Below the pieces are notes generated by a model, which saw nothing but the letters and a program-made list of their open reading frames with translations, did no database searches and was not told the DNA's origin. DNA of 40,391 nt from positions 1 through 40,391 of the forward strand of contig JAFUWG010000034.1 of the NCBI GenBank assembly GCA_017483605.1, written 5' to 3'. Each line of letters opens with the position of its first letter. The first letter of the stretch is position 1. The stretch comes from Bacteroidaceae bacterium (GTDB lineage: Bacteria; Bacteroidota; Bacteroidia; Bacteroidales; Bacteroidaceae). The translations under genes and the position numbers were made by a program. Shown here one piece after another: positions 1 to 40,391 of the stretch.

Positions 1-23
1 ATAAAAGCATATTGCTTCTCAAT

Positions 24-208
24 GATTTAACCCGAATCGGCATTAAAATATTAGATATAAAATTTATGATAATTCATGGTTAATTCGTGATAATTTATGT
101 TTATAATAAAAACACGAACCTTTAGCTCGGCGTAGCCAATTCCCATGAATTGACCATGAATTTTTCATGAATTTATTAATGTTCTATCGGGTTATGCAGA
201 TTTTTTAC
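24..208. repeat. MITE-like imperfect palindromic element
   Basis: The ends are imperfectly inverted: AACCCGAAT with CATTAA near 29-50 faces CATTAAT with ATCGGGTT near 168-192. Inside, ATTCATGGTTAATTCGTG on the left faces ATTCATGGTCAATTCATG on the opposite strand on the right. The element also contains GAACCTTTAGCTCGGCG (116-132), a motif that recurs inside the receptor gene near 27034. No ORF is present. I read it as a small non-autonomous repeat; the exact ends are uncertain. Confidence 0.5.
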
Positions 209-294
209 AATTCATGTGGGGGAGCATCTTTGCCCCTTTGAGGAGGGGATGTCAATTTCGTCTTGGCAAAAATGGCGTGCAGGGAGCGTTGAAA

Positions 295-363
295 GTGGTC
301 TGAGTCAGACCGCCGAGGAGGTGTGACTCAGACCACCTGGGCGGTGTGAGTCAGACCACTTGG
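295..363. repeat. Array A: three palindromic units, 23-bp period
   Basis: The core TGA(G/C)TCAGACC occurs at 301-311, 324-334 and 347-357, exactly 23 bp apart. The first copy sits in the near-perfect palindrome GGTCTGAGTCAGACC (297-311); the other two carry one extra mismatch. The array starts about 45 bp downstream of the mnmA stop codon. The rest of 1-407 holds only the element at 24-208. Confidence 0.8.
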
Positions 364-407
364 GATGTGACGAGTGTGTCATTTTGTCCTATTACAAGGG
401 GGATTTG

Positions 408-1502
408 CTAATTGATTTCGCCGCTGCCGAAACAGAGGTGGTGGTGGGCATCGTAGATGACACAGAACTGGCCTGGAGCAACGCCGTGGATTTTCTGGTC
501 GGCTTGGAGGAAATAGCGGCCATCTTCACGCAGAGAAAGGGTGCCCGGAAGGTATTCGGGGGTGTGACGAATCTTGAAGGTGACTCGCATGGAGGGCGTG
601 TCGGATGGGAGGAGTTGGCTCCGGAAATGCGGGTCTTCGAAAGGATTGTCGGTGATGAAATGGAAGTCGTTCATCGTGATGTGGTCTTTGTACACCTTCT
701 CGGGGTCGTAGCCGTGAGAGACAAAGAGAATGTTACGCTTGAGATTTTTCTTCACGACAAACCAAGGGCCGCCACCGAAACCGAGCCCTTTTCGCTGACC
801 AATGGTGTAGAACCACAGCCCTTTGTGTTCTCCGATTTTATGCCCCGTTTCGATTTCACGCACATCGCCTGGATTCTCGCCCAGATGGGCTTTGATATAA
901 TCGCGGAAATCGATATTGCCCAGAAAACAGATGCCTTGGCTGTCTTTGCGTTCGGCATTCAGGAGATGGGCTTTCTCTGCAATTTCACGCACTTCATGCT
1001 TCCACAGATGCCCGATGGGAAACTTGAGTTTGGATACTTGCAGAGAGTTGATTTGGCAAAGGAAATCCGTCTGGTCTTTCACGGGGTCGGGCGATGTGGA
1101 GAGCCACACTTTTCCGTCGATGGTTGTGGTGGTGGCATAATGTCCTGTCGCCGTCTCATCAAACTCCTTGCCGGCAACCTCTTCAAAGCAACCAAACTTG
1201 ATGAGTTTGTTGCACATCACATCGGGGTTGGGCGTGAGCCCCTGACGTGCCTTGTCCATGGTGTACCCCACAACCTTGTCCCAATATTCGTTGTGCAGGT
1301 CAATCACGTCGAAAGGCAAGCCATACCGACGGGCAAGCCACTGACAAATCTCCACATCCTCCTCGGAGGTGCAGTTCCATTCGGTATCCTTGTCGGGACC
1401 AATCTTGATATAGAAAAGGTGCGGGTCAATCCCCTGCTCTTTCAGCAGATGGACGGAAACGGCGGAGTCCACCCCACCGGAAACTAAGGCTGCGACAGAC
1501 AT
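408..1502 (-). CDS. mnmA: tRNA-specific 2-thiouridylase MnmA
   Basis: MnmA installs the 2-thio group on the wobble uridine of tRNA Lys, Glu and Gln in the cytoplasm, using ATP and sulfur relayed from a persulfide donor. The protein has 364 residues, normal for the family. The PP-loop SGGVDS lies at residues 8-13. The catalytic cysteine pair is C97 (in DVMCNK) and C191 (in QGICFLG). The central tRNA-binding and C-terminal beta-barrel domains are present (HTPEYLPGTL, GQFCVIYD). It follows nadA by only 4 bp, so the two are probably cotranscribed from the promoter upstream of nadA. Family assignment is firm from the motifs. Confidence 0.96.
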   Translation of the reverse strand: MSVAALVSGGVDSAVSVHLLKEQGIDPHLFYIKIGPDKDTEWNCTSEEDVEICQWLARRYGLPFDVIDLHNEYWDKVVGYTMDKARQGLTPNPDVMCNKLIKFGCFEEVAGKEFDETATGHYATTTTIDGKVWLSTSPDPVKDQTDFLCQINSLQVSKLKFPIGHLWKHEVREIAEKAHLLNAERKDSQGICFLGNIDFRDYIKAHLGENPGDVREIETGHKIGEHKGLWFYTIGQRKGLGFGGGPWFVVKKNLKRNILFVSHGYDPEKVYKDHITMNDFHFITDNPFEDPHFRSQLLPSDTPSMRVTFKIRHTPEYLPGTLSLREDGRYFLQADQKIHGVAPGQFCVIYDAHHHLCFGSGEIN

Positions 1503-1506
1503 TTAT

Positions 1507-2526
1507 TTACTTACTTGACATTGCAGATTTCAGATTCTTGCTAATCTCCAGCATCTTGTCAATCGGCTTCACTGCCTGACGAGCAATTTCGGGGTCCACT
1601 TCGATGGTAGGCCATTCGTATTTCAAGGTGTTGTAGAGTTTCTTCAAGGTGTTGAGTTTCATGAAAGAACACTCGTTGCATGAACAGCCAATGGTCTCGC
1701 TGGCTTCGGGAGGTGCAGGGATGAAAAGTTTCTCGGGACACGCCTTGGTCATCTCGTGCAGGATGCCACTTTCGGTTGCCACGATGAACTCTGTCGCTTC
1801 ATCCTTGATGGCAAAATTCAGCAGGCCTGCCGTAGAACCAATGACATCTGCCACCTTCTGAATAGGTGCAGGACATTCGGGATGCACCAAAATCTTTGCA
1901 TTCGGATGCTCTGCCTTCAGGGCAAGAATCTTCTCCAGAGAGAACTGTCCGTGTACGTGACAACCACCATTCCACAACAGCATCTGCCGTCCCGTAATGG
2001 AGTTGATATAGTCTCCCAAGTTCTTGTCAGGGCCGAAGATAAGTTTCTCATCCTGAGGGAATGAGTCGATGACCAATTTAGCGTTACTTGAAGTGACGAC
2101 CACATCCGTCAGAGCCTTCACGGCTGCCGTCGTGTTGACATAACTGACCACCTTGTGATCTGGATGTTCGGCGATGAACTTCTTCAAGTCTTCGGCGTTG
2201 CAACTGTCGGCAAGCGAACAACCGGCATTCAGGTCGAGCACCAGCACTTTCTTGTCAGGACAAAGAATCTTGTTGGTTTCGCCCATGAAATGAACGCCAC
2301 ACATGACGATGATGTCAGCGTCGGTCTTTGCCGACCACTGTGCCAACGCAAGCGAATCACCCACAAAGTCAGCAATGTCCTGCACGGCACCGTCTGTATA
2401 GTAATGTGCCAAAATGACCGCATTCTTCTCCTTGCACATCTTGCGGATTTCGGCATTCAAGTCAATTCCTTCGGGGATAGGTTCATCGACATACCCCTTC
2501 TCTTTCCAAGAATCTTTCACTTCCAT
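1507..2526 (-). CDS. nadA: Quinolinate synthase NadA
   Basis: NadA condenses iminoaspartate with dihydroxyacetone phosphate to quinolinate, the precursor of NAD, using a [4Fe-4S] cluster. The protein has 339 residues. Expected cluster cysteines are visible: C103 in AGCSLADSC, C189 in WNGGCHVH, and the C-terminal CSCNEC cluster (281-286). The HPECPAP motif is also present. It is the first gene of a nadA-mnmA unit. nadB and nadC, its usual partners, are not next to it here. A Bacteroidota -7 box lies 25 bp upstream of the start. Confidence 0.96.
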   Translation of the reverse strand: MEVKDSWKEKGYVDEPIPEGIDLNAEIRKMCKEKNAVILAHYYTDGAVQDIADFVGDSLALAQWSAKTDADIIVMCGVHFMGETNKILCPDKKVLVLDLNAGCSLADSCNAEDLKKFIAEHPDHKVVSYVNTTAAVKALTDVVVTSSNAKLVIDSFPQDEKLIFGPDKNLGDYINSITGRQMLLWNGGCHVHGQFSLEKILALKAEHPNAKILVHPECPAPIQKVADVIGSTAGLLNFAIKDEATEFIVATESGILHEMTKACPEKLFIPAPPEASETIGCSCNECSFMKLNTLKKLYNTLKYEWPTIEVDPEIARQAVKPIDKMLEISKNLKSAMSSK

Positions 2527-2550
2527 AATAACATATTTTTGAATTACGCT

Positions 2551-2559
2551 GCAAAGTTA
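2551..2559 (-). promoter_or_regulatory. Bacteroidota-type promoter for nadA-mnmA
   Basis: The minus strand reads TAACTTTGC, matching the -7 consensus TAnnTTTGY. A TTTTG lies about 19 bp further upstream at the -33 position. The box is 25 bp before the nadA ATG. Confidence 0.7.
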
Positions 2560-2611
2560 GTGAAAACCCGATGCAGAACAAAATAAATAGGTCTATTTTA
2601 AATATATTAAA

Positions 2612-4633
2612 CTATTGTATGGTGATTTCATTGACGCTTTCGCCTGGGGTTGTGTCGGCTTCTCGGGGAAAGTAAACGGGCATCTCCTTCTGCAAAGGCA
2701 GGATTCGCAGTTCGAGTTCCCGACAATCTTGAGGCAGCCGCCAAAGTCCGTAGAGGAAAGGACGACCATAGTAGAAGTTGTCGGCAATCAGTTTGCCTTG
2801 GCAATAAAGACGAGCCACATCACCTCGATAATTGATTTTCAGCAGACGATGCCCATTTTGCAACGCATCCTGTCCGAACGTGATCTTATAGACAACCGCT
2901 TGTTCAAAATCTTCATCAACAGGTTCTTCTGCCACCTTTTGTACACCGATGGTGATTTTTCGTGGAGCACCAGCTTCTTTCACCTTTGTGCATGAAACCG
3001 CATAAGCCACGTCTTCGCTACCTGGTTCGTCGAGGAACAAATGTTCTGCCTCGGCAGAAGAGAGGAGGTATATGTTTTGATAGACAGGCTTATTCACGCC
3101 TTTAGACTTCACATTTCGCAAAGTCTTGCCATTCAGGCAGATGGTCGTCGGGATGCCTTTTATCTGCTCCATGTAAATCTTACCGTCTCGCTTGGCAATC
3201 AACTGTGCGGTTGCGTAGGTGATACCGTCGATATTGATGGGAAAAATGCACATGGTGCCGGCAGGAATGTTCAGTTTGGGCAACTTCACGCCACACGCTT
3301 CCAACTGGACATTGTTCTTGGCTGAGAGGTTTTGCAGACGCTCGTAGTTGTTGATAAAGATGAAGCCACGATTGTCTTTAGAACGGTAGGACCAACGAAG
3401 AAAAGAATCGTCACCTTTTTCGATGTTCTGTGAGCAAGGGAAAGAAGCCTCCATCGGAGCCAAAACCTCGCCGTAATCCTGCATGAAGAGATGCAGTTTC
3501 CGCAACGCATAATACTGCGGATAGGTCTGTCCAAATTCGCCCAGCGGAGCCTGAAAGTCGTATGTCTTCACGGGCAAATCGTTATGGTTGGTGCCCAGTG
3601 TACGCTGATTTTCATTCAGATAGGTGATGCCTTCGGGGTTCGTGCCGCCGTGATACATATAATAGCCCAACAAATTGGAACCGCTGCCTAACTTCACCAA
3701 AGCCATCGAATAACTATCTTCGGGATAAATATACGGGCGACGATGGTATGCCGTTGCCATTCCACCTCCCAACTCACAAGTAAAATAAGGGTATTCGCCA
3801 TCACCCTTGGTCACGCTCTCCTTCTGTGCCCCCAACAAGTCTGTACCGATGGCTGTTGAGGAACGAAAACCTTTGAAGTTGAACGCCTTATAATAGTTTC
3901 CACTGGTCTCTTTGGTGTTCCGTTCCCAAAATCCATCTGCATAATCGCCATAGAGCGGCAGCATCTCTCCAAAGGGAACGGGCTTGGAAAGTTCCGGCCA
4001 TCCCGTGCGAGTGTAGAAAGGCAACTCGAAACCTATCTTCTGGGCAATATTCTTCAATGCCATCAGGTAATCTCCGGAGCCGCGATACTCATTGTCGAAC
4101 TGACATGCCATCAGCGGACCGCCATCCTTCCACTGCAAACCAACAATCTGGGAGAAAATCTGCCTGTAAAGTTTTTCCACATAGGCCAGAAAGACCTTGT
4201 CCTGCGAACGAAGTTTGCATCCTTTCTCAAACATCCAATCAGGAATGCCGCCATTTCGAACCTCGCCATGACAGAAGGGGCCAATGCGGAGGATGACAGG
4301 CAGACCTTCTTGCTGGCAAACTTCGAGGAAACGACGCAAATCACGTTGTCCGCTCCAGTTAAAGATACCCTCCTGCTCTTCGATATGGTTCCAAAACACA
4401 TAAGTGGCGATGATGGTCACCCCACCCTCCTTCATCTTCTTCACTTCCTGCTGCCATTCGTCGGCAGGAAGGCGGGAATAGTGTATCTCTCCCATGACCG
4501 GAACCACACGCTTTCCATCAAGAATCAAACTCTGAGCATCCCATTCCACTTTTGCAATGTGTTGAGCACCAGCAGAAAGAGATACGTGTTGCAAAAAAAG
4601 AGCCAACGCGGCAATCAATAGCGACCGTTTCAT
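2612..4633 (-). CDS. Secreted GH35 beta-galactosidase
   Basis: A glycoside hydrolase of family 35, which removes terminal beta-galactosyl residues from glycans with retention of configuration. The protein has 673 residues and begins with a Sec signal peptide ending near SAGAQ (residues 1-24), so it acts in the periplasm or outside the cell. The barrel signature MGEIHYSR is at 47-54. The acid/base glutamate is E182 (FDNEYRGSG) and the nucleophile is E287 (YFTCELGGG); a conserved YMYHGGTNP stretch follows. The C-terminal third is beta-rich and probably a jelly-roll domain. It has its own promoter and no SusC/SusD pair beside it. The substrate cannot be read from sequence; beta-galactosidase is the usual activity of GH35. 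Confidence 0.93.
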   Translation of the reverse strand: MKRSLLIAALALFLQHVSLSAGAQHIAKVEWDAQSLILDGKRVVPVMGEIHYSRLPADEWQQEVKKMKEGGVTIIATYVFWNHIEEQEGIFNWSGQRDLRRFLEVCQQEGLPVILRIGPFCHGEVRNGGIPDWMFEKGCKLRSQDKVFLAYVEKLYRQIFSQIVGLQWKDGGPLMACQFDNEYRGSGDYLMALKNIAQKIGFELPFYTRTGWPELSKPVPFGEMLPLYGDYADGFWERNTKETSGNYYKAFNFKGFRSSTAIGTDLLGAQKESVTKGDGEYPYFTCELGGGMATAYHRRPYIYPEDSYSMALVKLGSGSNLLGYYMYHGGTNPEGITYLNENQRTLGTNHNDLPVKTYDFQAPLGEFGQTYPQYYALRKLHLFMQDYGEVLAPMEASFPCSQNIEKGDDSFLRWSYRSKDNRGFIFINNYERLQNLSAKNNVQLEACGVKLPKLNIPAGTMCIFPINIDGITYATAQLIAKRDGKIYMEQIKGIPTTICLNGKTLRNVKSKGVNKPVYQNIYLLSSAEAEHLFLDEPGSEDVAYAVSCTKVKEAGAPRKITIGVQKVAEEPVDEDFEQAVVYKITFGQDALQNGHRLLKINYRGDVARLYCQGKLIADNFYYGRPFLYGLWRLPQDCRELELRILPLQKEMPVYFPREADTTPGESVNEITIQ

Positions 4634-4664
4634 TTACTTTTGTTTTTAAGGTGATATTTGATGT

Positions 4665-4673
4665 GCAAAGGTA
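4665..4673 (-). promoter_or_regulatory. Promoter -7 box for the GH35 gene
   Basis: The minus strand reads TACCTTTGC, a full match to TAnnTTTGY, 32 bp upstream of the GH35 start codon and just downstream of the hairpin that ends the preceding gene. Confidence 0.65.
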
Positions 4674-4697
4674 TTGATTTTTAGCCAATCTACAAAC

Positions 4698-4757
4698 TTT
4701 TATACCAAAAAACGCCCCAGACAAAATCATGTTTTGTCTGGGGCGTTTGATATAAAA
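4698..4757. terminator. Strong hairpin terminator
   Basis: A perfect 17-bp stem (4710-4726 against 4732-4748, AAACGCCCCAGACAAAA) closes a 5-nt loop. The pairing continues outward through AT-rich flanks with small bulges to about 4698-4757. It lies about 50 bp downstream of the stop of the lysozyme-like gene and upstream of the GH35 promoter, so it most likely insulates the two. Confidence 0.85.
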
Positions 4758-4808
4758 GACTTTTTGATAGAACTCTGGAGGAATCTCCGGTTCTTCATCT
4801 TTTCTCAA

Positions 4809-5246
4809 TTATTGCAGAGCAGCCATGCTGGTGTACTTCGACATTACTCGCTTGTAGTAACCCTCAGTACGAGCCTTGCGTGTCATGCACTTCAGGTCGC
4901 CCGAGTTCCAGAGACGAATGGCTCTTTCCATGTTGCCATCTGGATTGTAATGCTCCTGATAGTCGATGAACATATCAATGCTCTTCTGCTTGTTATAACG
5001 GTCAGCGTAAGTGTATTTCTTGTATCCAACGATACGGTTGCACTCGCGCACGAGGATTTCGGAAATCTGCAGATAACCGACGTAGAGTCCATTCTTCGAT
5101 ACTTGATTGGGCTGGCATTCACTTTCTACCATCGCAATGGCATGAATAACCGCACCCCATTTCTTCTGAAGATCTACCTTTGCAGGAGTCTCTGCGACTG
5201 CTGTCAAAGAAATAGTCATCAGTACTAATACCAATAATTTCTTCAT
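4809..5246 (-). CDS. Small secreted lysozyme-like (transglycosylase-fold) protein
   Basis: A 145-residue protein with a clear signal peptide (MKKLLVLVLMTISLTAVAE). The mature part resembles a minimal lytic-transglycosylase/lysozyme fold: IAMVESEC holds the candidate catalytic Glu, followed by GLYVGYLQIS and, near the end, AIRLWNSGD. Such proteins cut or bind peptidoglycan in the periplasm. It is transcribed divergently from the TPR/AraC regulator, sharing a 229-bp control region, so that regulator is a candidate controller. The fold call is by motif only; cleavage activity is an inference. Confidence 0.6.
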   Translation of the reverse strand: MKKLLVLVLMTISLTAVAETPAKVDLQKKWGAVIHAIAMVESECQPNQVSKNGLYVGYLQISEILVRECNRIVGYKKYTYADRYNKQKSIDMFIDYQEHYNPDGNMERAIRLWNSGDLKCMTRKARTEGYYKRVMSKYTSMAALQ

Positions 5247-5279
5247 ACAATCTTATACTTTAGTTCCTGAAAAACCGCT

Positions 5280-5288
5280 GCAAAGTTA
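5280..5288 (-). promoter_or_regulatory. Promoter -7 box for the lysozyme-like gene
   Basis: The minus strand reads TAACTTTGC, a full consensus match, 34 bp upstream of the start codon at 5246. Confidence 0.65.
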
Positions 5289-5318
5289 TGCCTTTTTTGT
5301 GAAACGACCAAATATTTT

Positions 5319-5364
5319 ATGCTTTTTAGCATGTTTTTCGATGAAAATTTATGTTTTTTAGCAT
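5319..5364. promoter_or_regulatory. Two palindromic operator-like repeats in the divergent promoter
   Basis: ATGCTTTTTAGCAT (5319-5332) and ATGTTTTTTAGCAT (5351-5364) are direct repeats 32 bp apart. The first has perfect inverted arms ATGCT/AGCAT. Both sit between the two divergent -7 boxes at 5280 and 5416, a good place for a shared regulator to bind. Confidence 0.45.
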
Positions 5365-5415
5365 TTTTTTGCCCTAAAAAGAGGATTTCGATTTGGATAC
5401 GGAAGAGGAAAAGCG

Positions 5416-5424
5416 TACCTTTGC
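5416..5424 (+). promoter_or_regulatory. Promoter -7 box for the TPR/AraC gene
   Basis: TACCTTTGC matches TAnnTTTGY. A TTTGG lies about 20 bp upstream at the -33 position. The start codon follows 51 bp after the box. Confidence 0.7.
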
Positions 5425-5475
5425 ATACAGATTCATCCACCCCTGTGACACCTGTCACATCAACTGAAAGAAAAC

Positions 5476-7188
5476 ATGAAAGCCAACCTATATACATCAC
5501 TGAGAAACTGCACGTTTCTGCTGATGCTCCTGTTCCCGTACAGCCACCTGCAAGCAGATGATTTTGACGATTTACTTCAGGCATTCAATCAGCGAACAAA
5601 CGTTAAAACCGCCAACACCTATTTCAATTACCTGCTGAAAGAGGAGATGCTTGAGTCCCCAGTCGTCTTCAAAGCAGACACTCCAACTGATACGCTCTGT
5701 GCACAGGTTTGGTACTGGGCTGGTGAATGGTATTATGCCCAAGCCGAATATCAGCAAGCCTGCGACTATCTGCTCAAGGCCCTGCCTCTCCTGCAAAACG
5801 GGAAAGACCAAACGACGGAAGCAGACTGTCTGAACCTTTTGGCTGTCGCTTACGTTCGACTGAGCGATTACAATCACGCCTTGAAATATGCCAAATTATG
5901 CTATGCGATTGACAAAGCGAGTGGAGACCCAGATGTCATCAGTTCGTCGCTGAACACCTTGACTGGCATTTATTTGGGTGCGGGTCAACCTCAAGAAGCC
6001 GAAAACTATGTACTGAAAGGCATCAAAATGGCAAAACAGGCGAACAACCCAGGTCGTCTTGCCATCTTGCAAGGCATGGCATCTGAGGTTTATCACGCCT
6101 TGGGGAATGACCAAGAGGCCTTGAAGTATGTCGATCAGGCATACGAACTGGAACTGAAACTGGGACGAACAGACAAGGCAATGGTTCGTCTGACACAGAA
6201 AGCATCCGTGTTGATTGGACTGCACCAATACCTGAATGCCGAAGACGTATTGCAAGACGCCATCCCCTTCTTCCGCAATAACGGTGACCGACATTCACTG
6301 GGCATTTCGCTCAACAAAATGGGCATGACGCTTTTCTCTCAACAGCGAGAGGCGGAAGCCGTTCCCTACTACCGTGAGGCGGCGGAGATTTTCCAATCGA
6401 TGGGCGATATATATAATGAGGTACACGCACGAAAGGGCTTGTATGAATCGCTGTGGGAAAGCGACCCGGAAGAAGCCAAGCAGCATCTTGACCGTTTCAA
6501 CACCTTGAAAGATTCCATCTACAACAATACTTCTGCGGAGAGTCTTGCCCGCTACAATGCAGAATTCGGAAACGACTGGCTACAGTTGGAGAATCATGCC
6601 GAACGAACCGCCAAGCAACAAGCCATCATTGCTGGCATCTGCGTGACTGCCATTCTCCTCTTGTTATCATTTGGCATTTGGTGGGTGATGAGACGCCGCC
6701 ATCGCCAGCAGGAAAAAATCAATCAAGAACTCAGCGAACACATTGAAGCCCTGCGTGAACAATATCGCCAACTGAATGTTCACTATGACAATGCCATGAT
6801 GACCCACACCTCCCCCGACGAGGACAAGGACCTGACAGCATCCGACCGCGAATTTCTTGAAAAATCCATCAACATCATCAATGAACTGATCTATACGGGT
6901 CAAATTGATGCCGCAACCGTAGCAGACAAGATGGGCATGAGCCTTTTCCAATATCGTCAACGTCTCACCTCCATCACCGACGAAACCCCTCAGACGTTCA
7001 TTCAGATGCTGCGTATGCGTAGAGCACGCCATCTGCTCGACAATCATCACGAGTTGAATATCAGCGAAATCGCCACTCTCTGTGCCTACAATGACACACC
7101 CAACTTCACTCGCGCCTTCAAAAAAGCCTTTGGAATGACGCCTTCACAATACCTGAGCAATCGCCATCCCAACAATTCTAATACCTAA
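5476..7188 (+). CDS. Membrane-anchored TPR/AraC transcription regulator
   Basis: A 570-residue one-piece sensor-regulator. A signal or anchor segment (about residues 10-27, FLLMLLFPYSHLQA) precedes about 330 residues of tetratricopeptide repeats (for example YAQAEYQQACDYLLKALPLL), expected to lie in the periplasm. A transmembrane helix follows at about 382-402 (IIAGICVTAILLLLSFGIWWV), then a charged coiled-coil-like linker (RRHRQQEKINQELSEHIEAL). The C-terminus (about 475-565) is an AraC-type DNA-binding domain with two HTH motifs (AATVADKMGMS and ISEIATLCAYNDTPNFTRAFKKAFGMTPSQY). The architecture implies a periplasmic cue passed to DNA across the inner membrane. The ligand is unknown. The divergent lysozyme-like gene is the nearest candidate target. 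Confidence 0.85.
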   Translation: MKANLYTSLRNCTFLLMLLFPYSHLQADDFDDLLQAFNQRTNVKTANTYFNYLLKEEMLESPVVFKADTPTDTLCAQVWYWAGEWYYAQAEYQQACDYLLKALPLLQNGKDQTTEADCLNLLAVAYVRLSDYNHALKYAKLCYAIDKASGDPDVISSSLNTLTGIYLGAGQPQEAENYVLKGIKMAKQANNPGRLAILQGMASEVYHALGNDQEALKYVDQAYELELKLGRTDKAMVRLTQKASVLIGLHQYLNAEDVLQDAIPFFRNNGDRHSLGISLNKMGMTLFSQQREAEAVPYYREAAEIFQSMGDIYNEVHARKGLYESLWESDPEEAKQHLDRFNTLKDSIYNNTSAESLARYNAEFGNDWLQLENHAERTAKQQAIIAGICVTAILLLLSFGIWWVMRRRHRQQEKINQELSEHIEALREQYRQLNVHYDNAMMTHTSPDEDKDLTASDREFLEKSINIINELIYTGQIDAATVADKMGMSLFQYRQRLTSITDETPQTFIQMLRMRRARHLLDNHHELNISEIATLCAYNDTPNFTRAFKKAFGMTPSQYLSNRHPNNSNT

Positions 7189-7311
7189 AAAGTGTTTGCA
7201 AGGCTCCACTTTTGTTAACTGTTTGAGGTCGTTATGTTTCCGTTGGGGCGAATTTTACCAAATGATAAAATTACTTCACGAAATGATAATGCCTGTTTAG
7301 TCGCAGATTCT

Positions 7312-7320
7312 TAACTTTGC
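7312..7320 (+). promoter_or_regulatory. Promoter -7 box for the small ORF and possibly the downstream operon
   Basis: TAACTTTGC is a full consensus match, with the first ATG 16 bp downstream. I see no comparable box in 7553-7701, so this promoter may also serve the TMEM43-headed operon. Confidence 0.6.
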
Positions 7321-7336
7321 CTAAAATTTGTTAATA

Positions 7337-7552
7337 ATGACAAAGACGAAATATCAAGAATCTGCGATGAAATACGCCAAAGAGTATCTGGATCGTTTGC
7401 TCGACATGGAAGATGTCGTGGGGCGGAACGTGGAAAAGAAACTCGACAAGTTGGTGGAAGAGAAGATGCTGAAGTATATGAGACAGCCCTTCGGGAAGAC
7501 CAGTCCCCCACCAGAGGAAGAAACGCCTCCTAAGGACGGAAGTCGTTCATAG
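7337..7552 (+). CDS. Small charged hypothetical protein
   Basis: 71 residues if read from the ATG at 7337, which I prefer to the upstream in-frame TTG at 7328. The protein is a charged amphipathic helix (residues 5-45, many K, E and L) followed by a proline-rich acidic tail (SPPPEEETPPKDGSRS). It has no signal peptide and no recognised family. It has a good promoter box. Its last codons run into the palindromic array at 7545-7628, so the stop codon lies inside the first repeat unit. Confidence 0.6.
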   Translation: MTKTKYQESAMKYAKEYLDRLLDMEDVVGRNVEKKLDKLVEEKMLKYMRQPFGKTSPPPEEETPPKDGSRS

Positions 7553-7628
7553 TCGATGAACAATTATTCATCGACGGCGAACAAATATTCATCGACAACG
7601 AATAAATATTCATCGTCGATGAACAACG
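7545..7628. repeat. Array C: four palindromic units, 21-bp period
   Basis: Units begin at 7545, 7566, 7587 and 7608, exactly 21 bp apart, with cores GTTCATAGTC, ATTCATCGAC, ATTCATCGAC and ATTCATCGTC. The unit is itself a near-palindrome; the last copy reads TTCATCGTCGATGAA. The array begins inside the last codons of the small ORF and ends 73 bp before TMEM43. Confidence 0.85.
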
Positions 7629-7701
7629 AAACCCTATCATTCGACTCATCACAATTTTATATCCAATTACTTATTTTACTAATAACTTAATTCAAAAACG
7701 T

Positions 7702-9027
7702 ATGGCTTACACAGAAACAACAACTACCGGTTATGGAACTCGCGTAGGACGCTCTTTCAAGAGCATTGGTTCAGGTTTCCTCCTCTTCATCGCAGGTACC
7801 GCCCTGCTTTGGTGGAATGAAGGACGTGCAGTGAAAACAGACAAAATGCTCAACGAGGCAGAAGGTGCCACTGTTGAGATGGAAAATCCCAACAAGATTG
7901 ACCCTGCTATGGATGGCGAACTTGTCATCGCATCTGCACTTGCAACCACACAGGACTCCCTCGTTGACGACCAGTTCAACCTGGGTGCTACCGCTATCAG
8001 TTTGACCCGCAAGGTTGAATACTACCAGTGGGTGGAGCATTCACAGGAAAAGTCAGAAGACAAATTGGGCGGCAAAGAAGTAACCACCACTACTTACACT
8101 TATGACAAGCAGTGGGTTAGCCAGCCTGTTCAGTCTTCTCAGTTCAAGGATCCTGCCTATCAGGAGAAGAACTATGTGCTGTTCTCTACAGAAGACCAGA
8201 GCGTCTATGCAGAAAATGTGACTTTCGGTGCTTACAAACTGAATGAGAGCCAGATTCACAGCATCAGTTCAACAGAGCCCGTTTTGCTGGACTTGGCAGA
8301 TAGCCAGTTACAGGCATGGGACAATGCTGCCGCTAAAATCTATGTCCGCTACAATGGAAATCAGATTGTCAACCAGCCTGCACAGGAAGAAGTGGTGGCA
8401 GACTCCGCTCTGACGGTCATTGCCGACAGCATTCCTCAGGACAACAAGAAGGACTACGACTATGTGCATCAGGTAGGCAACGTGCTCTACTTCGGCCTGT
8501 CAGCAGACAGCCCACAGGTAGGTGACGTTCGTATCACATTCGAGAAAGTGGTTCCTGCCGTGGTAACGATCATCGCACAGGTGAAGGGTGACACTTTCAA
8601 GCCCTACAAGGCAAAGAATGGCAAGAAATTCTCTACGCTCCGCATGGGCAAGCAGGATGCTGACGAGATTTACGAGAGCGAGCACGAGCAGAACAACATG
8701 TTCCTTTGGATTTGGCGTATCGTAGGTATTCTCTTGGTAATCGGCGGTCTGAAAGGACTCTTCGGCTTCCTTATCACTATCCTCAAGGTCGTTCCAATGG
8801 TTGCCAATATCGTTAGTTTCGGTGTCGGCATCATCTGCACGGTTATCGGCTTGGTTTGGTCACTCCTCATCATTGCCCTTGCATGGCTGTTCTACCGTCC
8901 ACTCATTGGTATCACCCTGCTGGTCATCGCAGGCTTCCTCATTTGGGTATTTGCATTCAAAGGCAAGGATAAACTGAAGCAACTTGCCAACAAGAATCAG
9001 CCTCAACCAGAAAGTCCTGCTGTATGA
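7702..9027 (+). CDS. TMEM43-family membrane protein
   Basis: 441 residues with the TMEM43 (LUMA-like) layout: an N-terminal transmembrane helix (about 20-38, GSGFLLFIAGTALLWWNEGR), a large extracytoplasmic domain (about 40-325), then several hydrophobic helices packed into 330-425. The domain begins with AVKTDKMLNEAEGATVEM and contains the YYQWVEHSQE stretch typical of the family. The function of bacterial TMEM43 proteins is not established; the eukaryotic homologue sits in the inner nuclear membrane. It is the first gene of the ten-gene plus-strand run and overlaps the next gene by four bases (ATGA), which implies coupled translation. Confidence 0.85.
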   Translation: MAYTETTTTGYGTRVGRSFKSIGSGFLLFIAGTALLWWNEGRAVKTDKMLNEAEGATVEMENPNKIDPAMDGELVIASALATTQDSLVDDQFNLGATAISLTRKVEYYQWVEHSQEKSEDKLGGKEVTTTTYTYDKQWVSQPVQSSQFKDPAYQEKNYVLFSTEDQSVYAENVTFGAYKLNESQIHSISSTEPVLLDLADSQLQAWDNAAAKIYVRYNGNQIVNQPAQEEVVADSALTVIADSIPQDNKKDYDYVHQVGNVLYFGLSADSPQVGDVRITFEKVVPAVVTIIAQVKGDTFKPYKAKNGKKFSTLRMGKQDADEIYESEHEQNNMFLWIWRIVGILLVIGGLKGLFGFLITILKVVPMVANIVSFGVGIICTVIGLVWSLLIIALAWLFYRPLIGITLLVIAGFLIWVFAFKGKDKLKQLANKNQPQPESPAV

Positions 9028-10235
9028 GAACGCTTCTCACCCTGACGCTGGCTCTGGCCATCGTCGGATGCAACAATAAAAAGCCTGCCGAGAATCCCTC
9101 GGCAGGCACTTCTGCTGATAGCACCAATACCGAGGCCCTGGCAACGGAAGCCATCAATGAGGATGCCTATTCGCTGGAAGCCATCGCACAAGTCATCAAG
9201 GACTGTGACGCGGTGAGAAGTTTCTCTTGCGGACTTGCTGGCGTGGAAAAAAATGACAAACTGGGCTTCATCGACAAGATGGGCAACCTGGTCGTCCCTT
9301 TCAAGTACGAGTCTTTCTCCCCTCGCTCTTTCGACGGTGACACTTGCTGGGTAATGCAAGACGATGATTGGGTTTGCATTGACAAGAAAGGGAAAGAACT
9401 CCACAGAGCGAAAGACTTCTACATCTACGACGAAGGACTTGCCCGTGTGCGAGACGAAAAAACTTCTCTCATCGGTTTTCAGAACCAGGCGGGCAAACTC
9501 GTCATTCCCCATCAGTTTGAATTTGCAGGCGACTTCAGCAGCGGCATGTGCTGGGTCACTACGAAGCAGTCAGAGGGCAGTATAGGATTCATCAACACAA
9601 AAGGCGAGTTGGTCATCCCATGTCAATACGAATGGCCGGCAGAACGCCAACCCAACGACTTCCACGAAGGACTCTGTGCCGTGATGGTTGATGAGAGCCA
9701 CGAATGGTTCGGCTATATCGACAAGACGGGCAAGCGGGCATTCCCTGGTGTATATTCCTACGAGAGCGACTTCTCCGAGGGCTTGGCAGGTGTGTACGAA
9801 ATCACCAGTACGGACGAAGATGGTTTCCCCACAGGTCACCGTGTTGGCTATATCGACAAGACGGGCAAGATGGTCATCGAAAGTGAATATGACAGCGGCA
9901 TCTGTGACAAGTTCCAAGATGGAATGGCAGTGGTGTCTTGCGGGCAAAAGCCCACTTACGTCATCGACAAGACGGGCAAAAAACTCTTTGAACTCGACCC
10001 GAAATATTCTATTTCTGTTTCCTCTATCCAAAGAGCCTACGGCGAAGGAGCGTGGATTGTGTCAGACGGCGAGTTCCAAGGCTTCGTCGATAAGACGGGC
10101 AAGTTCATTGTCCCTTGCAAATACCGTGCCTACCAACCGTTCTCCAATGGGCTGGCAGCCGTTCAGGTTGGTGGCCAATACGGCAAGTGGGGATATGTCG
10201 ATAAGGAAGGAAATAGCACATTTGATTATGAATAA
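9024..10235 (+). CDS. WG-repeat lipoprotein
   Basis: 403 residues beginning with a lipoprotein signal (LALAIVGC, lipidated Cys about residue 16) and a low-complexity spacer. From about residue 60 on there are roughly nine WG/beta repeats of the form G(F/Y)IDKTGKxVIPxxY, for example GFIDKMGNLVVPFKYESF, GYIDKTGKRAFPGVY and GFVDKTGKFIVPCKY. Proteins of this type are thought to act as extracytoplasmic binding platforms; no enzyme motif is visible. It overlaps TMEM43 by 4 bp, so the two are probably partners in the same envelope. Confidence 0.88.
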   Translation: MRTLLTLTLALAIVGCNNKKPAENPSAGTSADSTNTEALATEAINEDAYSLEAIAQVIKDCDAVRSFSCGLAGVEKNDKLGFIDKMGNLVVPFKYESFSPRSFDGDTCWVMQDDDWVCIDKKGKELHRAKDFYIYDEGLARVRDEKTSLIGFQNQAGKLVIPHQFEFAGDFSSGMCWVTTKQSEGSIGFINTKGELVIPCQYEWPAERQPNDFHEGLCAVMVDESHEWFGYIDKTGKRAFPGVYSYESDFSEGLAGVYEITSTDEDGFPTGHRVGYIDKTGKMVIESEYDSGICDKFQDGMAVVSCGQKPTYVIDKTGKKLFELDPKYSISVSSIQRAYGEGAWIVSDGEFQGFVDKTGKFIVPCKYRAYQPFSNGLAAVQVGGQYGKWGYVDKEGNSTFDYE

Positions 10236-10247
10236 CATACAGTCATC

Positions 10248-11048
10248 ATGAAAAAGTTTTTGTTTTTGACCATTTCACTCGCAGCCATGACTTTGCAGGC
10301 ATGGGCTGACGGCTTCATCTATTATCATTTCCAAGGAAAGATGGGTGGCAAAGTGTCTGTAGAACTTGTCTTCCAGAAATTTGAAGACGGCGACGAAGAC
10401 ATTGTGGCAGGTTACATCTACTATCCTAAGGCAAAGAACCCTGCTCCGATTCTGATCGTAGGCAGTGAATTACAAGACAACTATTACCATTTCAAAGAGT
10501 ATCAGCCTGATGGCGTGATTACAGGCTGGCTGAACATTCAGATAGCCAACGAAGATGCGGCAGATGGACCCACCATTGCTGATGGCGAATGGACAAACCC
10601 CAAAACAGGGGCAACCTTTTCTCTGACAACCTTACGGTCACCTGACGACATGGCCCGCACCCCCATGTACCTGCCTGATTGGTACGAAAATCCGCTCCAG
10701 TATGAAAGCCCTGACCATATTGGTCAAGAATACGGTTATCAGCAATGGAACGATAACTACAAGGAAATGATGGGTGGCAATGTCACGTTCCGTGCCGCCG
10801 GCAAGAACAAGGTACATTTCCATGTCAGCAACTGCCCACAGAACATCGCAGAGGGCGGGAGCGAGCCTGGACGTCCCGCCATACTTGAAGATGGCGGCTT
10901 CACCTACGAAAACGTGAACGAATGCGGCTATGGCTTCAAAGCTTCTATCTTCAAAAAGTTTCTTGTTCTGGAATCAACGACAGAATATGAAACATTCAGA
11001 TGCTTTGGCATGGGAGTCGCCTTCGATGCCGTTTATATTAAATATTAA
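10248..11048 (+). CDS. Secreted beta-rich protein of unknown function
   Basis: 266 residues with a Sec signal peptide cleaved after LQAWA (about residue 20). The mature protein is rich in aromatic residues and beta-prone. Its first part (IYYHFQGKMGGKVSVELVF, then AGYIYYPKAKNPAPI) has the look of small Bacteroidales envelope domains that alternate strands with Gly-Tyr turns. I do not recognise the family. It lies 12 bp after the WG-repeat gene and is surely in the same transcript. Confidence 0.75.
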   Translation: MKKFLFLTISLAAMTLQAWADGFIYYHFQGKMGGKVSVELVFQKFEDGDEDIVAGYIYYPKAKNPAPILIVGSELQDNYYHFKEYQPDGVITGWLNIQIANEDAADGPTIADGEWTNPKTGATFSLTTLRSPDDMARTPMYLPDWYENPLQYESPDHIGQEYGYQQWNDNYKEMMGGNVTFRAAGKNKVHFHVSNCPQNIAEGGSEPGRPAILEDGGFTYENVNECGYGFKASIFKKFLVLESTTEYETFRCFGMGVAFDAVYIKY

Positions 11049-11120
11049 AGAGAAGCAATCATATTGAAAGACAGAGACTATTAAACGAGCAAGAAAATCA
11101 TCTATTTACATCCTAAAATT

Positions 11121-11921
11121 ATGAAAAAGACAACATTCATCATCACAGCCGCATTGACCATCATGTTGGCTGGTTGCAAACAAACTCAAAACTCACAGAC
11201 TGCCATCACAGAAGATGTGCCCAACTGGTACGAAAACGACTCTGCACTGCAAGCCGATCTCAGCGCAGCCATTGAGGACGCAAAGCAACTCGACTCTTCT
11301 AAGATTTCCACAACTCTGATGCCTATCAAGAAAGATTATCCTGGTCAGGAATGGGCCACATTTGATGGACACGACATGGTGCTTGTTGTCACACTGGTTG
11401 ATTCAAGCCGTTTGCAACGATTCTTTGGACGCGACGACCTTTACCGCATCGAACGCGAAATGGGCACATGGGTATCACTTCCTGCTGACTGGAAGAACAA
11501 AAGTGCCGCATTCGAAGGACTTGACAGCGTGGCTGCTCACATGAGAATGATACAGATGTATGGCCTCAGCCCCGATTGCGATTATGATATCATGGTGGAG
11601 TTTTATGCCGACCCCGCAGGTATGTTCCGCCCTGCTCACGACCCAGACATCACCACAACATCCGCAGGCTTGGAGTTCCCCGATTATGTTGACGAGAACT
11701 ATAAGGTAGGTGATACCAACTTCCGTGAATGGTACCGCTATAGTGTCGCATCTGCATTTGAAGATGATAGCCCACTGCCTTGGACACAGTTAGGTTACAC
11801 TTACGACTGGCATCATGGTGCTGACCGTCAAGGCGTATCCGAATATATTGTAACAGACCGTACATTGGTGAAGGTTAAATCGTGCAAGAGTGCTTGGGAT
11901 TTTATCCAAGGCCTAAAATAA
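11121..11921 (+). CDS. Lipoprotein of unknown function
   Basis: 266 residues with a lipobox LAGC (Cys at about 19). No domain is recognised. The central part is rich in acidic and aromatic residues, with a distinctive PLPWTQLGYTYDWHHGAD stretch near the C-terminus. It is separated from the previous gene by 72 bp and from the next by 13 bp. A cell-envelope role is inferred only from the lipobox and its neighbours. Confidence 0.75.
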   Translation: MKKTTFIITAALTIMLAGCKQTQNSQTAITEDVPNWYENDSALQADLSAAIEDAKQLDSSKISTTLMPIKKDYPGQEWATFDGHDMVLVVTLVDSSRLQRFFGRDDLYRIEREMGTWVSLPADWKNKSAAFEGLDSVAAHMRMIQMYGLSPDCDYDIMVEFYADPAGMFRPAHDPDITTTSAGLEFPDYVDENYKVGDTNFREWYRYSVASAFEDDSPLPWTQLGYTYDWHHGADRQGVSEYIVTDRTLVKVKSCKSAWDFIQGLK

Positions 11922-11934
11922 CCCAATCATCGAA

Positions 11935-13113
11935 ATGAAAAAGTTTATTTCAGTTGTGCTCCTCCTGATGGCTGGGGCAACGGCTTATGCCCAGGACTCT
12001 CTCGAAAAAATCGAGAACGGATGGAAAACAAAGACTATCACCAATGTGGTGAATGGAAGTCTTGGCATCATGCTCGAACGGTTTGACCAGACATGGCCAA
12101 CCGGTGTGGTGGGTGATGCCAGAAGCGTGATGGAACAGGGACTGGCCGAGAAAGTGTTGGATGCCGAAACGGGCTATCGAGTTATCAACGACGCTAAAAA
12201 CGGCTATGTGGAAGTAAGTGACGACGGTGCTGATAATGGTTATATGTCAGCCTGTGTGTGGAACCGTAGCAATGGACATCGCCTGTTTGCTGTCGTTGTT
12301 GGACAGCCTGTCGATCCCGAAATAGAAGTGGCTTGTTTCTACGACTACGACCCACAGAAAAAGACACTCACTCCCGAAACGAATCTCCTTTCGGGATGGA
12401 ACCCTCAACATAATGACAGCGAACTCTTCTATGGTCTGCCTCATAAGGGCAAAGATTTATGTGTCAGAGAATTACTTTCCAATAAATACGAGTATATCGT
12501 TCACCACTTCAGGTGGGACGGCATGAAGCCCGTCTTTGACCATTCTGACCCTATTGCCGATTACAGTGAACCTGACATACAAATCGACGTCAAGTTCAAG
12601 GGAGCACAACCAACCATCAGCGACTTTGTCTCTGCCATTCTTTCACAAGAAGATTTAGGAGAATCGCTCGGTGCAATAAGCAACGATTGGACACGCCGCC
12701 AGCAGGGACGCAAACTGAATGCAAGTGCATCGTTCATCGTCGACGAGCGTAATGGCTACATTCGTTACGACTTCCCTTCCCATGACGGCTACACGAGTTA
12801 CACGGAGTTTTGCTATTGGAATTGTGCCGACGGAAAACATAAACTCGTAGCACTCAGCCATGATGCCTTCGAGAATGGTAAACCCATCGCAGGTCAGTAC
12901 ACTGGCATCGATTTCTATCTCTACAACAACGCGACCCATCAGTTAACCAACACTTATGCTAATGAATGGGGCGTAAAGTACGATATTCCCGAAGGCGAGC
13001 ATGTGACCACCTGCTCCCTCCCACGCACAGGTAAAAACTTGCAGTTCACCATCTACACGGCGAATGGCAAAATTTCGAATGTGTTAACCTGGAACGGTAA
13101 TGGTTTCAAATAG
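11935..13113 (+). CDS. Secreted protein with a duplicated domain
   Basis: 392 residues with a signal peptide ending at TAYAQ. It consists of two copies of one domain. The first (about 20-205) holds NGYVEV, SACVWNRSNGHRLFAV, FYDYDPQKKTLTPE and LPHKGKDLCV. The second (about 225-392) shows matching landmarks: NGYIRYDF, FCYWNCADGKHKLVAL, FYLYNNATHQLT, LPRTGKNLQF and a closing WNGNGF. The first copy is also clearly related to the lipoprotein at 14232-15431. The function is unknown. Confidence 0.78.
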   Translation: MKKFISVVLLLMAGATAYAQDSLEKIENGWKTKTITNVVNGSLGIMLERFDQTWPTGVVGDARSVMEQGLAEKVLDAETGYRVINDAKNGYVEVSDDGADNGYMSACVWNRSNGHRLFAVVVGQPVDPEIEVACFYDYDPQKKTLTPETNLLSGWNPQHNDSELFYGLPHKGKDLCVRELLSNKYEYIVHHFRWDGMKPVFDHSDPIADYSEPDIQIDVKFKGAQPTISDFVSAILSQEDLGESLGAISNDWTRRQQGRKLNASASFIVDERNGYIRYDFPSHDGYTSYTEFCYWNCADGKHKLVALSHDAFENGKPIAGQYTGIDFYLYNNATHQLTNTYANEWGVKYDIPEGEHVTTCSLPRTGKNLQFTIYTANGKISNVLTWNGNGFK

Positions 13114-13140
13114 CAAGAAGACGAAAAAACAGAAACAGAC

Positions 13141-14199
13141 ATGAAAAGAATCGTATATCTTTTGATGGCAACAGTCATCACGTTAATGTCATGCGGCAAC
13201 AAAACCGCTGCCAATAACGACATTCGCGACTCGGTGGCAAATAGTTCACTTCGCGAAAAACTGGAATGGCTCCCACTCGCTGCACCAGCCAACGAACAGG
13301 ATGAAATAGAAAAACTGTATATCTCCTATCGCACGCCAGACGGAGAGGAAACGACCCTCACCAGCAAACTGCCTTGGCCTATCGATTCCAGCGATTTCAA
13401 TGGAGGCGAGATTAATGAAGTGGATATCAACTTCGATGGTTATCCTGACCTTGTGGTTTCTTTGGGTACATTACTGACCTCAATTGGTGGAAGGCTGTAC
13501 GACGCATTTGTTTGGAATGAAGAAAAACAGGCCTTCGACCATGTGGAAGAATATAAAGACATCGAGAATGCAACTCCTCAACCCGACAAGAAGCGTATCA
13601 TGAGTTATATTCCTGCCCGCGACGGCAGCATCAACTACTATGAATATAAGTGGAAAGACGGGAAACTGGAAGAGACTCGTTCATGGAATGCAGCCACCGA
13701 CGAGGAATGTATTGTGGCAGACGGTCCCGAAAGCATTGCAACTGATGACCAATGGACCGAAGAGGCCGTAGAGAAACAGATCAAGAAGGTTTATGCCGAG
13801 GTTAGCAAAGCGTTTGCCCCCAGCAAGGATGGGCTGGAGAACAACATTGACCTTGATGCCATGTTCTGTACAAAATACTGGAACGAGAACCTTCAAGAAG
13901 CACGTGCCATCAATGCACGTAAAAAGGCTGATGACCGCCAGTTTGACAATGAACAGATTCGTTGGACTTACGGCATGGATGTTCCCGTTCAGCCCATCAA
14001 CATCAAAGTCGAACTATTGACTGGTAATATGGCGACTGCAACATTTGACCTCAAATCGGGCGAATTTTGGATGCATACCATCTTAGGGCTCGAATGGGAA
14101 GGCAACCAATGGCGTATCAACGATTGGGAAGAAGTTGGCGACAACAGTCAAAGCCTGTTGGGCGAGATGATACATTATGTAGAGAAGAACAGACGGTGA
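13141..14199 (+). CDS. Lipoprotein with FG-GAP-like motif and a paralogous C-terminal domain
   Basis: 352 residues with lipobox LMSC (Cys about 19). The middle holds EVDINFDGYPDLVVSLG, an Asp-rich loop of the FG-GAP/calcium-loop type common in secreted Bacteroidota proteins. The last 150 residues (VYAEVSKAF, then DLDAMFCTKYWNENLQEAR) are paralogous to the protein at 18249-18878. The function is unknown; the Asp loop suggests metal binding. The stop codon lies 32 bp before the preferred start of the next gene. Confidence 0.75.
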   Translation: MKRIVYLLMATVITLMSCGNKTAANNDIRDSVANSSLREKLEWLPLAAPANEQDEIEKLYISYRTPDGEETTLTSKLPWPIDSSDFNGGEINEVDINFDGYPDLVVSLGTLLTSIGGRLYDAFVWNEEKQAFDHVEEYKDIENATPQPDKKRIMSYIPARDGSINYYEYKWKDGKLEETRSWNAATDEECIVADGPESIATDDQWTEEAVEKQIKKVYAEVSKAFAPSKDGLENNIDLDAMFCTKYWNENLQEARAINARKKADDRQFDNEQIRWTYGMDVPVQPINIKVELLTGNMATATFDLKSGEFWMHTILGLEWEGNQWRINDWEEVGDNSQSLLGEMIHYVEKNRR

Positions 14200-14231
14200 T
14201 CACACGTTTTATGAATAAAGGCTTTTTATCT

Positions 14232-15431
14232 ATGAACAAGAAAATCATACTCTTCACCCTTGTTGCTGTTTCGATTTTGTCAAGTTGTAACAATACAAAA
14301 AGCAACAATGAAGCCAATGCTGATTCCTCAGCAGACAGCACCAGTGTTGCAGCCTCTGCCAACCAAGAGGACATCAATGAGGACACATCTATCGAACCGA
14401 GTGACGAAGAAATGGAGAATCAGAGTGGAAACTATGACGTAAGAGATGTGGCACGACTTTGGAAGAAACGTACCATCAAAGTTGTTGATGGAACTGAAAA
14501 ACCTGATATTGTCACTCTCTTCACAGCCTTCAACAACGAATGGCCTACCTACGTCGGCAATACCGTTGTGAAAAAAGCCAATCCCAAGGCTATAGTAAGT
14601 GATGGTTATGACAACATGAAAGTGACCATCGACCCCAAGAATGGCTATCTCGAACTGCCCATGCAAGGCGACGGAGAAACGATGTCTTCCTGTGTATGGC
14701 GACGCAAAAATGGTCATTCTCTGTTTGTGGTATGCTTGGCATGGCCTACGGCTGGCGTGGGAGAGCATGTCTTTTTCTATGACTACGACCCTACAAAAAA
14801 GACGTTGACTCCTGAAGATAGTCCTGTACTCGAAAGCCACCTTTTGGAAAAAGAAGGATTACACTTCTACACTTTACCTCAAACGGGCAAAACAATGACG
14901 GTACAGGAAGAGAACAATCTTGGCACCATCTTGGTCTATAACTTCGACGGGCAAAACCTGAAATTAGCAGGTTATCAACTCCAATGGCTGAAGAATATGG
15001 AAGAACAATATCGTCAAGATGACACCAGTGATGTGCATGGCGATTTCACCAAGTTTGCCTTTATCGACATTGACCAAGATGGTGTAGACGAAGTCTGGTT
15101 ACGTGCGTCCGACAATGAAAGCGGAGCCATCTATTGGTTCTCCGAAGGAACCCCTGTTCTTCTCATCGTAGAGACTGACCGCCTCCGTCCTTCCTTTGCT
15201 AAGGGAGCCGTTTCTGTTTCGGGTGCAGTCGGTGGTCCAACTTTCTACACACACATCATGACCATGAGTGAGGGTGAAGTACGACACGAAGTGAACCACT
15301 CTCAGGTGTATGAAGAGGAAGATTATGAAATTGACGGAAAAAGCGTCAGCGTTTCCGAAGGCAAAAAATTCATCAAGAAGTTGGGCGAATGGAAAGAAAT
15401 CTCTCCTAAATGGCACAAAATTTGCAGATAA
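14232..15431 (+). CDS. Lipoprotein paralogous to the 11935-13113 protein
   Basis: I start this gene at the ATG at 14232 because it gives a clean lipoprotein signal (MNKKIILFTLVAVSILSSC); an in-frame ATG at 14211 is possible and anything further upstream runs into the previous gene. This gives 399 residues. After an Asn/Ser/Glu-rich spacer, the domain at about 80-270 matches the first domain of the 11935 protein (MSSCVWRRKNGHSLFVV, FYDYDPTKKTLTPE, LPQTGKTM). A calcium-loop-like AFIDIDQDGVDEVWL follows. The function is unknown. Confidence 0.75.
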   Translation: MNKKIILFTLVAVSILSSCNNTKSNNEANADSSADSTSVAASANQEDINEDTSIEPSDEEMENQSGNYDVRDVARLWKKRTIKVVDGTEKPDIVTLFTAFNNEWPTYVGNTVVKKANPKAIVSDGYDNMKVTIDPKNGYLELPMQGDGETMSSCVWRRKNGHSLFVVCLAWPTAGVGEHVFFYDYDPTKKTLTPEDSPVLESHLLEKEGLHFYTLPQTGKTMTVQEENNLGTILVYNFDGQNLKLAGYQLQWLKNMEEQYRQDDTSDVHGDFTKFAFIDIDQDGVDEVWLRASDNESGAIYWFSEGTPVLLIVETDRLRPSFAKGAVSVSGAVGGPTFYTHIMTMSEGEVRHEVNHSQVYEEEDYEIDGKSVSVSEGKKFIKKLGEWKEISPKWHKICR

Positions 15432-15460
15432 AAATATCAACTACTAAAAAACAGAACAAC

Positions 15461-16264
15461 ATGAAACAGACGCTAACCAAATTGATGCTCTTGCTGATGC
15501 TCACCATTGGAACACAGCAGGCACATGCACAGTTCGGCAGTTTAGTGAACAAAGCAAAAATCGCGACGAAGAAAGCGATAAGACAAGAGTCAAAAAGTTT
15601 GACGAAGGAAGCCACGAAGGCTGTTCGCAATGCAGGTGCCAAAAGTACAGAGTACACCTACGGCGACCACGTTTATACAATGAAGGGTACTTTCAGTATT
15701 AACCGTTACGACAGCAATGCCGCAGGTACGGTCACCTTCACCCATGTGCCTTCCGACTACGAAGAATTTGAAACGGTTTACAACGAATTTCTTGGCACCA
15801 CTCCTCATGGCACAGCAGCCATGATGCCAATGGCGATGGAAATCTATGCACGTAACCCTGAAGAGGGACTTCGTTGTATTAAACTCATTAACTGGCCCAC
15901 CAATGTCAACTCGGTAGTTTCTCAATTGCAAAGCAAACTGAAGGCAGTACAGGCAGGCGACAGTTACGGACAACGCTACCTGCCAGCCGCAGTACTCAAA
16001 GGTGCAACCCCTGCCAATGGCTACACACCCATACGTCCCTACACTGTCACAATGAATGCCAGTGTGAACAAACATCAAGACCTGCAATTTACAGGTAACG
16101 GCCGTGTCATGTACCTTTACATCATGGGTAAAGGCTGGGACACAGAGCAGCGTAGTGTAGAAATCGTCAAATCGCCCGACTCTGAAACCTTCCAAGTGTT
16201 CAACTGCCCCGCCCTCTACACTGGTTGCAAACAGATTCAAGGCACATGGGGAGGATTAGACTAA
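15461..16264 (+). CDS. Secreted protein of unknown function
   Basis: I use the ATG at 15461, which gives a signal peptide (MKQTLTKLMLLLMLTIGTQQAHAQ); an earlier in-frame ATG overlaps the preceding gene. The mature protein of about 243 residues has a lysine-rich N-terminal helix (AKIATKKAIRQESKSLTKEATKAV) and a beta-rich remainder (GRVMYLYIMGKGWDTEQRSV). I do not recognise the family with confidence. It lies 29 bp after the previous gene. Confidence 0.72.
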   Translation: MKQTLTKLMLLLMLTIGTQQAHAQFGSLVNKAKIATKKAIRQESKSLTKEATKAVRNAGAKSTEYTYGDHVYTMKGTFSINRYDSNAAGTVTFTHVPSDYEEFETVYNEFLGTTPHGTAAMMPMAMEIYARNPEEGLRCIKLINWPTNVNSVVSQLQSKLKAVQAGDSYGQRYLPAAVLKGATPANGYTPIRPYTVTMNASVNKHQDLQFTGNGRVMYLYIMGKGWDTEQRSVEIVKSPDSETFQVFNCPALYTGCKQIQGTWGGLD

Positions 16265-16286
16265 TTCATCAAAAAAGATAATACGT

Positions 16287-18245
16287 ATGAAAAAGATGAC
16301 AAACATTGCAAGGTTCTCCATCATAGCCATGATGGTGGCCACTCTGGCAGGATTGAGTTCTTGTCGTACACAGACTGGAGTGGTAGAAAAACAAAACACT
16401 CCAACCATCGGATTCCAGAAGCAAAAACCTATTCAGATGATTCTCGATTCTGACTTCGGTAGTTCCACCGACGACCTTTTCGCCCTGATGATGCTGAATC
16501 ACTACATCGATGAAGGTCGTGTCGATCTGAAAGGTGTCATTGTTGACCGTGAAGGTGACAAAAACGCAGGTATCGTTGATATTTTCAACACCTATTACGG
16601 ACACCCCGACATCCCTGTTGGTCTGGAGCGTAACGGCGTGAAGAACCCTCGTTGCTTCATCCCCTACAATGGCATTTGCGACCTCAAGGATGCACAGGGA
16701 AAGCCCCTCTTTAAGCGTACTTTTGATAGCAGTCAATGTCCCGACGGCTATAAACTCTATCGCAAATTGCTGAGCAATGCCGAAGACAAGTCCATCGTCA
16801 TTGTTGCCATCGGTTTCGCCACTACCCTCTCACAACTCTTCGAGTCTGGTGCCGACGAATACTCAAACCTCAGCGGTCTTGACCTCTTTGGCCAGAAAGT
16901 GAAAGCAGTTTACATCCAGTCAGGTCGTTTCGAGGCTGGCGACAGCCTGTGTGGCTACAACATGCGTGCCGCATCACGTCAATCTGCAGTTTTCTATGAC
17001 AAACTGCCCAAGAACGTAGAACTTTACATGTCACCCAGCAATGTAGGAGACAAGATGGACTACCTGCCCAAAGACGTGCTGGTTGACCTCTCCTACACCG
17101 AAGTGAATCCTATCAAGGCTGTTTACACCAACTTCACTTGCGATACAGGCCAGCGTATGTGGGACACCAACTGTCTCGTACATGCTGTAGAAGGCAACGA
17201 TGCCTACTACCTCTCACCTCGTGGTTGGGTCACATTCGTTGACCAAGGCGAGGAGTCACTCATGCTCTTCAAGCAAGACCCCAATGGCAACGCACGTTAT
17301 CAGATTCCTGGTGACTCTTACTTCAGCGAGAATAAACTGATGGACATCCGTCACTACACCCGCATGAACAACCGTCCTGCTCAGTATACCATCGAAGGAC
17401 CTCAGCCACAAGTCATCAAGGAAGAAGCCGTTGAGTGGGTTAAGCCTCGCGTGCAACTGCTCATCGACAAATACATGGGTAGTGCGGGCAACAAACTCAA
17501 CCCCGACGACGTAAGATTCATGTTCCGCTGCATTGGCTACACAGGTCCAAACGCATTCGACTACACAGAGGCAGAAACGCTGCTGACCGACACCATCTAT
17601 ACGACCATGCTCCGTCGTGCCGTTCGCAATGGCAACAAGAGCGTTGTCATCGTCACAGGCCCTCCATCAAGCGGCAAGACAACTGCTGTCAATCAGTTGA
17701 ATCTGAAGAAAGCCGGACTCATCTACGACGCAGCCCTCATCGGTCCCAACCGTCTGGCTCAAGCCATCGCTACAGCCAAGCGTGAAGGCATGGAAGACGT
17801 GAAGGTGGTGATGGTTTACAACGATGTGCTCACTTGCTTCAAGAACTCTGTCAACAAAGGCAAACGCGAGTGGCGTTACACAGGATTAGACTATATCGTC
17901 AATGCCTTCAGAGACAACATCGGCAAACTGGAGCAGATTCGTGCTGCTTACCCCGACATCCTGATTACTCCTATCGATTGTAGCGGCAATCAGGGTGTGC
18001 ATCCGGTAAGCCTGCAAGATGCCCAGAAGTGGAACTATACCGTTTCTTCCGACGACCTGCACAACCTGCTCTCCTATCTGCTCAGCGAGGTGAACAGCGG
18101 CGAGGTTGAAGCCAGCCTGCTCCCATCCCTCACAGGCGACGTACAATCCATCCCGGGCATCAGCGAAGCCGACAAGCCGCTGGTCAATGAGATAGTCAAG
18201 AGCGTGAAGGAGCAGACCGATGCATACAAAAACCAGAAGAGATAA
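16287..18245 (+). CDS. Lipoprotein fusing a nucleoside-hydrolase-like domain to a P-loop domain
   Basis: 652 residues. A lipoprotein signal ends in LAGLSSC (Cys 26). Residues about 48-400 resemble the inosine/uridine nucleoside hydrolase fold: the N-terminal metal-binding cluster reads DSDFGSSTDD with D54, D56, D62 and D63, and a buried strand IVIVAIGFATTLSQL follows. Residues about 440-640 form a separate P-loop domain with Walker A GPPSSGKTT at 458-466 in the context SVVIVTGPPSSGKTT, then VKVVMVYNDVLTCFKNSV. This part most resembles zeta-toxin/kinase-type P-loop proteins, but that sub-assignment is uncertain. A nucleotide-binding kinase-like domain behind a lipobox is odd, because the periplasm has little ATP. 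It sits 3 bp before the last gene of the operon. Confidence 0.72.
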   Translation: MKKMTNIARFSIIAMMVATLAGLSSCRTQTGVVEKQNTPTIGFQKQKPIQMILDSDFGSSTDDLFALMMLNHYIDEGRVDLKGVIVDREGDKNAGIVDIFNTYYGHPDIPVGLERNGVKNPRCFIPYNGICDLKDAQGKPLFKRTFDSSQCPDGYKLYRKLLSNAEDKSIVIVAIGFATTLSQLFESGADEYSNLSGLDLFGQKVKAVYIQSGRFEAGDSLCGYNMRAASRQSAVFYDKLPKNVELYMSPSNVGDKMDYLPKDVLVDLSYTEVNPIKAVYTNFTCDTGQRMWDTNCLVHAVEGNDAYYLSPRGWVTFVDQGEESLMLFKQDPNGNARYQIPGDSYFSENKLMDIRHYTRMNNRPAQYTIEGPQPQVIKEEAVEWVKPRVQLLIDKYMGSAGNKLNPDDVRFMFRCIGYTGPNAFDYTEAETLLTDTIYTTMLRRAVRNGNKSVVIVTGPPSSGKTTAVNQLNLKKAGLIYDAALIGPNRLAQAIATAKREGMEDVKVVMVYNDVLTCFKNSVNKGKREWRYTGLDYIVNAFRDNIGKLEQIRAAYPDILITPIDCSGNQGVHPVSLQDAQKWNYTVSSDDLHNLLSYLLSEVNSGEVEASLLPSLTGDVQSIPGISEADKPLVNEIVKSVKEQTDAYKNQKR

Positions 18246-18248
18246 GAG

Positions 18249-18878
18249 ATGAAAAAGTTTTTCACGGCAACCATCCTGCAGATGCTCACCTTTGTGGGCA
18301 TCTGTGGGATGTTTTCATTTACAAGTTGTGGCAATAAAACCACGGCTGAAGCCTCCGATTCAGACAGCGTCTTCATGCTCGATGGTCCCAGCATGGAATA
18401 CAACCCTACTGAGCATGACCAGAAGATGAACGACATGATTCAAGAACGAAAAGTCGTTGTCAAAAGGACGGAAGAAATCTACAAAGAAGTGGTCAAAGCC
18501 TATTCCAGCACAGACGGATATGGCGCAGACATCGACCTTGACAAAATGTTCTGTTCTGACGATTGGAACAAAACCGTCAAAGCCGCCAGAGAAAAGGATA
18601 AGGAGTTTGACGGCATCGGCTTTTTCGATGCCGACTATTGGGTGATGGGCAACGACCTTTACGAGTTTGATGCCGACAACTTCCAGTTTGAATCACTCGA
18701 CATGGACAGCACACCACGCACCGCTTCTGTACTGCTCGACCTCCACAACTGCGGCAATGTCTCACCCATTCGTGTTAACCTCGTTTTCGAGCATGGCGAA
18801 TGGAAGATTGACGACCTCACCGACATCAATTTTGAATTGGATTGGAAGAAATCCATGAAGGAGTATCTGGCAGAGTAA
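18249..18878 (+). CDS. Lipoprotein paralogous to the 13141-14199 C-terminus
   Basis: 209 residues with lipobox FTSC. The body (IYKEVVKAY, DIDLDKMFCSDDWNKTVKAAREKD, ending GEWKIDDLTD) matches the C-terminal domain of the 13141-14199 protein (VYAEVSKAF, NIDLDAMFCTKYWNENLQEAR, NQWRINDWEE). It is probably the last gene of the operon, since a strong terminator hairpin starts about 30 bp after its stop. The function is unknown. Confidence 0.75.
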   Translation: MKKFFTATILQMLTFVGICGMFSFTSCGNKTTAEASDSDSVFMLDGPSMEYNPTEHDQKMNDMIQERKVVVKRTEEIYKEVVKAYSSTDGYGADIDLDKMFCSDDWNKTVKAAREKDKEFDGIGFFDADYWVMGNDLYEFDADNFQFESLDMDSTPRTASVLLDLHNCGNVSPIRVNLVFEHGEWKIDDLTDINFELDWKKSMKEYLAE

Positions 18879-18906
18879 AAGAAGTATTCCACATCCCTCT
18901 CCATAC

Positions 18907-18945
18907 GAAAAGGGGCGACAACGTCATCACGCTGTCGCCCCTTTC
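18907..18945. terminator. Bidirectional terminator between convergent genes
   Basis: A perfect 12-bp stem, AAAGGGGCGACA (18909-18920) against TGTCGCCCCTTT (18933-18944), closes a 12-nt loop, with A/T-rich flanks on both sides. It lies between the plus-strand operon ending at 18878 and the minus-strand protease gene ending at 18983, and can serve both. Confidence 0.9.
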
Positions 18946-18982
18946 TTTGTTTGCAAGTTTATGCTTATTCTTCCATGTGCTT

Positions 18983-21900
18983 TTACTTCGCCAGGTACTT
19001 CTTCCCATCCACCATATAAATGCCTGGGGCTGAGATTCTTTCAACCTTTACGCCTTGCATCGTGTAGATGCCTTTTCGCACAATAGCCTTGGGTTCTGCA
19101 GCCACTTCGACGATGGCGTCTGGGTCTTCATGCCCGGGGAATGAAGCAATGTAAGTCAATTTGAAGTTGTCCACTTTGTACCAGTGGCCAGCGTTGACGC
19201 CGATGAGGAGTGAACCCGTGTCGGCACCATCAGAAGCCACCACAGGAATGCTGTCAATCGTAGCCTCCGTCAGATAGAAACTACCAAAAGCATGACCCGC
19301 AACAGTTGCTGTAGAGTCGCCGGCAAAGAGCGTGACGGTCGCGTCTTCATCAGTACCCAGCATTGCCGTGAGACGATAATAACCAGGCGTGAGACCTTCC
19401 ACCAACTGAGAGATTTCGACCGAACTGTTGTTGTCTGCTTCAATGAGGCTCTGGAAGATGTAAGTTCCGTCCAGCCCGACAGCACGGTATTTGTTGGCAG
19501 CCGTTCCGTTATAGACCGCACCCACCGAGGTGTATCCTTCCTTCTTGCCAACCGTCCATCCCTTCGCGGTCTTTGTCTCAAACGATGGATTCTCAATGCA
19601 GTTCGTAAAGTCGATTTCGACATTTTCAGCACGAAGAATCTGTTTCTTGTACGCATCGCCGTCAGCCAACAACTGTGCGGCATAGTTCTTCACCTTGGTT
19701 GCCGAAGTCAATTCCGTTTCCTCGCGATTGCTAAACTCACCTTCCGCCTCATGAATCTGAGCCAGATAAGCCTTGTACGCATCAGCGGTGGTCACCTTCT
19801 TATATTTCTCCAGAATCTGGTATGCCTGTTCAATGTTTTCGGCAAGCGTCTGATATGCAGGGTCGAGCGTGATGTTAGCATAGGCACGGAAGGACTTCGT
19901 CATGCTTTCGTCATACCAGTAACCACGCAAAGCCTCCACTGCACTACCCTCTTCCACCGGCACGAAATACTGTGCTTCTTCATCGTTGAGCAGTTGTGCA
20001 TCGGCTGGAGTCGTGGCGTTGACAAAGGTTCCGACCACGGCGGCATCGGCATTCTCTGCCGGAGCCGTCACCACCTGCGTATTGGTGCCCGTCAACATCA
20101 TGTTATTCGACGAAGATGACATCACCAGATAAGTCTTGCCAGCCTCCAACGTCTTCACATCAACCGTTTTATTAGAGATGCCCGTCATGGAATGACCCGT
20201 AATTTCGCGTGCCACCACACCGTCAGGCACCGTTGCCGTGAAAGGAACAGTCAGCAGATACCACTTGGCAGGCTCTGTACCGATGAGCATCTGCGCCTCC
20301 GTTGCCTCAAACGCTGCACGAGGCGTAAAGTTATATCCAGTCGTCAACGAGAGCAGCGAACACTTCCCTGCCTTCACGATGTTTGTGCCCGTCGCCTCGC
20401 TGTCATCCGCCACATAGTAAAGTGCGTTGGGGTTCACATCCTGAGCCACCTGCGTCACACCCGAACACTGAGTCAGGTCATACACCGTGGCTGTCTTATA
20501 AGTCGCCTTCTTGGCAAAGGTTGTGGAGTTAAATGCCGTGGCATCGAAATGTCCCTTCAATGTCAGCACATCATTCTCAAATCCAACCACCTCCATGTCG
20601 CTTTCCTTCAGGATGAAACGCACGACGGTGTCCGTTCCCTCTGCATACTGAATCACATCTTCCGACGACGGCACAGGATTGGCAAGCACACCATAATAAT
20701 ACTTGCCCACCTCAAACGGACACGTTGACGTGTTGAGGATGCTGAACGAGGCTTCACCCGTTTCCTGACTGCCAATGGTCACCTTGCCTGTCTTGTAGCC
20801 GAGTTCCGTCCACGCTTTTGCCTCCTCGTCATAGCCGTAGAAGTTCATCCGCAACGTACCCTCGTATGCCACATCAGCCTTGTTGCTGAGCGTGGCAATC
20901 GCCGTGGAGCGGTCATTGTAAACCACCTGAAAATCATTGCCTTCAAACGTTTCCTTGTCAGGACTTCCTGCCACAGAGAGCCCCTCAAGCCGCAAGTCAC
21001 TCGCTGCCTCCTTGGGGTCAACGGTCAACTGTGCCAGCACGTTCAGGTTCGCATCGGTAAGGGTCAGCGTATAAGTGCGTGAAAGCGTGGGTCGAGCCGT
21101 CAACGTGAGTTCCATTTCGCCACCGTCATTAGGCAGCACCGTTTCCGTATCTTTCGACGAAGCCGACGACAAGGCAGACGGTTTGCTGCTGCCCGAAGTG
21201 CAGAAGAGGTAAAGCCCCGAATAGTTGAGCGTGCCGTTGTTGCGTACCTTCACCACCACATTGTTCGTATGATTCTGGTAGAACCCATCCGCCAGCGCAA
21301 TCGAGGCAGAAAGATTCTGCTTCCGCGGACGGACATTGAATGTCATGCCCTGCCACGTGTTGAAATAGTTCATACCCGTCTCGTCGTCCACGGTGTACCA
21401 GCCGTCGCCCTGTCCGCCCCAACCGAAGTTGAAGTGGAACAGTCCTGTGGATGATTGATAGCCGTCGAGCACCACAGCGTGTCCGCCCGTCGCCTCGTCC
21501 TTATAGCCCGTGTAGATGATGGGATGCCCCTTTGCCAAATCATCATAAATCTTCTTCTCCCACGTCGCCAGCGGCACCCAACTGCTGCTGCCGTCGCTCT
21601 TGTACTCACATTCGCTCAAGAGGTTGAAATAAGTCTTCATCGGGTCAACGAGGTCGCTAATCTGAGCACCCGACGAGTCGTAGTAGTCCATGTGGTCCAT
21701 CGCACCCACGGCAAACACGAGGTCTGCCACGGCTGATTTGAACTCGGCTGGTTCGCTGCCTCCGTATTTGTCAAGCATCAGATCCCACTTAATGGGAGTA
21801 CCCTTCTTGATTTGGTCGGTCACCGCCGTATGGTGCCACTCGTCTGCTCCGTATGTAGGCGTGTTGGCTTGGAACACATCGGGATTGTCCTTGCGATAGT

Positions 21901-22468
21901 AGTAAATCACCTGCGAGGCAGCCGTTGCCACACAGCCCGTCACGGCACGACCACCCTTGTCGGTGACAGGACAGCGGTCGTTGTAAGGTGAGGTCTGATG
22001 CCAGTGTGTCGTCAGCAAGGCGGGAATGCTTTCCAGACCTTTGATGCGACGCGGAGCATTCTTGCGTTTCGGGCTCTTGCGACTCACATTCTGCCCTGCT
22101 TCCTGAGCATCCTCGATGAGCGTCTTGTAACGGTCGAGCCAGCCGAGCAGATGCGGTGGAAGCACCGCCTCGTCGAAGTCGCCACTCTCGGTATAGCCCA
22201 AGATGTCGGGCAAGCAGTCGTCGCCGCTCACAATCACAAATCCTTTTCCCTCGCCACGCGAGAACACATAGTAAGGCGAAGTCGCCTGTGTCTGAGCACT
22301 CAACTTGCGTGCTTTCGATTCGGTACGAACAGCCTTCGACACCAGCACGGGTTCATCCACACTCAACGTCGCCGCCAACTGCTTGGCTTTGACCGGGTCG
22401 ATAGGGTCGGCACTCATGGTCAACGATGCAAACATCACCGCCGACAAGGTTAACAGTTTTTTCTTCAT
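18983..22468 (-). CDS. C10-family cysteine protease (SpeB/streptopain-like), multidomain
   Basis: 1161 residues. A signal peptide (MKKKLLTLSAVMFASLTMSA) is followed by a SpeB-type propeptide (about 22-130, with FVIVSGDDCLPDILGY). The C10 catalytic domain (about 145-385) has nucleophile C179 in AVTGCVATAASQ, H330 in GGHAVVLDGY, and the conserved FNFGWGG at 346-352. Downstream are beta-sandwich domains and, at about 985-1130, a galactose-binding-like segment (NPSFETKTAKGW ... WYKVDNFKLTYI). The C-terminus (GIYTMQGVKV ... GIYMVDGKKYLAK) is of the kind seen on secreted Prevotella proteins and may be a sorting signal. Expected to be secreted and autoprocessed; substrate unknown. No Spi-type inhibitor gene is adjacent. 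Confidence 0.92.
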   Translation of the reverse strand: MKKKLLTLSAVMFASLTMSADPIDPVKAKQLAATLSVDEPVLVSKAVRTESKARKLSAQTQATSPYYVFSRGEGKGFVIVSGDDCLPDILGYTESGDFDEAVLPPHLLGWLDRYKTLIEDAQEAGQNVSRKSPKRKNAPRRIKGLESIPALLTTHWHQTSPYNDRCPVTDKGGRAVTGCVATAASQVIYYYRKDNPDVFQANTPTYGADEWHHTAVTDQIKKGTPIKWDLMLDKYGGSEPAEFKSAVADLVFAVGAMDHMDYYDSSGAQISDLVDPMKTYFNLLSECEYKSDGSSSWVPLATWEKKIYDDLAKGHPIIYTGYKDEATGGHAVVLDGYQSSTGLFHFNFGWGGQGDGWYTVDDETGMNYFNTWQGMTFNVRPRKQNLSASIALADGFYQNHTNNVVVKVRNNGTLNYSGLYLFCTSGSSKPSALSSASSKDTETVLPNDGGEMELTLTARPTLSRTYTLTLTDANLNVLAQLTVDPKEAASDLRLEGLSVAGSPDKETFEGNDFQVVYNDRSTAIATLSNKADVAYEGTLRMNFYGYDEEAKAWTELGYKTGKVTIGSQETGEASFSILNTSTCPFEVGKYYYGVLANPVPSSEDVIQYAEGTDTVVRFILKESDMEVVGFENDVLTLKGHFDATAFNSTTFAKKATYKTATVYDLTQCSGVTQVAQDVNPNALYYVADDSEATGTNIVKAGKCSLLSLTTGYNFTPRAAFEATEAQMLIGTEPAKWYLLTVPFTATVPDGVVAREITGHSMTGISNKTVDVKTLEAGKTYLVMSSSSNNMMLTGTNTQVVTAPAENADAAVVGTFVNATTPADAQLLNDEEAQYFVPVEEGSAVEALRGYWYDESMTKSFRAYANITLDPAYQTLAENIEQAYQILEKYKKVTTADAYKAYLAQIHEAEGEFSNREETELTSATKVKNYAAQLLADGDAYKKQILRAENVEIDFTNCIENPSFETKTAKGWTVGKKEGYTSVGAVYNGTAANKYRAVGLDGTYIFQSLIEADNNSSVEISQLVEGLTPGYYRLTAMLGTDEDATVTLFAGDSTATVAGHAFGSFYLTEATIDSIPVVASDGADTGSLLIGVNAGHWYKVDNFKLTYIASFPGHEDPDAIVEVAAEPKAIVRKGIYTMQGVKVERISAPGIYMVDGKKYLAK

Positions 22469-22483
22469 AGGGTTATTTTAGGG

Positions 22484-22587
22484 TTTTAAGTTCGTAAGTT
22501 TTTGAGTTTTTAAGTTTTTGAGTTCGTGAGTTTTTATTCTCAACACCCCGAAAGGCAAACTTAAAAACTCAAAAACTTAAAAACTCA
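22484..22587. repeat. Octamer repeats forming a 22-bp inverted repeat
   Basis: The left side is a run of octamers of form (A/G)AGTT(TTT/CGT), and the right side is their complement. TGAGTTTTTAAGTTTTTGAG at 22503-22522 is part of a perfect 22-bp arm (22503-22524) pairing with 22566-22587; the 41-nt loop holds CACCCCGAAAGG. It lies directly 3' of lepA and 5' of the protease gene, and could be a terminator or a 5'-leader structure. Confidence 0.65.
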
Positions 22588-22591
22588 TTTT

Positions 22592-24400
22592 TCAATCATC
22601 GTCCAGTTTCAGCACCGCCAAGAACGCCTTTTGTGGCACACTCACGTTGCCGATTTGCTTCATGCGTTTCTTGCCTCGTTTCTGTTTCTCCAGCAGTTTG
22701 CGTTTACGCGACACGTCGCCGCCGTAGCACTTGGCAAGCACGTCTTTCCGCACCTGCTTCACCGTCTCGCGTGCCACAATCTTGCCGCCGATGGCCGCCT
22801 GAATGGCAATGTCGAACTGTTGGCGTGGCAGCAGTTCCTTCAGTCGTTCGCACATGCGGCGACCCAGCGTCACGGCGTTGTCCACGTGCGTCAGTGTTGA
22901 AAGGGCGTCCACCGATTCTCCGTTCAGCAGAATGTCGAGTTTCACCAGTTTGCTCTCGCGGAAACCCGCAGGATGGTAGTCGAACGAAGCGTAGCCACGG
23001 CTCACGCTCTTCAGTTTGTCGTAGAAGTCAATCACGATTTCGCCCAGCGGCATCAGGAACTCAATCTCCACACGGTTGCCCGCAATGAAATCCTGCTTCA
23101 CCAGTTCGGCACGCTTGCTGAGGCAGAGCGTCATGATGGGGCCGATGTAGTTAGCGGTGGTGATGACCGTCGAGCGGATGTAGGGTTCTTCCACATGGTC
23201 GATGAGCGTCGGGTCGGGCATACCGCTCGGGTTGTGTACCTCCTGCGCCTCGCCATGCTTGTCATACACCATGTAACTCACATTCGGCACGGTCGTAATC
23301 ACATCCATGTCGAACTCGCGGTCGAGGCGTTCCTGCACAATCTCCATGTGCAGCAGCCCGAGGAATCCGCAGCGGAATCCGAAGCCCAGTGCCGCCGAAC
23401 TTTCATGCTGGAAGGTCAGCGAGGCGTCGTTCAGTTGCAACTTCTCCAGCGATGTACGCAGATTCTCATAGTCCTCTGTTTCAATCGGATAGATACCGGC
23501 AAACACCATTGGCTTCACCTCCTGAAAACCCTTGATTGCCTCCGTGGTCGGGTTCACCAGCGAGGTGATGGTATCGCCCACCTTCACCTCCGTGGCGTTC
23601 TTGATGCCCGTCACGATGTAGCCCACATCGCCTGTCCGCAACTCCTTCTTCGGCACCATGTCCATCTTCAGCGTGCCAATTTCCTCTGCCAGATATTCCT
23701 TTTTCGTGTTGATGAAACGCACCTTTTCGCCCGGGTGCATCACGCCGTTGATGATTTTGAAGTAGGCGATGACACCACGGTAGGAGTTAAACACCGAGTC
23801 GAAGATGAGTGCCTGCAACGGGGCATCCTCCTCGCCCACGGGGTGCGGCACACGCTCCACCACGGCGTTCAGGATGTCGTCCACGCCCTCGCCCGTCTTG
23901 CCGCTGGCATAGATGATGTCTTCGAGGTCGCAACCGATGAGGTCGATGATTTCGTCAGCCACCTCTTCGGGCATGGCGTTGGGCATGTCGATTTTGTTGA
24001 TGACAGGGATGATTTCCAAGTCGTGGTCAATCGCCATGTAGAGGTTGCTGATGGTCTGAGCCTGCACACCCTGTGTGGCATCCACCACGAGCAACGCCCC
24101 CTCGCAGGCAGCGATGGAACGGCTCACCTCGTAGGAGAAGTCCACGTGTCCCGGCGTGTCAATCAGGTTCAGCACAAACTTCTGCCCCTGAAACTCCGCC
24201 TTGTCGCCATCGTACTGGTGCTCCATCTGGATGGCGTGGCTCTTGATGGTGATGCCACGCTCCTGCTCCAAGTCCATGTCGTCGAGCATCTGTCCCTGCG
24301 TAATCTCAATCGTCTTCGTCTTCTCCAACAGTCGGTCAGCCAAGGTTGACTTCCCGTGGTCGATATGTGCAATAATGCAAAAATTTCTGATATTCTTCAT
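22592..24400 (-). CDS. lepA: Elongation factor 4 (LepA)
   Basis: LepA is a translational GTPase on the cytoplasmic ribosome that helps remobilise stalled elongation complexes and affects initiation. I start it at the ATG at 24400 ([19 protein letters not shown]), giving 602 residues as in the family; an upstream extension is open but unlikely. G1 is AHIDHGKST (11-19), G3 is DTPGHVDF and G4 is NKIDMPNA. The C-terminal LepA-specific part ends [20 protein letters not shown] Bacteroidota promoter box lies 16 bp before the start. Confidence 0.97.
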
Positions 24401-24416
24401 GAAAAACAAATTTGGG

Positions 24417-24425
24417 ACAAAGGTA
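24417..24425 (-). promoter_or_regulatory. Promoter -7 box for lepA
   Basis: The minus strand reads TACCTTTGT, matching TAnnTTTGY. A TTTG lies about 20 bp further upstream at -33. This marks a very short leader for lepA. Confidence 0.65.
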
Positions 24426-24492
24426 GCACAAAATATTGACATGCCCAAACAAAAGTACCATTTCTTCATCATTCGCCCTCTAAGAACCCCCG

Positions 24493-24607
24493 ATGACATA
24501 AAAAGCCGTTCCCGTCGGAAGCCAACGGATGCTCTCATCCGAAGCCAACAGATGTCCTCGACGGCTTTCTTCAGATGTCCTCGTCAGCAGCCAACCGCCC
24601 TCCCCTA
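24493..24607. repeat. Array F: degenerate units, 23-bp period
   Basis: CGGAAGCCAACGGATG (24516), CCGAAGCCAACAGATG (24539), CGGCTTTCTTCAGATG (24562) and CAGCAGCCAACCGCCC (24585) start exactly 23 bp apart. Only the second copy keeps a good hairpin (CATCCG around AAGCCAA and CAGATG). This looks like an older, decayed array of the same kind as the others. A further weak unit may precede it at 24493. Confidence 0.6.
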
Positions 24608-24651
24608 TCTCCACAAAAAGGCATCTCCAACACCCCTTTGCAGCAGACGTT

Positions 24652-24766
24652 CTTAAAACTAAACTTAGATTTTATAAAATTCAAGTTAGATTTATATAAA
24701 TTTAAGTTCAATTTTATAAAATTTAAGTTGAATTTTATAAAATCTAAGTTTAGTTTTAAGAGAGGT
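24652..24766. repeat. Array B: AT-rich units of 21 bp within a 33-bp perfect inverted repeat
   Basis: Four 21-bp units begin at 24662, 24683, 24704 and 24725, each centred on a TTTATAAA or TTATATAA palindrome and joined by AAGTT. The outer arms 24652-24684 and 24728-24760 are perfect inverted repeats of 33 bp. The array lies about 100 bp downstream of the receptor stop at 24862. The remaining non-coding bases of 24401-24861 hold the lepA promoter and array F; I see nothing else there. Confidence 0.85.
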
Positions 24767-24861
24767 GGCGGCTATTGCGGGTCGGGGATGCCTCGAAAAG
24801 CCCCTCGAAGAAGACCGATTGGGAAACAAGGAGCATCTACCTATACCGATGAGGCGTTTCT

Positions 24862-27444
24862 TCACAGTCGGCTCTTTTCCGCATTTCCTGCACCAGTGCC
24901 CCGATACTTGGAGCGAGTGGTGTTGAAGTAGTAGGTGATGCCCAACTGGAGGTAGCGGCTCTGCTGGTACTCGGTCAGATAGCGAGTGTAGCGACCATTG
25001 TAAACGTTGATGTTGTAGTTGCCACCTTTGAAGATATCGCTGAAACGGAACCGTACCAACAACGATTTGTGGAAGAAATATTTGTCAACATTGAGGTCTA
25101 ACTCTTGCTGAGGCTTGCGTTCGACAAACTGGTAAAAAGCCGAGGTGTTCCATGAGTAATTGAGACGAATCATCCAGTCGTGCCTCAATCGGAACAGGTT
25201 GTTGAAGGCTCCCTCCAGCATCGGGCGTTCCAGATTCTCCGTCACCCCATAGGGCTTGGCATTGAAGAACTGCCGATAGCACTCCAGTTTCAGTGTCGGA
25301 TACCACACACCAAAGTGCGGATTGACGGTAAGCGAGAAGTTGATGAGTTGACGATGAGGCACGTTCATGAAGGTGGAGAACATGATGTCGGATGTGTCAT
25401 CGTAAGCGGTCGTGTAGTTGGTGTGGGAGTTGACCATATAGCCATATTCTGCCGTGAAATTCAGCCATCGCCAAGCCAAGTTGTACTCAAAGTCATAGTT
25501 GTACATCGTCTTGAGCCACGGGTTGCCACCTCGATAGCGGAAGTGGCTCATGTAAACCACATCGTTCGACAGGTTGCCATACGACGGCCGGTAAACCAAG
25601 GTGCTCATGCCGAGGGTGTGTTGCCATTTGCCCCGATGCCAGCCGACGGTAAACGTGGGCATCCAATGGTTTTCGGTGCGGCTCTGTTCAGGCATTCGGA
25701 CGTTGTTGTCGTAGTAAGCCACGTTGTTATGCTCATAACGGGCACCCATGCTGAAGAGCCACTTTTCAATCGAGTATTCCACCTCGGCAAATCCTGCCAG
25801 CATGTTTTCGTGCATGTCGTTGTCGGAGGGGCGAAGGATGTTCTCTGGGTTCTGATAAGTCTGCGTGTTATGGCTGTTGGTGTACTCCGAACCGAAATTC
25901 AACTTCACCTGTTTGCCCAAGGGATAGGTGAGCACCAACTTACCTGCCCACATGCGGCTGCGGCTCTCGTGCAGGGTGGTCACCGTCTGGTCGCCATAAG
26001 ATTCGCTCTGTTCCACGGCTTGCGTTTCCGTCGAGTTCTTCCGGCTGAGCCATGTCAGGTTCAGGTCGATGTCCATCTTGCCGACCTTCCCGATGTAGTA
26101 GGCATCGAGTGTAGGTTGTGGCCAAGCCTTATAACTTTCGGTCTCTTGGCAATCAATCCTGCCCGAAGGCACTCCGTCGGTTGTGTAGGTGAGCGTGTTG
26201 GTGGAGGCGTGATAGTCTTCGGGGAAACGGCAGTCGTTGCTATAACGCACACCCACCGTATGGTCGTCGGCTATCTGATAGTTGAAGCCGAGGTTTCCGT
26301 CCAAATCCTGCAAGCGTTCCTGCATCTTCCACATCTGCTGCTGCTCGATGTGGTGCAGATTGCTGATAAAGATGTCCGTCGCCTCGTCTTCCACTTGCCA
26401 GAAATAGTTTTCGTAGTTCAGATGGGCAAAGATGTCAAGGTTGTCCCTGCGGTAGTTAAGGCTCAAGTAATCAAACATCGTGTGCTTGACCGACCATCGG
26501 GAATAATGGGACAGGCTACCGCTCCACCCCTCGCCCTGCTGTCGGCGGGTCTTGATGCGGATGACCGACGAGACATGAGATGCGTATTGTGGCCCTGGCG
26601 TCGTGAGCACTTCGATGCTTTTGATGTCCCGAGACTTGAGTTGGCGAAGTTCCTCGCTGTTACGCATCACACGCCCATTGATGTAGATGAGCGGCGTCCC
26701 TTCTTTACCTGCGACACGCACCTTGTCATCATCCACCTGCAAACGCGGCAACTGTTCCAGCACATCGAGAACCGTGCCCAACTCTGCCAAGAGCGTCCCT
26801 TCCACATTCGCCATCATGCCACCCTTCATCAGCCGATAGGTGGGGAGGTCGCCTTTGACGGTCACGTTTTTCAACAGCACATCGTCACGCTCCATCCTTA
26901 TCGTGCCGAGGTCGGTCGGGGTGCATGGCAAATAGAGGGTCTTGTATCCCACATAACTGATTCTCGCCAAGACGTTTCGGTACTCGCAGGGGATGATGAA
27001 GAAGCCGTCCTCGTTGCTCACGCCACCTAACAGAACCTTTAGCTCGGCGGAGCCAATGGTAGAATCGGAAGGTGAGAGCAATGCGATGTTGGCATACACT
27101 ACGGGCAGGTTCTGCTCGTCAACGAGACGCCCCTTCACGTGCCGACTCGCCTTGTGGGTACACTCCACAAAGAGTTTTCGTTCCCCGTTGCGGGTCATGC
27201 GGATGGGATAAAACCCTATTATCTGCTGGATGGCATCGGGCACCGACTGGTTCTTCACCTCCGTACTCACCCGAAAGTCCTCCAACTCGTTATACACAAA
27301 ACTGATGTCGTACCGCTCTGTCTGCGACTGCAACCACACGAGGGCGTCCGACATGGACACATCGCTGAAGGTATGCGTGATGCGTTGAGCAAAACTACTC
27401 TGCATCAAGGCTGAGAGGAATAGGATAAGAATTGGCTTTCTCAT
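24862..27444 (-). CDS. TonB-type outer-membrane beta-barrel receptor 1
   Basis: 860 residues from the ATG at 27444, chosen because it gives a signal peptide (MRKPILILFLSALMQSSFA); longer upstream starts do not. Order: a secretin/TonB short N-terminal domain (about 20-95, ITHTFSDVSMSDALVWLQSQ), a carboxypeptidase-like regulatory domain (about 105-200, VKGRLVDEQNLPVVYANIAL), a plug region (EVLTTPGPQYASHVSSVIRI), then an outer-membrane barrel ending in TRSKYRGTGAGNAEKSRL. It belongs with the CarboxypepD_reg/OMP-barrel group rather than SusC, and no susD follows. The first 190 residues are almost identical to receptor 2 except for a 7-residue insertion (GSAELKV). The ligand is unknown. Confidence 0.88.
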   Translation of the reverse strand: MRKPILILFLSALMQSSFAQRITHTFSDVSMSDALVWLQSQTERYDISFVYNELEDFRVSTEVKNQSVPDAIQQIIGFYPIRMTRNGERKLFVECTHKASRHVKGRLVDEQNLPVVYANIALLSPSDSTIGSAELKVLLGGVSNEDGFFIIPCEYRNVLARISYVGYKTLYLPCTPTDLGTIRMERDDVLLKNVTVKGDLPTYRLMKGGMMANVEGTLLAELGTVLDVLEQLPRLQVDDDKVRVAGKEGTPLIYINGRVMRNSEELRQLKSRDIKSIEVLTTPGPQYASHVSSVIRIKTRRQQGEGWSGSLSHYSRWSVKHTMFDYLSLNYRRDNLDIFAHLNYENYFWQVEDEATDIFISNLHHIEQQQMWKMQERLQDLDGNLGFNYQIADDHTVGVRYSNDCRFPEDYHASTNTLTYTTDGVPSGRIDCQETESYKAWPQPTLDAYYIGKVGKMDIDLNLTWLSRKNSTETQAVEQSESYGDQTVTTLHESRSRMWAGKLVLTYPLGKQVKLNFGSEYTNSHNTQTYQNPENILRPSDNDMHENMLAGFAEVEYSIEKWLFSMGARYEHNNVAYYDNNVRMPEQSRTENHWMPTFTVGWHRGKWQHTLGMSTLVYRPSYGNLSNDVVYMSHFRYRGGNPWLKTMYNYDFEYNLAWRWLNFTAEYGYMVNSHTNYTTAYDDTSDIMFSTFMNVPHRQLINFSLTVNPHFGVWYPTLKLECYRQFFNAKPYGVTENLERPMLEGAFNNLFRLRHDWMIRLNYSWNTSAFYQFVERKPQQELDLNVDKYFFHKSLLVRFRFSDIFKGGNYNINVYNGRYTRYLTEYQQSRYLQLGITYYFNTTRSKYRGTGAGNAEKSRL
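27034..27056. repeat. 21-bp insertion carrying an interspersed repeat motif
   Basis: Relative to receptor 2 (29620-29640), the gene has 21 extra bases here (27036-27056), including TTTAGCTCGGCGGAGCCAA. The same motif with one change occurs at 116-140 (GAACCTTTAGCTCGGCG, then TAGCCAAT). It adds seven codons without breaking the frame. Confidence 0.75.
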
Positions 27445-27463
27445 GTTCTTTCGTAAAAACAGT

Positions 27464-30016
27464 TTACAAACGACTCTTTTCCGCATTTCCCGCACCTGTA
27501 CCCTTATATCTGGAGCGAGTGGCATTGAAGTTGTAGGTGACAATTACGCCAAAGGTCTGGTCGTAGTTGTAACAGTCTTTGTAGAGATTGGCACCGATGC
27601 CATAGGAGGTCCATCGTTCTTGACTGGTTCGGAAGAGGTCGGTGACATAGAGATTCACCAGCAGCGTCTTGTTGAAAAACGACTGATTGAGCCGTAAGTC
27701 CATCTGGAAATATCCTTTCACTTTCTGAAACTCGCTGTAATAGTCGGTTCGGTAACGCAGATTGGCATTGGCGGAGCACGTCTTGCTGAGCACAAAGGTG
27801 TTTTTTGCCACGAATGTCCACGTGGGTTTATGCTCCTTCAGCCCGGAACCATACTGTGCCGAGTCGTAGAAAAGTTTACTGAAATTCACAAAGAGATTGG
27901 GACGGTAGAAGCCAAACTTGGGAGAGGCTGAAACGGAGGCAGACAGGGTTTGCATGTCCCCATAATTGCGACTGCACAAGAAGACGATGTTTTGCCCATC
28001 ATAAAGTTCAGGCACCCATGCCCGTGTGTGCTGAATGCTGGCGTAGTCAACCGAAAGATGGAACCATGACCGCAAGGCGGAAAGTGCGACATTGTGCGTA
28101 AACTGCGGACGAAGCAAGGGGTTTCCGCCTTCGTAGGTATAGCGGTTGTCATACTGGATGAAGTTTCGCAACTCCCAATAGGAGGGGCGGCTGGTTTTTC
28201 TGCTGTAGTTGAGTTGCAGATTCCATTTGTTCTTCCCCCACTCCACCGACGCATTGGGGAACCAATCGTCATAGCGTCGGCTTGGCTCTGCTTCCCAAAC
28301 ACCCAAGGAATAGTAATCCGTCGTGACATGCTCATAACGCAATCCGGCTCCAAGTTTGAAAGTGCCCAACGTCAAGTCGTACTCTGCAAAACCTGCCACG
28401 TTGCTTTCGCGAATCTTTGTGTCGGACGAACGTACATACTGCTCGTCGTTCGTATAGACACCATCCGTCCTCGTATGTGTGATTTCAGACCCTGCACTCA
28501 CCACGCCTTTCCATGCAGGATAGGTCAGAACCAATTTGCCTGCCGCCATCTGGTTGCGTCGGACACTCCGAGTGTGAACATCGCGGCTTTCCAATTCTTC
28601 GCTGATTTCATTCCGCACGTCAAGGTTCTGTTCTTTGCCTCGATAGAAAGTTGCGTTGAAGTCGATGTCGAGTTTTCCGACCTTGCCCATGTAGTAGGTG
28701 TTGAAATCGTGCAGCGGATTTTGTGTACGGGTGGTGGTGGCATCTTGAAAGACCTCTCCTTCAAACACGCCATTTTGCCAGATATGTTGTTCAGACAGAA
28801 TCTTGCCGTCCTTGAGTTGTACACCGCTGAATGTGTAGGAAGCACCCAACGAATGGCGGTCATTGATGTCATAGTTGAAACCCAACTGCTCGTAATGTGA
28901 CTTGCTACGTATGCGGGTGTCACCATCCTGTGCAATGAGAATGTGGTCGTCTTCATTCAACAGTTCATTTTTCACGTGGTTGTCCTCACCTAACCACGCA
29001 CTCCGCAGATAACTTTCCGCAAAGATTTCCAGCCCTTTCGTGCGGTATTTCACCTCCAAGTCTCCATAACCACCCATCTGATGGTTGTTCCGCACATTGG
29101 CTAATGCACTGACACTGACACCTTCATCTTGAGGCTTGACCGTGTGAATGCGGATAACTGACTGCACCGATGCGTCGTACTGAGCACCAGGGTTCGTGAT
29201 GACGTCAACAGATTTGATGTCGCTCGACTTGAGTCGGGTGAGTTCGGTCATGTCACGCACCTTCCGATTGTTGATATAGATGAGCGGAGCACCTTTTCCG
29301 AACACGCTCACGGCTCCATTGCTCGACACATCTACCCGCGGTAACTGTCCCAGCACATCGTTCGCTGTGCCCATCTCCGCCAACAAAGAGCCCGCCACAT
29401 TCACGTTCAGCCCGCCCTTTATCATCTGGAATTGAGGCCGCTCACCCTTCACCGTCACATTCTGCATCATCTGCACCTCTGGCTCCATCCTTATCGTGCC
29501 GAGGTCGGTCGGGGTGCATGGCAAGTAGAGGGTCTTGTACCCCACGTAACTGATTCTCGCCAAGACGTTTCGGTACTCGCAGGGGATGGTGAAGAAGCCG
29601 TCCTCGTTGCTCACGCCGCCGAGTAGAATGGTAGAATCGGAGGGTGAGAGCAATGCGATGTTGGCATACACTACGGGCAGGTTCTGCTCGTCAACGAGAT
29701 GCCCCTTCACGTGCCGACTCGCCTTGTGGGTACACTCCACAAAGAGTTTCCGTTCCCCGTTGCGAGTCATGCGGATGGGATAAAACCCTATTATCTGCTG
29801 GATGGCATCGGGCACCGACTGGTTCTTCACCTCCGTGCTCACCCGAAAGTCCTCCAACTCGTTATACACAAAACTGATGTCGTACCGCTCCGTCTGCGAC
29901 TGCAACCACACGAGGGCATCCGACATGGACACATCGCTGAAGGTGTGGGTGATACGTTGAGCCATTGCGAGGTGAACGCAACCGCACAGCAAGAGCATGA
30001 GAAAGCATTTTTTCAT
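27464..30016 (-). CDS. TonB-type outer-membrane beta-barrel receptor 2
   Basis: 850 residues with a signal peptide (MKKCFLMLLLCGCVHLAMA). It has the same order as receptor 1: STN-like domain, carboxypeptidase-like domain, plug (DVITNPGAQYDASVQSVIRI), barrel, and the same last 12 residues GTGAGNAEKSRL. The plug and barrel differ strongly from receptor 1, so the two probably handle different ligands through a shared N-terminal signalling cassette. It follows the anti-sigma gene by 15 bp and precedes receptor 1 by 19 bp, within one operon. Confidence 0.88.
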   Translation of the reverse strand: MKKCFLMLLLCGCVHLAMAQRITHTFSDVSMSDALVWLQSQTERYDISFVYNELEDFRVSTEVKNQSVPDAIQQIIGFYPIRMTRNGERKLFVECTHKASRHVKGHLVDEQNLPVVYANIALLSPSDSTILLGGVSNEDGFFTIPCEYRNVLARISYVGYKTLYLPCTPTDLGTIRMEPEVQMMQNVTVKGERPQFQMIKGGLNVNVAGSLLAEMGTANDVLGQLPRVDVSSNGAVSVFGKGAPLIYINNRKVRDMTELTRLKSSDIKSVDVITNPGAQYDASVQSVIRIHTVKPQDEGVSVSALANVRNNHQMGGYGDLEVKYRTKGLEIFAESYLRSAWLGEDNHVKNELLNEDDHILIAQDGDTRIRSKSHYEQLGFNYDINDRHSLGASYTFSGVQLKDGKILSEQHIWQNGVFEGEVFQDATTTRTQNPLHDFNTYYMGKVGKLDIDFNATFYRGKEQNLDVRNEISEELESRDVHTRSVRRNQMAAGKLVLTYPAWKGVVSAGSEITHTRTDGVYTNDEQYVRSSDTKIRESNVAGFAEYDLTLGTFKLGAGLRYEHVTTDYYSLGVWEAEPSRRYDDWFPNASVEWGKNKWNLQLNYSRKTSRPSYWELRNFIQYDNRYTYEGGNPLLRPQFTHNVALSALRSWFHLSVDYASIQHTRAWVPELYDGQNIVFLCSRNYGDMQTLSASVSASPKFGFYRPNLFVNFSKLFYDSAQYGSGLKEHKPTWTFVAKNTFVLSKTCSANANLRYRTDYYSEFQKVKGYFQMDLRLNQSFFNKTLLVNLYVTDLFRTSQERWTSYGIGANLYKDCYNYDQTFGVIVTYNFNATRSRYKGTGAGNAEKSRL

Positions 30017-30031
30017 GGTGGCAGTGTGGCA

Positions 30032-30691
30032 TTATGGTTCAACAATCAGGGTGTCGTCGCTCAAAGTGAGGTGCAGTTGCTCAAAGTGATTGAGGTCGGC
30101 AATGATGCTTTCGAGCGTCGCCTGTTTGTTCCACCTGTAGAACAGACGGAGCGTATGCGCCTGCTTGCTGCGGATGGCGAGCGTCTTGCCATAGTGGTCG
30201 GCAATGGTGTGAAGAATCTCATCCAACGGCACATTCTCGAACGTGACAGCCTCTACCGCCACAGCCGTCGAATCATTCGGCAGCACTTCCTCCAGATTCG
30301 TCACATTCGTTTCATTCGTTGTTTCTGTCGGCAAACTGAACAAATCGAACGAATGGACGTGCCGAGTCAGCCCGATGGCTGCGTATGTGATGCCCGAAAG
30401 CATCACCACCACGGCGACAGCGGCCGCCATCTTACGCCAACGCCATGAAGGATTGAAGAATTGAAAAATTGAAGAGTTGAAGTGCCGCTTCTCAAACTTC
30501 TTCCATTCTTCGTCCTTGAGTCCGTTGGCTATCTGCTGTTTCGCCTCACCCATTTGCTGAGCCGATTCGGTCAAACGCATCGTCTCGTAAAGTTCGCGAC
30601 ATTCATCGTCGGCAAGCATCTCTTGCAGTTGCTCGTCGGTGTACCTTTCGGGGTGTTCCATCATCATGAGGAACTGTTCAGTCTTGTCCAT
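30032..30691 (-). CDS. Short FecR-like anti-sigma factor (DUF4974)
   Basis: 219 residues. A cytoplasmic N-terminus (about 1-85, LADDECRELYETMRLTESAQQM), one transmembrane helix (about 90-110, MAAAVAVVVMLSGITYAAIGL), a linker, and a DUF4974-type STN-like domain (about 150-219, VTFENVPLDEILHTIADHYG). The larger FecR domain usual between helix and DUF4974 is missing, so the protein is about 100 residues shorter than typical. It overlaps the sigma gene by 14 bp. It is expected to hold the sigma factor inactive until a receptor signals through its periplasmic domain. Confidence 0.85.
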   Translation of the reverse strand: MDKTEQFLMMMEHPERYTDEQLQEMLADDECRELYETMRLTESAQQMGEAKQQIANGLKDEEWKKFEKRHFNSSIFQFFNPSWRWRKMAAAVAVVVMLSGITYAAIGLTRHVHSFDLFSLPTETTNETNVTNLEEVLPNDSTAVAVEAVTFENVPLDEILHTIADHYGKTLAIRSKQAHTLRLFYRWNKQATLESIIADLNHFEQLHLTLSDDTLIVEP

Positions 30692-31184
30692 TGTCTGATG
30701 ATTTAAAGTGATTCTTGATTCGTTTCAATGCCTGTGCCAGATGCTTGTACACGGCGGCTTCGCTGATGTTCAGTTCTGCCGAGATGTCGGCATACCGCTT
30801 CCGCTCTTGATAGTGCATGAGGAACACGCGGCGGGTCTGTTCCGTCAAACCTTCTTGACAGAAACGGAGCACACTTTCCAGTCGGTCAGCCTGAGGTTGC
30901 AGCGGCGTGATGTCCGCTTCATCGTCCAGTGCCAGCAGTTTCTGTGCTCGTTCCCTCACCGCCTTTCCCCGAAGCACTTTCAGGCATCGGTTCCGCACAC
31001 ATGTCATCAGGAAACTTTCGGCTGTGTCGGGACGCACCTCCACCGTGCCGTCAAGCACCGAGGCGAACACCTCGCTCACAGCATCTCTGCTTTCCTCGTC
31101 ATCGTGCAGCAGTATCTTGGCCAACAGATACATCCTGTCGTAGTGTGCGAGAAAAAGTTCTTTTATCGTTTCCTTATCTGTCAT
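30678..31184 (-). CDS. ECF RNA polymerase sigma factor
   Basis: 168 residues from the ATG at 31184 (MTDKETIKELFLAHYDRMYLLAKILL). Region 2 is at about 10-75 (DAVSEVFASVL), and region 4 at about 115-160 with the HTH RYADISAELNISEAAVYKHLAQALKRIK. It is the first gene of the sigma / anti-sigma / receptor 2 / receptor 1 operon and probably drives that operon and a few distant genes. No clear -7 box was seen in front of it, which fits a self-regulated promoter of different sequence. Confidence 0.93.
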   Translation of the reverse strand: MTDKETIKELFLAHYDRMYLLAKILLHDDEESRDAVSEVFASVLDGTVEVRPDTAESFLMTCVRNRCLKVLRGKAVRERAQKLLALDDEADITPLQPQADRLESVLRFCQEGLTEQTRRVFLMHYQERKRYADISAELNISEAAVYKHLAQALKRIKNHFKSSDNGQD

Positions 31185-31316
31185 GTCACGTAGCGTTTTT
31201 ATCTTTAATACCCCTAAGGTCGCTCTTTCCCAACCCCCTCGGCTCACTTTTTTTGATGTAATTTTGATTTTTCCCAACCCAGAGTCTCCCTTATAAAATA
31301 TTTGTGTCACCAGAAT

Positions 31317-31385
31317 CGTACCCGAGGGGTACAATAAGGTGTACCCCTCGGGTACGGCATGCCGTAGTCGAGGGGTACGATATGA
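31317..31385. repeat. Array D: three palindromes, 23-bp period
   Basis: CGTACCCGAGGGGTACA (31317), TGTACCCCTCGGGTACG (31340) and CGTAGTCGAGGGGTACG (31363) are exactly 23 bp apart with 6-bp spacers. Copies 1 and 2 carry perfect mutual inverts (GTACCCGAGGGGTAC and its complement). It lies about 100 bp downstream of the DUF2582 stop and 130 bp upstream of the sigma gene. Confidence 0.88.
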
Positions 31386-31419
31386 CAGGGAAGTCACATC
31401 CCTTTATCCTTACTTCCGT

Positions 31420-31460
31420 AAAAAATGCGTTGCCCACCCCATGGTGAGCAACGCATTTTT
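31420..31460. terminator. Terminator of the DUF2582 gene
   Basis: AAAAATGCGTTGC (31421-31433) pairs perfectly with GCAACGCATTTTT (31448-31460), with further partial pairing inside the loop and a T-run on the minus-strand side. It begins 20 bp after the DUF2582 stop. Confidence 0.88.
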
Positions 31461-31479
31461 ATAGTTGTCAAGCAACTAA

Positions 31480-31692
31480 TTACTTGAGAGAGTAAGCGTA
31501 GGGATCCTTCTCGTCGCCAGTCTCTACGGCGTTCACCTTGTCCTCACGGAGCAACCAGCCAAGACCGAGGTTGAAATCCTTCTCTGCAAGTTTTGTCGCT
31601 TTCTTAATTTGCTTGAATGTCTGTGCAGCCTCTGCCTCAGAAAGAGCGTTCCAAATGAGACCTGCAATGTTTCCTGCTTTTTCCTGTAACAT
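31480..31692 (-). CDS. Winged-helix protein, DUF2582 family
   Basis: 70 residues. The sequence (AGNIAGLIWNALSEAEAAQTFKQIKKATKLAEKDFNLGLGWLLREDKV, quoted here only by its landmarks AGLIWNAL, QIKKATKL and LGWLLREDKV) fits the DUF2582 winged helix-turn-helix family, small cytoplasmic proteins presumed to bind DNA. It stands alone with its own promoter box and terminator. The target is unknown. Confidence 0.85.
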   Translation of the reverse strand: MLQEKAGNIAGLIWNALSEAEAAQTFKQIKKATKLAEKDFNLGLGWLLREDKVNAVETGDEKDPYAYSLK

Positions 31693-31775
31693 AATCTTAA
31701 ACCTTACCTTTAATTTGTTAAACTTATTTGTTGTGGAATTAGGGGGATTTTGATGGTTCTTCTCCTAAAACCGAT

Positions 31776-31784
31776 GCAAAGTTA
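31776..31784 (-). promoter_or_regulatory. Promoter -7 box for the DUF2582 gene
   Basis: The minus strand reads TAACTTTGC, with a TTTTG 19 bp upstream at -33: a full match to the Bacteroidota promoter. The leader is about 75-80 nt. Confidence 0.72.
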
Positions 31785-31897
31785 CGACCTTTAGTTAAAA
31801 AAACAAAACTTTTGCAAGAAAAAATCAAGAAAAAGTTACTAAAAAAGAAGAAATTAGGTAAAAATACACCAAAAGCACCCATGCAAAAGTCAAAATG

Positions 31898-31915
31898 GCT
31901 GTGTACGCACACAGC
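31898..31915 (-). terminator. Weak hairpin terminator downstream of the small lipoprotein gene
   Basis: GCTGTGT (31898-31904) pairs with ACACAGC (31909-31915) across a 4-nt loop. On the minus strand a T-rich stretch follows (CATTTTGACTTTT). It is 96 bp after the stop codon at 32011. Confidence 0.45.
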
Positions 31916-31926
31916 AAATATAAAAA

Positions 31927-32017
31927 TATATAATTTATAATGTCTAATTTATAATAGCCATGCGGCTTGTTGGCATCGCGTCAGCCCTATTATAAATTAT
32001 ATATTATAAATTATATA
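31927..32017. repeat. MITE-like repeat, copy 1
   Basis: The 31-bp arms (31927-31957 and 31987-32017) pair at all but two positions. The core GCCATGCGGCTTG, then CATCGCGTCAGCCC, is shared with copy 2 at 32440-32525. The right arm supplies the last codons and stop (AAT ATA TAA) of the lipoprotein gene. The rest of 31693-32010 holds a promoter and a weak hairpin. Confidence 0.82.
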
Positions 32018-32430
32018 TTACTTTTGTAGTCCTTTGGAGTGAAATGATATTCCACCATTTTGTCGCCTGTCGCAGCATCGTGATAGATGTAGGTGAAACT
32101 AACTCCTGCATCTTTATGCTTGGCAAAAAGAACGGAATTGCGAACCACCTTTAAGTTTTCGTCGCCGATGTCACCAAGTTTGTCCATAAAGGCTGTCCGC
32201 TGTTCGTCGGTCAGTTGCAGCGAGTAGTACAACTTGAGGTCACCCACGGTACTGTCGTTGGGGGTGAATACCATGCTGTCGAGGGTGGTCACCCCATCGC
32301 CATAGGGTTGAGGGCAATGCGTCTGGGTGTATTCCCGTGCTTCCCGCTCAAAACGGTCTTTCCGTTTCTCCTGGCAAGAGGAGAGCACCAGAATGGTCAA
32401 TAATAATATATAAGATACACGTGCGTACAT
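32011..32430 (-). CDS. Small lipoprotein of unknown function
   Basis: 139 residues from the ATG at 32430 (MYARVSYILLLTILVLSSC, lipobox LSSC); a longer upstream reading runs into a repeat and is unlikely. The mature protein is charged, with a beta-prone centre (VGDLKLYYSLQLTDEQR) and a closing VSFTYIYHDAATGDKMVEYHF. I do not recognise the family. It lies between two copies of a MITE-like element, and its stop codon comes from one of them. Confidence 0.7.
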   Translation of the reverse strand: MYARVSYILLLTILVLSSCQEKRKDRFEREAREYTQTHCPQPYGDGVTTLDSMVFTPNDSTVGDLKLYYSLQLTDEQRTAFMDKLGDIGDENLKVVRNSVLFAKHKDAGVSFTYIYHDAATGDKMVEYHFTPKDYKSNI

Positions 32431-32439
32431 ATTTATTCC

Positions 32440-32525
32440 CATATATAATATACAATTTATAATTGCCATGCGGCTTGCACACATCGCATCAGCCCTATTA
32501 TAAATTACACATTATAAATTATATA
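32440..32525. repeat. MITE-like repeat, copy 2
   Basis: The core (GCCATGCGGCTTG at 32465-32477, then CATCGCATCAGCCC) matches copy 1 with five changes. The right arm (32495-32525) differs from copy 1 at two or three positions. The left arm is shorter by several bases. Its right edge abuts the stop codon of the TSCPD gene at 32526-32528. Confidence 0.82.
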
Positions 32526-32780
32526 TTATTTCTGTATGACTTGCCGCAATGCCGTTGCCAACTGGTCGGGGCAACTTGTCGGCTTCATGCCACATCGCAC
32601 GCCTTCCAAGCGGCTGATGACATCTTCCGCCTTCATGCCACGCACCAACTGAGAGATGCCAGCCGTGTTGCCGGCACAACCACCCACAAACTGGACATTG
32701 TTGATGACACCCGTAGCGTCATCAACGTCCAGCATAATGGCTTTGGAACAAGTTCCTTTCGTTTCGTAAATCGTCTGCAT
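32526..32780 (-). CDS. TSCPD-domain protein
   Basis: 84 residues ending in the TSCPD motif (GMKPTSCPDQLATALRQVI), with cysteines in the pattern TKGTCSKAI, GGCAGN, VRCGMKPTSC. This small domain resembles the C-terminus of vitamin B12-dependent ribonucleotide reductases; the stand-alone function is not known. It starts 6 bp after yebC ends and is likely cotranscribed with it. Confidence 0.85.
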   Translation of the reverse strand: MQTIYETKGTCSKAIMLDVDDATGVINNVQFVGGCAGNTAGISQLVRGMKAEDVISRLEGVRCGMKPTSCPDQLATALRQVIQK

Positions 32781-32786
32781 GGCGGC

Positions 32787-33518
32787 TTACTTCATATTGG
32801 TGTACACATTCTGCACATCGTCAAACTCTTCGAGACGCTCCACCATCTTGTCGATGGTCTCACGCTGCTCGTCGGTCACTTCCTTCAGGTCATTAGGCAC
32901 GTAAGTGAACTCTGCACCTGTGATTTCGTAGCCACCATCCTCGAGGAACTTCTGAATCTGAGCGAACGACTTGGGATCACCATAGATGGTGATGGTCGTT
33001 TCGTCCTTCTCTTCATCGTACTCCTCATCATACTCATCGTTCACGCCGAACTCGATGGCTTCGAGGATGAACTCATCCATATCGAGACCTTCCTTCTTCT
33101 TGAAAGTGAACTGGCTGTAGTGGTCGAACAGGAACGAGAGCGAACCTGTCGTGCCCATGTTGCCGCTGAACTTGTTGAATACCGAACGAACGTCAGCCAC
33201 GGTGCGAGTGGTGTTGTCGGTCAAGGTATCTACAAACACAGCCACGCCGTGAGGGCCATAGCCTTCGTAAGTCACGCTCTTCCAAGCCGACTTGTCCTTG
33301 CCGATGGCATTCTTGATGGCACGGTCAATATTATCCTTTGGCATGTTCTCATGGCGACAAGTCGCAATGACAGCACGAAGGTGTGCGTTGTTGTCGGGGT
33401 CAGGACCGCCTTCAGCCACAGCGATGGCAAGTTGCTTGCCAAGGCGTGTGAAAGTCTTTGCCATGTTACCCCATCTTTTCAGTTTTCTCGCTTTACGGAA
33501 CTCAAATGCTCTTCCCAT
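32787..33518 (-). CDS. YebC/PmpR-family protein
   Basis: 243 residues, full length for the family. The N-terminus (MGRAFEFRKARKLKRWGNMAKTF, quoted by its landmark FEFRKARKLKRWG) and the central VTYEGYGPHGVAVFVD are typical. YebC proteins bind DNA as regulators in some bacteria and assist translation of difficult stretches in others. Here it sits after pheT and before the TSCPD gene, on the same strand. Confidence 0.95.
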   Translation of the reverse strand: MGRAFEFRKARKLKRWGNMAKTFTRLGKQLAIAVAEGGPDPDNNAHLRAVIATCRHENMPKDNIDRAIKNAIGKDKSAWKSVTYEGYGPHGVAVFVDTLTDNTTRTVADVRSVFNKFSGNMGTTGSLSFLFDHYSQFTFKKKEGLDMDEFILEAIEFGVNDEYDEEYDEEKDETTITIYGDPKSFAQIQKFLEDGGYEITGAEFTYVPNDLKEVTDEQRETIDKMVERLEEFDDVQNVYTNMK

Positions 33519-33570
33519 AATGTCATTTACTATTTTTATATTTACAATTTATTGTTCACAACGATTTTTG

Positions 33571-33714
33571 AACAACGAATTTTTCGAATTTCGCGAATAT
33601 CTATCGGGCAATGCACCTTCGGTGCGCCGAATAGAAACGAATGGCATTCGCTTTCATCCGTTGCCGCTTGCGGCATTCCTCATAAAATTCGTTTCATTCG
33701 CCAAATTCGTTGTT
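33571..33714. repeat. Structured intergenic element with inverted ends
   Basis: AACAACGAATTT (33571-33582) and AAATTCGTTGTT (33703-33714) are perfect 12-bp inverted ends, with continued partial pairing inside. Two compact hairpins lie within: GCACCTTCGGTGC (33613-33625) and TGCCGCTTGCGGCA (33662-33675). It fills most of the pheT-yebC gap and has no ORF. It may be a MITE-like repeat or a structured RNA. Confidence 0.6.
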
Positions 33715-33734
33715 TTTATAAAACTTTATCAGTG

Positions 33735-36257
33735 TTATCCTTTGCCACGAACGGTTGCTCCAGTCGCCTTGCAGATGTTCTGCTCAATCTTACTCATGAT
33801 GGCTTCGATGGCTTTGTCGTTCAGCGTCTTCTCCTCGCTCTGGAGGGTGAAGTTAACTGCATACGACTTCTTGCTGGCTTCAAGGTTCTTACCTTCATAC
33901 ACGTCGAAGAGCCTTACTTCCTTCAGCAGTTTCTTCTCTGCCTGATAAGCGGCAGCCTCAATCTGAGCAAACTCAACGCCTTCGTCAACGAGCAAGGCGA
34001 GGTCACGACTTACGGCAGGGAACTTCGAGAGGTCGTAATAGGAAACCGTCACCTTCTTGATGAGTTTCATGAGGCTCGTCCAGTTGATGTCGGCATAGAA
34101 GACAGGAGCCTCCACATCAAGTTTCTTTGCCACCTTCTTGGTCACAATGCCGAACTCAGCAATCTGCTTGCCGCCACGCTGTGTGATGGTCGTGGCAATC
34201 GAGAAGATGTCGTTCTTCTCCTCGCCGAACACAAGGGCACCGAATGGCACACCCAGACGCTTGAGAATGTTGAGCACGTAGGCTTTCATTTCGTACACGG
34301 TGCTTTCCTCGTCAGCATGTGCCCAGTTGCCGTTCACACGCTTGCCTGTCTGCCAGAGGCCGAGGTGATAGTCCTCGCTGTAGGCAGCCAGAATCTTCTT
34401 CGACGACTCGGCACTGGCTTTCAGCGTCTCGCCGTTCTCGTCCACCTTCTCCTGATTGCGTTCTGGAGCAAAGTAGTAGCAGTTGCCAAACTCGAAGAAC
34501 TTCAAGTCTGGCATACGGCGGTTGCTGTTGCAGGCGATGCACTCCAAGCCACCAAACAGCAACGTCTGACGCAACACACCGAGGTCTTGGCTCAATGGAT
34601 TCATCAGTTTCACGCTGTTCTCGGCCTTGTAGGTCTCACCGTCTTCATAGTAAGAAACCTTCGTCAGCGAGTTGTTGAGTATTTCGTTGAAACCGCAACC
34701 CACCAACTGTTCAGCCACGATGTTCTGCAGTTTATTGCTCTTGTCCAGTTCGCCCTTCGTGGTCAGCGACGAACGCACCTGCGAAGGAATCTCAATGTTG
34801 TTATACCCATAGATACGAAGAATCTCTTCCACCACATCGCAAGGCTTCTTCACATCCACACGGAAGGCGGGAGCCTTCACCTGCATCTTCTCGGCATCGC
34901 TCGAAAGAATCTCAAAACCGAGGTTCTTCAAGATGCTCTGCTGTGTCTCCACGGGCAGTTCCTTACCGATAAGGTCTGCCACATACTTGTAATCCACATC
35001 GATGATGGCATCCTGTGGCAGCGTGTCGTTCTTCACATCGACAATCTCCATGCTGATTTCGCCACCAGCCAACTCCTGTGCCAACATGGCGGCACGTTTG
35101 ATGGCATAAATCTGACCTGCGGGATCGATGCCACGCTCGAAGCGGAAACTGGCATCGGTCTGAAGTCCGTGACGACGGGCACTCTTGCGAATCCATGTGG
35201 GGTGGAAGTAAGCACTCTCGAAGAGCACATTCTTCGTGGTCTCATAAGTGCCACTACCCTTTCCACCAAACACACCGGCGATACACATCGGCTCTTCCAC
35301 ATTGCAAATCGCCAAGTCGCGGTCGCTGAGTTTGTGCTCCTCGCCATCCAGCGTGACGAATGGAGTGCCTTCTGGCAAGGTCTTCACAACCACTTTTCCA
35401 CCCTTCACCATATCAGCGTCGAAGCAGTGAAGTGGCTGACCGTAAGCCATCATGATGTAGTTGGTGATATCGACGATGTTGTTGATAGGACGCTGGCCAA
35501 TCGTAGTCAGCCTATCCTTCAACCACTTCGGGCTTTCTTTCACCTCGCAGTTCTTCACCGACACGGCACAATAGCGTGGACAAGCCTCCTGTGCTTCCAC
35601 CACCACATCGAACTTCAGGTCGTTGTTCTGCACCTTGAAGTCATCCACACTCGGACGATGCAGCGACGTCTCATAGCCGTTCTGCTTCAGATAGGCGTAG
35701 AAGTCGCGCGCCACACCCCAGTGCGAACAAGCGTCGGAGTGGTTGGGCGTGATATCCACCTCAATCACAAAGTCGCTCTCAATGCCGTAATACTTGGCAG
35801 CAGGTGTGCCCACCACCGCCGTCTCTGGCAACACAATGATGCCGTCGTGACTGTTGCCGATGCCGATTTCGTCTTCAGCACAAATCATGCCGTTCGACTC
35901 GATGCCACGCAATTTGCTCTTCTTGATGACAAACTCCTTGTCGCCATCGTAGAGTTTGCAACCCAACTGAGCCACAATCACTTTCTGACCAGCAGCCACA
36001 TTGGGTGCACCACACACAATCTGCTCCACCACACCATTGCCTTCATCGACAGTTGTCACGTGCATGTGGTCGCTGTTGGGATGAGGTTCGCAGGTCAGCA
36101 CCTGACCCACCACAAGACCCTCAAGGCCACCCTTGATGGACTGCACCTCTTCCACTGCCTCGACCTCCAAGCCCATGCTGGTGAGCGCCTTGCCCACTTC
36201 CTCGGCTGTCATGTCGAAGTCAACATATTCCTTCAACCATTTGTAAGAAATGTTCAT
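33735..36257 (-). CDS. pheT: Phenylalanine-tRNA ligase beta subunit
   Basis: 840 residues. It pairs with PheS to charge tRNA-Phe. Order: tRNA-binding EMAP-like domain (about 40-150, VGQVLTCEPHPNSDHMHV), B3/B4 editing domain (about 210-380, with CFDADMVKGGKVVV), B5 domain (about 400-475), and a C-terminal FDX-ACB tRNA-anticodon domain (about 745-840, SKFPAVSRDLALLVDEGVEF). The length is slightly above the usual 800-820. pheS is not in this window, which is usual in Bacteroidales. A promoter box lies 71 bp upstream. Confidence 0.97.
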   Translation of the reverse strand: MNISYKWLKEYVDFDMTAEEVGKALTSMGLEVEAVEEVQSIKGGLEGLVVGQVLTCEPHPNSDHMHVTTVDEGNGVVEQIVCGAPNVAAGQKVIVAQLGCKLYDGDKEFVIKKSKLRGIESNGMICAEDEIGIGNSHDGIIVLPETAVVGTPAAKYYGIESDFVIEVDITPNHSDACSHWGVARDFYAYLKQNGYETSLHRPSVDDFKVQNNDLKFDVVVEAQEACPRYCAVSVKNCEVKESPKWLKDRLTTIGQRPINNIVDITNYIMMAYGQPLHCFDADMVKGGKVVVKTLPEGTPFVTLDGEEHKLSDRDLAICNVEEPMCIAGVFGGKGSGTYETTKNVLFESAYFHPTWIRKSARRHGLQTDASFRFERGIDPAGQIYAIKRAAMLAQELAGGEISMEIVDVKNDTLPQDAIIDVDYKYVADLIGKELPVETQQSILKNLGFEILSSDAEKMQVKAPAFRVDVKKPCDVVEEILRIYGYNNIEIPSQVRSSLTTKGELDKSNKLQNIVAEQLVGCGFNEILNNSLTKVSYYEDGETYKAENSVKLMNPLSQDLGVLRQTLLFGGLECIACNSNRRMPDLKFFEFGNCYYFAPERNQEKVDENGETLKASAESSKKILAAYSEDYHLGLWQTGKRVNGNWAHADEESTVYEMKAYVLNILKRLGVPFGALVFGEEKNDIFSIATTITQRGGKQIAEFGIVTKKVAKKLDVEAPVFYADINWTSLMKLIKKVTVSYYDLSKFPAVSRDLALLVDEGVEFAQIEAAAYQAEKKLLKEVRLFDVYEGKNLEASKKSYAVNFTLQSEEKTLNDKAIEAIMSKIEQNICKATGATVRGKG

Positions 36258-36327
36258 ATCGTATTTATTTAGTTAAATTTCAGCCTTTTTACTAATAAAG
36301 TTCACGCACACGTGCGTAAAAAACGCT

Positions 36328-36336
36328 GCAAAGGTA
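36328..36336 (-). promoter_or_regulatory. Promoter -7 box for pheT
   Basis: The minus strand reads TACCTTTGC, a full match to TAnnTTTGY. Between it and the start lies a short hairpin CGCAC-AC-GTGCG at about 36305-36316, which may be a leader structure. Confidence 0.65.
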
Positions 36337-36575
36337 CGAAAAATTTGGGTAAGTGAATGAAAAGAGAATGCATTTTCTTTTCTGAACGAGGAAATTTTAT
36401 AGAATAAGTGAGCACAATACAAAACGAAGAACCATTTTTTTCGTTTTTATTGTCGAGCACAAGCACCTCACACGAAGTGAATGGCCGCACTTTTTTGTCT
36501 TTGCGACACGAAAGAAGGGAAAGGCTGAAGCCTCTCACACAACAACCCAAGAGCCAGGAAGGAAAGACCCCAAAA

Positions 36576-36644
36576 TCGACCACGTCGTGGTCGGTGCATC
36601 GACTACGACGTGGTCGGCGTGTCGATCACGACGTGGTCGATTCA
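36576..36644. repeat. Array E: three palindromes, 23-bp period
   Basis: TCGACCACGTCGTGGTCGG (36576), TCGACTACGACGTGGTCGG (36599) and TCGATCACGACGTGGTCGA (36622) are exactly 23 bp apart. The core CGACCACG-N-CGTGGTCG is a near-perfect palindrome. The array lies 31 bp after the rarA stop at 36675. The rest of 36258-36674 holds the pheT promoter and no ORF. Confidence 0.9.
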
Positions 36645-36674
36645 GAGGTGACGAGGCAACCGTTTCAGCGAGTA

Positions 36675-37946
36675 TTACTTCTCAAAACGCTCGCCCCACA
36701 GTTGTTTCATGCGGTCGTGTAATTTGTTTTCGGCAGGATTCTCTTGCGGATGCCAAAAGCGGGCATCTGTCGCTCCATCGGGCAGGAACTGTTGCTCCAC
36801 AAAGTGCCCCTCGTAGGCATGGGCATACTTGTAGTCCTTGCCATAGCCGAGTTGCGACATGAGTTTGGTAGGAGCATTGCGAAGGTGGAGCGGCACAGGC
36901 AGATTGCCCGTCTCCTTCACATAGCCAAGGGCATCATTGATGGCTTCATACGCCGAATTGCTTTTGGGAGACGCGGCAAGATAGACGGTAGCCTCTGCCA
37001 AAGGGATGCGACCCTCGGGCATACCAATCTTCGACACGGTATCGAAAGCGGCATTGGCAAGCAGCAGAGCGTTGGGGTTGGCAAGCCCGATGTCTTCGCT
37101 GGCAGAGATGACCAATCGGCGGGCAATGAAGATGGGGTCCTCGCCTCCTTCAATCATGCGTGCCAGATAATAAACGGCGGCATCAGGGTCGCTGCCACGG
37201 ATGCTCTTGATGAAGGCGGAAATGATGTCGTAGTGCATTTCTCCATCCTTGTCGTAAGCCAACGGATTCTGTTGAAGCGTCTCTGTAACAATTTTATCAT
37301 TAATGATTGAAGATGTTTCTGTTACGAGTTCCAAGATATTCAAGAACTTTCGAGCATCGCCACCGCTGTAACGCATCATGGCAGTGGTCTCTTGCACATC
37401 AATATGCTTCTCCTTCAGAAAGACATCCGTCTTCAACGCATGGTCAAGCAAGCCCAACAAATCATCCTTCTCAAGACTCTTCAGCACATACACCTGACAA
37501 CGGCTCAACAGCGGACGAATCACCTCGAAAGAAGGGTTCTCCGTAGTGGCACCAATCAGCGTCACCGTCCCCTGCTCCACTGCTCCCAAAAGGCTGTCCT
37601 GCTGCGACTTGGAAAAACGGTGAATTTCATCAATGAACAAGATGGGCGACACCCCACCCCTCACATTGCCGAAGAACGAGGAAGCCTTTGCCTTCTCAAT
37701 CACTTCACGCACATCCTTCACGCCCGATGTGACGGCGCTCAGCGTGAAGAACGGCACATCGAGCGTCTTGGCAATGATGTTCGCCAGCGTGGTCTTCCCT
37801 ACTCCAGGAGGTCCCCAAAGGATGAAGGACGCGACCCGCTTCTGCTCAATCATTCGGCGAATCACAGCCCCCTCACCCACCAGGTGTTTCTGTCCTATAT
37901 ACTCGTCCAGCGTCTGCGGACGCAATCTTTCTGCTAACGGTTGCAT
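36675..37946 (-). CDS. rarA: Replication-associated recombination protein A (RarA/MgsA)
   Basis: 423 residues of the AAA+ RarA/WRNIP1 family, which acts at stalled replication forks and loads or remodels the clamp. Walker A is GPPGVGKTT (about 45-53), Walker B is LFIDEIHRF (about 105-113), and the sensor region is LIGATTENPSFEV. The C-terminal tetramerisation part (LRNAPTKLMSQLGYGKDYKY, EQQFLPDGA) is complete. It follows ftsZ on the same strand, separated by a hairpin and its own promoter box. Confidence 0.96.
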   Translation of the reverse strand: MQPLAERLRPQTLDEYIGQKHLVGEGAVIRRMIEQKRVASFILWGPPGVGKTTLANIIAKTLDVPFFTLSAVTSGVKDVREVIEKAKASSFFGNVRGGVSPILFIDEIHRFSKSQQDSLLGAVEQGTVTLIGATTENPSFEVIRPLLSRCQVYVLKSLEKDDLLGLLDHALKTDVFLKEKHIDVQETTAMMRYSGGDARKFLNILELVTETSSIINDKIVTETLQQNPLAYDKDGEMHYDIISAFIKSIRGSDPDAAVYYLARMIEGGEDPIFIARRLVISASEDIGLANPNALLLANAAFDTVSKIGMPEGRIPLAEATVYLAASPKSNSAYEAINDALGYVKETGNLPVPLHLRNAPTKLMSQLGYGKDYKYAHAYEGHFVEQQFLPDGATDARFWHPQENPAENKLHDRMKQLWGERFEK

Positions 37947-37962
37947 GATGTCCTAATTTTTT

Positions 37963-37971
37963 GCAAAATTA
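37963..37971 (-). promoter_or_regulatory. Promoter -7 box for rarA
   Basis: The minus strand reads TAATTTTGC, matching TAnnTTTGY, 17 bp upstream of the rarA start. No clear -33 element was seen. Confidence 0.5.
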
Positions 37972-38013
37972 GTTCTTTTATATGAGAAAAAGAAGGTTGG
38001 AGCGTGAAAACAC

Positions 38014-38064
38014 AAAAATTCATGAAAATTCGCAACCAACGGCCTTGAATTTTCATGAATTTTT
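38014..38064. terminator. Perfect 18-bp hairpin after ftsZ
   Basis: AAAAATTCATGAAAATTC (38014-38031) is the exact complement of 38047-38064, with a 15-nt loop. It starts 27 bp after the ftsZ stop and probably ends that transcript. Its TTCATGAATTTTT word also occurs in the left-end element (about 158-172). Confidence 0.75.
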
Positions 38065-38090
38065 CCAAGGATGTTTCGGAACACGGAATC

Positions 38091-39335
38091 CTATTCTTCC
38101 TCCACCAGAATACGAAGTTTTTCCATCAGACGCTGATAGATACCCGGACGTCCCTCATCCGAATCGCTCTTTCCTGCTTCATCTTCCACCTCCACAGGCG
38201 ATTCTTCCTCTGCCGGTTCCTCCTGTTCGTCTTGCTCTTCTGCGGCAGCAGTCTCTTCACAAACATTCGTCTTCGGAGCAGGACGTTCCGACGCGTAGAA
38301 CTTCCGACGCATCACATCATCAGCCCCTTCGTCATCGTGCGTATAGTCATCAAATCCTGTGGCGACGACCGACACCTTGATTTCATCACCCAGAGAGTCG
38401 TCCTTGTAATGTCCCCAAAGCACCTCGATGTTTTCGTCGAAGTTCTCCATAAACTCACGAAGTTCATCCAGTTCATCCATCTTGGCAGGATTGACATTGC
38501 CGCTATACACAATGTACAGCAACCGCCTCGTCTTCTGCTTGTCCACGTTGGCGATAAGTGGCGAACTGATGGCCTCCGACATCGCCTTCAGCAGCCGTTT
38601 CTCTCCACTTGCCTTCGCCACCGACACCAGAGCCGCACCACCGTCCTTCATCACCGTGCGGACATCGTTATAATCTCGGTTGATAAGCCCTCTCACCGTG
38701 ATGATTTCAGCAATGGTCTTCGTGGCAATCGTCAGCACTTCATCCGCTTTCTTCATGCCTTCCTCCCACGTCAGGTTGTGGTACTGCTCATGCTCCAGCA
38801 GTTTCTCGTTGTTGATGACAATCAGCGAATCCACACACTTCCGCAAGTCATCCATGCCCTTCAGTGCCTTGTCAATACGCCGTTTGCCCTCCATGCGGAA
38901 CGGCAGGGTCACCACGCCCACAGTCAGGATGCCCATTTCCTTTGCCACACGAGCAATCACAGGTGCCGCACCCGTTCCCGTGCCGCCACCCATGCCAGCC
39001 GTGATGAACACCATCTTCGTGTCATCGTCAAACATCGCCTTGATGTCGTCAATGCTCGCCTCAGCCATCTCACGCCCCAGTTCAGGTATTCCTCCCGTTC
39101 CAAGACCTGAGCCAATCTGCATCTTGTTAGGCACAAGATTGGCTTTCAGCACCTGACTGTCAGTGTTTGCCACCAGAAAAGTCACGTTTTTCACGCCCTC
39201 TTCCCACATGTGTTGCACAGCGTTTCCACCACCGCCACCAACACCAATCACTTTGATAATCTTCTCCGACTTGTCCTCAATCGGGAAGTTGAAAGGAGCG
39301 AACTCCTCTTCATTCAATTCTCTTAAAGTCTTCAT
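38091..39335 (-). CDS. ftsZ: Cell division protein FtsZ
   Basis: 414 residues. FtsZ is the tubulin-like GTPase that forms the division ring. GTP-binding residues include GVGGGGGNAV (31-40) and the tubulin signature GGGTGTG (116-122). The catalytic T7 loop is intact: GLINRDYNDVRTVM with N219, D221 and D224. The last 100 residues form an acidic linker (EEQDEQEEPAEEESPVEVED) and an end peptide (GIYQRLMEKLRILVEEE). The neighbours are rarA and an ADP-ribosylglycohydrolase, not ftsA/ftsQ. Confidence 0.97.
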   Translation of the reverse strand: MKTLRELNEEEFAPFNFPIEDKSEKIIKVIGVGGGGGNAVQHMWEEGVKNVTFLVANTDSQVLKANLVPNKMQIGSGLGTGGIPELGREMAEASIDDIKAMFDDDTKMVFITAGMGGGTGTGAAPVIARVAKEMGILTVGVVTLPFRMEGKRRIDKALKGMDDLRKCVDSLIVINNEKLLEHEQYHNLTWEEGMKKADEVLTIATKTIAEIITVRGLINRDYNDVRTVMKDGGAALVSVAKASGEKRLLKAMSEAISSPLIANVDKQKTRRLLYIVYSGNVNPAKMDELDELREFMENFDENIEVLWGHYKDDSLGDEIKVSVVATGFDDYTHDDEGADDVMRRKFYASERPAPKTNVCEETAAAEEQDEQEEPAEEESPVEVEDEAGKSDSDEGRPGIYQRLMEKLRILVEEE

Positions 39336-39472
39336 GTTAATAAAAAATTGATATTCTCTACTTTATCTTTCGATATGCATTTCATGCTTTCCCACCTTTA
39401 TCATATCGGAGCACAACCCTTCAACGCCTTGAAGTTTCCTCACCCCCCATAACAAGGTTTCCATTTCGGACT

Positions 39473-39481
39473 GCAAATATA
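39473..39481 (-). promoter_or_regulatory. Promoter -7 box for ftsZ
   Basis: The minus strand reads TATATTTGC, matching TAnnTTTGY, 138 bp before the ftsZ start. This indicates that ftsZ has its own promoter. Confidence 0.55.
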
Positions 39482-39560
39482 ACAATAAATCTCCAAAACG
39501 TCCAAACTCCGCCCCCACTTTTTCTCTTTTCCCCACTACTTTTTTTCAAAAACAGAATCC

Positions 39561-40295
39561 TCAACAGCCAAACTTGTCCTCAAACTCCTTCACAATCTTC
39601 TGGAAATGGTCGGGAAGATATGAGAAGGCTTTTTCGTAGATGGGTTGAGGAATGCCATAGAACGCCTCGGCGATGCTGCCCGTGATGCAGCCAATGGTGT
39701 CGGAATCACCACCAATGGAAATGGCGGTACGGATACAATCTTCAAAATCCGCACCATCCAAGAAGGCACGGATGGCTTGCGGCACACTCGTCTGACAGGT
39801 TCCGCCCCACGTGTAAGTGTCCCTGATGCCGTCACACGTGAAATTCAAGTCGTACCCAATCTCAGCCTCCACCGCCTTCTTCATCTCTTCCTTCGTCGCC
39901 CCCTTACGAGCCATCAAGATGCACAATGCCGTCGCTTGAGCACCCTTAATGCCCTCTGGATGGTTGTGCGTACATTCAGCCGACCTTTTCGCCCATGCCA
40001 TCACCTCCTCCTTCGTCTCGAAAGCCCAACCGACAGATCCCACACGCATAGCAGAACCATTGCCACAACTGTTGTAAGGCTTATGTTCACCAGTTGTCAC
40101 AGCATGAGCAATCCACAACTGAAACATTCCTCCATATCCACCTTTTGGACAAGGATTCTCCGCTCCATAACGACTATAATAATGTGCTACGTCCCCACCA
40201 TGCAACAACCAATCTGCCGTTGCCACCGTCATGATGCTGTCATCTGTATAATTAACGTGAGTTCGACGAATTTTAGTTCTAAAATAGTTATATGA
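39561..40295 (-). pseudogene. ADP-ribosylglycohydrolase, N-terminus lost
   Basis: The family (DraG/MacroD-unrelated ARH fold) removes ADP-ribose from proteins or small molecules using two magnesium ions. The visible ORF from the ATG at 40232 gives 223 residues, with the C-terminal metal site GGDSDTIG present. Upstream of that ATG the frame stays open for 21 codons to tandem stops at 40296-40301 and encodes the conserved YTDDSIM, which carries the N-terminal metal residues. No start precedes it, and the expected first 30-40 residues (with the GD-I-GS type motif) are absent. An apparent insertion element begins at this point. A shortened protein could still be made from 40232, but without its TDD site it should be inactive. 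Confidence 0.75.
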
Positions 40296-40305
40296 TTATT
40301 AGGTA

Positions 40306-40371
40306 ATTAGCGATATTTTTAGTAAATTTGTAGTCGCTACAAAACAAATTCAACTAAAGAATATCGCTAAT
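40306..40371. promoter_or_regulatory. Inverted repeat flanking the transposase promoter
   Basis: ATTAGCGATATT (40306-40317) and AATATCGCTAAT (40360-40371) are perfect 12-bp inverted repeats. The right copy overlaps the ATG at 40370. Between them lies a -7-like TAAATTTGT (40323-40331). The arrangement could act as an operator, or as a leader hairpin that hides the start codon. Confidence 0.6.
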
Positions 40372-40391
40372 GTTTACCGAGGACAAAGTTA
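40370..40391 (+). CDS. Start of a putative insertion-element transposase (partial)
   Basis: Only the first seven codons are in the window: M-F-T-E-D-K-V. This beginning resembles transposases annotated in Bacteroidales (IS982-like, from memory), and the position, breaking into the ADP-ribosylglycohydrolase, fits an insertion. The assignment rests on seven residues and context and must be treated as tentative. Confidence 0.4.

Follow-up and report, generated by a model that had tools for sequence, protein, structure and literature searches.

Dispersed intergenic arrays of short palindromic words with a 21-24 bp period in a Bacteroidaceae genome and its relatives

The window, i.e., the whole stretch of 40,391 bp analysed here, belongs to a Bacteroidaceae genome of 3.06 Mb (56 contigs, 81.5% complete; hereafter our genome) and carries five arrays of short palindromes and one further repeat, lying near genes such as mnmA, an AraC-type gene and a gene for a RarA-like AAA ATPase. 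Stop distances and intergenic or coding status are taken throughout from simple gene calls. The features are as follows (positions in the window, no strand assigned):

270..386 (core 295-361): element of family A with the 15-bp word GGTSTGASTCASACC three times at a 23 bp period, the core enclosed by outer arms that resemble TCGANRCCTCAAAA / TTTTGAGGYNTCGA
7542..7627: family E array, four GTTCATCGWCGATGAAC-like units with a 21 bp period
24493..24607: not a member of the class, a direct repeat of 23 bp that is degenerate and lacks palindromes
24652..24762: array of family D, 111 bp long, with five AT-rich units and a 21 bp period
31318..31379: array of family C, with three CGTACCCSWSGGGTACG-like units and a 23 bp period
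36567..36649 (core 36576-36642): array of family B, with three CGACCACGWCGTGGTCG-like units, a 23 bp period and the edges ACCCCAAAA / TTCAGAGGT

A preliminary description of this DNA had ascribed one design to six sites. For five of them (A, E, D, C and B) this stands, since their palindromy was reached by none of 500 shuffles of each site, but the site at 24493-24607 (256 bp from a stop, with 57% self-identity at an offset of 23) is rejected as a member because its palindromy is at chance level, with 54 of 500 shuffles reaching the observed value. Its profile found only the query itself in our sample of the genome, which consists of the window and 20 further stretches (430,391 bp). The described exact period was found in the other five, namely at 295-363 (23 bp, three units), 7545-7628 (21 bp, four units), 24652-24766 (21 bp, five units), 31317-31385 (23 bp, three units) and 36576-36644 (23 bp, three units), and inside the window the sequence is indeed different at each site. 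Three to four units per array, as described, are true of four arrays but not of D with its five, which as a whole forms one long inverted repeat. A position just past a stop codon likewise applies to A (46 bp beyond the mnmA stop at 408, minus strand), D (99 bp), C (100 bp) and B (32 bp beyond the stop of the gene at 36675-37925, encoding the RarA-like AAA ATPase), but is doubtful for E, whose immediate neighbour is a small ORF of doubtful status; without that ORF, the stop of the AraC-type gene (7188) is ~350 bp away.

The arrays had also been regarded as locus-specific, which we reject because all five confirmed sites recur at other places in the genome: each array is one copy of a dispersed family with a fixed length. 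A search of our genome with array A gave at least 89 matches (many places counted on both strands; 40 of 96 candidates scored), and the word GGTSTGASTCASACC occurs exactly 275 times per strand genome-wide, against 0 for a reversed-pattern control, so that, at three words per element, family A has ~92 three-word elements. Profile searches of the 430,391-bp sample found 17 copies of A, 4 of B, 3 of C, 8 of D and 2 of E (the second E copy at L010:15886), and another family, I (CGRWGTGCCCCACWTCG, 3 x 23 bp), is present there in 2 copies. The outer arms of family A, TCGANRCCTCAAAA / TTTTGAGGYNTCGA, lie 65 bp apart around the core; in other words, terminal inverted repeats of the MITE type are present on a short, non-coding, dispersed element. 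Family B shares the inner part of these arms, and the words of families B and C are visibly degenerate in our genome.

The design itself was sought in a scan blind to sequence, which required three palindromes of 16-17 bp with 19 or more of 24 pairs and a period of 17-40. In the 430,391 bp of our genome it returned 29 arrays, all intergenic, of which 8 have a period of 21 bp and 21 one of 23 bp, while shuffled copies of the sample gave 0.7-1.3 arrays each with scattered periods. With narrower palindromes (12-13 bp, periods 12-40) all 17 arrays had a period of 21 or 23, and with wider ones (20-21 bp) there were 30 intergenic arrays at 21 or 23 and 2 coding ones at 20 and 26. Among named relatives, 80 PheT-bearing loci were scanned (1,387,075 bp; for the most part MAGs that carry the label Bacteroidaceae, Prevotellaceae or Bacteroidales, with many of ruminant or horse origin); the PheT of our genome is 95-96% identical to that of the closest roe-deer, goat and water-buffalo MAGs, and 91% identical to that of Candidatus Minthosoma equi. 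These loci hold 22 intergenic arrays and one coding array, 17 of the 22 at 21-24 bp (shuffles 4-5), and other stretches of the same genus (638,937 bp) hold 11 intergenic arrays, 9 of them at 21-24 bp (shuffles 1.3), plus 2 coding matches. No arrays were found in 60 kb of G007 and 20 kb of G025, and a 200 kb control from E. coli K-12 gave 1 match (period 22) at the threshold applied here and 5 when it was relaxed.

Some of the words in relatives are akin to our families (L101 to A, L105 to C, L089 to I), and others are unrelated to them, e.g., AATAATGCGCATTATT in L104, AAACGAGCGCTCGTTT in L121 and TCGAACCTAGGCTCGA in L148. In whole genomes the L148 word has 30 matches in G069 and 35 in G070 and none in G071 and G072, while the L121 word has 17 matches in G073 and none in G074-G076. 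Arrays of this kind thus exceed shuffled expectation in our genome and in the relatives, and the scan, together with the orientation of neighbouring genes given below, upholds the preliminary description in its central point, a design shared across unrelated sequences with a fixed period in gene 3' spacers. The arrays are a real architectural class of dispersed intergenic elements, of which we found no earlier description in the titles and abstracts searched (subscription papers and preprints being outside the scope of that search).

Thirty elements of families A-E and I have both neighbouring genes called, and 10 of them lie in convergent, 18 in tandem and 2 in divergent gaps. Convergent gaps, which make up 9.2% of the element-free intergenic bp, are enriched (10/30, p = 2e-4); the deficit in divergent gaps is not significant (p = 0.11). 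In some places the element takes up the entire space from one stop to the other, with I leaving 7-31 bp and A ~20 bp at L052 and L062. Both this filling and the convergent enrichment are in favour of RNA elements, i.e., series of hairpins that terminate transcription arriving from either side or shield the 3' ends of mRNAs, a role already put forward in the preliminary description; the same can be said of the AAAA/TTTT edges on many A, B and I cores, of the very stable predicted folds (-55 to -75 kcal/mol, six elements folded), and of the simple terminator hairpin seen by eye past mnmA, at the place of array A, in 4 of 5 relatives. The RNA-hairpin role is nevertheless weakened, because 39 A elements show no covariation between their left and right halves (arm z 0.0; the set has one mis-registered row, L018:17939, and counts the four-unit L024 element twice), because no more than 42 of 117 words have complementary bases at S4 and S12, a potential pair inside the word, and because a separate intrinsic-terminator-like hairpin stands between the stop and array C, a hairpin that is kept in L093, where the array is missing. 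The two halves of the middle word even match each other less than shuffled ones (z -5.4), probably owing to the polarity of the element, and compensatory change that keeps base pairing, the mark of an intrinsic terminator, was not seen in family A, where it was sought.

Rfam 15 gave 0 matches at the gathering score in the window. A terminator finder reported terminators before 4/8 D arrays and before 8/43 A, 1/2 C, 0/4 B, 0/2 E and 0/4 I arrays, compared with 17/106 array-free gene ends, but these rates are weak evidence since the sensitivity of the finder is low. RNA structure also leaves unexplained why the period is limited to 21-24 bp and why the words are frozen in sequence. It therefore seems improbable to us that the arrays are RNA elements, while it is possible that they end transcription at some sites.

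Turning to the relatives, A-like elements occur in 15 of 37 same-genus genomes (our own included) and in 0 of 24 genomes from other genera, and since this is a minority of the genus, the role of family A, if any, is dispensable at the genus level. A form of A with period 24 is matched in 13 of 45 genomes of the genus, with high numbers (45-68 word pairs) in G010, G011, G013, G014, G034, G036 and G068, while G064 has a family of its own with 31 matches at ~15 places and no match in our genome. Array positions turn over as well: for array-bearing gene ends of our genome, an array stood at the orthologous end in 0 of 27 comparisons with relatives, and an array was present solely in the relative in 2 of 218 comparisons. 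An early 2x2 comparison had pointed to positional conservation with distant relatives on two joint cases (p = 0.02), of which one was a tRNA-region artefact, with some stretches picked near arrays, and this was given up after the wider test (0/27). Array positions are not kept over larger distances, which counts against a deep positional function. Array C is absent from the syntenic spacer of L093, and family A is found at rearrangement points, two A junctions of our genome being the two halves of one G017 junction.

The junction at L052:618 is convergent and shows the variety of words, although it is a selected case, chosen since our genome and G034 both carried A there, and has to be read as such because the wider test gave 0/27. 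Past the gene that ends here, 8 of the 15 species loci returned have arrays and 7 have none, and different species carry different words in the same design: A at 23 bp in our genome, A at 24 bp in G034, GGGAGAGAGTCTTACCC in G064, GGGAGTGAGTCACACCC in G007, CGATGTCGWCGACATCG-like words in G003, G017 (three units) and G025 (two units), and two units of AGGTAAGAGTCTCACCT in G035 (by eye). The adjoining gene is 98.9% identical between our genome and G064, yet the arrays differ. The high-identity segment shared by these two genomes (98.9% over 1973 bp, 95% over 2.4 kb) was considered as a cassette exchange, which we rejected, as it resembles ordinary homologous exchange that stops where homology stops. 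At a second junction, with family I in our genome (L019:14373), the scan finds no array in the relatives shown.

Much of this would be expected of non-autonomous MITE- or REPIN-like elements, whose palindromes and arms are recognised by a trans-acting transposase and which have no role for the host, their position at gene 3' ends being what is left after insertions elsewhere were purged. The dispersed intergenic copies of fixed length with inverted arms agree with such an origin, as do the species-specific sets of families (A, and the G064 family), the missing array C, the rearrangement points, the turnover of positions at genus scale, and one clear Y1 transposase gene (PF01797) in our genome. 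However, 38 A elements showed no clear target-site duplication at any boundary tried (their exact ends are uncertain), and of the seven genomes rich in period-24 A, six (G010, G011, G013, G014, G034 and G068, several of them 83-92% complete) have no Y1 (RAYT/IS200) match to PF01797 at E <= 1e-3, the match in G036 being below the family cut-off. Of the 8 genomes with the most A, 6 thus have no detected Y1, our genome being one of the two exceptions, and a link to RAYT is unsupported in spite of the one gene that our genome has. No GTAG/CTAC lies within 30 bp of the core in 39 A elements, and CGTC or GACG within 10 bp of the core end occurs in 8 of the 39, with no consistent tag. Two-word patterns of family A have no exact match in viral contigs, and no similar DNA was found in plasmid and phage collections, so carriage of family A by a phage, plasmid or virus found no support. 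Finally, the words are far more conserved than the spacers at orthologous loci, as detailed next, which is unexpected for idle copies. Taken together, we consider mobile elements without a host role a possible, though rather unlikely, explanation.

Between sister species the picture is different from that at genus scale. G010 and G011 are collinear, with large blocks at ~87-91% identity, and of 19 G010 arrays, 14 have a two-sided orthologous place in G011, 4 have none and 1 has too wide a gap. An array is present in G011 at 13 of these 14 places; two of the 14 are weak AT-rich matches, one present and one absent in G011, and the clear arrays are kept in 12 of 12 cases. In the reverse direction 12 of 12 placed G011 arrays are kept in G010, and 6 are unplaceable. 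Changes were counted in 13 pairs of family A arrays (10 from G010/G011 and 3 from G013/G036), giving 3/468 at fixed word positions, 28/234 in spacers and 313/3198 in flanks (flank alignments below 60% identity left out; unfiltered flanks differ by 15-18%). At the three degenerate S positions 9/117 changed, every one of them C<->G and 7 of the 9 at the palindrome centre, while 14 of the 313 flank changes are C<->G. One G013/G036 pair, L289/L300, shares the left flank only and may not be orthologous, and G010/G011 pairs alone give 3/360 for words, 5/90 for S positions, 13/180 for spacers and 231/2540 for flanks. None of the 117 A words of our genome deviates at any of the 12 fixed positions or has A/T at any of the 3 S positions, and 112 words of the period-24 species have 2 deviations and one T at S, in a word search that allowed up to 2 mismatches and required a partner at 23 or 24 bp (other words being uncounted).

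Words that are conserved beyond their spacers at orthologous sites, as a cluster of operators would have them, are thus found in family A. The alignments show strong apparent constraint on the words, measured for A alone, with change at the three S positions confined to C<->G, and we read this drift pattern as probable sequence-specific recognition combined with inversion of palindrome centres. The C<->G switching, and one spacer that is exactly inverted between the two copies of L289/L300, resemble template-switch inversion, and G017 and G025 differ at one locus by one 23-bp unit; both observations would suit mutational dynamics alone, in which quasi-palindromes grow and are homogenised by slippage and template switching. 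Such dynamics would explain neither the dispersal with shared arms nor the fixity of words beside drifting spacers, and given this contrast between words and spacers they are a very improbable cause of the arrays as a whole.

Several known repeats invite comparison. Porphyromonas gingivalis also belongs to Bacteroidales. Its BrickBuilt is described as a MITE with a 23-nt minisatellite of unit AGAYCATARTATCCTCTCRTRTG, with 18 full repeats in one copy and ends that match ISPg elements (PMC4596501). It is like our arrays in its Bacteroidales host, its intergenic and dispersed position and its tandem 23-nt unit inside an element with inverted ends; however, its unit has a palindromy of 0.75 against 1.0 for the idealised A, B and C units, the 18 full repeats compare with 3-5 units here, and our arrays have no known partner corresponding to the ISPg elements. 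Identity with BrickBuilt was rejected, as both the unit sequence and the palindromy differ. REP and REPIN palindromes are flanked by a GTAG or CGTC tag (PMC3733652). The REP / BIME / REPIN systems with RAYT share with our arrays the short intergenic palindromes, the many copies and the species-specific families, whereas here there are three evenly spaced palindromes with a period of 21-24 bp, Y1 is undetected in most of the A-richest genomes, and the words appear strongly constrained at orthologous loci. Elements of the ERIC / YPAL type are intergenic imperfect palindromes of ~110-170 bp in many copies, and so are similar as intergenic inverted repeats, but we know of no internal tandem array of words in them, such as is present here. 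Iterons are repeated protein sites about two helical turns apart, and matS has many sites per chromosome; compared with these and with operator clusters, we have dozens of triple sites in gene 3' spacers, and the cognate protein is putative.

The frozen words of family A beside drifting spacers suggest that a putative protein reads them. The explanation to which we incline, at close to even chances, is that each array is a cluster of operator-like sites, dispersed in the genome and recognised by a dimeric protein with sequence specificity, and that these clusters are retained in gene 3' spacers and especially in convergent ones. To hypothesize, an array would be a compact dispersed element in which three, and at most five, palindromic words resembling operators follow one another at about two helical turns (21-24 bp), with inverted arms on either side in family A, and the words would be the binding sites of this putative protein. 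With sites spaced by about two helical turns, the dimers on one array would face nearly the same side of the helix, where they could act cooperatively or link the array to others. Such elements would spread by copying, the survivors remaining in gene 3' spacers, chiefly between convergent genes, where selection may keep the words. The task of such elements is likely that of a roadblock or insulator at the ends of transcription units, or of an architectural site. A boundary or DNA-site role, also among those initially proposed, fits the data best, short of proof.

More tentatively, and with less probability, Bacteroidaceae may possess a genome-wide insulator-like or architectural system in which triple operator arrays at the ends of transcription units are read by fast-diversifying DNA-binding proteins. 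The architecture (three sites, 21-24 bp, outer arms) would then persist, and the specificity of the words would change from one species to the next.

Intergenic palindromic repeats have so far been classed by sequence, and here a structural signature (the number of words, their spacing and their symmetry) unites families unrelated in sequence across gut Bacteroidaceae. The C<->G switching at palindrome centres may serve as a natural record of palindrome inversion in bacteria. If a protein does read the arrays, they would constitute a novel type of mark on the chromosome, placed at the ends of genes and evolving rapidly in specificity.

At the same place in two related genomes, G025 and G017, the same array comprises two 23-bp units in the former (L179) and three in the latter (L180), and on the two sequences this difference is a clean change of one unit. 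In the sister species G010 and G011, a pair of family A arrays (three 15-bp palindromic words each) lies 35 kb apart (G010:C3:73775 and 109352; G011:C21:75326 and 110985), and the two variants that they carry are shared by both species but have traded positions, as if they had been swapped. An AT-rich palindromic array of 23-bp period (TTGATTATACAAAATAATTTGGC) occupies L028:4218-4361, and at the orthologous place in G013 (L031) a family A array is found instead.

Other dispersed hairpins occur in the window's genome: a long type, distinct from the arrays, of about 110 bp overall and made up of 8-bp units AAGTTCGT / TTTTGAGT (window 22476-22587; L010:4243), and an AT-rich type of about 90–110 bp, with units like AATTCATGAA / AATTCGTGG spaced by about 11 bp (window 60-180; L011:10728; L018:16465; L024:6974). 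Two stretches made of 7- or 14-bp units (ATTATAAATTATA) flank a small ORF, one on each side (window 31925-32020 and 32497-32529).

Between the window's genome and its relative G064, a 2.4-kb segment (L235:15927-18321 / L236:2898-5293) is 95% identical, its inner 2 kb 98.9%, and it stops a few bases beyond a stop codon, at the array. Since another gene compared between these genomes is 87% identical, the segment looks like a recent exchange ending at the array.
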